Both the position numbers and the translations under genes were made by a program. This document shows, in pieces, positions 1 to 64,000 of a stretch of DNA of 64,000 bases; the stretch's first letter is position 1, and every line of letters begins with the position of its first letter. Below the pieces are notes generated by a model. That model made no database searches and was not told the DNA's origin. It saw only the letters and a program-made list of their open reading frames with translations. The DNA is from Tribonema minus (lineage: Eukaryota > Sar > Xanthophyceae > Tribonematales > Tribonemataceae), in contig JAFCMP010000524.1 of the NCBI GenBank assembly GCA_017506865.1, positions 434,001 to 498,000 of the forward strand, read 5' to 3'.

Positions 1-465
1 CATGGGCTTATCCTCCTCCACTGGCTTCCGTGTGCTTCCCCGCCCTCTCCCATACATGCTGCTGTTTGCCCCGCCCTGTGGACTGCTGAATCGAGGAGCA
101 GGCCGCTGCGCTGGTGCTGCTGGTGCCGCTGGCTTAGGAGGTGAAGGTGATGACATGTAGGCTCGCTGCTCCGGTGAGCTCTTGACAGCGATCACCAGGC
201 GACTGTCGCTGAGGGGCTGCAGGAAGGCGGTGCTGCAGTGCAGCGCCGCCAGCACGATCACCAACACCGCCAGCGTCGACATGGATGATCTGCACTCCAT
301 GGCTGTGCGAGGCTGGTGTTTGTTCAATCTGCTGTGGCCTCACAAAAGCACCTTTGGAACGTGTGTGTCACTTTCATGTATGCTCGAGTGACTCGTGATG
401 GGCCTAGCAAGGCACTGTTACCTTGCAGGACGTCCAAGCGCGGCGCGCACAGTGCGGGCGGGAGA
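1..465. other. Upstream flank of LEO1, no supported gene
   Basis: No reading frame here looks like a conserved protein. A splice-acceptor-like site ends at 428, and the frame of the first LEO1 exon stays open from there to the ATG at 466. The true translation start could therefore lie in an exon further upstream, even outside the window. Confidence 0.4.
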
Positions 466-3400
466 ATGTCGGACATAAGCTCCAGCATGTCAAGCCCTCG
501 CAGCGGCGCGCACGGAGGAGGATCGGCGTCTGCAGGCCAGGCGGCACCTGCGAACCAGGTGGGTGCAAGAGCTGAAGGGTGTTTTGTTTGCATCCGCTGG
601 CTAAGCAGTACTGCTTGCTAGCTGCCGCATTGCCACTCAAATTACGATCTCAGATCTACAGTCTTCCGCCATATATTCAGTACGCCTGTCCTTTGCTGGC
701 AGCAGCAAGCACCTGATGATATCTGTTGCCTGGCATTTCAGTGCCAACTGCATGGATTCGTGCATGCAAAAAGTGTAAGAACTGCTGGTGGACAAAGATG
801 TAATATTTTGCTTTTTTATTGTTCGTCAAGGTAGATCCTTGCAGTCTTGCCCTCGTTCATTGAGTCACACACCGCTTGTTGTGTTGTTCAATAGTCCTAC
901 TTGCGGCAGTCGTGATTCATCCGGCTTTGGTGAACGTTGCCTACATGCAAGGGTGTGCTGCATCAGAGTCGACCTGCTACCTCTCGGCATCAGCACGAAA
1001 ACCTGCTTCCGTTATGCTCATAAACCTCCCCCGATGCACCCCCCCATTTGCCTCCAACCTCGTCAACGTGTCGATATCACGCAAAAGATCAACAAATTGC
1101 GATCCGCCGTGGCTGGTGATGCTAGATATTGCGATTACTGTCAGCTAACTGTTCGCACACCCTCATAGTCTACACCATTCCTGTTTCAACGGTGTAATGC
1201 TCCGCTTTAAAAGCATGCACCCAGGCTGTTCGACTTGCACGATGCGGGTGCTTGAAGGCATCTGCGGATGAAGTGCGGTTTAAACAGCTACCAATAAGAA
1301 GATGCCATGAATATTGATCACACAAAGAGCACATGAGCAAAACCGCAAAAACCAGTTCTTGAACTGCACTACCATGATCGCAGCACGTTCGTGGTGGACC
1401 TTGAATCGCATCATCAGTAGGGCAAGCTTCAAACAGACCATGACTTGGCATGATGACCGCAGCTCACGCACCGTGGACATGCGAGTGCCCAAACTATTGT
1501 CAAATTCATTGTACTCATGCCCTCATCCATTTGCGTGCCCGAATCCTGCCGCAGCCGTCAGCAGCAGCAAGGAGCAAGCAGCCATTTGGCACGGACAGCG
1601 ACAGCGACTCGGATGGCGCAGTGGTGCAGCGCCAGGCAGTGAGTGCAAACGCATCAATTCACATGGTTGAGTCTGTTGGAGTACTCAACTTTATTTATGG
1701 TTAGGTTATATCAGTGCTGATGAGGCGTAAGTGCAAATGCGTCAACTCACGTGGTTACAAACACACGGGTCTACTCGATTGAAGTACTCAACTTCAATGC
1801 TGATTAGGGGAATGTCACCACCCCTTTCTGCCTTTTGGTGTCTTGCCACGTGCGGTAACACATGCACATGGGAGCGTCAACTGCCTGCATGTCTGGGACT
1901 ATTCGTAGTGCTGAACCAGACATGAGGATCTAGCAAAATGAGGGTCCCCAAGTCATTTTCGCTGTACTGGTTGTTCTCCCTCTACCATGCATGATATGTG
2001 CTCCTCAAGCTTCCTACGCCATGTGCCGTGATGTGCATGTAACTGACCCAAGTGGCTGCAGATGTTGGCGGGCATCATCCGCTTTGCTCAGTACGTATAT
2101 GCGGCAGGCTTGTTCGGCAGGTTTGTTCAGTTTGTATGCTTTGTGGTCAAAGACAATGATTTGGTGACAAATCGCAACCTGGTACGCAGGTGTCGTTGGT
2201 GCCGCCAGCAACATATGAGCTATGTTCACAGTTGTGCTGGAGTGTCCTTGCCGAAACAATACCATGTATGTGCCAGTATCCATGTTATCAACTACTGTTA
2301 GCAGTACGTGAGCCACAGGCATGTACTCATGCTCTCGTGTTGGAAGCACCAAGTACATCTGTCATTGAGGCCACAAGCAGACGTAAGGCAGCTGGTTGTC
2401 ATGTTGTCTCCAAGCTCAACATCGAAGTCACGTGCTGCTTTTCTGCCTGCAGGGCTCTGCCAGCGGAGCTCGCTCAAGCAACGACAGCAGGTGCGTGGCT
2501 AGCTGAGCATTGAGCTGTATCGGCTGTGCAGTCGGCAATGACTTGCAGCAGAATGGCCAAGGCGTGCAGTGCGGCACTCATCTACGTACTTCAAACCGCT
2601 AGTGTGCATAGATCTGGAGGTCACGCACTTGCAGCAGATTCATGAGCCACTAGCCAATAGTAACGCTGGCATTACCTACTTATGCATGCTGCTGCAAGGT
2701 CTTGTCATTGTGAGTGCTGACAGCATTGCACGGGCCAGAGCTCATCATGCTGCGCCGGCATCAATCACGACTGTCTAGTCAGTCAGAATGGCAGGATTGG
2801 TCATGCAACCGTTGTGATCCATGAAAATCATGACCATCCATACACATACCATACTCACTCAGCTGCCTGCACCTCTGCTGTCTTTGACTGGGCACACTTG
2901 AAACTGCCAGCTACCGCAGTAATATAGTACATACCTTCTCAAGTACGCTTTGTTGTACAGTATGTGACAAGCAACAGTGCTCCTTTGAAGAGGGGGGATC
3001 GCAGCCTGCGCAAACTACACCATCCCTCCTCCCCCCCCCCCCCGGGTTTGCAATGCCATTGTGATCATACCTCAAGCTTGCTGACGCGACAGAGCACCTG
3101 CCAGAGGGGTAACCACGCATGTGTGCTGACTGTGAACCACATCCTGTACTGACTGTGAACCACTACTGTTCCATCCTGGCCTTTGTGTACTGACCGTGAA
3201 CCTCTACTGTACCATCCTATGGCCTTTGTGTACTGACTGTGAACACTATTGTACCATCATGTGGCGTCTGCACACAGCAGCGCGGCGCAGGACAAAGAGG
3301 GAGGGCGCACAACTTCAACAGGCGCCGGCCAATCAGGCGCAAGCAATGCCGGCGTGCGGCGGCTGCAAGACCTAGGTCTCAGCGCAAGCAGCGATGACAG

Positions 3401-6400
3401 CGACGATGGGGAAGGGGGGGGGCTGCGGCGAGCAAGGCGGGCGATGGGGCTAAGCGGGACGACGACAAGGGTGAGCACTGCCGCGAAATGAGGGAGTTGC
3501 AGTTCAATTTCAAGTTCCACCCATGCGTCATTGTTGTCATGGCGTTCAGTCAAGAGTATTGTTTACGCACTTGATGTTCACTGGTTTGTGAATGCGTTTG
3601 ACAAGCGAAGTTGGTCTTGTCCACTGTCGTTTACTCTTATGTAAACCACAAGTCGCCGCACGACGCGCACCGGTCGCTGTGCATACATACAATGCACCTG
3701 ATCGTCATCAGTGTGTGGTAGTCATCTCTCTTTAGGCCTCGCGTGCACGTCACCCTGGACACACGCCACTTGTCAACGCCTCTGCAGTATACTACATGCA
3801 CGACACACATGGCACTGCTCTACCCCAACAGCATCCCCCCAACCCTAAACCTGACCCTACCCCTACACATGGCATTGCTCAACGCTGCGCAGGCGGCAGC
3901 AGCGGCGATGGCGACGACGACGATGACGGCTCAGACGCGGACGATGTCTCCAGCACCAAGGCCAGGCTACCGCCGCTGCAGCAGATGCACCCTGCCACTG
4001 GCGCCCAGCCACATTCTGCCGAGCAGCCGCCGCAGGCGCCGGCGTCGTCTGCGGCGGGCATGTCGGACTTGTTTGCAGATGAAGACAGGTGGGCTGTTGG
4101 TTTATTTCAGGGGTTGGCTAAGGTCGGTGTGTTGATGGAGAGTCACATAAGCAGCTCAACACAGCGCTAGCGTCGCCTGCGGCGGGCATGTCGGACTTTT
4201 TTGCGGACGAGGACAGGTGCGCGTTTGGGCGTCTTGAGAGGGCAGTGATGGAGAGTCACATTTACAGTTCCGCATAGAGGCCGGCAGAGGCGCAGTCTGC
4301 TGAGCAGCCACCACGGGCGCCAGCAATGTCTGCTGTGGCGGGCTTGTCGGACTTCTTTGCGGATGAAGACAGGTGTTCATGTGTATTGATGAAGAGTCAC
4401 ATTTACATTTCCACATCAGGGCCAGCCAGGTGCGCAGTCTGCAGAGCAGGCATGTCGGACCTGTTCGCGGACGAAGGAAGGTGGGCTACTGGGAGGGTTT
4501 GGGGGCTAGGGTCAGGGGATCACTTCGTATTGGACAATGTGTTGATGGAGAGTCACCGAATGATGTGAACACGTGTCTGTGCCGTGTGCGCAGCAGGCGC
4601 ACCAGCTGATCTGGCGACGGACGCAGCAGATACATGTGCTCCGACAATCTTATTTTCACCTCTTCCACTCCGTTTGTACTGTGGTGGAGGTGATGGTGAT
4701 GGTGAGCGTACTCGTTGTCAACTCGTTTCCTCAAGATGACGCCCTTTCATATTGGTCGCATCAGTCCCTTGGCTGCAACGGCCCGTGTGCTGTTTGAACA
4801 CTCGTCGTGCTCACGAGGCCTTTGCACGTATGGTGCTGACCGAACGCGATACACTGTATCCTCATGTACTTGGTGTGTACTTCATATGTACACTTCGTGT
4901 TCCGCTGCATGCAAGGCCCGATGACTGAACACAAGACTCATATCTTTTCTAAGGTTACTGAACACACAGCTCATACTTCCTCTAATAGTCCACACCTCTC
5001 CAGTGATGGCGATGGCGAAGAGGACGACGAAGAGCAGACCTTGAGAGAGGTGCCATATACTGTATCCTAGTGTACTTCGTATGTACTGCGTATGTACACT
5101 CCGTGTCCTGCTATGCATTCTTGGCCATGGTGACTGACAAATGATTACTAAATGACACTTCTGTTCTCTAGAAAATTTCACGCTGTTAGTGATGGCGATG
5201 GCGAGGAGGACGACGAAGAGCAGACCTTCAGGGAGGTGCCGTACACTGTATCCTCGTGTACTTCATATGTACACTCCGTGTCCTGCTGTATATTCCGATG
5301 ACTCAACACACCACTCATACTTTCTCTAAAATGCCACGCCTTTCCAGTGATGGCGACGGCGAGGAGGACGACGAAGAGCAGACCTTCAGGGAGGTGCCAT
5401 CGCAAGCAGGGGCAGGGGCTGCGCGAAGCAGGCCAGCGCCAGGGGGAGGGGGGGCATCGTACACGCGGGGGCAGGCGTATCAGCAGCCGGAAGAGCAGGC
5501 CATTGCCATTGAGATACCGGAGCTGCAGAGGCCCACACCTGCTTCCAAGGTACCTGCGTATGTTACAGACGTGTGTATGTAGAAGCTATTGTTGAAGCTA
5601 TTGCAGCTGCATAGGGCCTCACCTATGAGCTGCAAGCCGTTGCCATTGAGAGCTGCAGCGGCCCACGCCTGCGTCCAAGGTACATATGTATCGACCGCTA
5701 AAAGCTTGCACACAGAAGTCGTTTGGCTCCTGTGGATGTGGTGGCACTGTTTGACTCATGGCCAATTGCTGCAGCAGCGGCGACCACGGTTGTTGGTGGA
5801 AGGCATTCAATTTGACGGCTAACCACACCTTTTCACCTAGAGCCCTACTTCGAAGTATGATCTTTTGATTCGTTTCCTTGTATGTATATAGGAACTGATT
5901 TTGCAGTTATTGCAGTTTCAGTGTGCACACGGGACCTCGGTGTGAGCAGCAAGCCGTTCTTGTTGAGCGACCAAAGCGGCAGAGACCCACGCCTGCATCC
6001 AAGGTATGTATGTATCTTAAAGTTTGTAGGAGCTGAAATTGAAGTCATTGCAGCTGCGTTGTGTACATGGGATGTCAGGTGTGAGCAGCAGGGCTTGTCA
6101 TTCAGGGTCCGGAGCTGGAGACACCCGTGCCTGTTTCCGTGGGAGGGGGAGGGGGGGTACGTATCCATGTAGGAGCTGATGTTGAAATACTCGCTACCGC
6201 ACTTCAACACGTGACTCCCCGCGTGCCAATGCCTGCGCGCAGGTGTATGTGACGCGCTTGCCAATGCTAGTGACACACGACATTGCTCACCTTGCTGCCT
6301 CACTTCAACATGCGACTCTCCCGCATGTCTACACACAGGACGCACAATGCCCTTGACGATGACAACGTTCACACACACAGTGCTCACCTTGCTGCCTCAC

Positions 6401-9400
6401 TTTAGCATGCGACTCTCCCATAACGTCAGTGCTCACCTTGCTGCCACACTGCACCATCTGACTCTCATCGGTCCTTCAGGTTTATGTGACGCGCATGCTT
6501 CAACATGTGACTCTCCCATGTGTCTATTTCCTGCAGGTGTACGTGACGCGCATGCCCAACGTCATGGGCATCAAGACGGCGCCTTTTGACCCCAACACGT
6601 TTGACCAGGTGGCGGAGGATGAGACATTCAAGTTCACCACTAACATCATCAGGCAAGCCTACTTCAACTCTCTTACTCTGGAGTACGTCACTTGAACCAC
6701 CAACTTCATCAGGCAAGCTCTCAAGGTTATCTCACTTACTTCGACGTACGTCAGTGCTATCACTTGAACGTTTGCGCTCGCACGTTGAAGTGTTACTTCA
6801 GATCCTATGCCTGTGTATGCGAGACATTCAAGTTCACCACTGATACCAGGCAAGCCTACTTCAACTTGATCACTTCAATGCTATTACTTTGCACGTTTGC
6901 ACTCTCACTTCAAAGCTGTCGCTTCACTACGTCCGTGTATGTGAGACATTCATGTCCGCCACTCAGTTGATCAAGCAAGCTCTCACTTCAACTGGATCAC
7001 TTCAGTGCCATCATTTGAACGTTTGATTGTCAACATTATCAAGCAAGTCACTGCACTCCGACCACGTCTCTTGACAATCGTTCCACACCCACGTGTGAGA
7101 CATTCAAGTCTACCAATCATCAATGCGCAAGGCCGCACTGCTGTGCGCGCTTACTTTGACAGGTGTGTATACGGTACGTATGCGTGTATGTCACATGGTG
7201 CTTCAAGGCAAAAACCGCAGGGAAGTTCAGCTGCACTGCCGTGTCAGGCAAATGACACTGTAACCCTTTTTTACCAGCAAACCAGCACGCTATCAGAAGT
7301 TGTTGCGAGGAACTTACTTGGTATGCTCACACACCTGGTGCTCTTATCTGAACGGTTTGAGCTTGAATGGAAACAAATCAAAAGATGGAAGAATACAACG
7401 CGTGCTGCCAGACACATGTGCGTAGTGCAGGAAACAAAGATCAGGTAGCTCAAGAAAGCGGTGTTGAACTTTGACACATCCGTTAAACTCATCAGGCGAC
7501 TCACCCAGGTCTGTGGTCACATGGCCCGTTGCACAATGTGCGCTCTGGTGACAGGTGGCGCCACCGCAAGAGTCTCACCTACTCACTTGCTCACTCACTC
7601 TTGTACTCACAAGTGCATTATACATTCGCATGACGCACACTCTTGTGACGCCACCGTAAGTGTGCACTCACTTAGTGACTCACTCACTCTTCACATGTGC
7701 ATCGATTCTTGTGACAGGTGGCGCCACCGCAAGTGTTTCACTGACTCACTGACTCACTCACTTGTTCACCCACGTGTGCATTGATTCATTCACTCTCGTT
7801 ACAGGTGGTGTCACCGCAAGTGTTTGACTCACTCACTGACTCACTCACTTTTCACTCACACATGCATTGTGTGACAGATGGCGCCACCGCAAGGATGCCT
7901 CTGGCGCGCTGGAATACGACGAACATGGCGAGCCGATTAGAGAAACAAACACCAGGTTAGCTTCGCCAATCATCCGCTGCGTCGTCACCTTACATCGCTA
8001 CTCATGCTGAACTAACAATGGGCCCAGAAACAAGTACCAGGTTAGTTTCGCCCATGATCTGCTGTAATTCCACCCTAGAAACACCAGGTTTGCTTCGCCG
8101 ATCATCCGCTGTGATGCCACCTTGCATTATCACCAAGTATGCTGAACTAGCAAGGAGGTCAGTCAGGTCGGCAAAATGCGACGCGAACCGAACGACGTCG
8201 ATTTTGCTGAACCATGAGCAGTTGAGATGCGCGTGAGGTCTGAGGATACCGTTTTTGAACAGCATTCATGCGGCTAACGCATGGGCTGGAGCACAAATAA
8301 GATGTCATCATCATAATGCACTCGCTACACTGGCAGTTCATGCTGAATCGCCACGAGTCTTCAAGTGCTGCTGCATCGCACACCTGTGCGGCACAAGTGA
8401 CGGGGCAGCCAGGCCGCCAACACCGCAATTCATCAACATGCATCGTTCACGTTCATGAACGACCCTTCATGCTGTGCAGGCTGGTGAAGTGGAGCGACGG
8501 ATCGCTGCAGCTCATGGTGGGAGAGGAGGTGTTTGACGTGTCTGAGCATGCGCTGGACAAGTCGTACATGTTCGTCAGGCAGGTGAGAGCCAACTTCAAG
8601 AGCGTCTTCAACTTTGCACTTCAGTTTTTTCAGTTGATGGGTGGGAGAGGAGGTGTTTGACGTGTCTGAGCATGCGCCGGACAAGTCGTACATGTTCGTC
8701 AGGCAGGTGAGAGTCATCTTCAACTTTGTACTTCAATTGATAGTTGGTGGTGTGTGGGCGAGGAGGTGTTTGACGTGTCGGAACATGCGCTGGACAAGAC
8801 GAACATGTTCGTGGCAGGTGAGGCCACTTCAAGAGCCGTCAAATTCAACTTTTCACTTCAACTCTTGCGTTTCGGTGGAAGTTGCATCTTCCCTCAGCAG
8901 TCAGGCCAGCGTGCTGCAGGGGCACTGCGGGCGACAGGCGCTGATAGCTTAAATTGAGAAAATCTGCATTAGGCAGAGAACTGGTGTACCACTTGCTTCA
9001 ACGGGTGGCACATTGCGAACATGGCCCTGCCAAGCCTTGTAATAAGTTTGAGCAGCCAGCCATCTCCAGTCTCGTGTGCATTGAGAGAAATATTTCGAAA
9101 GCTTAACATCAAAACTTAGCTTCAAGCTCATACAACGTCATGTCGCATTGCGATCGTCCGCAAGACATGCAGTGTGCAAGGGATGTCGCGGCATGGTCAT
9201 TCAGACGACTTGGCCTCCAGGTGCAGCAGCCAACATGCTTCTATTTTGTTGCCTAGACGACATCGATCATGACAATTCACATTGACCGTATGCGCGTGCC
9301 GCAGCAAGAGAGAGCAAGAGCGCCTGGAATGAATACGTGTGTCCGAGATGAGGGTGTGGGTCGGAGTTAGGGTAAGGGTCCAAGGTGCACACAGTATGCT

Positions 9401-12400
9401 TCACTGTGCTGTGCGAGCGCACACGTTTACCTACTTTGCGGTAGGGCACTCCTTCTCCTGCCGTTACTCGGATGACCTTGCGAGCAACACAGTTGCCGCA
9501 TATGCCACCTGATCCTATCTGTCAGGTTCCTATAAGTGATGTCCTTTGAACTTCACTGGATTTGCTGTGCGTGCTTGAGCAGAAAACGACAGAGGGCACC
9601 AGCTGCCTGGAGTGCCAGGGCCGCTTGGACAACAAGCTCACTTTCAAGCCCAGTGGCCTACACTCCAAGGCACACAGGTCAGCTTTGAATGCAGCTGAAG
9701 CAGTGTGCTTGGGCTCTGGATGGTGCTTTCTTTAGAAGCGGTGCAGATGCGGCAGTCGTAGATGGGTGAGAAGCGGTACAGCACATGCCAACTTCAACCT
9801 CAACTACAACTTCAAGCATGGTCGAGGGGGTCACAACACCCTGCTTCAAATGTGAATTTTACAGCAGTGCAGCCTACTTCAAGTACTTTGAAGCCGAACA
9901 AGTAGAACAAGGACCAGTGGTATGCCTCCAACACTACAAAGGGTCCTTGCACATGAAAGAACAGGTCAGGGTCATGCGTACAGTCAGCTGCAGACATCTG
10001 CCCCTGACATGCCTGAGCGTTGTGGAGGCTATGCGCATGCATACATACCCATGTCCCACAATCAGCATTGGCTGTCCATAAAGTGCAATTATATTTGCAG
10101 ACTGCTGCCTTGCGGCACCTGCTGCCGCTACTACACGGTGCCTCATGTACTTCACTGTTGAAGTCGAAACCGACACGATGCGTCTCTCGTGCCGCGTTTG
10201 TGCCACGACAGGAGTCCGGCGCTGGCTGTGCGCGCTCGCACTGTCATGAACTTCATTATTGAAGTTGAGACTGACCCCTCCATGCGTCTCTCGTGCCACG
10301 TTTGTGCCACGACAGGAGTCTGGCGCTGGCTGTGCGTACGCGCACACAGAAGGCTTCGCGCATCATGTCGTACTCCGAGACTATGGACCCGGAGGCCGTC
10401 AAGACACAGAGGGTATGTATGTATACGTATCTTTTGTTATGTATGGTAGACCCGGAGGTAATCAGGACAACACACAGTATATATCTATTGTTAGGGTAGA
10501 CGCGGAGGTCATCAAGACACAGAGTATGAATCTGTTGTTAGGGTTGTATGGAAATGCATCAAAAGATCGTAGAGCTGTAGGTGACAAGGAGCGCTTAGCC
10601 GTAAGTGCCTTCCACCAATGACCATGGTCGCCGCTGCTGCAGTCATTGGTCACGAGTCAGAACAGTGCCATCATATCCACAGTAGTCAAAAGACTTCTGT
10701 GTGCAAGCTTTTTAGCATTTGAGGCATAGTATACCCGGAGGCTATCAAGACACAGAGTATGCATCTATTGCTATGGTAGACTCGGAGGTCATCAAGACAC
10801 AGAGGGCAAGTTTATTTCTATTGTTATGGTAGACTCGGAGGTCGTTAAGACAGAGAGAATGCATCCGTTGCTATGGTAGACTGCGAGGGCCATCAAGACA
10901 CAGAGTATGCATCTATTGCGATCGTATACATACAGGGAGGCTATCATGACACAAAGTATGCATCTATTGTGATGTAAACCGGGAGGCTATCGTGACACAA
11001 AGTATGCATCTATTGTAATGGTATACCAAGAGGCTTTCGTGACACAGATAATGCATCTGTTGTTATGGTAGACTTGGAGGTCGTCAGTACACAGAGGGTG
11101 AGTATGTATCTGTTATGGTAGACCCAGAGGCCGTCACGAAACAGAGGGTGCTTATGTAGACTTAGGGTTGCCAAAACGGTATTATTGAATAAATACGGTC
11201 AACGGTATTTGTAGCGTAAACCATGCTGATCTTGACCACAGCTTCGGGTGCCCTGAGGTTTATCTTTGGGCTTACTGTGCCAGACGCAAAAATGGTATTG
11301 AAGTTCTCCAAAACCTCAATAGGCAGGAGTTTACGGTCAAATTACGGTACGATTTACGGAGTATATTTGTAAAAAAGGAACGGTTTTGGCAACCCTATGT
11401 AGACTACATCCGATATGGCAAGTAATACCTCCTGCACCGGCACAAATACATTTCTTTGGCCGGTTATAATCTGAACTGGTGGCGAGCCCTTGGTAAGCGC
11501 GATAGCCACCACTTAAACTTGTATGGGTAGCCACTGCTACCAGTTCTGAAGTACTTGTACGCGTTATTGTTTGACACTCTTCTGCAATTGTACCTTTTGC
11601 TGTGATGGGGTATGGTATGGTATGACATATTGCAGTCTGATTTTCTTGAAGTATGTATAGAGTGCACGGTGCATGATCTCCGCCCTTGCAGTGAGAGCAT
11701 TCGGCATGTGCAGCCTTGAATGCTAATATGCTCGTCTGTTTTGTGCTGGCCTGCGACTGGTTTGCAGGTGCGAACAGAGGAGGGCACGCGCAAGCCGCAG
11801 ATCTGGCATGAGTTCTCAACACTGTCGGTTTGAACTGCCCTGTGCTGCCCTGCGACCGATCTGCAGGTGCGGACAGAGGAGGGCACGCCGCATCTTTTTT
11901 GGTGTTCGTTTCCATGCTTATCTGTGTGTGCTGGCCTGCGACTCATTAACAGGTGCGAACAGAGGAGGGCACGCGCAAGCGCGAGAAGCGCCGCACCTCT
12001 GGCGCCGCCGGCTACCCGCGCTACCGCGATGGCGCGCGTGGCAAGCGCGCGCGCATGTCAGCGACGTATCTGGAGGAGGGCGTGGATTACGACGAGACGG
12101 GGCTCAAGTCGCTCAAGGAGGACACGCGCAACAGGTGAGCTGCTCTGCTGGCCAGTGGGTAATGTGTACTGTAATGGGCTCCATAAATCAGTTACTTTTG
12201 GTGACTTGTGGTGATATGTTGCATACGGTCCGTGATGGCATCTGTGGCAAGCGCGCACACATATCTGCGACATATCTGGAGGAGGGCGTGGATTATGACG
12301 AGACGGGGCTCAAGTCTCTTAAGGAGGACACGCGCAACAGGCGAGGCGGCCCTGCCTGCTGCCTTGGGTTAGGGGTAGGGTAGGGTTAGGGCCATGTTAG

Positions 12401-15176
12401 GGTCAAGCTTACCCCAAGGTTGCAGCGTATTATGTGATTGAAGTACGCTGCTTGAAGTGATACTGATGATGCTCATGCCTCTCATCGCTCAGCCTTGGCG
12501 TTCAGATTATCTTGATGGTGCGCGACATGGTGGTCCCGTCATCCACGGTGCTGTTGCGGAGCATTGGAGTTCAACCCGTATTCTGACCCGACCTTGTCGC
12601 GATTTCAAGCCTGACAACCATATAGCAAATTCCAAGCATGACAACTGCAATGAGAGCAGACTGCAGCAATGGTGACGGAGATAGTGCTGGCACTCACAAA
12701 TACGCAAGCAGCACAACTGCCATGTAAACACCTTGATGTTCAGGCCCTCTGCCAAACGCCTCCGTGTCATCCCAGCTCTGCTTGCTTCCCCCCCCCTTTA
12801 CCCCCTTTTTGAGTCCCACTTCTTTGGTATGATCACTCTGAAAGCAGCAGCCTACCACTTAGTCTAGTACTCTGCTGCAGCTACGTGCCTACACTCATTG
12901 GACGGTACCACTTCAGAAGTTATGCACGCGCTGCTTTTGCTGTTTCCGCTGGACTTTTTGCAAAAAGCACACATTCTGAGCTCCCTCTGGCTGTCCGCCT
13001 TTTGTGCCCCCCTTGTCAGGTATGACTACTCTGATAGCAGCAGCGACGGCGATGAAGACGGCGACGGCGCAGAGGCACACGCAGACGCAGCAGACGAGGA
13101 CGCCAGGCCACGCAGGGCAGCTGCTGCTAAGGCCGACAGGTGGGACATTGCAATGTACTTCAACTCCAAGTACGCAAATGAAATACTATATGCAGACGCT
13201 GCGGGGCAGCTGCTGCTAAGGCCGACAGGTGGGACATTGCAATGTACTTCAACTTGAAGTAACCAAATGAAGTAGTATGTGCAGATGCCGCGGACGAGGA
13301 CCCCAGGCCATGCAGGGCAGCTGCTGCTAGGGCCGACAGGTGGGCGATTTGCAACATACCTCAACTTGAAGTACTCACGTGAGTAGCAGCAGCACTTGAC
13401 TTATCAGTGATGGTGGCCTTTGCAACATACTTAAACTTGAAGTACTCAGAATGAAGTGCTGTAGCCGCAGCATACTTGCAAGGCCACTCACAGTGTCACT
13501 GGTGGCTGAAGCCTGGTCACTGCTTGGGAGTCAAGTAATGCAGCCGGCATCAAGGCTGCTGCTTAGGCCAATATTCTACGACTTGAAGTACTCAAAATGA
13601 GTACTGTAGGATGAGGTCACTCACAGCACCACAGATGTTGAAGCTTGGTTGCTTGGGAGTCACTGAGGGCAGGTGGCAGTAAGGCTATTTGTGATGCACG
13701 CCATGGTCAAGTCAAATGCTGGTGACCATTGACAGCATTGGATTGCGCTAGCGTGCACCTGTTACAGGAGCAGTTGACTGCCTTCAAAGATACATTGCGA
13801 AGAGGAGCAAGGCTCCGCAAGGCCCTTGCTGTCAGGGCCCTGACAGACACGTCATGACAGTCCAAAGTAGACGTGCAGTCACCAGTGAGAATCCGAACGC
13901 ATAAATTCATCGGCAAAACCTCGTGTCTGCAAGCAGCAGAGCGTTTGCTTCAAGAGCATTAGCAGTGCTCGCACAGCAACGAATAGTGGTCAACGCTGGA
14001 AGCTCAGCGAACAAAATGCAGCATCATGTCAGTTCATGCTCAATGATAGCGAATCACACGCGGCTGTGAGGTGAACCCGAAAAATCTCTTGCCAAAACCC
14101 TTTTTTGCACGCGCTGCATGTCTTTGTCCCCCGGCCACTTCCAAAGCCTTTATCGCGACACCTCAACTTCAACCCTTTTCACACTCTGTTGATACACCAT
14201 GTACTCGTGGCCAATTGCTGCAGCAGCGGCGACCACGGTTATTGGTGGAAGGCACTTGCGGCTAACCAGCCCTTGTCACCAAGAGCTCTACGATCTGATT
14301 CGTTTTCATGCACGTTGTGTGCGGTGGCAGCAGGTCTCTGTCGAGCAAAGCGGGAGCGTCAGCGGAGCGGTCGCAATCAGACTCTGAGCAGAGCGAGGAG
14401 GAGGAGGCAGAGGGGCAGTCCTTTGCGCAGGATGAAGACAGCGGCGAAGATGTAAGTCACAACTTGAAGTTGAAGTTCTGGTGGGGCTCACACGCGCCGC
14501 ATTGGTAGCTCAAATGGGCATTGCTTGAACTTGTGACTATGCATGTGGCGAGGATGTGTGTCACATTTTGAAGTTGAATTTGTGGATTTGGGGCCTGTGC
14601 GTGCGTGCCGCATACATAGCTTGAAAAAGCAAGTTGGGCAAGGTGCGCGTGCCGCATCAGTCAGTCTTCAGAGAGGTAGGCTGTTGTGTCTGTGGTGCAA
14701 GCATGGTCGATCACTGTGTGGTAGGCATTGACAGTTGCTCGAGGCCCTTGCGCACACGACCGGCAAACACAAAACGACATTTTGTAGCACTTCAACAGCT
14801 CCAAATGCATGCTTCTGGTCTCAGATCTCTGGTAGGCCAGTGGCGTCCTCAAGCAAACACATGCTCCATTCTGATTCATGGAAACAACTGACCGTACAGT
14901 AGAGGTGCGGTTAGTCGCCAGCGCCTTCCACCAATGACCGTGGTCGTCGCTGCTGCAGCCATGGGCCACGAGTCAAACAGCGCTTACTCATACCGCAAAT
15001 GTCCTGATCGGCTGCGGTTGCAGGTGGCGCCGGCCGTGCGTGCGCGTGGAGGCAAGCGGCGCGTGCTTGATGACGAAGACAGCGACACGGGGGGTGCACC
15101 CATGTCCAAGGCCGGGGGCAGTGAGGCGGCGCCTGCCAAGCGGCGGGGCGCTGTGCTGGACAGCGATTCTGAGTAG
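466..15176 (+). CDS. LEO1: LEO1, RNA polymerase-associated PAF1 complex subunit (15 exons)
   Basis: Leo1 is the PAF1 complex subunit that acts on chromatin during RNA polymerase II elongation and supports histone modification. Exons: 466-558, 1555-1638, 2453-2490, 3278-3470, 3893-4088, 5348-5549, 6537-6652, 7878-7955, 8480-8582, 9583-9677, 10316-10412, 11953-12134, 13020-13139, 14331-14451, 15024-15176, about 623 residues (human LEO1 is about 670). An acidic Ser/Asp-rich N-terminus (to about residue 250) precedes the Leo1 core (about 270-490), with blocks GIKTAPFDPNTF, RLVKWSDGSLQLMVGEEVFD, LTFKPSGLHSKAHR and SATYLEEGVDYDE. The tail is acidic/basic and ends DSDSE. These blocks match animal and plant Leo1 in order. 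Junctions agree in phase except exon 4 to 5, where a small exon or another splice site may be missing. The intron after exon 7 starts with GC. The start codon is uncertain. Almost every exon edge is repeated in adjacent introns. Confidence 0.92.
4162..4480 (+). repeat. Three donor-side echoes of LEO1 exon 5
   Basis: The end of exon 5, encoding MSDLFADEDR and its donor, reappears at about 4162-4216, 4281-4372 and 4430-4480. Each copy is followed by a GT and by similar intron sequence (a shared 'gatggagagtcac' block). The copies stay open in the exon's frame with small changes (LFADEDR, FFADEDR, LFADEGR), so they could be alternative cassette exons. Confidence 0.8.
4847..5236 (+). repeat. Two acceptor-side echoes of LEO1 exon 6
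   Basis: Units of about 160-200 bases contain a 'cactgtatcct..gtgtactt..tatgtacac' intron block, an acceptor and the first part of exon 6 (GATGGCGA..GACGAAGAGCAGACC). They occur at 4847-5053 and 5054-5236, and a third unit leads into the real exon at 5348. In the two upstream units the exon-like part ends at GAG|GTGCC and returns to intron sequence. In the real exon the same GTGCC is coding. Confidence 0.8.
5610..6165 (+). repeat. Decayed donor-side echoes of LEO1 exon 6
   Basis: The exon 6 end (glutamate/leucine codons, then 'cccac.cctgcttccaag' and the donor) is seen again, more or less degraded, around 5610-5681, 5930-6002 and 6065-6160. At least the first two are followed by GTAYRTATGTA. 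Confidence 0.65.
5697..5865 (+). repeat. Dispersed ~170-base repeat, copy A
   Basis: Contains the block GCAGCAGCGGCGACCACGG followed by TTGGTGGAAGGCA. Related copies occur at 10547-10718 (opposite strand, nearly full length), 14195-14305 (same strand) and 14890-14985 (opposite strand, partial), all inside LEO1 introns. Shared sequence begins near 'gctaaa(a)agcttgcacacagaag' and ends near 'gatcttttgatkcrtttcc'. I see no protein, clear terminal repeat or tail, so the class is unknown. Confidence 0.7.
6238..6500 (+). repeat. Acceptor-side echoes of LEO1 exon 7
   Basis: The exon 7 start (CAG|GTGTACGTGACGCGCATG) is copied at about 6240-6262 and 6478-6500 with the same preceding acceptor. Each lies in a block with repeated 'cgctcaccttgctgc..cacttcaacatgcgactctccc' intron text. 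Confidence 0.75.
6690..7120 (+). repeat. About five decayed donor-side echoes of LEO1 exon 7
   Basis: The exon 7 end (GAGACATTCAAGTTCACCAC..ATCATCAG|GCAAGC) recurs near 6697-6710, 6818-6848, 6943-6975, 7030-7045 and 7092-7120. Most copies keep the unusual GC donor 'GCAAG', so the duplications carried the splice site with them. Confidence 0.75.
7548..7830 (+). repeat. Four acceptor-side echoes of LEO1 exon 8
   Basis: The start of exon 8 (ACAG|GTGGCGCCACCGCAAG, encoding WRHRK) is repeated at about 7551, 7640, 7716 and 7803 before the real exon at 7878. The units are about 75-90 bases and include runs of 'ctcactgactcactcact'. Only the last copy continues into the full exon. Confidence 0.85.
8020..8095 (+). 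repeat. Two donor-side echoes of LEO1 exon 8
   Basis: The end of exon 8 (AGAAACAAACACCAG|GTTAGCTTCGCC) is echoed at about 8024-8051 and 8078-8100 with the flanking 'ttcgcc.atcatccgctg' intron sequence. Confidence 0.75.
8642..8817 (+). repeat. Two echoes of LEO1 exon 9 (GEEVFDVSEHALDK)
   Basis: The 3' two-thirds of exon 9 recurs at 8642-8706 and 8755-8817, each with a GTGAG donor. The copies read GEEVFDVSEHAPDKSYMFVR and GEEVFDVSEHALDKTNMFV. Both are open, and 'ttttttcag'-like sequence precedes the first. They could be used as alternative 3' parts of this core exon. Confidence 0.8.
10205..10240 (+). repeat. Acceptor-side echo of LEO1 exon 11
   Basis: The block GCCACGACAG|GAGTCYGGCGCTGGCTGTGCG, which is the acceptor and first codons of exon 11 (real at 10316), also occurs here. 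Its preceding intron text ('gcgtctctcgtgcc.cgtttgt') is likewise duplicated. Confidence 0.8.
10440..11152 (+). repeat. Minisatellite-like array of ~11 donor-side echoes of LEO1 exon 11
   Basis: The exon 11 end (GACCCGGAGGCCGTCAAGAC, then ACAGAGG and the donor) is repeated about eleven times with intervening 'tatgcatctattgttatggta'. The spacing is about 45-50 bases, interrupted by a dispersed repeat at 10547-10718. Copies start near 10448, 10497, 10730, 10779, 10829, 10877, 10926, 10972, 11021, 11069 and 11119. Several keep GT after ACAGAGG; others have drifted. Confidence 0.85.
10547..10718 (-). repeat. Dispersed ~170-base repeat, copy C
   Basis: The reverse complement matches copy A at 5697-5865 nearly end to end, including the GCAGCAGCGGCGACCA core. 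It interrupts the echo array of exon 11. Confidence 0.7.
11163..11397. mobile_element. hAT-like miniature inverted-repeat element (235 bases)
   Basis: Perfect 8-base target duplications TGTAGACT (11155-11162 and 11398-11405) flank ends reading TAGGGTTGCCAAAAC on both strands. An 8-base duplication and TAGGGTTGC-type ends are typical of hAT DNA transposons. There is no coding capacity, so this is a non-autonomous copy. It sits in the LEO1 intron before exon 12. Confidence 0.88.
11767..11895 (+). repeat. Two acceptor-side echoes of LEO1 exon 12
   Basis: CAG|GTGCGAACAGAGGAGGGCACGC, the acceptor and first codons (VRTEEGT) of exon 12, appears at about 11768 and 11866 before the real exon at 11953. 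The units are about 95 bases and share 'tgtgctggcctgcgact' intron text. Confidence 0.85.
12240..12340 (+). repeat. Donor-side echo of LEO1 exon 12
   Basis: A near-identical copy of the exon 12 3' half (SATYLEEGVDYDETGLKSLK, then EDTRNR) lies about 200 bases downstream of the real one. Only a few bases differ, mostly silently. It ends in ..CAACAG followed by GCGAGG instead of the GTGAGC of the real donor, and upstream intron sequence rather than the exon start precedes it. Confidence 0.85.
12824..13339 (+). repeat. Echoes on both sides of LEO1 exon 13
   Basis: A decayed acceptor-side copy (GGTATGATCACTCTGAAAGCAGC) lies at about 12826-12850. Donor-side copies of the exon end (GGGCAGCTGCTGCTAAGGCC, then GACAG and GTGGG) lie at 13195-13227 and 13283-13339. 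The real exon is 13020-13139. The copies share 'acattgcaatgtacttcaact.gaagta' intron text. Confidence 0.8.
14195..14305 (+). repeat. Dispersed ~170-base repeat, copy B
   Basis: Same orientation as copy A at 5697-5865. It covers the GTGGCCAATTGCTGCAGCAG core through the 'ctctacgatctgattcgttttc' end, just upstream of LEO1 exon 14. Confidence 0.65.
14890..14985 (-). repeat. Dispersed ~170-base repeat, copy D (partial)
   Basis: The reverse complement matches the central part of copies A to C (GCTGCAGCAGCGACGACCAC, then GGTCATTGGTGGAAGGCGC). It lies just upstream of the last LEO1 exon. Confidence 0.65.
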
Positions 15177-16302
15177 GCAGATGCAGTGCAGTATGCGAGT
15201 TGCGAGTGGCTGGCAGTGCGTGGATTGCATGTGTGCTGGGGCCTACCCGCTGCAGGAAGGACTCTGGGGGAGGTACATGGATAGATTTGTCAACAAACCT
15301 CACTTGTGCATCTTGACGTTGCCTTCATGCTGCGGGACTGAGCAGTGCTGGATTGTGGCATGTCAGTGCTCAAATGTTTTGCCACTGGACGTGGCGATTT
15401 TGGGATCGTGCATCAGAATGCAATGCTGGCGAGTCACATTTGTGGGTTTTCTTCTTTTTCTTTGCGTATTCGATATGAAGGTAAGAGCGGCGTCTCCAGC
15501 CACCTGCATGCCTTGTGCACACACATTTTGTGATTGTTGACTGTTCACTGATCTGCGCTTGGGGATAAGATCTGCGTGTGAAAAAAAAACCAACTGTATC
15601 ATTGATTCTCTTTTTTTCTCTTCGCGCAACGACGTCCCTGACGACGTCGCGTGTTCAGACTGAGAGAATGCTTGCTTAGCCAGCCATGTGTGTGTCGTGC
15701 TGACCACGATATGCACCTTATCCACAGTTTGAAAGCAATTAGTGACGTTTCACTTGTGTTTGCAGCAGCGCCCCCGCACGCACGCGCTGAATGCGGGGGC
15801 GTTAGTTCATGATGGTATCATGGCGTGTGTGTGTGTGAGTGTGTACTATCCATGCTTGTGTGAGTGTGTACTATCCATGCTTGCAGCCCCGTGACGATTT
15901 GCGCTTCGTCTGCCGGGGAGACATTACCGATAGACGTACCTAGTGCAGACACGCAGGGTCGCACCGCAATCTGACGTAGCGATAGCGATAGCGTTGTCAA
16001 CCTGACTCTTACATGAGAGCTGCGACTGACTGACTCCACCAGCCTTCGCCTTCTTCTTCGCTGGCGTAAAACGGGAAAACCTCTCGACCCGCAAAATCAA
16101 AGTGCAAACCTGGAAGACCTGCCGAATGTCATAGCACGGGCTGCGTCAAGCACACAATGCACTCGATGAGGTGCCATTGCCATTGCGGGCCGTCAGCGCA
16201 CACACCGTGATCGTGGGGGCGGCTCGTTGCTTTGGAAGCCTAGTACGTGCTGAACTTGGCCCACTACGCATTGCAGAGTTGTCATCAGACTGCGACTGCG
16301 GG
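15177..16302. other. Intergenic region between LEO1 and the ankyrin-type gene
   Basis: Holds the LEO1 3' flank and the upstream region of the next gene. I see only a short duplicated block at about 15821-15886 ('gtgtgagtgtgtactatccatgcttg' twice) and no supported gene. The reading frame of the next gene is open from 16135. Confidence 0.5.
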
Positions 16303-17913
16303 ATGTGCCCAGGACTCACGCTGGAGGCGACGACAGAGACACACAGCTCCAGCGGCGGCGATACATCAGCGGAGGACTCAGACGCAGCATCAGGGCTGGA
16401 TGGCACCATGGTCGCAGTGTCACCAGCAAGAAAGAGATCCTTCAAACCGGCAGCAGCAGCTGCGGGTGCTCGAGACAGGGCCGCCGAAAGCCCGCTTGAC
16501 ACAGACAACACTCTGGGCCTCATCCTCAGCTTCGTTGGCAAAGGCAACTGGCTCTTTGTAGCGGGAGTGAGCCGCAAATGGCGCTCTATCTATGCCAGCG
16601 GAGTCTCCTCCGCCGGCGACGCGGGTGTTGAAGCAGGGCCCGCTGCTGCCGGGCCCGCTGCTGCTGCCGCTTCTCCCGCTGCAATAAACGCTGCAAGCAT
16701 ACAGCGAACCACGTTTGCGAGCGCCCTCAGCACGGTACCCACTCTTCAGATGGCCCATGCCTGTGGCTTGAACATGGACCACTTGAACGAGCGAGGGATC
16801 TACAGCTTCTGCCGCGCTGCCGGGGAGGTGGGAAGCAAGGAAGTGTTGCTATGGGCGAGGGAGCATGGCATGCGGTGGAACGCCTGCGTGTGCGGAGGCG
16901 CTACTCAGCAGGACCGGCTAGCCATTTTGCGATGGTTGAGGTAAGCCACTCGCCTCCAGCGGCACTGTGCTGCGCTTGCGCCCAAGCAAGGCGTCTTGCA
17001 CTACTTAGTGGCTCGTACGATACCGTCAGAGTTGGCTTTATGATGTTTTCTCCTGCGCGATGTCAAGTCGGGGGAACAGCCAAGGCCAGATAACATCAGT
17101 CGTTGCGGCAACAACGATGTCGCTGCGGCGGTACAAAGACGTGCGGGGCAAGCCCGCTGAAGTCTCCACGCTGTTGCTGCTGTTCGCGTTTGTGCGGCTA
17201 TTTTGCCCGCTGGCAGCCATTGAATCATCAGCCCGCAACCTGCAGTCAAGCTTGTGTGCAGAGCATCTCGCCCGGAGCCCGCTGTTGCGGCTGCTTCGCG
17301 CCCTGCAACCCCTGTGAGCAAGCTGCATGGCTTTGATTCCTCGGCTCTCCGCCGTGTGCACCAGCGCGGACTGCACCTTATGCGCCCCCGCTTGCCTGCT
17401 CCTGATTTGCCACCCAGAGCACAATGTGCGCACCTCCTTGCTGGTCTTTGGCGCTCATGGCAGCCGTTCACTTGTCGGCACCACAGTTGCCGGGTGCAGC
17501 TGAAGACATGTGCAGCATGCTAGGCTTGCAGAGCTGCCAGTGCATGCTGTCACACTGGGCCATGTACAACACAACGCTGCCCTGTGCTTGTGCCGCTCTG
17601 TCCTGGAGTGCAGTCATCCGCTTCTCACGCAACCCACAGGCAGATGCTGTTATTGATGCTGTTACACGATGACAGATGCCTTCTGGTGGGCTGCCCAAGA
17701 CAGACGACCCGCTTTGCGATGGCATGTTGCACATCCCGCTGCACTGTTTGCGTACTCTGCTGCAGCGGTGCTCACTTGCGGCACCTGCAGATAGCTGCCT
17801 CTCCACCTTATCTGCAATGGGGCCAAGTGAGGTTACCCATGGGATATAGTGTATTGCCTGCGGGTTTGCAGTGAGTTTCGCAACCATGCAATGTGCTGTC
17901 ACACGGCTCAACC

Positions 17914-17955
<42 letters not shown>

Positions 17956-20900
17956 CTGCTCTCGTTCTCTCGAAGGCTGGAGCAAGACTGCCCCTGGGAG
18001 ATTCGTTTTGTGGCACGCACCGCTGCCGAGCGGGGTATGGTGACCCTGCTGGAGTGGGTCATGTCCCAGCCAGATGCGCAAGTGCTCACCAACACATACC
18101 TCTCCTTGGCAGCAAGTGCAGGTATGTATGTATCGACAAGACGAAGTTAAGAAGTGAATTCGCTACCGCGCTTTCCAAGGCAGCTTGCCCTTCACCCCAG
18201 GAGAAGGCCAGTAGGCAACAGGCCAACAGTCTGCGCATTGAGTAAAGCCTGCCGTCATGTGTGGGAAAGCCCTGAGTGTTACAGTGGAAGCAGTGACTAC
18301 AGGGATGAGCACACCCTTTTGAAATGAACTCTGCTGTACCAAAGTTTCTGATTGTGCTCAGTAGCTCAGGTGGTAGGCCTTGAAGAGCTCTTTTAAATGC
18401 ACCTGTCCTTGAGTTGTGAAGCCCTGAACTTCAAGAGTTACAGTCGATACAGTGGGTGGGGGGAGGTGGGTGAAATAACTAGGGTTTGAGGTAGGGCTTG
18501 CCTTCATTGTGTCGGCATCGAGGCGTCACAGTTTTTTGATACCACCAATCAACGCGTGACACGTGGGGCTTTCGAACGGTGCAACCTGTTCGCGCTAAAA
18601 ATATGGTACATGGAGGAAAACATTTCAAAGAAGGGTTGCTGCTGAGAGAGCTCCAATGACGGGCAGCTGCTGCAGTCTAAGCGGCCGCTGCTGTGCCACC
18701 CGGCCGGTGCAGACGCGTTGGAGGCCTCGTTAGACCATAGAGGACTAGCAGCACTCGCAGCCTTGCGTGCAACGTGTGTGTATTCGCTGCTGCCAACGCT
18801 GCAGCAGCAGTCACTGTCGGCGACTGATGCTGCTTGCCCTGCTACACACAATTGACCAGCAGCGTGGTAGGGACAGGTGCACATGTGCAGGAAGACCTAG
18901 CTCCGAGGCCGATTGATCACCTCGGCTAGTTTCAAGGCCGTTGTCGTGGATCTGGGCGTTTATAGCCGATCGTAGTCGGCATCAGTCGAAAAACAGCCGG
19001 TTATAACCGACTTTATGCGATTTTTTGCGATTAAAGTCGGCTACACTCGGCTAAAGTCGGACATGCTTAGTAACTATCCTTCATCTCTTCGTGGGGATTC
19101 TGGTCCACATAATGCTAGGAGCCACCTCCCTCACCATCAGAAGTTATCCTATATGAACCCCCATCCCCTTCGTCACTGCTTACACTGTACTGCGCAGCTA
19201 GCTGGTGCCCTATAGCAGCAAGCATGCAAGTACCTGCAGATCTGCATGTATGTACTCAATCGCCGCACCCGTTGAGCTCAGTCGCCGCACCCGTTGAGCA
19301 CTGCAAGAGGCACAGACTTTTTTGTGTCCTGGTCAAGTGGCAAGTTCTGAAGACATACATACATACCTGCAACCTACCATATGTATGTAACAGGGGTGTG
19401 CTGAACATGCCAGAGTTCTCATCAGCATACAACATCATACATACAACACACAACAATGTAGACACGTGACACACTGACTGATTGGTCAAGGTACAATGCC
19501 ATTTTTGGTGGAGAGGGGAAGGGGGAAGACCTGTTCCTAACCCCTTAATGTGGATCCGACCTTACGGGCCAAGTTTGGCCCGCCATTTCCCCAAAGGCCC
19601 CCCCCTTCTCTCTTCTCTCGCAACCCTCCTCCCCCTACCCTTGACCCAAAAATCATAGGGAGTGGTGGGTGGGTGTTTATTCTACTTGATCTCCGTCGCC
19701 TTGGCTGCTGCTTGTTCTCGCCAGTCTCCCAAACAGCGTAAGTGAGGCTCCGGTGGGCCGTAGGCGATGAGTCCCTTAATAACGGACTCCTTGCAGACCA
19801 AGCTGAACTTGCCACTTTTGGTTCCCCAAAAACTTGTTTTGTCAAGCCAAAACATCGCTTGTAGGCTGGAATCGCTCTTGATTGCCTCACACCAGTAGCA
19901 AGAGCGTTGCGCTCTGGAAGAGTCACTGTCGACGCTTGTCGTCTTCATGTCACTCGTAGGGTACTGGCCTTCTGCAATTCGCACCAGCACCACCAGATCC
20001 GCAGCAGGCAAGGAGATTATAAGCTGCTTTTACTTCAACTCTTTGGCTTCAAGTTCAAGCCTCGCAGCGGCAAACTACCGTAGATCACGGAGTATAAACC
20101 CCCCCCTTTTTAGCAAGTTGCGAGGCTCGTGTTTGGAAGACGGGGGGTCTTATACGGGGGGGGGGTCTTATACAACGTACCCCCCGTCTTGCACGCGCGC
20201 TGCGGTAGCATGGTATCGCATGATATATACTGTAGCACACAGCTACTCAAGCAGCACGCCACGAATGAACGTTCTGCAGCTCCTGTTCTAGCACGCCTGG
20301 CTCAAACACGCCCTTAGCACTACAAATTCATGGCTGCAGAGGCATTGCGCAGCAACGCAGCTCGCACCACCTGCTTTGGCGCTGCACCACAACTTGTCCC
20401 CTCGCTGAACTATGCCAAAACGACTTGAAGTTTGCGTAACTGCCATGTTCCTTTGTCTACAACCCCGGTCTTATACAACACGTGCTTACCCCGGTCTTAT
20501 ACAGCGTACCCCCGGTCTTGCGCACACACACACACCTCCCTAGGCGAACGGGGGGTCTTATACTACAGTATACGATGGGGGGGGTCTTATACAAGAGGGG
20601 GGTTTTATACTCCGTGATCTACGGTATTCCCTGTCGTGCTGTCTCACTTGCCTGTCCGCTTTCACACTGCCCAAAATCGCATCCGCACCGCAAACACCCC
20701 CACCCCCCGCCCCCTCATCAATCGTCACTGCTTGTGAGTGCTGCGGTCGCATCAGTGCTCAGCATCGCGCCCCCCCCCCCCCCCCTGCCCCCCTTGTCAC
20801 GTGCGCAGGCGGCAGCGTTCCAGTGTTGGAATGGCTGCTTGCACGTGGTGCTCTCGACGCTGACCACCTCTGCACGCACGCCGCTCGCTACGGCCAGCTG

Positions 20901-23615
20901 GCGGCGCTGCAGTGGCTGCACGAGCGCGGCATCACAGGTGCGTCACTTGAACTTATCACTTGAGGTTGATATTCGAAGTAGTTGACGCACGCCGCTTGCC
21001 ACGGCGAGCTGGCGGCGCTGCAGTGGCTGCACGAGCGCGGCATCACAGGTGTGGCACTTGAAGTTAATGCTTGGAAGTATCCATAGTTGAAACTTTGTAC
21101 AAAGAAGCACGATGCTACTGCTGTGATCTGTCAAAGGCGTCGTGATGATTGCCTGCGCCCTGCCTGGACCGGAGCAGTGCACCATGTGGCGCTGCTGTCA
21201 CTGCAGACGGTGCCCATTTTGTGTTGTGCACAACTTTCCCCCTTTTATGACGTATCCAATCACACCAAGTACGGTCAATACGCCCCGACTTTCCACTTGC
21301 GTTGTCAATTTGACAACAATACACTTTTGCGGCACTTGCATGCACAAGAGCTTAAGGTTGTTGAGGTTGTGATTGAAGTTGTGTCCATTCTAGAGTTGTC
21401 AGCCGATGCCTCTTGTCGGCTTGTTCGTCACCGGGGTCCCAGTCGGCTCGGCTACACCGGCTAGCCGATGCTTGGTATATGAGTCGGCTTTTCCACCGGC
21501 TTGTGGACGGCTGGGGAGATTGGAGCCGGCTTTGAACGGTATTTTAAAGTGCCGGGCAGCGCAGCGCGTTTTGGTTTATCCTTTCACACTCCTCACGAGC
21601 CTCGCTTTCCACTACTCTCGCACTCATCTGACACTGTAAAGCTGATGCAGTACCGATGCTGCTCAGGCAGCCACACCCAGAGCATACTGAGCGCGCAGGC
21701 ACCCGCGTTCCCACACTCAGCTCGGTTCAATTATGAGTTGAAGTTGGTCGCGGTTTGGGCTAGCGTACTTTAGTAACCTGTACTTCACGCCTTCGCGGCA
21801 GCATGTGTGACGAATGCTTTCCGTACTCCCATGCTCAGCAGACTGCATCAATAGCATCAGCTCTGCGCATCTCTGGTGTGTTTGTTGAGTCAGAAGCTGG
21901 TGATTCGCGTCAGGCAGCATCGTAGTGAGGCTGCATGGTCCGTTGCCATCTGCAAAGCACCTAACCGCCTCATTGGGTGCCTGAAGTCACCCCAGCAGCT
22001 CCTGCTTGCTCGTTGGCTGCATCGCGCATTTTTCAAGACAAGCCGACAAACAGCCGGGGTATCGATCAGCTCAGCAACCGGCTACACCGGCTAGCCGAAG
22101 CCGATCGGCTTAGCCGGTGGTCGGCTGACAACTCTAGTCAATTCGCAGCAACCGCACTTGCTGGCATGTCTGTGGCCTGCAACCACTGTCTAACTTCCTC
22201 AGGAGCTTGTCCACTGTCAGCCATGGACATTACTGACATTCTGGCAGGTCTCCATTTCCTTGTCACACGAGCAGTGCGGTGCAGTTGTCGCATCGTGAAG
22301 ACCATGGCACCTCCATGAGTTTCAAACACATTCGGCTTCATTCCTGCCACCGAAACTTCCTCCTGAAGGCGGCGTGACAGCGCTCGCGCTGCAACAGCAG
22401 CGACTCTCCCCTCTCTGTGCCACTTCACCATTCTCTCGAAGAACATGCACAGGCACACTGCCGGCACCGCTGACGCTGCATCTTCCGCTCGTCTGCTGGC
22501 ACGTCAACCTCAACTCCAACTTCAACTTCAGGCGACGAGACCACGTGCAACACCGCACTGACGCCGCTATGCTATCTTCCGCTCTTTTGCTGTGGCATGT
22601 CAACTTCAACTTCAGGCGACGAGACCACGTGCAACACCGCCGCGCGCCGCGGCGACCTCCCCACCCTCCAGTGGTTGCGCGCCCAGAACACCCCCTGGAC
22701 GGAACCCGACATTGCCATCGACGCGGCCTACAGCGGCAACGTAGCAATGCTCGCGTGGCTTCAGAGCGCCGTCGCGACACCCTGGGACGCGCAGTGCCTG
22801 CAGATGATGCTGGTGGAGGCGGGGGAGGGGGGGCACCTGGAGGCCGCCAAGTGGCTGCGTGCCATTGGCGCGCCGTGGCCCCCGGCCTTCTGGCAGGTGG
22901 CGCCCCCGCCTCTCAGCACCATGGTCGGATGGCAGCTCGCCACGCTGCAGTGGGCGCGCAGGGAGGGCTGCCCATGGGTGAGTCACTGTTGAAGTTTGTG
23001 ATTGAAGTGTGTTGCGGCGCGGCGCGCACTTTCGTTGCGGAAGCGCATCGCCGCCAGGGGTTGCGCAAGATTGCCACCATCAGAAGCACGCATGTGTTTC
23101 GCGGTTGGCTGGCAGCTCTGCATGCAGTGGAGTATTGGGGTTAATTAAGACCAGTAGGAGTAGTTCCATGGCTTGCATGTTTGATGTTTGCAGGATCGAC
23201 CCTTCTGTTGCCTGGCTGCAACTCGGTGTCAGGCATGGTGTTGGTCAGCTGAAACAGCACATTTGCACTATTTGCCGGTGCAACTCTTGCCTCGATCACG
23301 AATGGCATCGAAACTGCTATCACCGCCAGCTGATTTCAACAGGATCGATCATTCCTTGGCTTCTTGTTTACAACAATATCATGCAGTGACACTTCGCGTC
23401 TGTCGCCACATGGCACAGCAACCGCCACATGACCAGATGCATGCGCGCGACGTCTTTGCTCACGTGCATCTGCCCCGCCTCCCGTCCAACAACCACAGGG
23501 CGACTGGAACAGCATGGTGTGCGAGCTCGTGTACGGCATGCAGCCCGATGTCGTTGACTGGGCGCACAAGAACGGCTGTCCCTGCGAGTGCCCGCGCGAC
23601 GCCATCATCGCCTGA
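16303..23615 (+). CDS. F-box-like, ankyrin-type repeat protein (5 exons)
   Basis: Probable protein-interaction adaptor of about 460 residues. Exons: to 16940, 17976-18121, 20809-20937, 22616-22977, 23499-23615 (TGA), all joining in phase. After a Ser/Asp-rich start, residues about 65-105 look like an F-box (LGLILSFVGKGNWLFVAGVS then RKWRSIY). There follow degenerate ankyrin-type units with recurring LLEWV, LEWLLARGA, LQWLHERGI, LQWLRAQNTPW, AKWLRAIGAPW and LQWARREGCPW, as in the 'WARENGCPW' repeat proteins of protists and giant viruses. I infer a role in substrate recruitment to a ubiquitin ligase if the F-box is real. The start is uncertain: 16303 is the first in-frame ATG, but the frame is open from 16135 and an upstream exon is possible. 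A (CTG)n tract at 17919-17958 lies just before exon 2. Introns contain two inverted-repeat elements. Confidence 0.8.
19682..20011 (-). CDS. Hypothetical 109-residue ORF in the ankyrin gene's intron
   Basis: An uninterrupted ATG-to-stop frame opposite to the host gene. Its composition is protein-like, with Cys, Trp and charged residues mixed: CYWCEAIKSDSSLQAMFWLD, then a GKFSLVCKESVIKGLIAYG stretch. It ends 67 bases from an inverted-repeat element. I recognise no family. It could be a fragment of a transposon protein or a chance frame. Confidence 0.3.
   Translation of the reverse strand: MPAADLVVLVRIAEGQYPTSDMKTTSVDSDSSRAQRSCYWCEAIKSDSSLQAMFWLDKTSFWGTKSGKFSLVCKESVIKGLIAYGPPEPHLRCLGDWREQAAAKATEIK
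20078..20624. mobile_element. TA-flanked inverted-repeat element, 547 bases
   Basis: Left end CCGTAGATCACGGAGTATAA and the reverse complement of the right end agree over about 27 of 28 bases. Both ends are flanked by TA (20076-20077, 20625-20626), as expected for a TA target duplication of the Tc1/mariner/IS630 kind. Inside are many 'gggggtcttatac' blocks in both directions. It encodes no transposase, so it is a non-autonomous copy. It lies in the intron before exon 3 of the ankyrin-type gene. Confidence 0.85.
20984..21049 (+). repeat. Donor-side echo of ankyrin-gene exon 3
   Basis: A near-identical copy of the exon 3 end (CTGGCGGCGCTGCAGTGGCT, then GCACGAGCGCGGCATCACAG and GTG) lies just downstream of the real one at 20872-20937. 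The flanking 'cacttgaa' intron text is also copied. Confidence 0.85.
21393..22134. mobile_element. TA-flanked inverted-repeat element, 742 bases
   Basis: The ends read GAGTTGTCAGCCGA on both strands, perfect over 14 bases, with TA on each side (21391-21392 and 22135-22136). Subterminal sequence is rich in GCCGAC/GTCGGC and shares CGGCTACACCGGCTAGCCGA near both ends in direct orientation. There is no coding capacity for a transposase. Similar GTCGGC-rich sequence at 18920-19065 may be a decayed relative. Confidence 0.82.
22530..22562 (+). repeat. Acceptor-side echo of ankyrin-gene exon 4
   Basis: ACTTCAG|GCGACGAGACCACGTGCAAC, then ACCGC, the acceptor and first codons of exon 4 (real at 22616), occurs here once with its preceding 'gctcg.ctg.tggcacgtcaac' text. 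Confidence 0.8.
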
Positions 23616-23775
23616 GCATCACCATCAGACCCTCTGAGTCCAACTCCGAGTCTCATCAGCCGTGATCGCCTGAGCATCACCATCAGACCCTCTGAGTCCT
23701 CTGAGTCCGACTCCGAGTCCCATCAGCCGTGAGCATCACCATCAGATCCCCTGAGAGTCCCACATCAGCCCAGCA
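23606..23775 (+). repeat. Three tandem copies of the ankyrin-gene stop-codon region
   Basis: The block 'atcgcctgagcatcaccatc', then 'agaccctctgagtcc..cagccgtga', spans the stop codon. It is repeated about three times (starts near 23606, 23664 and 23727) with unit length about 55-60 bases. Confidence 0.75.
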
Positions 23776-25534
23776 CACCGGCCGCGCACACACACACAGA
23801 GCGGGGACACACCAAGCGGAAAACCTCAAGAGGTCGGGCATCGCAGCAGAACGGGTGAACCTTAAGCTAGAGTTCAAGAGCACCTCTGACTCAGACCCTG
23901 ACTCAGATGCTCACGAGCGAGGCTCGCCACACGCTGACTGAAGCAGCCTGGAGTCCCCATGGGCGCTGCTCACTGCTGCTGCCAAGTCGCTGAGCCTGCT
24001 GCATACATACATACTTCAAGTTGAAGTTGGTGATGGAACCACTTCACACATACCTACCTACCTACACTGCGCGCCGCCGCACTGCCCACGGAGGCTGCTG
24101 TCCAGCGCCAACTAGCGGCAAGTGCAGACACACACAAGGACCGGCGCTATAGCGCGGCACAGTACGCCACAAGGTGCGTCAGCCAGGGCAGCACATTCGG
24201 CAATGACCTTCAGCTGCCAGCGCGGCATGCGCGTGCGCGCTTTCTGCGCATCTGCGCGTCATGGCAGTCGTCTCATCCCAACAGCAGCCCATTGACAGAG
24301 AAATACTAGGTCTTGCAAGCGCATCACCATCATCATTGTCAGCATTCGTACTGAGGCTTGAAGCGAGCGCTGCTTGCCAACGCCTGCGGAGCGCCGTTGC
24401 TGAGCGCTGTGACTGTGCACATATGTGCCTGACTCAGGTCCTGATGGGGCCGCAGCAGCAGCCGCACGTTTTGCGGTGGCCACCGTGTCTGTGCGCGCCG
24501 ACGCCGTTACATGTGGAGTTGCATGGCTGCATGCTGCAGTAGCGGCACGCCTGCGCAGCTCCCTCTATGCAAGACGGGCCTATTGTTTGGTACCAGTACT
24601 CGCCGTCAATGACATGGCTTACCCGTTGGACGCGATGCGTACGTGTTTTTCATTCGTTTCACATGTGTGCTCTGTGCGCGTTTGGTTGTTTTTCTACCCG
24701 TTGAGCATGTTCCTACCGCTGGAGATGTGGTATTTACTGTGTCAGTGTCAACAGGGCATGCCTACCTGTGGCTTGGTGTCGCAAACTCAAGCCGCGCAAT
24801 GCATCTGTACTTTTATTCAATTCTACTTGGGGCGGTATTGTGATGATCTGATGAGAACACGTTTGACACAGCACACTGCGTGGAGCGCACGTTTTCGCAG
24901 TTGAAGGCAACAGCGATCACTACATAGCGACTCACATGGCCAAAAAGTGGTGCGTGTGAATGATTCAATGTCTCTCTGCATTTGTATGCGGCGTACCACA
25001 GGCACGTCGGAATATACAAATCCATACGTACACGTAACTGATTTGATTGGAGGTTTTTAAAACTTGATACTTCGAAGTATTATTGTACGCGATGCACGGT
25101 TTTCTTGTTTCAACAACGTCCTCTACCCCAAAGTGCTTGCAGGCCAACATGAGAGGGGAAACTGGTGGCATCAGTGTCTTGCACGATCAGCAACTAGACC
25201 CCAGCGCGCTCATTGGCAATCCACCCGTGTGCATACCCGATTGCAACCATCACATGCCCGGATGCATTGGTAGTGTGGAGAATCGCGTGCGCACGTTGAA
25301 GACCAAAGGAGGCTTGCGCTCTGAAAAATCCCTCGCCTACAACTTGATTGCAATGTGCATGTCCTTGGCATTGCATTTCAAATGCTCTTTGGCCATCATG
25401 GACTGCCATGCTGTATTTCTTTGTACTTTTTATTATATTCTCGCCAGGGCGCGAAAAAGCCCAGATGATTGGCATCTAGCTGTACGGAATCTACATGTCG
25501 TATAACAGTCTGAAAGTGTCGTAACGACAACCAC
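23776..25534. other. Intergenic region, no supported gene
   Basis: Between the convergent ankyrin-type (+) and 7TM (-) genes. It contains a Glu/Asp-coding-looking stretch near 23860-23940 and a weakly protein-like frame at 25083-25505, but I cannot support either as a gene. The 3' end module of the minus-strand gene begins at about 25430. Confidence 0.45.
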
Positions 25535-25572
25535 TCAAATGCCGCCGCCGCCAAATGGCATCTCGGGATCCT
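25430..25572 (-). repeat. 3'-end module (stop codon, hairpin, AATAAA), copy 1
   Basis: On the minus strand this covers codons for EMPFGGGGI, the stop, about 85 bases of 3' region, a possible TTTCGCGCCCTGGCGAGAA stem and AATAAAAAGTACAA. A closely similar stretch lies in an HRD1 intron at 54446-54590 (plus strand). The distal part alone (gggctttt.cgcgccc..gcga..aaattaataaaa) also occurs at about 29595-29642 (plus strand). Confidence 0.75.
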
Positions 25573-28500
25573 CCCCTACGTCCTCCTCCATGTGCCCCCC
25601 CCCCCTGGATTCTGCCATGTGTGTCATGACACGGCCAGAGGACGCCATGTGGAGCGCTGCCGACAGCGCCGAGCGTAAGCGCGCCAGGGCGATGCCCTTA
25701 AGAGCTTTAGGGCGCGCTCCTCCGGGCACTGACATCCTGCTGGCATACTCCGTCGCCACAGCCTCCAGCAGCTTCCGCCCCTGCTCCCCGATGCTGCCAA
25801 GTGACCCTTTTGCCAAGTGGCAAGTTTGTCGCAATTCTGATCATAATGACCAGAATAGTGGGTAGTCTTGGCGGCCTCTTGGTCGCGGCAGCTTTGTACT
25901 TCTAGATGAATAAAAGCCCCAACCAACAGCCAGCTGCTGTGCGCACAATGGCATTCAGAGCTCAAGCAGCGATGCCTCGATCCACTTTGCAGTTCACAGC
26001 AGACAACACTCCTATAAAAGGATGCAACATGATGTAGACTGCGGGGGGCAGCGGCCGTGTGTAAACATTGCATGACCCACAATTTGAATGAGGCCAGCTG
26101 CTTAGTGCGTTGTACGCACCCAGAGAACCCTGCCGGTGCCGTGCCTGCATCGAGAGTGCGCTGCTAACAACTAGTCCAACATGATTGTACGAAGATTCTT
26201 GCTGCATGCACAATTGCATCTGCACCTACTGGTACAAAGCGCGCTGCGTAAATTGAGTCTTGGCATGGGCTCTGGTTTGTGTGCAGCCTGAGTTGCCGCA
26301 CGAGCGCTGCGTCAATGCGTTGTGTCAAATGCATCGTCTCTGCCGCTGCCACATAGAAGCCATCATATGGGTGGGTACCAGTTGAAGCCGGGGTGCAAAG
26401 CCCCTGTGTTTCAAATGCTCTTTGGTCATCATGCCAGTGGGCTGATTTGTTGTATTTTCAGATGCGTTCAGGGGCCAGCTGTTGCCAGTGGGTGCACAAT
26501 GGCATTCAGAGCTCATGCAGCGATGCCTTGATCCATTTTGCAATTCACAGCAGACAACACTCAAATGACAGGATGCAAAACGTGGTTTAAACTGCCGTGT
26601 GTAAACATTGCATGACCGACAGTTTGAAAGAGGCCAGCTGCTTAGTGCGTTGTACGCACCCAGAGATCCCACCGCTGTCGTGTGCCTGCATCCACTGGCA
26701 GCGTGCGCTGCTTTGCTGTCGCGGATATGATCATCATCGCGCTCGGCAGAGATGCAGCGCGCGTCATCTTCAACTTCTGCTTCAACAACTAGGTCAACAT
26801 GGTAGTGCAAGACTGCTGCAATGCAACCGCATCTGCATCTGCTGCGGTATAGTGCACGCCACGTTAAAAAAATTCAGGGATGCATGGGCTCTGGCTAGTG
26901 TGCAGCCTGAGGTTGCTGCACCTCAAATGCATCGTCTCTGCCTCTGCCATATAGCAGTCATCATGTGGGTGGGTGCCAGTTGAAGTCAGGGTGCAAAGCC
27001 CCTTTAGGCCAGCAAGTGCTATGTCAGACACTGTGACTCTCCCACAGCGCGCCTCATGAGCAGCCGCAACTGTACTTTGGTGTTCGATAAAGCAGGTGTC
27101 ACCGTGACTGATCAGCAGTGCAGCGGGATGCGCCGCTGCCGAGTGGCGAATCGTAAGCCACTGGCTTAAGTCCTGGTGGACAAAACAAATGTGCGGGGGC
27201 TGCTGGCGCATATCTCCGACACCACCCACTACCATGTACACCTGGTTCCGGTGCAGGCGTAAAGCCAGGGCCACTGCTGTGTCACCAGCTATAGAGTGCT
27301 GGTGACAACACTGTGAATCAGCCCCCTACTACTGCACACCCGCGTCCGATGCAGGTGTAAAGGCAGAGTCACTGCAAACTCTGGCAGACTGAGTGGCACC
27401 AACTACACAGTGCTGGTGGACTGTGTGAGAGCCTGAGGACTCGGAGGCTTGTAGGCTGACACACGCACAAAGCTGCCACTGGGGGTGCTCGGCACCACCC
27501 TGCTGCTGGCCAGGAGCGTTGGCTGCACAATCAGGGTGATGATCAGCACCTGCCACGATATCACACAAATCGCCAGCGGCTGGAACTGGAGGATGGGCCG
27601 AGCGTCCAGCCTGCGGCGTGCGCAGCGGTACAGCAAGGCGAGCACAAGAGTTGCATATTATGCATGTGATGCATTGTTCGCAGGGCTCCGCCCCTCAAGT
27701 GGAAGTAAACGAGTACAGCATGGCGGTGGGGTTTGTTGGTGTGATGATGGCACACATGTACGCATTGGATGTTTCTTGGGGGTGCATGGATGTGTGCTGT
27801 AGGCGTGCAACCCCTTGCGGTCTTCATCAACACATGTACAAAGTAGAAAGTACACGCCTACCTCAGAACAAGAAACATCATACTGGTGTGCGTTCAAGAG
27901 GGCGCAAGTTTCGGCATGATGTAGCCGAGCTTCGTTCGACCTATGCTTCAATGGATTGTTATCTTGATGAGTCATTTCATGATGAGTCCAAGTCATATCA
28001 TAATGAGGCACTCACCATCCTCGCATTGGCTGCACGAAGTAGATCACAGGGACCATGGTCTGGCTCAGGATCAGGTTGATGCAAACCTGCAACTCCAGAA
28101 CAGTCCATCACCGGCAGCGGTTAGTCTTGTTGAGGCACGCAAAACTTGCGTGACAGGCTGCAGCTCTCCTCTCAATGTGAATGGTCTGCAAACTATCTAT
28201 GCACCAAGAAAAGGAGCTTGCGTTTTTTTTGTCATGGATCGAGTTCACATGTGTGTATGGCGCTATGGGGGCAGACATGACGATTACCCTCAGGTTTCTG
28301 TGATTCCAGGAGTACAAGTGCTGGATTGTTGACCCTACTCCTATGGAGTGTTGATCGTGTGGCGGCAAACCGCAGCTTCTGCTGGCACATCTGGCCCCGA
28401 CTGCTGCATCGGCGACTGTGGACATCGGACCTGCGCTGCCTCCACCAGCACTTGCCGCCGTACCCCGCATTTGCTGCCCCAGCACCTCACATCTGGACAC

Positions 28501-31500
28501 TATCTTGGGACCTAGCGGTACCCTTGATTGTTGTTACACACACTCTTTCAGAGTCTTGTCCGTGGGGAGGGTCAGCGATGCGGCGACGGCGCAGGCAGGT
28601 GGCGGCTTCGCCTGCTTGGTGGCCTACGCCGACGCAGCGACCGAGTGTCAAGCCTGCTGCCTGCTGCGCCAAGATCATCAACGCGAACACTAACACCTGC
28701 AACCACACCGTCGAAGACCGGAGCCTATCCGCCGCCGTCCCTGCCGCCGGCGATGGCGCACGCCTTCAACCCACAACCGACACAAGGACACTATCTTGGG
28801 GCCCGGCGGCACCCTTGATTGTTAGTCATACAACTCTGCGGAGTGTTGTCCAAGGCATGTGGTTAGAGAGCGGCGCCTGTGCGCGGCGACGGGGCAGGCG
28901 GCGGCAGCTGCTTGGCGGGAGCGGCGCGGAGGAGCAGGAGCAGGAGCAGCAGGAGGAAGGAGTTCGCAGCAGGGGTTCCAGTGTGCGGCCGGGGACACCG
29001 GGGGGGGTAACACTAGCGAATAGAAGGGCGGGTTTCAGTAGATATGCTTGCTGGAGTGACAGCATCAGCCTTTGCAGCACCAGTGCCTGGCACTTAGTGA
29101 TCCATGACCATTGTCCTCAGTTCTGGGCGCTGCTACCAGTAGCCCAGGCCTGCACAAAGCTGTTCACGGCTAGGACCATTTTGGCAGAGACACGGGAGGC
29201 CTCAAAGTGGGTCTGGTCGTGTAGAGGCAGTAGCTTAGGCACTTTGGTGCAGCATGATAGTGGGGACCGATCGGGGTTTGGGTGGGGTTTGTTGGGGTTG
29301 GGTTGGACTCTTCGTAGCAACAGCATTGATACCCTTAGCACCAGTGCCTGGTGCCCAGTGATCATTTTGCCTAGAGGCGTGATTCAGACGTGTCAGCATG
29401 GTCCTCAGTTCTGGGCGCTGTCAAAGGCGACCCAGGCCTGCACAAATCTTTTTCAAGACGGGACAAGTGTGCCTCACGGCTGGGCAACCCTAAGTAGGGT
29501 TTGGTTGTGGGGTGTTGGTGGTAGTCTGAAGAGGGGGAAGCCTGTTTGCGTTTGAGTCTCTCTTCGGAGAAGGAATGTTGCATTGAGTGCACATCCAAAG
29601 AGAGGGCTTTTCGCGCCCCTTGCGAAGCGAAATTAATAAAAGTGCAATACATCATGGTGGGGGAGCAAAGAGTCTGTGATGCGTCGACGATGAAGGTGTT
29701 TCGTATGTCCAGTGGCGTGCTGTGCGACGCAACAGGTATGTGCTAGCCCTCAGCCGGAAAAGCGGAAGCAGGCAACAGGGGGTTAGCACGCATCGCCATG
29801 AAAGGCACTTGGAGGTCGGCATTTTCTCAGCACGGGGAAGGTATATTGTAAAAAGTACATCCAGTAGTCTCAAGTCTGCTCTAGCATGGTCACACTGTCT
29901 GGTCGGGTTGCAAAGGCGTGGATCTAAGTTAAAGCCCTCATTTGGTCCTCTCTTGAATGTTAACAAACTCTTAGGGCAGGTGAGAGCAGTACTCTATTCG
30001 CCGATTTCTTTCTTTAATACACTCCCAGCCATGTGCCGCTTGCCTGTTGCACGAGCCACAGCCGCTTGCTGAGGTTGGCCAAGTCATCTGGGGGCTTGCC
30101 AACGGCGCTTGTGCCCGCAAGGCTCCTCATGCTGTCATTCAACAGCACACGTAACTGCCACGAGCACACGGCCACTGTGCCGCAGGCCACCCACACCACT
30201 GGCACATCTGCCGGGACCTGGGGTATGTAGGTACGCACAGAGTGTAGGTAGCGTGTGTGTTGAGCTGCGTCCACAAATGCGTGTGAGCACGCGCTTGACA
30301 CGAGCTCACGAGCTGCATACCTTGCATTTTTCATGGGGTGTGCGCCCCTCAAGTGGGTGCAAATAGTGTACATACACGTGCGCATGAGTGCAAGGGCGTG
30401 GGTGGTCATTGCATGGGCTACTGTGTAGGGCTTGAACTTGTGGGCTTGAAGTTGACACTGTTGCGGAAGTCATCAGCCCTGATTACATAGCTCTTGTTCT
30501 GGATGCTGTGACACTTAAGATCAGGCTGACAGAATCGATCAATGATGTGCGCTTTGGGAAACGCACCAGCTTTCAAGATGCAGTGAAGAAAATCATTGTA
30601 TCTGGGCGCATCCTGCCAGGGTTGAACAAGGGGTCACGTTCTGTGCATCTATCTGCAGAATAATTATTGAGACATGAACCTTGCAGCGTCGACTCATGAT
30701 ACTGGGCATTCTTATAGATACGTTGGCATGACTGATTCTAGGCATCACCACATATGCACACTTGTCTCCAAATATATGGCAACAACATACAGATGCTTAT
30801 GTTTGCATTCGCCGCACCATCGACAGAGTGCATACTGTGCATATTGTGCTGGCGCTGTATTTCATTCACTCATGCACATGGAATGGAGATATGCACCTGG
30901 GAGTGAATTCACACCAAACATAATGCAATGCTCATGTCTACAGCATTTACTTAGTTCAGACAACGAGGCACCAGTTGTTGCACGCCGCAATTCATGAGAC
31001 AAAGCTGTGAATGCCGGTCCAACGTATAGGTCATTGGATACACAGAGAACCAGCCATGTTCAGAGGCTTTGTACCTGCATGCAGCATGGTGTGAATTTGG
31101 ATAACTTCAAGACCATATTTCAGGCTCGGCCACGGTGCCAACTCGTCATTCTCAAACCAAATCACAACGCAATGGGTATTCACATTCGGTACAATCAAAT
31201 CTTCGGTGTATGTTGCCTCTCTCACCAGTTCAATCATGAGTCGCGCAGACGGCTTATCAGTGAGCGTAACGGTAATACGTTGCCTCTTCTCTCACCATTT
31301 CAATCATGAGCCGCGCAGGTGGCTTAAGCAATCAGCGTAACGATTATACGTTGCCTCTCACCATTTCAATCATGAGCCGTGCAGACGGCTTGGCAATGAG
31401 CGTAACGGTGAGGGCACCAAAAACCGCCGCCGTGCCTGCCAGCAGCCAGTGGCAGTAGCGCTGTATGAAGTGCCTGAGCGAGCCCACCAGGGGCACGTCT

Positions 31501-34060
31501 CGCGTGAGTTTTTCCGGCAGTGCCCTCGCCCAGAGCTCTATCTGCAAAAAACATAAACATCATCCATCACGCTGGCAGGATTGGCACTGGAAGGCTGAGA
31601 GATGGTCAGCAGGCAGTAACAACGCAATCATACCAAATCTACCATCATGAACTTTAACTCCTAGCTTTTTTTAAGCACCTAGATTTCCAACGTTCACAAA
31701 ACATCAAATATTAACAACAGGTTTCACCACAGAATTGGTGTTGAAAGGCGAACAGATGATTGAATGCGGCAATGATGGCGCCAGCCTGATAGGCCAACTG
31801 ACGTAGCGGGCATGGTGTTTGAGGGCAAGCGCACCAGCATTGAACTTGAACTTGAAGTTGATGCTTGCGACGGTCCATGTCACTGATACATCAATACCAG
31901 AACTTCCGTCTAAGTACATGGTGGAGCAATAATGGGCCTTGAAAGCACGTTTGTTGCCACATGTCGCAGCCTCACTCAAGCGCCGACCAATCTCCACCCC
32001 GCGCAAACCGAACCCTTGACCCTGCTTCAGCAACACATTGAGTATCATCTCGGGCTTAGCGCAGAACCTGACTTGAACAGTATAGCAGAGAAGCTATACT
32101 GTATAGCCAGCATTGCATGCACGCAATATGCAACTAGCCGGAAGCGGCCAGCAGCATGCAGCAGAATACCCGAAGTATGTGCGTCCGGCGCCGCAGTTTC
32201 CCCAAGTGTACACCTGTACTGGCAAGTGTACACCTGTACTGGCATGCAAGTATAATCATGCATCTACTTGAGTACATGTGTACATGCATTCATACCCATG
32301 AATACATCTGACAGGGGGAGCAGCCTCCACAATCAGAGCTTTGCGCGTATTACCAAAATAGCGTGTGGAAGCAAGTCCGGCACTAATAACTGCGCAGCGC
32401 GCTGTTCATCACCGACTCTCACGCAGAACTTAGTCATCACCAACCTGCAGGAAAGAGGCCGCAATGCATAGCCCCTCAGCCACCATGACTGCCGGACACA
32501 CCACGTCCATCCCGATGCCCGATGCGAGGTACGCAATTGGCCCAATCAGCGCCACTACGTCATAGGCGGCAAAAATGAGGCATAGCAGCCCCCGCACCCT
32601 TTCGGTGCGCGATCGGTAGGGGGGCCATGCTCTCCCCCGCATCAGGTAGAAGGCGTGAAGTATCACAATCTGTGTGCGAGTTGGGGGGAGCAGCGTACGG
32701 GCATGCATGGCAGATGCGAAGGGGGGCATTGCATCAGATCTCAAGTGTGTGCACGCCTCAAATAGGTAGGGTTGCACAAAAGCGTATTTTGAGGTCTATT
32801 TTGGAGTTCAAGTGCCCCTTTTGTGGCAGACTGTACGCTCGGAATTGAGCAGACTCACCGCATAAATTGTGTGGCCAAATACGTTTAAATTGTGTGGCCA
32901 AATACGTTTTTTTGCAACCCTATAAATAGGGGGTATGTATGGCCAACAACCGTAGGGGGGCCAGGCTCTCCGCCGCATCAGGTAGAAGGCGTAAAGCATC
33001 ACAATATGTGCGCGCGCAGGGGGGGGCGGGAGGAGGGAGTAGCGTACGGGCATGCATGGCAGATGCAGAGGGGGAAGTTGCGTCAGAGTTCAACTGTATG
33101 TGTGGCGCAAACGGGGGGGTCTATATGGCCAACAACTATGGCGAGTAGTGGTGTGCAAATGGGGGGGGGGGTGCTACAGTTGACGCAGGCTGGCGAGGGC
33201 TGTGTGATTTGTCCTTGATTGGTGTGTGAGAGCTCAAGAGTACATAGCTGGCAATGCAGTTCCTACATAGCAGGCACCTATACCTATTGGAGACTTGAGC
33301 GTAAAGGCTTGCCTTTGCTGCCTTTCATGTTCCACCAAACATCACGGTGTTTGTGCACTGCTCTGCTATGTAGTGACAAGTGCCATCTGCACAGCACCAG
33401 GTGTAATGGGGATGTACCGGAGTTGAGGTTTGAAGCTCACTACTCACACGTTGTCAGCCGCCTATCTCATGACCAGCGGCCAGCTCTCATAGGGGTTCGC
33501 GACCGCTAGGGCAGCGCATTGTGATCGGTCCCTGCTGACTGGAAAAGGGCTGTGCACCCGCATCACCACCCTGGCGTCATGTGCTTTACACCTCAACAAA
33601 CTCCCCACTTCAACTTATCTGACTGCGTCATCTTGATGGCATGCGGATATCCACTGGCAGCCGCATGTGCGTCGTTGGACGATGTCATGACATGCTTGCT
33701 TGCGCGCACCTCATCAACCCCCAACATCCTACATCTGGTCACAGTGCCGAGCAACGTACCTGTCATCCCGACAAAGTGCACACTCATAGCTCTCACCTGA
33801 CCGATAGCAAGCGTGCCCAGCGCTACATTGAACCCCAGCACTCCATCTGTGTATGCCTTGCTGACACACGCTGGCTGGCCGTACGTGTTGACCGTGTAGT
33901 AGCCTGCCGCGCATTCGCACACGGAGTCGCCTATGCAGCGCCCGCTGGCTTGGTCCGTTATTCCTAGGAACCCCCATGTCGCCGCAGCCTCGTCCGCGCA
34001 GTCCAGCACACAAGGCATGCCCCCCTTCTGCGCGCACTGTTGCTGCCAATTCAATGGGCG
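25535..34060 (-). CDS. Candidate 7TM receptor-like membrane protein with Cys-rich ectodomain (model incomplete)
   Basis: Exons I can phase: about 34060-33797, 32669-32445, 31541-31362, 30217-30044, 28696-28544, all phase 0. Probable further exons are about 27610-27480 and a terminal exon about 25800-25535. The ectodomain has many cysteines and an EGF-like CIGDSVCECAAGYY. Hydrophobic segments follow: VLGFNVALGTLAIGQIVILH (across a junction), LLCLIFAAYDVVALIGPIAY, VVCPAVMVAEGLCIAASFLQ, WLLAGTAAVFGALTVTLIAK, VPVVWVACGTVAVCSW, VLVFALMILAQQAAGL and LAICVISWQVLIITLIVQPT. That makes seven, with basic loops between and a long hydrophilic tail. The intron after 30044 starts with GC. I recognise no family; a GPCR-like receptor or a transporter are both possible. 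The first exon has no convincing ATG or signal peptide, and the region 25.8-28.5 kb is unresolved. Confidence 0.5.
25940..27003. repeat. Diverged tandem duplication of ~465-515 bases
   Basis: 25940-26405 and 26490-27003 align throughout (for example 'cacaatggcattcagagctca', 'gaggccagctgcttagtgcg', 'gggtgcaaagcccct'), with many substitutions and some insertions in the second copy. The duplication lies in the unresolved 3' part of the minus-strand membrane-protein gene. Confidence 0.85.
28480..28900 (-). repeat. Exon echo around the sixth hydrophobic segment of the 7TM gene
   Basis: Sequence at the 3' edge of the exon 28696-28544 and the following intron ('gtaccgc.aggtcccaagatagtgtcc') is repeated, in diverged form, at about 28770-28900 on the upstream side. 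Confidence 0.6.
30442..30660 (+). other. Orphan protein-like open stretch, opposite strand of 7TM gene intron
   Basis: An open frame without its own ATG, ending in TAA, reads like coding sequence: VISPDYIALVLDAVTLKIRL, then DVRFGKRTSFQDAVKKIIV. There are no recognisable domains. It may be a decayed gene or transposon remnant inserted in the intron. Comparable but weaker stretches lie at 27894-28079, 28100-28332 and 42100-42282 on the same strand. Confidence 0.25.
31205..31361 (-). repeat. Two donor-side echoes of a 7TM-gene exon
   Basis: Sequence around the donor end of exon 31541-31362 (codons for AKPSARLMIEM and GTGAGAGG) is repeated twice just downstream on the minus strand, in units of about 70-75 bases. 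One copy reads DKPSARLMIEL. Confidence 0.85.
32767..32922. mobile_element. hAT-like miniature element (156 bases)
   Basis: The ends read TAGGGTTGCAnAAAAnCGTA on both strands. The flanks are CAAATAGG (32759-32766) and TAAATAGG (32923-32930), an 8-base target duplication with one mismatch. It belongs with the element at 11163-11397, which shares TAGGGTTGC termini. It is inserted in an intron of the minus-strand membrane-protein gene. Confidence 0.78.
32935..33015 (-). repeat. Acceptor-side echo of a 7TM-gene exon
   Basis: A copy of the start of exon 32669-32445 (reading IVMLYAFYLMRRRAWPPY against IVILHAFYLMRGRAWPPY), with part of its upstream intron, lies on the upstream side of the hAT-like element. 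The acceptor AG has been lost here. Confidence 0.8.
33015..33796. other. Intron of the 7TM gene, nothing else supported
   Basis: Lies between the first two modelled exons. G-rich tracts and partial repeats of the neighbouring exon flank are visible, but no independent gene. Confidence 0.4.
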
Positions 34061-34533
34061 CGGCCCGATCGCAGACTTTGGTCGTTTTCTCGCATGAGGT
34101 TCCTATGGCATGCTCGCGGCGCTAAAGCGCTACTGTCAACCAGCAACGTACGGCACGGCTGTCTTGCTCGGTCACTTGCTTGATATTCCGTGCTGTGTGT
34201 GTGCTGCTCTGCTGCGCTGACGTCTTCAGCGATGAGTTCAGTTTTGACTGCTCGTACCGCTTCGTGTGTCGTTCAGCGGTGAGCTCGGGGGCTACTCGGC
34301 TTGCGCCTGCCGTGCAGAAGTTGCAGTCATTCTGGAAAGGCCCTTGGTCTCAAGGTCAGTTCATATTTCAGTTACTTTTGAAACTGGCACGGGTTGAAGT
34401 TGAACTTCTGTTCGCTGAGTCATGAACAGGGTTCTGTGATTGTGCTCTACTCGTGTGCTACACTCCAGCACAATAGCAACTATACAAGCAGCCCTCAAGA
34501 GCACGCAAGACACACGCGACTGCCATCATCACC
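34061..34533. other. Divergent intergenic region
   Basis: Separates the minus-strand 7TM gene from the plus-strand small gene, so it should hold both promoters. It may also hold a first exon of the 7TM gene. A TTGAAG-type motif occurs at 34392-34412 ('gggttgaagttgaacttctg'). I cannot name a core promoter element. Confidence 0.4.
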
Positions 34534-35324
34534 ATGGCCGACAACAACAAGGTAGGCTTCCGGGGGTTCTTTGTTCTTTGAAAGCATACCGCGCGTTGCG
34601 CGTTCGATCATGCATGAGCTTCATGTCCTCTACCTTGAGCTGAACGCGTTGTGGTGTACTCATTCTACTCTGTCCTGCAATTGCCGTTTTAATCGACGCA
34701 GTTCACCGGAGGATCTGGCGCTGCGCCAGCGGAGGGCGGTGACTCGGTAAGCTGATGCACATTGCATTGTGCGGGCGACCGCATGTTTGCTCAGAATAGC
34801 AACTGATATCCCGCGATTACTCCGAACTGTACGGTCGCTTTCTAGGACGCAAGTTGCATGATGTAGTTTGACCAGCAGTTCCATCAACATGTCCCGTTTC
34901 ACGGTGGTGGCGTGCTATCGAATGCAGGTGGTAAGTTGTGAGGCTACTTAGATATAAGATAGCAGATTCAGCAGTGCATGCTGGGCCTGGTAGCTCATGC
35001 TTTCATCTAGATCCTGCACACGCAGTTGTAGCACCTCTGCGTTTCACACACTGTGAGTCTGCAACCAGGCACAGCATTGATACATGCACCTCATTTGGCT
35101 GCATTGCTCCTTGTATGCAGATGCTCACCGCAGCTGCTAACAAGATGAGCGACGCCTTCGACGCTGCCACTGGCACTGGCGGGGGTGCCGCTTCAAACGA
35201 GCACGCCAGTTGGGGCAAGGCTGGCCAGAATCTCACGCAGCACACCAAAGTGGACCCTGCCAATGGATTTGGCAAAACCATCAAGCGTGGCGCTCCTCAG
35301 GATACTCCCTCCCACAAGAAGTAA
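34534..35324 (+). CDS. Small hydrophilic protein, ~88 residues (3-4 exons)
   Basis: Exons: 34534-34551 (ATG, MADNNK), 34702-34746, a possible 3-base exon at 34928-34930 (between 'gcag' and GTAAGT), and 35121-35324 (TAA). All are in phase. The product is MADNNK, FTGGSGAPAEGGDS, optional V, then MLTAAANKMSDAFDAATGTG continuing to TIKRGAPQDTPSHKK. It has no membrane segment and no Cys, and is rich in Ala, Gly, Asn and Lys, somewhat like LEA or other disordered stress proteins, though no family motif is visible. Neat splice sites and phase, and a shift to GC-rich coding composition, support a real gene. The last exon alone starts with ATG, so a 67-residue product is the alternative. Confidence 0.6.
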
Positions 35325-35984
35325 ATCTGAGTATAAGCATGTACAGTTACGAGTGCAGTACGATGGTAGCAGCAGTTTCCAGACGGAGTGTGCCACGGCA
35401 CATTATATCAGCAGAGTTTTGAGGCCTGCAGCGAATACATGGGGGTTGAGTTTAAGGGGCAGGCGATCATGTATCTCGAGATCTGAGCAGGGTGAAGTCA
35501 GATCAGAAGGAACCGCGCCCTTTCTTGTACAGGTAGCCAGTGGTACATGCGGTGCAAGCAATTGTGTTTGGTGGGGGCTAGCATGATGAGGTACGAGGTA
35601 CTTGCAGATTATCAGGCCGTTCTGTTTTATCATCAACACACTGTTGAGCATCCTTGGATGCTAAACCCGACATTAATTTGATGTGTTTGCACACAAAAAG
35701 GAAACGACATGTAAAGTTTACTGGGTTTCACGCCATCTTGCATCATTCTGTCTTACAATTTTCCATGCCATCTTGTATGGCGTAGTTGTAAGATGGACGG
35801 AGCACCATGTTTACCAGTGTGTATGCAAGTGCACTATTTTCCTCCATGCAGCAAATTGCATGTGTTTGTTCACATATGATGTTTTGCGGGCCTCATTTGT
35901 AGCATTGGCACCTGCTTTGGCACTATATACTGTTCAAGCACATGGAGTGTTTTAAGCTTTTTCCATGCTACCCAATTATACAGA
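35325..35984. other. Intergenic, AT-richer, no supported gene
   Basis: A duplicated 'tttcacgccatcttg' / 'ttccatgccatcttg' block at about 35728-35780 is the only structure I see between the small gene and the LINE remains. Confidence 0.45.
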
Positions 35985-36515
35985 ACACTGCAGCGCAGGC
36001 TGTTGTAGATGACACCTATAGCATACTTCCTGTCGCAACGCATGTGAAGCTCTGTAACATGGAGGTGTGTCGGCGCTGGAAGGCAATACGCTGCGCAATA
36101 TTGTAGCTGCCCTACGAGCTCTGCTTGGCAAGTGCGCATAACAGCGCCGTAAGTATTGTGTAGCATAGTGGCGAAGTGGCCGAAGGCTGTGGAAAATAGG
36201 GTATGAGTTGTAGGGTCGAAGGCTCCTGAAACTATTTATACGTCTGTTCTGTTCTGCAAAACAGTGCAATGTGTTGCAAAATATTGCAGTGCGTTGCATT
36301 TTCCACAACAGGTCACACCAGGCCGAAATGCGTTGCATTCACCACCTGGGCACACAAAGGCAAGAGCTGTCACGTACGGTGATGTTTATGCAACAAGCTG
36401 CTTCAAAGCTGTCAAGCAGTCTAGTGCACTACCGCGCCTGCCGCCTCTGCGCTCGGCTGCACTTTTGTGACCGGCAGAAAATCGATGTCAAGAACAACAA
36501 CAACCGTGCGGCGCC
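35985..36515 (-). mobile_element. Old, decayed LINE fragment (same family as the adjacent intact LINE)
   Basis: Sequence from about 36069 to 36515 aligns with 36755-37165 of the intact element. Shared text includes 'attgtagctgccct.cgagctctgct', 'gtggaaaatagggt' and 'gagctgtcacgta.ggtgatg'. It corresponds to the C-terminal endonuclease part of ORF2. It carries many substitutions and indels, has no long frame, and ends where the intact element's 3' tail begins. Confidence 0.85.
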
Positions 36516-36591
36516 CGGCGTTGAAGTTGTATATTATGTCCTGGACCGCATGGGCTGCGCGCACGATAAATCGGGCTTGCAATAACTAAAT

Positions 36592-39500
36592 CTACGGAGG
36601 AGCCGGCGGTTCGGCGCTGGCCGGCGAGGGCCGCGGCACTTGCAACAGTGCGATGCGGCGGTAAGCGCTGACGTCGCCATCAGGGGCAATGACTGCGTTC
36701 CAGTTGTCGATCACGACACGTGTGAGCGCGCGCTGTAGCGCGAGGGAGGTGCGGCGGCGCCAGAAGGCAACGCGCTGCGCGAGATTGTAGCTGCCCTGCG
36801 AGCTCTGCTCGGCGAGTGCGTGTAGCAGCGCTTGGGTGTCGCGTGACATAGCGCCGAAGTGGTCAAAGGCTGCGGAAAATAGGGTGTGTGTAGTGGGGTC
36901 CAGGGCCCCTGAGACTACGTATGTGTCTATCTTTTCCTGCGAAGCCGATTCAAGCACGCGCTGCACATCGCGCGCGCCCCCCTGAGCCTGACGGAGGCGG
37001 GAGGGGCATGAGCTGTCACGTATGGTGACGTCTATGCAACAAGCTACTTCAAAGCCGCCGCGCAGTTTAGTGCACCGGCCTGCTGCTACCGCGTCGGCGC
37101 TCGGCTGCACTTTAGGGACTGGAAGGCAGACCTGGTTGCTGCCAAAGACGATGTCCATGAACTTGTTGAACCCGTGGCGCGCCGCGTAGCGGCGGAAGGG
37201 GGCAAGGGTGTCCCGGTCGAGACCGCGGAGGTGGGCCACCTGCTTGAGCAGCTGAAAGAGCGCGTCTGCGAGCAAGTTGTGTCGCGTGACGTTAAGCCCT
37301 TGTGTGCAGCGGCGCAGGTGGGCACCCGAGTCCACTGGTCTATGGCACTTGGGGCACCGCGCCGCAGCGGGGGCGGGGCGCTCCACGCCCAGGTGGCGCC
37401 GCAGCGTCTCGCGGAATTCCGGCGGGGACATGGTCTCCGCTGGGTCAGTGCTCGGCAATTGCGCCAAGAAACCCATGGCCCCCTTAGAGGCGCCGCTGCG
37501 CCACGCCGCGACTGCTTCCAACGCATTTGCTGCTTCAAGCCGACGCAGCTGCGTGGCGGCGAGCGCTGCGTCTAGCACCCGTGATAGCGCCGCTTGACGC
37601 CGCGGCAGCACGGCGGCCGGCGGGGCCTGGGCAGAGCCTGGCTCGCGCGCCACCGCTGGCGCAGCAGCGCGGCGCGCGCCGGCGCGAGTCCGCATGCCCG
37701 GCCCCGCAGCTCCGCCTGCCCGTTGCAGCAGATCGCGCAGCGCCCGCCATGCGCCGTCGTCCTGGCGCCAGTCCTGGTACCAGACCGTGGGCAGGAGCAG
37801 TGCGAGGGCCGCTGCAGCCTCATCGCTGCCGCTGCGCAGCTGCTGCAGGCAGGTAGCTATCTGGGTGAAGGTGAAGCCATAGCGGGCATGCTCTAGGACG
37901 CGGCTGCGTGCCGCGACTGGAAATGCCGCCAGTGCCGGCCCCATGCACTCGAGGGAACGTGCAGCAAATGCGGCACATGCACGGGGCGCCGCGCCCAGCA
38001 CGCCAAAGCCACCACTCCCCAGCCGCAGATGCACGCGTACCTGCTGATGTGCTGGTAGCGTCACTGGGGCCTCGCCACCCCAGTCGGCGCCGCGTACCCA
38101 TGCCACTGCCGCCGCCCACAGAGAGGGCGGCGCCGCCGCCGCCGAAACCGCCGGCGGGCCGCGGCAATCGTCACCCGCCGCCGGCGCGCGCTGGTGGGCC
38201 GGCGGCGTAAGACCCGCCGATGGCTCCTGCGCCAGCGCGGCCACGGCCGCTAGCGTGATGGCGTCGAAGCGCCGTAGCTCCTCGTGCGTGAGGGATGGCG
38301 CTGTATTGCGCGAGACATGCCCTGCGCGGGCGGGGACGGCAAGACGCAGAATGGAGAAGGCAGCCTGCACATCCTCCATCTGCACAAGCTCCGCAACCAG
38401 GCGGTCGGTGCCGGGGGCACGAAGGGTCGCCGCCACTTGCGCGCGCACGAAGCCCTCGGTGCCGACCGGCACCCCCATCAGCGTGATGCCGTCGTCACAT
38501 ACTGGTACGGGGACATTGGCGGCGGCAAAGACGGCGGCGGCGCGCTCGCGGGCGCCGCCTGAGGCCGGCACCACCGCCGCGCATTTCGTGACGTTGACCT
38601 GAATGTTGAGCTCGCTCAGCGCCTGTTGTATGAAGCAGAACGCGCGGCCAACGTGGTCGAGCACCGGCGCGTCACAGCTGGGCGTCATGATGGTGAGGTC
38701 ATCGAGGTAGCCCGGAAGCGCCAGTTGCGGGAACTTGGCGCGGGCAGCCACCATGGTGCCGCGCAGTGCCAGCGCGAACAGCAGCGGCCCCAATGGGTCG
38801 CCCTGCTGCACGCCCTGTTGGGAGAGGATGATGGCGGCGTCGGCGTGCCCATCTAGGCCAAATTGTAGCCAAGGGGCCCGGCCGGGGCCGTAGATGTGCT
38901 CGACGTAGCCGTACAGGCCAGGCAGATGCTCGGCCACCGCGGTGAGGACTGCCGAGCGCGACAGCGCGTTGAAGGCATTACTGCCGTCAATGGCAAGGAG
39001 CACGCCGCCGCACTCATGCGTGAGCTGCGCCATGAGCGCCACTCTCTCTGCGCCCCCCCGCGCGCCGACCCCAAACTGGCCAATTGGTTCCAGCAGCGCG
39101 GAGACGCGGTCCCGGGTGTCCGTGCAGAAGGTGCGGGCGAACAGGCGGCGGATGGTGTCGCCGCACGCGATGGGGCGCGCCTTCTCGCCCACAGCGCTGA
39201 GGCGCGCGGCCGCGTGAAGGCGCCAAAAGGGGGCGGGCAGCGCGGCGGGGGTGGAGTACACCGCGGTACCCAGCCACGCCAGCAGCTCAAGGAGCCAGTC
39301 AACCGTGCGCCCCGACGTGTGCGCCGTGTGCCGGACGCACTGCTGGAGGTGGGAGTTGCGCAGCCCAGAGGGACCGGCGGCCGAGCCAGGGTTGGCGGCG
39401 AGGATGGCCTCGCGTAGCCCGTCCGCCGTGAATGAAGCGCAGTTGAGTGGTGCCGGCGCCGCCAGCGCCGCCGCCGCCACCAAGCTGCGCGCCCGCGATG

Positions 39501-40758
39501 CCGCGGCATCCAGCTTCGCAGACGCATCGCCAGCTGGGTGTTTAGCCTGCAGTTTATGCAAGGTAGCAGAGTCGCGGGGGGCAGATGTGTCAGCACCCTC
39601 CGCCAGCAGCCGCGCGGCGCGCCCGACGCCGCCCGGCTGCCGCGCCGTCGCCGCCGCGCGTTCCCGCACTGCCGCCGCCGCCTCCGTCATAGACCTAGCG
39701 CGGCGCGTGCACGCACGGGCGGCGCCGCGGCGGCAGAAGGCCAGCGCTGTGCGCGTGAGCAGGTCCAGGTCGCCTGCCACGAAGGCCGCAAAACGGTGCG
39801 CCCGCGGCAGGGAGCCGTCGGGTACAAGCAGCAGGCACGGCAGCAGATGCAGCAGCTTGCACCATGCACCGGCTGTGGCGGACGCCTGTGCCGCTGCCTC
39901 AACCCCGTGTGCCTGCGCTACCGCCGTCTGCGCTTCCCGGAGGCCCGCCAGCGTGGCCGTCAAGGCGGCTGTGAAGTCCGAGCGGTGCTCCAGGCGAATG
40001 CGGCGGCCGACCACCAGTTGCTGCTGCAGAACATAGTCAAAGGAGAGGTCGTCAAGCGCTGCGCGCGCGGGCGAGAGCGGCGCCAGCGTCCAGAGCGGAA
40101 GCGCGCTGCGCCATGTTGGCCCTGCCGCAGCCACAGCGGCAGCTGCGCGGGCGCCGGGGCCGCGCGCGCCGCCGCTGGCTGTAGAGAGGGGGAGGATGGG
40201 GGGCAGAGGCGCGACGCGGGGCCCGTGTGGCCGCTGCGTTGCGGCCGCCCCCCGGGACTTGTACAGGTGGTCGCGCTGGTGCAATTTCGTGCGCACGCAC
40301 CCTGGCTCGCCGCACGAGGCGCATGCGCAGAGTAGCAGCTCGGGTTCCACGGCGTAGTAGGTGCCCGCGCCGGCTCGGTGGAGAGTCAAACACTCATCGT
40401 CGACCGCCTGCATACGCGCGAGAAAGTCGGCAGGCACATTCGGATGCTCGCGGCGCTGGTGATCCGCCAGCGTCGTGGCGATGCGGCGCGCCAGCGCCAG
40501 CGACGCCGACGTCTGCGCCGTGAGCGTGTTCGCCTCCCCGTTCCGGCGGAGGCGCGGTTTGGGCACTGGCACCCGAAAGAGGCAGCCAGTGTCATATAAA
40601 GGGCAGCGCGGATAGATGGCAGCTGTTGCAGGCTGAGCGGGCGCCTGCACTGCCTCAGGCTGCGCAGGGTCTATGCCCGCCGCGGCAGCCGCTGCTGCAG
40701 CAGCAGCTGCCGCAATGGCCGCCGGTGCGGCTCCCCCTGAAGTAGAGTCAGACATCAT
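36592..40758 (-). CDS. LINE ORF2: zinc fingers, reverse transcriptase, restriction-like endonuclease
   Basis: 1,388 residues. Cys/His-rich N-terminal motifs (CPLYDTGC.. and CACASCGEPGCVRTKLHQRDH-type spacing, about residues 45-170) resemble DNA-binding fingers. The reverse transcriptase lies at about 440-760: LLAIDGSNAFNALSRSAVLT (motif A), QQGVQQGDPLGPLLFALAL (about 645-663) and the catalytic YLDD (about 683). Downstream at about 1135-1152 is a zinc knuckle, CPKCHRPVDSGAHLRRC (C-x2-C-x8-H-x3-C). At about 1220-1280 comes a pattern matching the restriction-like endonuclease of R2/CRE-type LINEs: PSADAV in place of (R/K)PD, then CIDVTIRDSS, then EKIDTY. The family performs target-primed reverse transcription. 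No apurinic-type endonuclease precedes the RT, which fits the R2-like group. The exact clade is not determined. Confidence 0.93.
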   Translation of the reverse strand: MMSDSTSGGAAPAAIAAAAAAAAAAAAGIDPAQPEAVQAPAQPATAAIYPRCPLYDTGCLFRVPVPKPRLRRNGEANTLTAQTSASLALARRIATTLADHQRREHPNVPADFLARMQAVDDECLTLHRAGAGTYYAVEPELLLCACASCGEPGCVRTKLHQRDHLYKSRGAAATQRPHGPRVAPLPPILPLSTASGGARGPGARAAAAVAAAGPTWRSALPLWTLAPLSPARAALDDLSFDYVLQQQLVVGRRIRLEHRSDFTAALTATLAGLREAQTAVAQAHGVEAAAQASATAGAWCKLLHLLPCLLLVPDGSLPRAHRFAAFVAGDLDLLTRTALAFCRRGAARACTRRARSMTEAAAAVRERAAATARQPGGVGRAARLLAEGADTSAPRDSATLHKLQAKHPAGDASAKLDAAASRARSLVAAAALAAPAPLNCASFTADGLREAILAANPGSAAGPSGLRNSHLQQCVRHTAHTSGRTVDWLLELLAWLGTAVYSTPAALPAPFWRLHAAARLSAVGEKARPIACGDTIRRLFARTFCTDTRDRVSALLEPIGQFGVGARGGAERVALMAQLTHECGGVLLAIDGSNAFNALSRSAVLTAVAEHLPGLYGYVEHIYGPGRAPWLQFGLDGHADAAIILSQQGVQQGDPLGPLLFALALRGTMVAARAKFPQLALPGYLDDLTIMTPSCDAPVLDHVGRAFCFIQQALSELNIQVNVTKCAAVVPASGGARERAAAVFAAANVPVPVCDDGITLMGVPVGTEGFVRAQVAATLRAPGTDRLVAELVQMEDVQAAFSILRLAVPARAGHVSRNTAPSLTHEELRRFDAITLAAVAALAQEPSAGLTPPAHQRAPAAGDDCRGPPAVSAAAAPPSLWAAAVAWVRGADWGGEAPVTLPAHQQVRVHLRLGSGGFGVLGAAPRACAAFAARSLECMGPALAAFPVAARSRVLEHARYGFTFTQIATCLQQLRSGSDEAAAALALLLPTVWYQDWRQDDGAWRALRDLLQRAGGAAGPGMRTRAGARRAAAPAVAREPGSAQAPPAAVLPRRQAALSRVLDAALAATQLRRLEAANALEAVAAWRSGASKGAMGFLAQLPSTDPAETMSPPEFRETLRRHLGVERPAPAAARCPKCHRPVDSGAHLRRCTQGLNVTRHNLLADALFQLLKQVAHLRGLDRDTLAPFRRYAARHGFNKFMDIVFGSNQVCLPVPKVQPSADAVAAGRCTKLRGGFEVACCIDVTIRDSSCPSRLRQAQGGARDVQRVLESASQEKIDTYVVSGALDPTTHTLFSAAFDHFGAMSRDTQALLHALAEQSSQGSYNLAQRVAFWRRRTSLALQRALTRVVIDNWNAVIAPDGDVSAYRRIALLQVPRPSPASAEPPAPP

Positions 40759-40791
40759 TACGGTGGATGAGGGGAGCGCCGCACCGGCGGC

Positions 40792-41511
40792 TTACAGGCC
40801 CGAGGCGCCGCCGCCTCCCTCCGATGCCGGCGGCTGGGCCGTCGAGGTGGAGAGGAAGCGGTCGGCGGCGGACTGACCTTGGGGCAGCCCGCGCGCGGGG
40901 CGTGCAGCGGGGGGTTCCGCCGCCGAGCCCGGCGTGCGCTCAGCAGCCGTGCGCTTGCGGCTGGCGCGGGGTGTGCCACTGTCGGACATAAGCGCGCTGC
41001 TGTCACTGGCAGGCATGGGGGGCTGCCTACTGCGCGAGGGGGAGGCGCTGCAGTCGCTGCCGTGCCGAGCCGCTGGCGACGATGCGCGCCGACACCGCGA
41101 GCGCCCGCGTGAGCAAGAGCGCGGCGGCTGCCGCGGCGCCGCCGCTGCCTCCAGTGCCACCGCGGGGTCCGCTGCCGCGCTTGCGGCCGCTGCCGCTGCC
41201 GCGCTGGCAGCGCCTACAGCAGGCGGCGGCGCGCCCGCCGCCGCCGCGCCTGCCGCCGCCGCGCCCGCCGCCGTTGCCCCGTCCGCCGCCACCGCCGCCG
41301 CAGCGCCAGCCGCTGCAGAGCTAGCCTCAAGGTCTCCCGCCACGGGCGTGGTGGCCACCGCGCCGGCGGCGTCCGCCGCCGGCACCGCCACGCTCGCAGC
41401 GCGCGCCGCTTCCGCTGTCAGCTGCGCCTCGAGTCGAGCGGTCGCCGCAGCGTTGCGCACCTGCTCTCCTTCGCGCAGGCTCCGTTGCTGCGCCGCCAGC
41501 GCATGATCCAT
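40792..41511 (-). CDS. LINE ORF1: Ala-rich, Arg/Ser-rich putative nucleic-acid-binding protein
   Basis: 239 residues, ending 33 bases before the ORF2 start. An N-terminal charged helix-prone part (MDHALAAQQRSLREGEQVRN) leads into a long Ala/Val-rich stretch. A basic Arg/Ser/Cys section (RSCSRGRSRCRRAS, SRKRTAAERTPG) comes next, with a Gly/Pro-rich end. There is no recognisable RRM or zinc knuckle. By position it is the ORF1 protein, presumably binding the element's RNA. Two stop codons directly precede the ATG in frame, fixing the start. Confidence 0.75.
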   Translation of the reverse strand: MDHALAAQQRSLREGEQVRNAAATARLEAQLTAEAARAASVAVPAADAAGAVATTPVAGDLEASSAAAGAAAAVAADGATAAGAAAAGAAAAGAPPPAVGAASAAAAAAASAAADPAVALEAAAAPRQPPRSCSRGRSRCRRASSPAARHGSDCSASPSRSRQPPMPASDSSALMSDSGTPRASRKRTAAERTPGSAAEPPAARPARGLPQGQSAADRFLSTSTAQPPASEGGGGASGL

Positions 41512-41515
41512 CTAC

Positions 41516-42632
41516 TAGTGAAAGGTGCTTGTTCCATGTACAGTGCTGTAGGCCTAGTCGACAGTTGCCAGCGCACTGTGCATGTGAGTAAGCGCTCTTT
41601 TGAGGGGGGAAGTTGAAAATCCATCATGGCAGCGCTCAAATGCATGAAGTGCTTGCCCAGCTTCATCAGCATTGAGCATTGAGAAAAGGCACCTTGAACA
41701 CACGCCTGATGCCACGGCCAGGGGCAGACAGGCAGCACGTGCTGTTCTTTGAGTGCTGCAACAACAGTTCATAATGCATACATGAGACTGGCATTGTTTG
41801 ACGGTTACCTCATGTTTTGCTGACTTCTTGTGTTGCTTGCCAGTGATTGCCAATAGAAGTACGCTGATTGAACTCATATGCAAGTCGGATGTGGTAGGCT
41901 ATTGGACCTGCTATGCTCCCTTGAGACATTGGTGCATGGATGGAATTTATGGGCACAGGCTGTGATGTTCTGCGCTGTGCAACGTCAGGTTCAGTCGTCA
42001 TCAACAGTGCGGTTGAGGCGTGCCACACCTGTCACTCGACAACTTGCAATTGTAATTACGTGCACTGCACACACTAATAAATTTTTTAATACTACCCACA
42101 GTGCTCACTTGTGCTTCATGACAAAATCCTACATGTGTGTCATCAGAAAGTATGTTTCACCAGGTCCATTGCGCCACATGACACCAAATATCCATGTCGA
42201 GATACCACACACGCTTGGCGATTTGGGCAACAGCATTGTGCAGCTTGATCTTAGTCTCAATGTCCAAATTGATTCAAGCTAGTTCAATTTAAGTCCTGAC
42301 GACCGCTCACTGGCACAAACTTTACCTTATCAAGGCATAATGAGCTCACAGACGACTGAAGCATCACTGGCAGAGCACTGTAGGAATGGCGTAAATCTAG
42401 GCAAAGAAGTTGTGCACCTTCATCTAGTCAAACTAACGTCTGATGAACTGGACACGTACACTGGATGAGGCGGCAAAGTTGTAGTTCCAGCCAACCCTGT
42501 TTGGACGCATTCGCCATGTTTACAAAACCTTTGGTTGAAGGTGCTGGCAATGGCAGTGGAAACAGAACAGAGCAGTCAGCTGACCTGCACCAGCAAGTCA
42601 CAGCCAAATCCACAGATAGAAACAGATAGTAA
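41516..42632. other. Intergenic region, no supported gene
   Basis: Between the LINE and the MSS51-like gene. A protein-like open stretch at 42100-42282 (plus strand, MTKSYMCVIRKYVSPGPLRH..) has no start context or recognisable domain. Confidence 0.4.
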
Positions 42633-43790
42633 TCATTTGTGTTGCGCGCCTGTCGCTGTGCCTTGCACTGCGTACCAGTACGCATTCGCAGCCACGGCAA
42701 GACCGCCATCTGCCGCATCCAGTGTACGCCGCCTGCTGGCAAACGCGTTGGCGGCCGGCGGTGACAGCCACCGAATGTCAGCGCCATACCTACCCTCAAG
42801 CCATGCTACGTCGCGCCTTGCGTCTCCTTCGCTGTGCGCAGTGAGTATCACGGGCGTTTGCGATGCCATCACCAGGTCAGCGGTGGCCTGCCACCCAGTG
42901 CTCAGGTGGAGGTGGCCCAAGCCGGGGCTGAACAGCACGTACGCATCAACGGTGTGTATGCTGCCCTCCGTCCGATTGCAGGAATCATGTCTAAGCGCTC
43001 GTCCTGATGCGGTGTCATGAAAGAGGCCACGCACCCACTGCAGCTCCAGGCTCCTGCCTCCCTGCCGCAGCGTGTGGCAAGGAGCAGTGTCGCCGCTGCT
43101 AGCCGGCTTGACTGCGCGCGGCACGCCCAGCTCTGGACCGATAAATGTGAGGCGCCCGCCGTCCAATAGGCGGCCGCATGAAAATAGGGCCTCAGCCCAA
43201 AGGTGAGGGGGCAGGGTCGCCTCCGCTCGAGCGCCTATGCATTCCACATGTAGACCTGCCCTGCTGAAGCTCCGCGTGTTCTCAACGGACGCGAGAGCTG
43301 CGGCCAGCGTCAGGGGGTAGGTGAGCAGATGCGAGATGATGCGCATGGCGGCGGCATCGCTAGGGAGTATGTTCGTCCAGAAGCGGCTGGCCAGATAGGC
43401 TTCCGTGCTGCTCAAATCAGGTGGTGCAGCGGCATCGAAGGGGGGCGGCTGCAGCGCTTTCACAATACCAGGCTGCCGTGCCCATGCTGCATCCGCTGCT
43501 GCCTCCGCACGAATTTGCTGAGATGATAATGACGAGATGCCTTGCTGCTGCCGTTCAGAGTGCAACCAGCGCTCTGCCAGGGATCTTGCTGGCTGAAGCT
43601 GCCTCGGACTTGTCGTGCAAATGCGCCTGGTCCGCAAGTGCTTTGCTGGCGATGCTGCACGTGGCTTCAGCAATAGGGCGCCAGTGACGACGCCACGGCG
43701 CAGCATGGCCAGCCCTTCTACAGCTAGAGTAGTTGTGGGAGGTTGTGAGTCACTCTCACAGCAGTGTCTGCTGCTGGTGAGGCAGTGCAA
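42633..43790 (-). CDS. MSS51 C-terminal-like protein, probably mitochondrial
   Basis: A single-exon frame of 385 residues. The better start may be the second Met (43706), which begins MLRRGVVTGALLLKPRAASP, an Arg-rich, acid-free mitochondrial presequence. The central part matches the C-terminal domain of MSS51/ZMYND17-type proteins: hydrophobic LLTYPLTLAAALASVENTRS, then LHVECIGARAEATLPPHLWA and RLTFIGPELGVP, then YVLFSPGLGHLHL and TPVILTAHSEGDARRD. No MYND zinc finger is visible. Yeast Mss51 is a translational activator for Cox1, but this domain also occurs alone in algae and plants with unknown roles, so I give no function beyond likely mitochondrial location. It is divergent from HRD1 with about 300 bases between them. 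Confidence 0.75.
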   Translation of the reverse strand: MHCLTSSRHCCESDSQPPTTTLAVEGLAMLRRGVVTGALLLKPRAASPAKHLRTRRICTTSPRQLQPARSLAERWLHSERQQQGISSLSSQQIRAEAAADAAWARQPGIVKALQPPPFDAAAPPDLSSTEAYLASRFWTNILPSDAAAMRIISHLLTYPLTLAAALASVENTRSFSRAGLHVECIGARAEATLPPHLWAEALFSCGRLLDGGRLTFIGPELGVPRAVKPASSGDTAPCHTLRQGGRSLELQWVRGLFHDTASGRALRHDSCNRTEGSIHTVDAYVLFSPGLGHLHLSTGWQATADLVMASQTPVILTAHSEGDARRDVAWLEGRYGADIRWLSPPAANAFASRRRTLDAADGGLAVAANAYWYAVQGTATGAQHK

Positions 43791-44091
43791 TGCAAAGCTT
43801 CCTTGGAGCTAGATCGGTCCCCTCAGTTTTGCAGCAACTCTGCTGCTCACGTGCTCCTTGCACACGTTTTTGAAACTTTTTTTTTTTAAAGATTCTACCA
43901 CTTCTTCAACTTTGACTTGAACTTTGATTTGAACTGAAAGTGAGAGTGAGAGCCGGATCAAGCTGCTCGCAGGAGTGAGGTGGGAGGGAAAGCAGTGCGG
44001 AATATATTGTACATCTTCATTTCCGAATAACAGGCTCCGAAAGAGCGCTGGCGTCAGAAAACGGGGGCGATCAGGAGGAGGATCCAGCGCG
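43791..44091. promoter_or_regulatory. Short bidirectional promoter region (MSS51-like / HRD1)
   Basis: About 300 bases separate two divergent genes, so both promoters and 5' leaders must be here. Visible features are a T9 A3 tract at 43878-43889, a run of CTTCAA/TTGAAC motifs at 43902-43937 and AGTGAGAG repeats. No TATA box in a standard position is evident. Confidence 0.5.
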
Positions 44092-47000
44092 ATGCAGTTC
44101 TGGAAGTGGTTCTCGACCAGCGTGGTGCTGACCCTGGGGACCGTGTACTATGCTTGGATGACCAGGCAAGCACTCATCCCGATGCTTCTACAAAGCTGCG
44201 AGTAAATAAGTTCCGAGCGTGAGTACACGTCCGCTGATCAGCAGCAGGCACCTGTCACGGCAGAAGATCTGTCAAGCCGAACACTCATTGTGTCTCGACT
44301 TGCGCTTGATGTCCTTGTGGGTTCTGTAAGAGGCGTGGCAATGCTCTGTGCACGCATCAGTCGTGACATTTGCAATTGCTGGGACTTCACCAATGACACC
44401 GCAAAACTGTTGACTGATCGGGCGTCGGACCTACCATTTCTGAAATGTAGTGCGACGCTTCATAAGCGAGAAGGGCCGCTGGCATGATATGTTAGTGTCA
44501 TGACGAGCTCGCAGCATGCATGGCAGTGACAGAAACTCCCAGTGCTCTGGTGTTGCTGCTTGCGGATGGGCCTTGAGATTGCGTGATATTGCCAGCATGG
44601 CGCAAATGTGGTGATCATCACCATCAGTGCGCTGGCCACACCATGCGCATTGCGGTTCCTTTGCTCTGCCCGTGCGTGATTTCATTGCAGCCTGCCAGTG
44701 AGGCTTGGTGGCAGAATCAGTCCACAAGGCAGCTGGCAGTTCTTCTTCTGACTCCTTGTGCCACTGTACTGCAGACTGCATGGCATGCAGGCTCGCTTGT
44801 TACATCCATCAGCGTTTTGCGCGCGCACACGCAACACTTAAAAACATGATGAAAAAAAATGTTAGATTGCAGCCGAGTCAATCAGCAGCAAGTGTGGATA
44901 CCTGCATTGCGGCAGTCTGCGCATCCACCAATTGCACCAATGTGAACTGTTCCGGCGCGCAGAGAGCAATTCTATTGGACAGTGGTGTTTCTGACGACCA
45001 ATAAGCTGGCGCTGGTGGTGCTGGGGAACATGTCATTGGCATCTGTGCTAGCTGTTGCGCGGGCCCTCAAAGTGGTGAGTCACCTCTTGCTGTTTCGCAC
45101 CAAAGTGGTACGTCACATCTCAGTTCGCACCAGACTAACGTACCGTCGAAGGCACTTGGTGATGAGGTCGCAAGAACGAGGCAAAAGCCATTGTTAACAG
45201 CCATTGTTTCAGCCCAAGGTGTTGTCAACGCGCCTCACGGTAAAGTTTTTTTCTCTCAGACCACTTAAGTTGAACCTTTCAGAAAGCAGCAGTTCACTAC
45301 TCAGCATGGCCGTGGCACTCGCGCTAGCCACTACGACAGCGCTCAACTGGCATGCAGTCATCATGTCAATGTCGTGTGTTGTTAAGCCCAAGTGGTACAG
45401 CAACAAAACTCAAACTTGCAGTGCCGAAATGCAGGCACTGTTGTGTCAGAATCCGCATGACAACAGATGTGACCCTCCAGGCCTCACAGCGGCCCCTGGC
45501 GCCTGTGCCACTCGTTGCACAAGAGGTACTAAACCTCATTTTTGCAGTCATAGTGGGGATGTGGATCACCAAGTGACCAGAGCAGATGCAGCATGTGCGC
45601 TGACATATTGCGGAATTGTCAGCATGGGAACGCAAGCATGCATCTGGCTCAAGCTTGGACCCGTGCTGACCTTGATTTTCACCAGGTCCTGAGGTCAGCT
45701 TTGAGTGAAGGGCGAGTGATTGCTGATGGTATGTATGTATGCGTTCATTTACTGCAGGTATTCCTGGGGCAGCTGCGCGACATTGAAGTTGAGCATCTAA
45801 ATGAGAACTGCAGATTCGCCATCACGGAGACCTGCCTTGCCCTCACCATCTTCAGGGAGGAACTCAGGTAGGCCACCGTTTTCCAACATTCATAACATTC
45901 ACATTCATGAAATTTACGGTTTCAGCACTCTACCGGACTGTCATCGATGAACAGCAAGACGGGACACATGCAGCAAGAAGACGCGCATGTGGTGTTTGGC
46001 AAGTCACACTTCAATTTGAAGTAGGGCCTCCTGTTGCCACCGGCCCTGCTCGCCCTGCAACTGGGCCGCATAGGTGCATGACCTCACAGTTGAAGCTGGG
46101 GAGTCTATGCTATTGAAGCTGGCGAGTCTATGCCCTCTGCTATAGTGTTATATGTATACATGTATGTACGTAGGTATGCATGTATGTATCGCGTGATTCG
46201 CACAGCAGTAGGGACATCACTGTACAGGTCAAGAGTTTGCCATGGAAAATACCGCGTTTCGGTGTGACACGGAAAGCCTGTGCACTATGCTCCATCGTAG
46301 CGCAGCATGCCCTGCAAACATAGCTGTCGCAGTTATTAATGACTAGGGTTAGGGTGAGCGCTGAATGTCGGTGCTGTTATTCGTGTTGTGAAACGGCGTG
46401 CACTATGCTCAATCGTAGTGCAGCATGCGCTGCAAACATGTCGGTTGCATCATTCTCAGTGTTAGGGTTAGGGTGAGCGCTGCTGATGTCGGTGCTGTTG
46501 TTCAAGTTGTGGAGTGTGTGCACTATGTATGCTCAATCGTAGTGAACATGTCAGTCGCAGTATTCTCAGTGTCAGGGTTAGTATGCCCGCTGCGCACGGC
46601 CGATGATGTCAGCGCTGTTGTTCATGTTGTACAGTTCTTACGCAGCAGCTGCATGACTGGGGGCTAGCGACACAGTCGCCCTTGCATCACGAATGTGTTG
46701 TGTACTTGTGCACGTCAGCATTCGTAGGCCGCTCGCATTGCTGCTCACTGACATGAGTTTAGCTGGTTCGTGCAGCGCCGTTGTGTTCGTTGTTCATGTA
46801 ATAGTCTCCACCATTGATCGCTGACTTCAATTCGTCTCATGTATGCGGCTCTTTGCTTGCGCCTGGCAGCACGCGGGTGCTGGTTCTCTTCTCGGTGCTG
46901 CTGTTCTGCAAGGCGTTCCACTGGCTGGCGCAGGCGCGAGTGGAGCACATTGAGCAGACAGACAACCACGCGCTGTCTACATATCTCAGGCTGTTCTGCC

Positions 47001-50000
47001 TACAGGTATGTAGTACATATGTTACAGTTCAGCTATACAGTTCAGTCGCAGCTGGTGGACTGCGCACAGTACTAATTCTGCGTCAAAAGTAGCGTGAACT
47101 TCAGGATATACATGAAATGGAGCACATTGAGCAGACCTACAACCATGCGCTTTCTACATACCTGAGGCTGTTCTGCCTGCAGGTATGTATGTACGCTGAA
47201 GTTCAGCCAGGCAGTTCAGTCGCAGCTGGTGGACTGCGCACGCTTCTTGTTCTGCGTCAGAAGTAGTGTGAACGTCAGAATATACATCAAATGGAGCATA
47301 CTGAGCAGACGGACAACCATGCGCTCTCTACGTATCTCAGGCTGTTCTGCCTGCAGATATGTATGTACGCAGGGTTCAGTCACAGCCGGTGGACTGCATG
47401 CAGTACTAATTCTGCGTCAAAAGCAGTGTGAACGTCAGAATGTATATCAAATTGAGCACATCGAGCAGACCGCCGACCATGCGCTGTCTATGTATCTCAG
47501 ATTATTCTACCTGTATGTTAAAGTTCAGCGATACAGTTCAGTCGCAGCTGGTGGACTGCGCACAGTACTAATTTTGTGTCAAAAGTAGCGTGAACTTCAG
47601 AAAATACATCAAATAGAGCACATTGAACAAACGGACAACCACGCGCTGTCTACATATCTCAGACTGTTCTGCCTGCAGGTATGTATGTACGTTACAGTTC
47701 AGCGTGACAGTCCAGTCGCAGCTGGTGGACTGCGCACATTACTTATTATGCGTCAGAAGTAGTGTGAAGGTCAGCATACATTACAAAACAACCAACAACT
47801 AACTATAGCCATAGTTGTCGCACTCTAGTGTGGAACACACTATATCAGAGGCTGGTATTCTGTTACAGCTATGTGACTGCATGTTATGTGTGATACTGAA
47901 GCAACGAAGGGAACGAAACGTCACCCACAAAACTGCCTGCCATGTGCTCTGTCTACGTACTGGAGGATGCTGTGCTTTCCCCTTTGTCTTTACGAGCATG
48001 CTCTGGACTTGAATTTTGAACATGTACTTCTTGAAGAACTTTGAAATAACAAGCATTTACTTGGTGAATATTCTGCTATGCCATGTGCTGTGTATGCTCA
48101 AGCCGTATGTACGTATGAGCAGCTGCGCCAAGCACTTATGCTGATGTCTGTTGAGAGCGCTGGTATCATAATGCCATGTGGTGCACAGTGAGGGGGGGAG
48201 TGGCAGACCCCAACTCCAATTGCGCACACTCAAACAAAGGCAAAGATAAGAAAAGGGAGCAACCTCACTGGGCGCTCTTAACGTCGATGTACACTGGCTG
48301 CTTTTGCTCTGCGTTGCTTTTCAAGCGAAATCGCCATGACCTGCTTTTCTTTTTCAACGTAACTGCCATAACCGCTGCCCACCTGCAGGTGGTTTTGATC
48401 GTGGCGGATGTCTACCTGATGAACCAGTGCATCTCCATGCAAATAGCAGATCAGGTACGCACGGGAGCAGAGTACTGTGCATGCGGCTGTGATGGTGCTT
48501 GCTTGTGCATGTTGCCGACTTGCCCTAACCCCACGCCTTGCCGATGAAGTTGAAGCTGCAACGGTGGAGTGGGAGGGGCGGAACACAGTCACGTAGGAAC
48601 ATTTGCATGAAGTTACTGCTCGTTGATTGTACATGTGCAGTCGGTGCATCATCACAGCCACGAAACATCAACGGAGAATCTCGTGCGCTCTCTACCATGC
48701 CCATGGAGTCATTGAGCTGTAGAACTACAAATGCTGGCACCACTATCAGGTGGACGGTCTGAGTGACTTGCTAAGTGAACAACTTGCTAACTGAGTGGCT
48801 TGGTTGTGGCTCACCGCGCAGTATCCGCGGCTGGCGTGATGCTTGCGTCAGTTCGTTCGCGTTGCGCTGGCCTTCACCTGTGGCCGAGTGCGGGTACATC
48901 TTACACTGTGTTTTTTGTGCGTTCCTGACTAATGTTAGGGTTAGGGTTAGGGTTAGGGTTAGGGTTGGGGCTAGGAAACCAGCACTGGGCTGCCAGGCGT
49001 TCGACAGTGCTTGAAATGACAGTTTCATGTTCTGAGAGTCTCACAGAGTATAGCGCGGTTGGGTCACTCTCTCTCCTAGTAGCCTCCAAACCACCAGTTA
49101 GCACTGACTTGCAGCCTTGAAAACGCACAACGTCCTTCCTGCTAGCAACACTCGTGAATCACCAAACTTGCATATTCCTTGTGTCCCATACCCTGTTTGT
49201 GTCCCAAACGCTTGCCACATGTAGTGTAGTCCGGTCACACTGTCTTTCTCCTTCATGCTTCAAGCTGAAGTATAACTCCAAACCGAAGTATACTTCAGTT
49301 ATGTATGTGTACACGGGCAGTTCTATATATCTGCCATATCACATCCTCTCATGAGCAGCACTCGTGAATCACTCGACTCGTATTTCGTGTGCTCTCGACT
49401 CTTATTCCGTGCACTTTCTTGCGCCATATCACATTCACAGCACTCGTGACTCACTCGACTCGTATGCTGTGCACTCGCCTGTGTACCGACCGTATCACAT
49501 CCTCTCATGAGCAGCTTTCGTGACTCACTCACTCACTCAACTCGTATTTCGTGCACTCGTCCATGTGCGCAGAGCCCTTCTCATGATTAGCACTCGTGAC
49601 TCACTCACTCACTCGACTCGTACTCTGTACACTCGTCCGTGTGCGCAGAGCCCAAGCGTCCTCATCCTGTTTGCCTTTGAGTTTGCCATCCTGTGCGTTG
49701 CCGCGGTGTGCACCCTGGCCAAGTATGGCCTCCATCTCGTGGACGCACGTCTGATAGAGGGCACATGGCACGCCAAGGCATCCTACACGTTCTTTCTCGA
49801 GCTCGCCTCAGAGGTACGCAAGGACGTATACCTCAAGTATGTATGTGTACACAGGCAGTTTAGGTCAGCTTGTATCAAACCCTCCTGTGAGCAGCACTCA
49901 TGAATCACTCGACTCAATGCACGTCTGATTGAGGATACGTGGCACGCAAAGGCCTTCTACACGCTCTTCCTGGAGCTGGCCTCAGAGGTGCGCAAGGAAG

Positions 50001-53000
50001 TATACTTCAAGTTGAAGTATGTATTTGTACACAGGCAGTTTTAATGTCATACCGTTTCACATCCTCTCGTGAGCAGCACTCGTGAATTTCTCGATGCGAC
50101 GCACGTGTGATAGAGGGCACATGGCACGCTAAGGCCTCCTACACATTCGTCCTGGTGCTGGCGCAATGGCTTTGGTTTGAATACGAAGGCTGAACACAGG
50201 GGGGTCATAATATACGAGCTGCGAGAGGCTGATCTACATTGTATGCATGAGCGACAAGTCTCCTGCTGTTGCTGTGCCGTGTGCTAGCACGACAATTATG
50301 TTTGCTGCAAGCATTTCTCCATGGTTGTGGGTAGTATACTAACCCTCCTGTGCTTTTTCAACAGAACATACACTTTAAAGTGCTCCCCCTCTAAAATACA
50401 AATTACCACACATCAAGAATAAACTATTGCGGTACCGCCGGCATTTATACCTGATTCGTTCGTATTACCAGCAACACTGCGAACTTTGACACCGGCCCCT
50501 TTAAATACAACAACCCTTACCCTAACCCCAACCCTTGTATCACAACACCTCTACACGCCATCCGAGTTCACCGGCAACCTCTCACAAAGCTGGTGCTGAT
50601 GCCACCTTGCCCTTATGTCTTGTGCCTGCGTGCCTTGCTGCAGCTGCTGCGCTTCTTCTTCTACCTCATCTTCTTCGGGATCGTGTTCACCTTCTATGGG
50701 ATGCCGCTGCACATTGTGCGCGACCTCTGGGTCAGCTACAGCACGCTTCGGCGCCGCCTGCAGGCCTACAACAGATACCGGCAAGTCGGCGGTTTCGAGT
50801 ACAGCAACAGTACAGCAGTACAGCAACACGAGTACAGGGCACTGTACAATTAAATCACAGGCCAATGATGAAGTTGAAGTTGCTAGCACAGGCCTGCTTG
50901 TGACCAAGAAGGAGCAGCACTTCCTTTTCATTACTCACATTCAGATCTCGAGCACTGTGGAACTGACGCTGTGTGGTACTGTTGTTGAGCGTTGTCATGC
51001 TGAATTAGCCTGCCCATCTGGATAGAATCATCACATGCGACAAGCTGTAGATTGCGTCTCGTGGAGGATTAACTGCTCAGCGTCGTCAGGACGTATGCGT
51101 ACACTACGCATGTGTATAAACGTAGATCTGTATGCATATACATGTGTCACATGTGGTTGGGCGGACGTAGATCATGGGCATGCCGTGGGATTGGTTTTTG
51201 CTGGGCATATGTTGGCCCCTCATCAGCCATGTTTTCACTGCAGAATGCTGTCATCGTCGTTCCCTGCTTGCGCTCTAATAACGCTGTTACAAATGCGCAC
51301 TCGCGCAATATCCTCATTGGGGTTCGGGCGTAGCAATGGAGCGCTGATTGTTGGCCTGCGGCAGTGCTGTATTTGCCTTGTTTCCACCTGTTTCTCTGGG
51401 CATGCACGGTGTGCACGTGGAGGAGAGTCACCGCTCAGGCTCAACTGCCAACACTAATTACTTTACTCACCTACGCTTGAGAGGCGGAAACCCTAGGGTT
51501 AGGGTTAGGGTTAGGGTACCCTCTTTGGTGATGTTGCGGGGCGCTGTGAACGTGCCGCTTCAGCAGGGCCGTTGAATGGAGGAGAGTCACCTCATTGAAG
51601 TTCAACTGCGGACAGGGGACCTGCCTGTGCGGTGATGATGCCACATGCGCCTTCAGATACATACATACATACATACATACATACATGCATATTATCATGC
51701 GAGGGCTATCATTGCCCCGGAGTGCACATTGTTTGTACCACTGGGCGTGACAGAAGTTCATGCATCGTTCATCCTCAATAACCCATTTGCCTCATAGTTC
51801 AAGAAGAAGTATCAACATGCATTTCTGTTGCGTTGCTATTCAGGCATCTGACCGCCAACATGAATGAGAGGTTTCCTGACGCCACCGCCGAAGAACTGGA
51901 TGGGTGTGAAAGGACGTGCATCATCTGCAGGTTAGCTGGCCTCTCTGAATTCATTTGTTCAAATGAATTCATTTGCGCACGATCACGACAACCTCAGTTC
52001 ATCATGCTTTCATGATATGTGAGGATTGTGGTTTGAGCCGAGTCGTGAAAAGTTTCATTAAGTCGTCAGGCACTAGCGTGAAAGGTGTTGTACGTGCACG
52101 TCCTGCATCATGGAGCGCACATAGCACATCTATCAGAGATCTCACAAGTCGCTGTGGCGAACATGAGCTCTGAAGCGCAGCTACATGCCTGACGCTGAAG
52201 TGCTGCTGCATACATGACTCTGATGCGCTGCTACATGCCCTGCTGCAAAGCGCATGTACATACCCCCACCTGATGTACCAATACGTACCCCACCTGACAC
52301 GTCAATACATACCCCTTGTGACATGCTGATACATACCCTCGCCCCTTGCCACGTGTCGCAGGGACCACATGGACGCCGACAAGAACATCTTCCACTTCAA
52401 GTTCCGTATGGTGCACTGGTTCATGCCCCACATGATGTGCTCATACATAGCCCGCCTGTCACGCCGACGCCTACCTACCTACCTTCGCCCTTCGCTATGT
52501 GTTGCAGGGACCACATGGACAGCGGCAAGAAGCTCTCCTGCGGCCGCATCTTCCACTTCCAGTTTTGCCTGATGTCCTGATTCATACCCTACATGAAGCA
52601 CCAATCCGTACTCTTGCCTGTCGCATTGATGCTTGCCTACCTACCTACCCTCGCATCGCGTCGCAGGGACCACATGGACGCCGGCAAGAAGCTCTCCTGC
52701 GGCCACATCTTCCACTTCCAGTGCCTCCGCCTCTGGTTGCAGCAGCAGCAGTCGTGCCCTACGTGCCGCGCCGACATTCCCGCACGCGCGCCCGCCGCTG
52801 CTACGCGCGCCGCCGCCGCCGCAGCACCTGTTGACGTGCCGCAGCCAGCGGCGTTTCGCGCAGGGGGGCGGAGGCTGGGGGGGGGGGAGGGGGTCTTGCC
52901 GGAGGCGGCAGCGGCGGCGCCGAATGCGGTGGCGATGCAGGGGGGGCTCCTGCTTGAGGACGTGTTGGCGGAGGCCGAGCGGGTGGTGCGTGAAGGGGAG

Positions 53001-56000
53001 GAGCAGGGGGGGTGGTTGCTGGGGGAGGAGCAGGAAGGGGGGGGGGAGGAGGGGGAGGGTGCAGACATGGGTGGTGAGGCAGAAGGGGGGGAGGGGGTCG
53101 CAGGGGCGGAAGCGGCAGGGGCAGGCGTTGAGGGCATTGCGCGGACGCAGCCATCGGTGAGACATCTGCTCCCAATCATTGCTATTGTTAGCATCAGGCA
53201 TTTGTCTCTGTACGTCACTGCGAGGATGTCGCACTTGCGAGTTGAAGGGTAGGTGGTGCCTGCAGACTGGCTATCATGCATGTATCACAAAAAAGTTGGA
53301 TAGCTTAGAAGGACGGAGGTACGCACTGGTTGTGAATGGCGGCAGTCCATATGCGGATCTTATGCCATGGAGTGGCACTTTCACATACGCGTACGTACAG
53401 TTGCTGACGCGGAATCGTTCATTTTCTTGGCTTTACCTGCGTTGCATGACAACATTACAAGCATCTTAGGGTGAGTGTCCTCAGTGGCCATACCTGTAGC
53501 TGCTAGCATGCACAGCCATGGTCACCATGTAGGTCACGCGCAGTGCTGCTCACATCACACACACGGGACGAATTTGCAGTTCTTTAAGTACAGTACTTGA
53601 AGTACATAGCATTTAAGAATGTTACTGCTGAAACTTCTGAAAGATACCCAGATGCTGGCGGTGCCCCACCTCTCGCTGCTTTGCCAAGTTGAAGTTGAGG
53701 TTCGCTCCACAACTGCACTTATGTACCATGCATGGCACAGCAGTCAACAGTGCATGCCGAGACAGGAGTGCGCACTTGGAGAGTCATCCTGACATCGGGT
53801 GATAATCTTGAAAACGGTGCTAAGTTGGTTTGCCAGGGCTATCATATCAGTTATTTTTGTGAGCATATTTGAAGTAACAAACCTTCGCTCCTATCCTCTG
53901 CGTTGGGGCAAGCGCATGCTCCATATGGCCTGTGACACACGTCTACAATCAGAATATGCGCACTTGCAATCCTATGCTCCATACATACGCGCCTGTAACC
54001 CATGTCAACAACCAGAACATGCGCTTGTGTGCACTCGAACGTTTTCTGCAACCACCAACAATGGCGCACTACGCACGCACGCTGTCACGTGTGTGCCACA
54101 ATCAGCAGTACATTGCAGCCGCTGCTGTCGCATGTTGAGGCAATTCCATGCTCCATACGCGCCTGTAACGCGTGCCAATGACTTGGACTATGCGTTCATC
54201 AAACAGTGCCTGCAGTCACAAGCAATGGTGCAGACAGCAGTGGCACATGTGTGCTACAGTGTGTGCTGCAGCTGAGCACTGAAGCGCTAAACTGTGCTGT
54301 GATGCACGCAGATGCAGCTGCCGCAGCCTCAACTGCCGCTGCAGCGGAGGGTGTTTCCGGACAGCAGCGCTCAGGCTGAGGAACGTACACAGGTGAGTCT
54401 AAGACCACTCAGCAAGAGCAATCATGAACTTCGAAGTACAAGCTCGAGATGCCATTTGGCGGCGGCGGCGTTTGAGTGGTTGTCGTTGCGACACTTTCAG
54501 ACTGTCATACGACATGTAGATTCCTTACAGCTAGATGCCAATCATCTGGGCTTTTTCGCGCCCTGAGCGAGAATTAATAAAAAGTACAAGCTCAGCAGCA
54601 GCATGTTGCACGTGCATCACTACATATGCATTTTCCGTGGTCGACGTTCTTGTGACACTTGAGATTTCCCGTGCGAGCGTGAACTTGTGCAACAGGTGTA
54701 GAACGAGGGCCCTCAATCCGACTGCCGCGCACCGCGTGCATGACGAGCACTGAGTGTATTTGCACAATGAGCACCAACCCTAACCCTAATTTAAACCTAA
54801 CCCTAGCTCGAAACCTAACCCCAATCCTAAAGGCGCTGTCACAAAGCGCACGATGAGCACAGGCGTGTTGCTTTACTTGGCGCATGCATCGGAGCACTGA
54901 AACTTGCCCCGTGACGGGCGCCGATATGATGTGCAGAACGAGCACTGACACACATAGTGTCATGATGAGCACTGACACGAATGCGCACATCAGAAAACTG
55001 CAACAACAATTCCTTATGTGCCTCATGGCATGCCAATGCAGATGAGCACTTGGGCACGCTGCAAGTGCGTGCTTCCCATCGTGATCACCGTTTCGTTCCG
55101 CTGCTGACACACTGCCACCTGAGCACTGACACACATGCGTATAATGAGCACTGCTGACACACTGCTCAAGTGGAACGCTGCCATGATGTGCACGACCGTC
55201 GCTGACGCGTAGTGCGGCCTCCTTCTCCACCCTCTTGGCTTTGGGTCAACTAACAGGGCGACTCTGAATGAGACGCACTCACTCACCTGTGGTTCCTCAT
55301 GTGGATGGAGCATGATGAGCACTGCACTGCTGACACACTGCGCATGTGGAGCGCTGCCATGACATGATGATACACACGACCGTCACTGACGCGCAGCACG
55401 GCCTCCTTCTCCACCCTCTGCTCATCAGGAGGAAGCCGCCAGGCGTGCGGAGGTGGTGGCAGCATGGGAGCGTGTGGCCGCGGCGGTGGAAGAAAGGAGG
55501 GCTGCAGAGGCGACACCAGCACCAGCAGCATCGGCGGCAGCAGCCGCACCAGCAGCAGCAGCAGCGGCGGCGGCGGCAGCAGCGGCGGCGGCGGCGGCGG
55601 GAGCGCCACCAGTGGCAGCACCCACGGCACCAGCGGTAGGATGGAGTGGTGAGTGAAGAAAAAAAGAAAAAGGTCACTGTTGGTGCACGGTCACCTCCAG
55701 TTGTATTCTTTACTTCTATTTGGAAGTTTGTATCTCTACTGAATAACGGCCGTGTTGGCACAGGGGCCGGTGGCGGCGGGGGCAGCACCAGCACTGCACA
55801 CGGCCGCGCGTTTTGCACCATATATTGGGCGTAGTAATGGGTAGGGGACTCGTGTGTTTACTGGGGTGATTTGTCACACTGGATATAGCGCGTAACTCAC
55901 AAGGATCAGAGATGGAGGCGGCAGTGCTCAATTGTTGGCAGTGACCTCTGCTCCAGCATTTGGATGGACTGGTGGACGCACTCAACTTCAGCTGTGTCGG

Positions 56001-59000
56001 CGCTCATTGCACTTTTGGACTTGTGTGTATTTGTACAGGCTCTTTGCATGTGTTGGATGGAAAGAAGTAACTGCCTTTCCATCAAATGCCTTTCAATTAA
56101 AGTAGCGTCACACCTGGGCTGCTTGGTGATTGCCGCAACAAGCACCGCATTTCCCACATTGCTACAGCATACTTGCGCTTTGTGACTTGTTGACTGAGTG
56201 CGGCTCCTGATGCAAGTAGGGCTACGAGTAGGTTTGGGTGAGCAGTGGTCACAGGGTTAGGTTTAGGGTTAGGGATAGGGTTGGGGTTAGGGTTGGGCCA
56301 ATAGCACGGACTGGCACACGCCTGGGCCAATAGCGTGGACTGGGTTTATCTAACCCTGACCTACAACCCGTACTCAAGCGGCGCTTGCTGAGGACTCTGA
56401 TTGCTTGTGGTCTTGTTTGCGACTTTGAACCTCCCTCTTGCACTTTTTGTTGTTGCTACTGCTGCCACCTTCACAGACCGACCTCCGCCTGGGTTGACCG
56501 GCCTCCTTCGTGCGCGCGAAACGATTGGCGACGCGGCAAGCACTGTGAACCTGAGCGCAGCCCTTGCCACATCTGCGACAGAGGTGAGCACTTCACAGTT
56601 GAAGTTTGCAGGTTCCCCATGGACACCAGCTTGAGAGCATGTTTTACGAAGCGACGAAGCGACGCAAGTCTACTTGCCCGCAAGTCTACTTGCCCGCTTG
56701 TGGCTATAGACGGGTGGCACCGCTGTTCTTATAGTTTGTGATCTGTGCTTTTCTGACGCCATGCTCGTCCCAATAGCGTATGCGAGCCATGTGTGGAAGT
56801 GTTACGGTTGACTTGAGCATCACCACGGTTGCTTAGCACTGAGCATTTTCGCCCTCATTCTCGGAATGTCCTGTTCACTTTGAAGCATCACACCAGCGCC
56901 GTGTTGCAGCGCAGTCAGCTGCGCTTTTTGTCATGCTCAAATGCGTTTCCTCAGCCTGTATATCGATTGACGCCCTTGCTGGTGGTGGTGATGATCATAC
57001 TTGGCACCGTTGCTCATCATGCTGCACGTGTAGCTCACGCACGACAAGAAACAGTGCAACCGCGGCATTGACTTCCGTATTGACAGGTGGCTGTACCCCC
57101 CATGCTTATCAATATTGTCACCATACTGGTTTTCAAGTCACCTGCATGGTGATTTTGGCTTATTTGGGGGGTAGTTGAGATTTGGCAATTGCAAAGCTTC
57201 TGCACAGCTCTGCACAGATCCAAGGTATTTGTTGCACTTTACAGCCGCCAACTTCATGTCAAACCTTTTCCTTGATGCCTTCGCCCCGTTGGTGACTTTG
57301 AGCCAGGTTAGTGCATGGCACGTCACTATTAAATGTACCACTCATTGACGCATTTTGTGTGCTCAATGTCGTCGTCATTGCTGCTGCTGTCTCAGGAGGG
57401 ATGGCAGCCGTGGCCAATGGTAGTGGCAGCGGACGCAGTGCAAGTGCACCAAGAGCCCACGATTGGCAGCCCTGTCACGACGATGCTTCTCAAGGGTGAG
57501 CCAAGACAAGTGCTGTACGCTCAGTGAAGCATGCTTTGACGAAGTATGTGGTATTTACGTCACCAGAGGGATGAGCATCACCAATACCCTGTGGGTGGAC
57601 CGAAATACGCATGGTACACGCACGTATTCCAGGTGCTTTTTTTTGGCATAGGTTGATGGATAGAGGCAGCAAGGCATATGGTATCACTGCGCCAGAGTGA
57701 TGAGCATCAACATCACCCTGTGGGTGGACCAAAACATGCATTTCATGAGCATGTCATCAAGTTCCCGACATGTGGTCATTGATTGGTGTCGGTCATGAGG
57801 CCGCAAAGTGAATTGGTTCACAAGTTCATCGCGGTAAAATTGAAATGTCTGTTAGGCACTGGGGTTGGAGCGTAGAAGTTAGAAACGGAACGGAACCGAA
57901 ACGGAAAACGGAATAAAATTGCCGTTTAATAGGACACGGATACGATTCCTCTTGAGGTCCATCAGCATGCTCACATGACATGTTCAAAATATCAACTGAA
58001 AAACGAAACGGGAATTTTCCAGGCAAACCGTGTTTGAACCGTGTTTAAACGGACCGAAAAACGAAAACGGAACACGGAAAAACGGTTGCGCTTTATGCGG
58101 GTTTAGCCGCGTTTGCGTGCTTGTGTGGTGCCAGACATCTGTCCTGGTGGGTGCACTGCACATTGTGCAGCATGGCAATGATTTTGATCTTTAAGAAATA
58201 TTTGACCGGTAAACAAGTTCAAGTAAAAGTTGAAGTTCAATGTTTTTTTTTCACAAGGCAGACAGAGACTCCGCAGAGTTTGCAGAGTTTGGACCACAAT
58301 CCTACAAATAACGCCTATCTATGCCCTGAGACAGAGTTTGGACCACAATCCTACAACTAACGCCTATCTATGCCCTGAGACTGCTTGTCGGGGCGTTCCG
58401 TAATTTGTCGGTAGCCCTGCAACTAGCTGTCTAATGCGCGGTCACCCGCCCGGTTTACTGCCGTGCCGCTGCTGGACAGAGTCCATTGTATTGGATAAGA
58501 CGACATTGTATCGGATAAGCCGACATCGTGTATGATATGCCATGTAGTTGCAACCTATTCCTCCTTGCTTGCCCGGCCAATGGGGTTAAGCAGGACCATA
58601 GTAATAGCAGCACTTGTGCATGTGGTGGTGGGCAATGGCACGGCTGCACAGGCTTAAAACACCACCAAAACGGCACGGCTGCACAGGCTCAAAACACCAC
58701 CAAAACGGAACGAACACGGTTTTGGTTTCTGTGTTCCGTGTTCCGTTTAACACGGAAAACGAAACGGAAACGGAAGGCCCGTGAGGGCGAAACACGGAAC
58801 ACGAAACGCAGCCCCCTGAACATTCCGTTTCTAACCTCCAATGGAGCGTGCATGTGATGCACAACCCTGGTGCTGAGAACGATGGCAGTATTTCATTGCT
58901 GCTAGATGAACTCAGACAGCTGTGGAGCCCATGATGGAGTGATTATTTGGTGTTTGCAATGCTGCAGAGGCACCTCAAGTTCAAATACTTCTCTAGTGTT

Positions 59001-59703
59001 CAGATCATGCGAGACAACTTTTACGCCCGCTGACGCGCATTTCTGCCCTCTGCCCTTGACCCGCACGCACGCAGGCACGGCGCTGTTCATCTTCATGCGT
59101 GAGCATACGCCCTCATGAATGAAAATGACTTTTTGCGCCTGCTGACGTGCATTTCTGCCCTCTGCCCTCTACCCTTCCGCGCATGCCGCAGGCACGGCCC
59201 TTTTCATCTTCACACGCAACAGCCGCCCGCCACTAACAAACCCCGACCCGTGGCTCGCGACGCGCGACGGCTGGATACTGCGCAGCACACCCCCTGAACC
59301 CCCTAGCGTACAGCCACTCGACGTGCCTATTCCCGCCGCGCTGCTGCCCCTAGCCCGCACCCCTCGCAACTCCTCTAGGCCTGAGCACAGTGACCGTTTG
59401 CAGACGGTTGTGCTGGGGCCATCGGCAGCGGCGGACCATCGGCTGACGCTGACGACGCAAGGCAGGTTGAGTGCTGCTGCGGCGGCGGACGCGGTGGCGG
59501 CGGCGCTGGAGGCGGCGGCGGAGGCGCAGAGGGCGGCGGCGGCGGTGGCGCGCGCTGCGGCGGACCTCGCAGCTGCTGTACTCATGGCACGCGGCGATGG
59601 TGGCGGCGGTGGCGGCGGCGGCGATGGTGGTGGCAGCAGTGGGGAGGCGGTGGCTGCGGCTGCTGCACCTTCTGAGCGGAATGCAGAGGATGGCACGCAG
59701 TAG
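44092..59703 (+). CDS. HRD1: HRD1/SYVN1, ER-membrane RING-H2 ubiquitin ligase (15 exons)
   Basis: Catalytic subunit of ER-associated degradation. Exons: 44092-44165, 44963-45074, 45758-45867, 46870-47005, 48389-48454, 49649-49813, 50644-50780, 51844-51930, 52667-53156, 54312-54392, 55429-55635, 55764-55830, 56477-56583, 57396-57495, 59192-59703. All phases agree (about 816 residues). Multiple membrane segments occupy residues 1-230, with family blocks EQFYWTVVFLTTNKLAL, VFLGQLRDIEVEHLNENCRF, VLVLFSVLLFCKAFHWLAQA and YGMPLHIVRDLW. NMNERFPDATAEELDGCERT then leads into a complete C3H2C3 RING (CIIC, CGHIFHFQC, CPTC; about 292-335), closest to plant HRD1. The tail is Ala/Glu-rich and partly coiled-coil-like. 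Introns after exons 1 and 7 begin with GC. The donor after exon 12 (GTAGTA) is weak but the only one that keeps phase. Many exon edges are echoed in introns. Confidence 0.94.
45076..45112 (+). repeat. Donor-side echo of HRD1 exon 2
   Basis: The end of exon 2 and its donor (CTCAAAGTG|GTGAGTCACCT) is followed by a second, similar site (CACCAAAGTG|GTACGTCACAT). Confidence 0.55.
47100..47695 (+). repeat. Four tandem donor-side echoes of HRD1 exon 4
   Basis: Units of about 160-177 bases contain the exon 4 end (GAGCACATTGAGCAGACNGA, CAACCANGCGCT, then CTGTTCTGCCTGCAG and GTATGTATGT) plus the following 'cagttcagtcgcagctggtggactgcgca' intron text. The GAGCAC positions are 46943 (real), then 47120, 47294, 47454 and about 47616. 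The copies read EHIEQTDNHALSTYLRLFCL with small changes. One has lost its donor. Confidence 0.9.
48934..48969 (+). repeat. Interstitial (TTAGGG)n block in HRD1 intron
   Basis: Five to six units of GTTAGG/TTAGGG in a row. Similar shorter or degenerate blocks occur at 12365-12405, 46345-46365, 51491-51518, 54774-54830, 56253-56297, 61602-61630, 62470-62500 and 62946-62993. Confidence 0.9.
49550..50165 (+). repeat. Echoes on both sides of HRD1 exon 6
   Basis: An acceptor-side copy (GTGTGCGCAG|AGCCC) lies at about 49563-49580 before the real exon at 49649. Donor-side copies of the exon end (CACGTCTGATAGAGGGCACA, TGGCACGCCAAGGC, then GCCTCAGAG and GTGCGC) lie at about 49907-49989 and 50085-50165. 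The second is more decayed and lacks the donor. Intron text 'gagcagcactcgtga.tcactcgactc' is repeated throughout. Confidence 0.85.
51491..51518 (+). repeat. Interstitial (TTAGGG)n block in HRD1 intron
   Basis: About four units of TTAGGG, starting CCCTAGGG, in the intron before HRD1 exon 8. Confidence 0.9.
51657..51690. repeat. (ACAT)n microsatellite
   Basis: About eight tandem 'acat' units in an HRD1 intron. Shorter 'gtatgtatgta' or 'catacatacata' runs are frequent next to donors elsewhere in the window. Confidence 0.95.
52362..52580 (+). repeat. Two acceptor-side echoes of the HRD1 RING exon
   Basis: CAG|GGACCACATGGACGCCG, the start of the RING exon (real at 52667), is copied at 52362 and 52508. 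The first keeps HMDADKN then jumps to IFHFKF, losing the LSCGH part. The second reads HMDSGKKLSCGRIFHFQF and then a stop, with the zinc-binding His changed to Arg and the following Cys lost. Each unit is about 150 bases with shared 'catacccy..ctacctacc' intron text. Confidence 0.88.
53157..54311. other. Long HRD1 intron, nothing else supported
   Basis: Contains repeated 'cgcctgtaac.c.tgtcaa..acc' segments near 53970-54010 and 54155-54190, possibly another intron-internal duplication. No gene is supported. Confidence 0.4.
54446..54590 (+). repeat. 3'-end module, copy 2 (inside HRD1 intron)
   Basis: Closely matches the minus-strand gene's 3' end at 25430-25572. It starts with codons for EMPFGGGGV and a TGA, continues through 'gtggttgtcgttgcgacact' and the TTTCGCGCCCTGAGCGAGAA stem, and ends right after AATAAAAAGTACAA. 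No similarity continues past either edge. Confidence 0.8.
55150..55428 (+). repeat. Duplicated intron segment before HRD1 exon 11
   Basis: About 85 bases ending at the acceptor region ('tggarcgctgccatga', 'cacgaccgtc.ctgacgc', 'ggcctccttctccaccctct') occur at about 55170-55236 and again at 55344-55420, directly before the real acceptor. Confidence 0.75.
57874..58841. mobile_element. hAT-like non-autonomous element (968 bases)
   Basis: Perfect 8-base target duplications TGGAGCGT (57866-57873, 58842-58849) flank ends that share GTTAGAAACGGAA as an inverted repeat. Subterminal sequence is packed with ACGGAACGG/CCGTTCCGT-type motifs in both orientations. Inside are small tandem duplications (58276-58380 and about 58640-58705). 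No transposase is encoded. It lies in the last HRD1 intron. Confidence 0.88.
59073..59112 (+). repeat. Acceptor-side echo of the last HRD1 exon
   Basis: GCAG|GCACGGCGCTGTTCATCTTCA precedes the real GCAG|GCACGGCCCTTTTCATCTTCA at 59192. The upstream 'gctgac.tgcatttctgccctctgccct' text is also copied. Confidence 0.85.
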
Positions 59704-60495
59704 TTACGGCAGCGGCAGCGGCGGCGGCAGCAGCGGTGCAATGGCAGCAGCATTTCCAAGAATCGAGTCAAAAGAGCGAGCATGCACGCTGGTGGCTGCA
59801 GCAGCGCAGGCACAACAGCAGCGCGGTGCAGCGGACAAGTGCTCACGCAGCATGCGAACCCTCAGCACGCGCGGCAGAGTTTCAACGGTAGCGTATTGGT
59901 GACAATGCGTCGCGTTTCTGCGGCCGCTATGGAGCGCGCAGCAAGAGGCAAGGCAATGGCAGGGGCGAGTGAAGCTGCCTGTGCTGCAGTGAGCTGGTGC
60001 GAAGGCCGACCCAGTTGCAAGTGCTCAGCATCACCAACACTAGCGCAAGAGCAGTGAATGGTGTGAAGCATGCACAACAACCGCGGCCAGCTCCGATGCG
60101 TCATGGCACGACACAGGTCCACAGCGCTCGAGCAGGCATCAGCTCAAGCAGCTGCATGACCACCGGCCATTCGAAGCATGCACTTGACAGCGGCTGTGGC
60201 GCCTTGCGTCACCGGAGTAGTTCACCAGTGTGCTCTCGTGCGTGCTCAATGCCATGTTGGGCCTCGTGATTTGGTTCAGCGGCGCTTATCACGATCCAGT
60301 GCGAACCTCACACACTTTGAATGAGACGTACGCTGCTTTTCTATCGCTCATGTTTCTCAACTCCGCAACTGTCTCTTCATGGAACCGTTTTGGCAGTTTT
60401 GGCAGTTACTTTTTGCGTCTCTCTGCCCGGTTTGGTTGGCGACACATTTGGCGACAGCAACAAGGCGTTCTCGATCTACTCTGCTCGGAGTTGAT
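59704..60495. other. Intergenic region between HRD1 and the Cys-rich gene
   Basis: Immediately after the HRD1 stop the sequence is Ser/Gly/Ala-codon-like and then becomes ordinary. No separate gene is supported, and I recognise no clear polyadenylation signal. Confidence 0.4.
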
Positions 60496-63400
60496 ATGAG
60501 GACCCTTTCGTGGATGGTACCGCTGACGGTGAGCTTGTGCCTGCAAGTGCCCGGGCGAGCGGCTGGCCTCAGGTCAGCGGACACCGCGGTTGACGACCAG
60601 GAGCGCGAGCTGACTGCGACAGTAAACGTCTGCAAACCTGGCCAGGTACGGCAAGCATAACAAGTGTGTATCAAAGTATCGGCACAGCATTGGCTGATAC
60701 TGCGGTGGAAGCTGTGGTGGTGGTGTGCTTCTTCATTTTTCACAGCTGTGCGTAGAGTACTGAGCGTCTGCAAATCCACATGCGGCTGCTGCTGTAGATG
60801 CTGCTAACAGCCCTGACCACCAATACAATACACTTCCAGCGTGCAGCAACTGAGATTCATCATCAACGAGGCCCTATGTGAGCACGCGAAGCCAACTGCA
60901 GCCGTCGTTTCGCACCACCGCCGTTTCAGGGGATTGTTGATTAGTGCAAATCCAGTTCTCGCTGTAGATGCATCAACCTTCAGGTGTTGCCTGCGCCCGA
61001 CTGATCATGGCACACATTGCCGTGCAAGCCTGCATTTCTTTCTCGCACCGCCTCTCTCACCTGAGCACGTACATAGACTCTACTGTCCCCCAAGGTGGCG
61101 TTCAACAAGCAATGCACTGGAAGGACATTCACAAACGATCAGATATAGAGCCATGTACACTGTCAAGAACACCAACCCTTGATCTCAGTGAGCTTGTGGG
61201 CTCCATGGCTGTGCATGTATAGTCATGGTCGTTGCCAACATGCATGCCACGCTGGCGCTCTTAAAGCAATGCCAGAAAGTGAAGCATCTTGTGGCCTCCA
61301 TCGAATTTTCAAGATATTGTGGTCCCTGTGTTGTAGGTTCCCAACATACAGTCACAACGCACATGACGTAAGGTTATCCGAGCTGTGCAAGGAGTTTTAA
61401 ATCTTACCAACAGCAGTTGAAGTCGTGCGCATTGCAGGCAACACACGCCCGCCATTTTTGTCATAGGGCATTCTTACTGCAATCACGGGACTTCACGCAC
61501 CACATAATCTGATTGATTATGAATGTGTACGTCTCATTACGCACAGGCTACGACTGGCATGTACGCTGCTTCTGCGTGCGCTGTGTGCACTGACCACAGC
61601 CTAGCCCCAACCCTAACCCTTAACCCTAACCAACTGATATCACGCCCAGCTGCACCAATACCCATGGCAGCACAATCGAGACACCAGCTTTCTTGTCATA
61701 TTTTCATGCAAAGCACCTGACGTGTACTTGTGGACATGTCTCCAAAAATCTACATACGTGAATCATCATAGCGTGCCGCTCAATGCTTCTATCAAGTCTA
61801 CATGAATGATCAAGAAGGCATACAATACTGCTCAAGCATGGCGATGCACTCCTTTCATGCAACACATACACGCACAAGCGCTGGTGCAGTCGGCCATTCA
61901 GCAGACGGTGACTCTCCCTTGCCGGTGCTGCGCGCTTGCATGTGTACCGCGCGTCAGGGCCTCTCGTGGAATGCCTGCAAGGACTGCACGGGCAATGCCG
62001 TGTCTGTCATGGACAGCGGCAAATCCGTCTGCAAGGACTGTGAACATGGACTGGTAGCGAGCGCCGACCACACATACTGCGGTAAGTGAAGTGTTGCGTC
62101 TTAAGACTACTTGAATCGGTCTGCAGGTGACACTAGGTCTGCTCTCAAGGCGGCAATGCCTTCAACCTTTGTGCTGAACTTAGAAACGATGTGCATCAAA
62201 CCACACATACTGCGGTAAATTAAGTATTGCGCCTCAAGACTCCTTGAATCATGATGTGCATCATGACCACACATACTGCGGTGAGTGTTGTTGCTCCTTG
62301 AGATTCCTTCAATCATGAGGAGCGTCAAGACTGCACATACTGTGTAGGTGCTGCTCCTCGAGACTCCTTTGATCACGATGTGCATTATGACCACACAGTC
62401 TGTGGTGAGTGTTGCACCTCAAAAGTTCTCAAACTTCTTAAATCCGATGATATAGATCACGATATATTTCAGGGTTAAGGCTAGGGTTAGAGCTAGGGCG
62501 AGGCTTAGCCCTAGCCCGACCCCTCGCCTTCACCCTAAGGCTAGCCTGACCACAAATGTTGAGGCAGAAAACTACAGCAGTGTTTGACATGCAGTTGTAC
62601 ACAAATTGGGCTTGGCAGCGCTGTGATGCTGCGGAGTTGTTGCTGCCAGGCACGGCTGCTGAGATTGCGCGACATGATATTTTGTGGTTGGATGTGCGAA
62701 CGCTTCAAGCCTTGAAGTGAGCATGCGTGCCGCACTTGTCATGCCCATCGCAGTCCTCAACTTGGGCCAGGGTCTGGAAGAAGTCAAAGACAGGCGTTCC
62801 AAGGAAAGCAACAGTTCTCACTGTGCGCGCCACACACACGAACAGCTTAGGTACATTGAAGTTGGAAGTTGAAGCTCTATGTGATATCGTGCACTTGTGC
62901 ATCACAGCGAGAATCTCTCTCATGCCCCGCGCCCCCAGTGAGCACTGCCTAACCCTAGCCCTAACCCTGACGCTGATTCTAACTCTAACCCTACATGCTG
63001 CAGCGTGCCCGCCCGGCAACGGCTGGCTGGACAAGCAGAAGTGCACGCCCTGCGTGGGCAACAGCTTCTCTCCCGGGGGCTCTCTGCAGGCCTGCCAGCC
63101 CTGCGCCAAGGGCTACAAGGCTAACAATGACCACACCAAGTGCATAGGTGAGTGTTCAACCTTCGCCTCGGTTGAATGCCAAATGTAGCTGTGCTGCGCA
63201 TGTGAAACGCCAGAAATGTAGGTGCAGGTAGGTGCCAGCCCTGTGCCAAGGGCTATAAGGTCAAGAACGACCACACCAAGTGCATAGGTGCGTGCTCAGT
63301 TACATGCCAAATGCACTGTGTGTCTCATTCCAGTTGTCTGCATACCAAACAACCCTGGCTGATCATGGCGAGGTTGTCATCATCTAGGGTTAGGGTTATG

Positions 63401-64000
63401 GCCGAAGTTGCACGCAACGCCTGTGCGACATTTTTTTAGTTTTTAGGCCTCTTTTACTTTGAGATATGTACGCACAACCATAATCTGAGCGATGTTTCAT
63501 GACGCCATTGTATTAGTCTACCCTGGATGTACAGTGTCAGCACTGCTTCACCTACTAAGACTCTTCGTTTCTCTACAATAACGTTTGTTGTAAATACATA
63601 TTTTTGTCTGACACTTCTGGACGTCCACTGCTTTTGCTGCGGGTTTCTGCACGTTCAGACTGCCTGCCTGGCTATGGGGACGATCTTACCATAGAAGAGC
63701 AAGACCTCATCACGGGATGGGACACGCGAAGTCTGGCCGACTTCAACGGCACCAAGTGCGATTCCAAGTAATGAGGCATGAGTAGAAAGTTGGAACATGG
63801 ATTTGAAGTTGAAGGTTGAGGTGCAGAAACCACACGAAACCAGCATACACGTGTACTCTGTTTGACTCTGATGGTATCAAGTGCGACCCCAAGTACATAG
63901 GATGACTTGTATGCCTTGCTGCGCAGAATCACAATTTGAACCTCAAGGTCAGAATTCATCAAAGGCTGTAGTCTGATTTTCTTGTGTTCAGAGCTGTCGG
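60496..64000 (+). CDS. Secreted or membrane Cys-rich protein, GCC2/GCC3 ephrin-receptor-like repeats (5' part, continues past window)
   Basis: Exons: 60496-60645, 61958-62081, 63004-63147, 63659-63767, all in phase; the gene runs off the right edge. MRTLSWMVPLTVSLCLQVPG followed by RAAG is a typical signal peptide. The mature part has closely spaced cysteines in the pattern of GCC2/GCC3 or TNFR-like modules: CKPGQ, NACKDCTGNAVSV, CKDCEHGLVASADHTYCACP, CTPCVGNSF, CQPCAKGYKANNDHTKC and CLPGYGDD. Such modules make extracellular stalks in many protist surface proteins. Function beyond an extracellular or binding role cannot be inferred. The last donor is read as CCAA|GTAATG because the copy at about 63877 has the same junction as CCAA|GTACAT; otherwise the frame stops there at a TAA. 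Confidence 0.78.
62196..62405 (+). repeat. Four donor-side echoes of exon 2 of the Cys-rich gene
   Basis: GACCACACATACTGCG|GTAAGT, the end of exon 2, is repeated near 62198-62214, 62262-62281, 62327-62343 and 62386-62405. The spacing is about 60-70 bases with 'ctc.agactccttgaatcatgatgtgcat' text. Two keep GTGAGT donors. Confidence 0.85.
63226..63290 (+). repeat. Donor-side echo of exon 3 of the Cys-rich gene
   Basis: A copy of the exon 3 end (TGCCAGCCCTGTGCCAAGGG, then GACCACACCAAGTGCATAG and GTGCGT) lies downstream of the real one. It reads CQPCAKGYKVKNDHTKCI, so the cysteines are preserved and it could serve as an extra module. Confidence 0.85.
63868..63895 (+). repeat. Donor-side echo of exon 4 of the Cys-rich gene
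   Basis: GGTATCAAGTGCGACCCCAA|GTAC resembles the real exon end GGCACCAAGTGCGATTCCAA|GTAA at 63767. It supports placing that donor there. Confidence 0.7.

Follow-up and report, generated by a model that had tools for sequence, protein, structure and literature searches.

The stretch of Tribonema minus DNA analysed here (the window, 64,000 nucleotides) carries five multi-exon genes, which we modelled as 39 exons from homology, codon bias and reading of the sequence. These are a LEO1 gene and an HRD1/synoviolin gene, together with an ankyrin gene of 5 exons, a Cys-rich gene of 4 and a minus-strand membrane gene of 4. Joining LEO1 exons 6 (in part) to 12 gives a peptide that covers positions 1-164 of the 165 in Pfam Leo1 (7.9e-41), and residues 1-338 of the HRD1 model match TPR_SYVN1_N, the synoviolin domain, over positions 6-268 of 268 (1e-85) in addition to a RING; neither peptide includes any of the intronic copies described below. 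A joined peptide of the ankyrin gene matches Ank_4 (Pfam), and reading of its exon 1 brought up a candidate F-box. The Cys-rich and minus-strand membrane genes had no Pfam match at E 0.01, and both names are descriptive only. Joined exons contain no stop in the HRD1, Cys-rich and minus-strand membrane models; the single stop of the ankyrin model, whose gene start is not fixed, is terminal, as is the one stop in LEO1 exons 5-15. Exon phases agree in all models except at LEO1 exon 4, where, by reading, a frame change is required near a G run (about 3414-3422). Scans of the window with Rfam (gathering thresholds) and for tRNAs returned no matches. Viral contigs queried with the LEO1 peptide and with the reverse transcriptase, and bacterial and archaeal genomes queried with HRD1, likewise yielded no relative.

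Many exon edges in these genes are repeated nearby as head-to-tail direct copies. We aligned each exon edge (at most 150 exon and 60 intron bases) by Smith-Waterman to the 1.5 kb on either side with a score threshold of 18, whereas the top score among 78 reversed-sequence controls (60 bases each side and one flank, shorter than the real templates) was 14.4. Lenient scoring yielded 44 junction-crossing copies, with scores of 18.6 to 91.1, at 25 of the 72 modelled splice junctions (16 of 37 donors and 9 of 35 acceptors). The match at the LEO1 exon 13 acceptor was rejected as spurious because the copy lacks a matching splice site, leaving 43 copies at 24 of the 72 junctions and confirming the claim of a preliminary description of this DNA that exon-edge copies spanning splice junctions exist. 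Stricter scoring retained 39 copies at 24 junctions and very strict scoring 35 copies at 21, the spurious row not being filtered from these counts.

With the spurious match included, as it also is in the totals of 44 and 25, copies were found at 15 of 28 junctions in LEO1, 3 of 21 in HRD1, 2 of 8 in the ankyrin gene, 3 of 7 in the Cys-rich gene and 2 of 8 in the minus-strand gene; other, partly modelled genes had a copy at one of nine further junctions (the acceptor at 59192). The preliminary description had the pattern in nearly every spliced gene, which holds for the five modelled genes in that each has at least two such junctions, but LEO1 has most of the copies. Its figure of more than 45 copies is about right once one includes the decayed units that follow LEO1 exon 11, where TRF reported rows of 2.1 and 7.6 copies. 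It had also noted that acceptor-edge copies lie upstream and donor-edge copies downstream; this was true of all 44, but it is uninformative as a rule, since the copy joined to the exon body is by definition called real and geometry forces the arrangement. The median step between copies was 130 bases (range 47 to 344). The array after LEO1 exon 11 is broken by a dispersed element at about 10545-10712.

Table 1 Genes named by homology and exon-edge copies in the window (the real junction is the one at the exon body).
Feature	Position	Strand	Real junction	Remarks
LEO1 gene	466..15176	+		15 exons; exon models, PDB LEO1, Pfam Leo1
LEO1 exon 5 donor edge	4150-4261, 4288-4375, 4432-4556	+	4088/4089	three copies
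LEO1 exon 6 acceptor edge	4957..5240	+	5347/5348	two copies; 4 silent, 1 changing difference
LEO1 exon 6 donor edge	5632..6186	+	5549/5550	three copies, last decayed
LEO1 exon 7 acceptor edge	6198..6262	+	6536/6537	one copy
LEO1 exon 7 GC-type donor edge	6821..6993	+	6652/6653	two copies
LEO1 exon 8 acceptor edge	7658..7817	+	7877/7878	two copies
LEO1 exon 8 donor edge	8026..8149	+	7955/7956	two copies
LEO1 exon 9 donor edge	8643..8860	+	8582/8583	two copies
LEO1 exon 11 acceptor edge	10158..10241	+	10315/10316	one copy
LEO1 exon 11 donor edge	10443..11158	+	10412/10413	array of about 47-base units
LEO1 exon 12 acceptor edge	11728..11888	+	11952/11953	two copies
LEO1 exon 12 donor edge	12230..12382	+	12134/12135	one copy, 111 exon bases
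LEO1 exon 13 donor edge	13201..13382	+	13139/13140	two copies
LEO1 exon 14 donor edge	14547..14621	+	14451/14452	weak copy
Ankyrin gene exon 3 donor edge	20998..21073	+	20937/20938	one copy
Ankyrin gene exon 4 acceptor edge	22456..22555	+	22615/22616	one copy, aligned exon part identical
Minus-strand membrane gene exon 3 donor edge	31209..31342	-	31361/31362	copies
Minus-strand membrane gene exon 2 acceptor edge	32952..33074	-	32669/32670	one copy
HRD1/synoviolin gene	44092..55635	+		11 exons modelled; exon models, Pfam TPR_SYVN1_N and RING
HRD1 exon 4 donor edge	47118..47778	+	47005/47006	four further copies
HRD1 exon 6 donor edge	49919..50162	+	49813/49814	copies, second decayed
HRD1 RING exon acceptor edge	52343..52563	+	52666/52667	two copies
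Partly modelled gene, acceptor edge	59020..59095	+	59191/59192	one copy
Cys-rich gene exon 2 donor edge	62200..62415	+	62081/62082	copies
Cys-rich gene exon 3 donor edge	63233..63320	+	63147/63148	one copy
Cys-rich gene exon 4 donor edge	63847..63905	+	63767/63768	weak copy

Duplication is general in this DNA, since local direct repeats occupy 23% of intron bases and 10% of those outside the gene models, along with 17% of exon bases (reverse-transcriptase region left out). This coverage, like the circular-shift and exon-masked tests below, rests on BLAST repeats and not on the Smith-Waterman copies. In the comparison that the preliminary description had proposed for the whole genome, made here on the window, repeats crossed junctions more often than random intron points (34.7%, 25/72, vs 20.3%, n = 1500; p = 0.003). 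The proportion was 13.4% for random intron points outside the copies (n = 1337), 14.3% for exon-interior points (n = 420) and 13.6% for points outside the five gene models (n = 506). Circular shifting of the repeats likewise gave 24 of 68 junctions covered vs 15.4 expected (p = 0.007); LEO1 accounted for 15 vs 9.1 expected (p = 0.013), the remaining three genes had 2 each vs 0.3-0.7, and HRD1 taken alone showed no enrichment in this test (3 covered vs 4.6 expected).

Because the copies of an exon under constraint can be recognised over a longer time, we also ran a control in which all exons were masked, asking whether intron bases 3 to 22 fall within intron-intron repeats. The simple form of this test revealed no enrichment at any of three thresholds (18 of 68 junctions vs 14.1 expected, 13 vs 13.0, and 10 vs 11.8). 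We judged it biased, as repeats can reach a window next to a masked exon from just one direction. In its place we used a control with pseudo-exons put at random positions, so that junctions and control points are equally handicapped, a choice made after the result of the simple form was known; at the three thresholds the junctions then stood at 18/68 vs 11.4%, 13/68 vs 9.7% and 10/68 vs 7.8% (replicate s.d. 3-4%). The enrichment at junctions is mild, about 1.6-2.3 fold, and not exclusive to them. Coding constraint alone does not explain it, and a further contribution from constraint on splice signals is possible. The earlier idea that junctions are hot spots for slippage is partly supported: they are enriched over other intron positions, so a mild duplication hot spot there is possible, but the view that junctions are special is not supported, as repeats cross points outside the five gene models as well. 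Genome-wide, the enrichment may be lower, since the window was chosen because this pattern had been noticed in it.

A free copy of a constrained source is expected to diverge from it at amino-acid-changing sites at half the neutral rate. Our first impression by eye, that the differences are overwhelmingly silent, was abandoned when counting all copies gave a near-neutral result under lenient alignment. For the 43 copies aligned leniently, mismatch was 0.093, 0.079 and 0.186 at codon positions 1, 2 and 3 and 0.174 on the intron side (frame-based counts throughout omit LEO1 exon 4 before about 3409, and the spurious row is excluded from the lenient divergence, unshared-difference, per-family, stop, gap-versus-own-intron, offset, whole-exon and splice-strength analyses). 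There were 113 amino-acid-changing differences vs 116 predicted if the source is constrained and its copy neutral, and 104 silent differences vs a predicted 75.6. Of the 191 unique differences, 85 were silent vs 39% expected (p = 0.085), and per-family tests of silent bias gave p = 0.39 when families were combined. The amount of amino-acid change in the copies is roughly what would be expected if the source were constrained and the copy free.

Under strict trimming, positions 1 and 2 diverged at 0.048 vs 0.166 at position 3. The spurious row was not filtered from the two strict tests: the ratio of positions 1+2 to position 3 was 0.29 (bootstrap 0.18-0.51 over 24 families, with 3% of bootstraps at or above 0.5; neutral about 0.5), or 0.35 (0.21-0.60) without HRD1 exon 4, and 63 of 119 unique differences were silent vs 38% expected (p = 0.0006), or 50 of 104 without HRD1 exon 4 (p = 0.02). 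In our reading, lenient alignments overrun true homology and so add false amino-acid changes, and strict ones lose diverged parts. CpG context accounts for neither the silent bias nor the position ratio. Differences not common to all copies of a family comprised 37 silent and 56 changing ones, vs 24.5% silent if purely neutral (p = 0.0008), a test that is not clean because repeated copying of the real exon over time would raise the silent share.

Gaps were also scarce in the exon parts of copies, where we counted 10; intron-intron repeats predict about 20 (p = 0.01; the 140 control alignments come from overlapping tiles and are not independent), and the copies' own intron sides about 35. No net frame shift was present in 39 of the 43 copies. 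Base by base, in-frame stops numbered 2 vs 5.3 expected under lenient alignment and 0 vs 3.4 under strict. The strength of the copies' splice sites came close to that under simulated neutral decay: the lower quartile of real sites was reached by 20/31 donors vs 53% simulated, and by 9/12 acceptors vs 63%. Two families showed no coding constraint: the HRD1 RING-exon copies (0 silent and 6 changing differences, with a histidine-to-arginine change in the RING in one copy) and the copies of the LEO1 exon 7 donor edge (1 silent and 9 changing). The signals against pure decay all point the same way, but individually they are weak or hinge on trimming; coding use of some copies could lie behind them, or capture from diverged functional alleles.

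The preliminary description had also suggested that the copies supply alternative exons, splice decoys or poison exons. None of these is supported: copy offsets ignore frame (11, 15 and 17 of 43 were 0, 1 and 2 modulo 3), a whole exon was contained in 0 of 24 families (1.9 expected, P = 0.09; the longest copied exon part was 111 bases, under the 150-base template limit), and the real exons alone already give full Leo1 and synoviolin domains. Nor was there any sign of poison exons, as the aligned exon parts of the 43 copies held no in-frame stop vs about 5 expected (P = 0.006).

The coding-constraint signal, weak overall, was strongest in the HRD1 exon 4 array, an outlier in which four further copies follow the exon at steps of about 160-177 bases. 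It was the best family in the per-family lenient test, with 16 silent and 6 changing differences (p = 0.0027; 0.058 corrected for 22 families). Compared pairwise, copies 2, 3 and 5 differed at 1-2 of 42 position-1+2 sites and at 6-9 of 22 third positions. Together with the real exon, these three copies showed 2 changes at positions 1+2 vs 13 at third positions in a count made by eye that omits copy 4 (P = 0.005 vs the half-rate null; about 0.1 corrected for 24 families). By reading, all four copies have an AG 15 bases upstream in open frame, and copies 2 and 5 could be 78-base candidate cassettes lengthening the loop before transmembrane segment 4.

One explanation of these data is that some of the copies are or were in-frame coding sequence, that is, cassette exons, with HRD1 exon 4 as the best case. 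The preference for third-position change in its copies 2, 3 and 5 argues for such use, as do the overall silent bias and the deficits of indels and stops. However, the donor GT is gone from copy 3, copy 4 likewise has no donor left and varies without restraint, the best single-family test falls short once corrected, and the RING-exon and LEO1 exon 7 donor families show no coding constraint. We regard cassette use as unlikely, and as just as unlikely the fuller proposal that exon edges are true tandem-duplication hot spots and that selection on the protein retains some of the intronic copies, HRD1 exon 4 first, as in-frame cassettes.

Alternatively, in a highly polymorphic population, the copies could have been captured by unequal exchange from diverged functional alleles or species, so that part of the divergence between copy and source built up with both under constraint. 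Such capture would yield a silent bias together with neutral intron divergence without any function in the copy, and would fit a position ratio below 0.5; it requires high allelic divergence, and we hold it to be somewhat less probable again than cassette use. False tandem duplication during assembly is very improbable even though one assembled sequence underlies all observations, because divergence between copies and sources is about 17% on the intron side and 19% at third codon positions, which is not expected of read-level duplication, and each HRD1 exon 4 copy bears its own changes.

Frequent local tandem duplication followed by decay probably explains the copies best. Short duplications with steps of about 50-350 bases would arise at a high rate in the non-coding DNA of this genome, and a unit would straddle an exon edge by chance. 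The copy on the exon body would still be spliced, and the other would be stranded in the intron, its splice site an orphan and its far side without a native site to pair with. Since the spliceosome would still recognise the intact exon, edge copies would be tolerated and would go on to decay while the real exon remains constrained. Splicing presumably ignores the copies. The enrichment at edges may stem from duplication-prone edges, from slower loss there or from longer detectability.

The set of exon-edge duplications is real and unusually dense. Tandem exon duplication is known to give rise to mutually exclusive exons, in which the copies are whole exons with both splice sites. The present copies resemble that system in that exon-derived sequence is repeated in the adjoining intron, but differ in that none of the 24 families takes in a complete exon. 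Nor do they fit an introner or mobile element, which would put one sequence at many unrelated sites: whole-window self-comparison (at least 45 bits) pairs the arrays with their own surroundings, and the long-range repeats are other sequences.

Among the matches listed by a literature search that covers few subscription journals, gene-wide copying of exon edges is described in none of the titles or abstract openings. Judged from the excerpted account, the closest known case is a tandem duplication in a potato RdRp gene that covers the 3' end of an intron together with its splice signals and the beginning of the following exon, accompanied in the same gene by a second, purely intronic duplication of 83 bases (PMC4974935). 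Duplication across an intron-exon boundary and purely intronic duplications in the same gene are common to both. However, the potato duplication is reported as a single case in which a new intron was gained, as RNA reads prove (PMC4974935), whereas here about a third of the junctions examined are affected and the copies appear to lie within existing introns. Tandem duplication of coding sequence has been proposed as a cause of novel introns in Drosophila, as the excerpt consulted states (PMC2891723), and the Rogers model, as outlined in the potato excerpt, has introns gained through exonic tandem duplication with a proto-splice site (PMC4974935). As these excerpts present it, intron gain of this kind shares with our copies the short local tandem duplications involving splice signals, but it duplicates an exonic piece of which one copy turns intronic, whereas here exon edges are copied into introns (PMC2891723, PMC4974935). 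No intron gain was seen in the window, where the gene models place the copies inside existing introns; this view is of one genome with undated introns.

If the silent bias at HRD1 exon 4 holds up, such arrays would be a source of new coding sequence, and if the cassette reading is true, the copies would form a standing reservoir of partial exons available for splicing in. LEO1, with copies at about half its junctions (15/28, one spurious), would offer a natural series of decay stages. That series would allow one to ask how the spliceosome ignores orphan splice sites, how often copies become exons or introns, and whether exon edges are duplication-prone.

Self-comparison of the window revealed a dispersed element of ~80-180 bases that occurs in both orientations in the LEO1 introns, and one copy of this element splits the LEO1 exon 11 array (repeated units from the donor edge of that exon). 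The same comparison uncovered a young dispersed repeat in the form of an inverted pair separated by 29 kb, with 96% identity over 146 aligned bases. Furthermore, we found that two dispersed motifs, TTGAAGTT/AACTTCAA and GTATGTAT/ATACATAC, are strongly over-represented on both strands across the window outside 36400-41600; to our knowledge, neither has a known function. Short telomere-like runs (GGGTTA/CCCTAA) are scattered across introns and spacers, at the five tabulated positions and other places, and their 8-mers lie 20 to 30 standard deviations above third-order expectation in the window. A GC-rich reading frame of 1399 residues encodes an RVT_1 reverse transcriptase domain (1.4e-08), and its product is weakly similar to R2 retrotransposon proteins.

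In several introns of the modelled genes, GC replaces GT as the first intron bases (GCAAGC, GCAAGT). The donor of LEO1 exon 7 is of this type, and both of its listed intronic copies retain the GC form. Reading of the sequence showed that LEO1 exon 4 requires a frame change at a G run (~3414-3422), possibly a sequencing error. Finally, the gene encoding an MSS51 C-terminal domain apparently consists of a single exon.

Positions of features in the window
Feature	Position	Strand	Evidence
MSS51 C-terminal domain gene	42636-43808	(-)	domain match 1.6e-23
Reverse transcriptase reading frame	36595-40791	(-)	RVT_1 domain match
GC-start intron	6653		
GC-start intron	44166		
GC-start intron	50781		
GC-start intron	30043	(-)	
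LEO1-intron dispersed element	5700-5877		
LEO1-intron dispersed element	10545-10712		
LEO1-intron dispersed element	14203-14312		
LEO1-intron dispersed element	14903-14983		
Inverted repeat pair	25421-25565 and 54445-54589		window self-comparison
Telomere-like run	48934-48975		
Telomere-like run	51492-51520		
Telomere-like run	54779-54826		
Telomere-like run	56253-56294		
Telomere-like run	61605-61631
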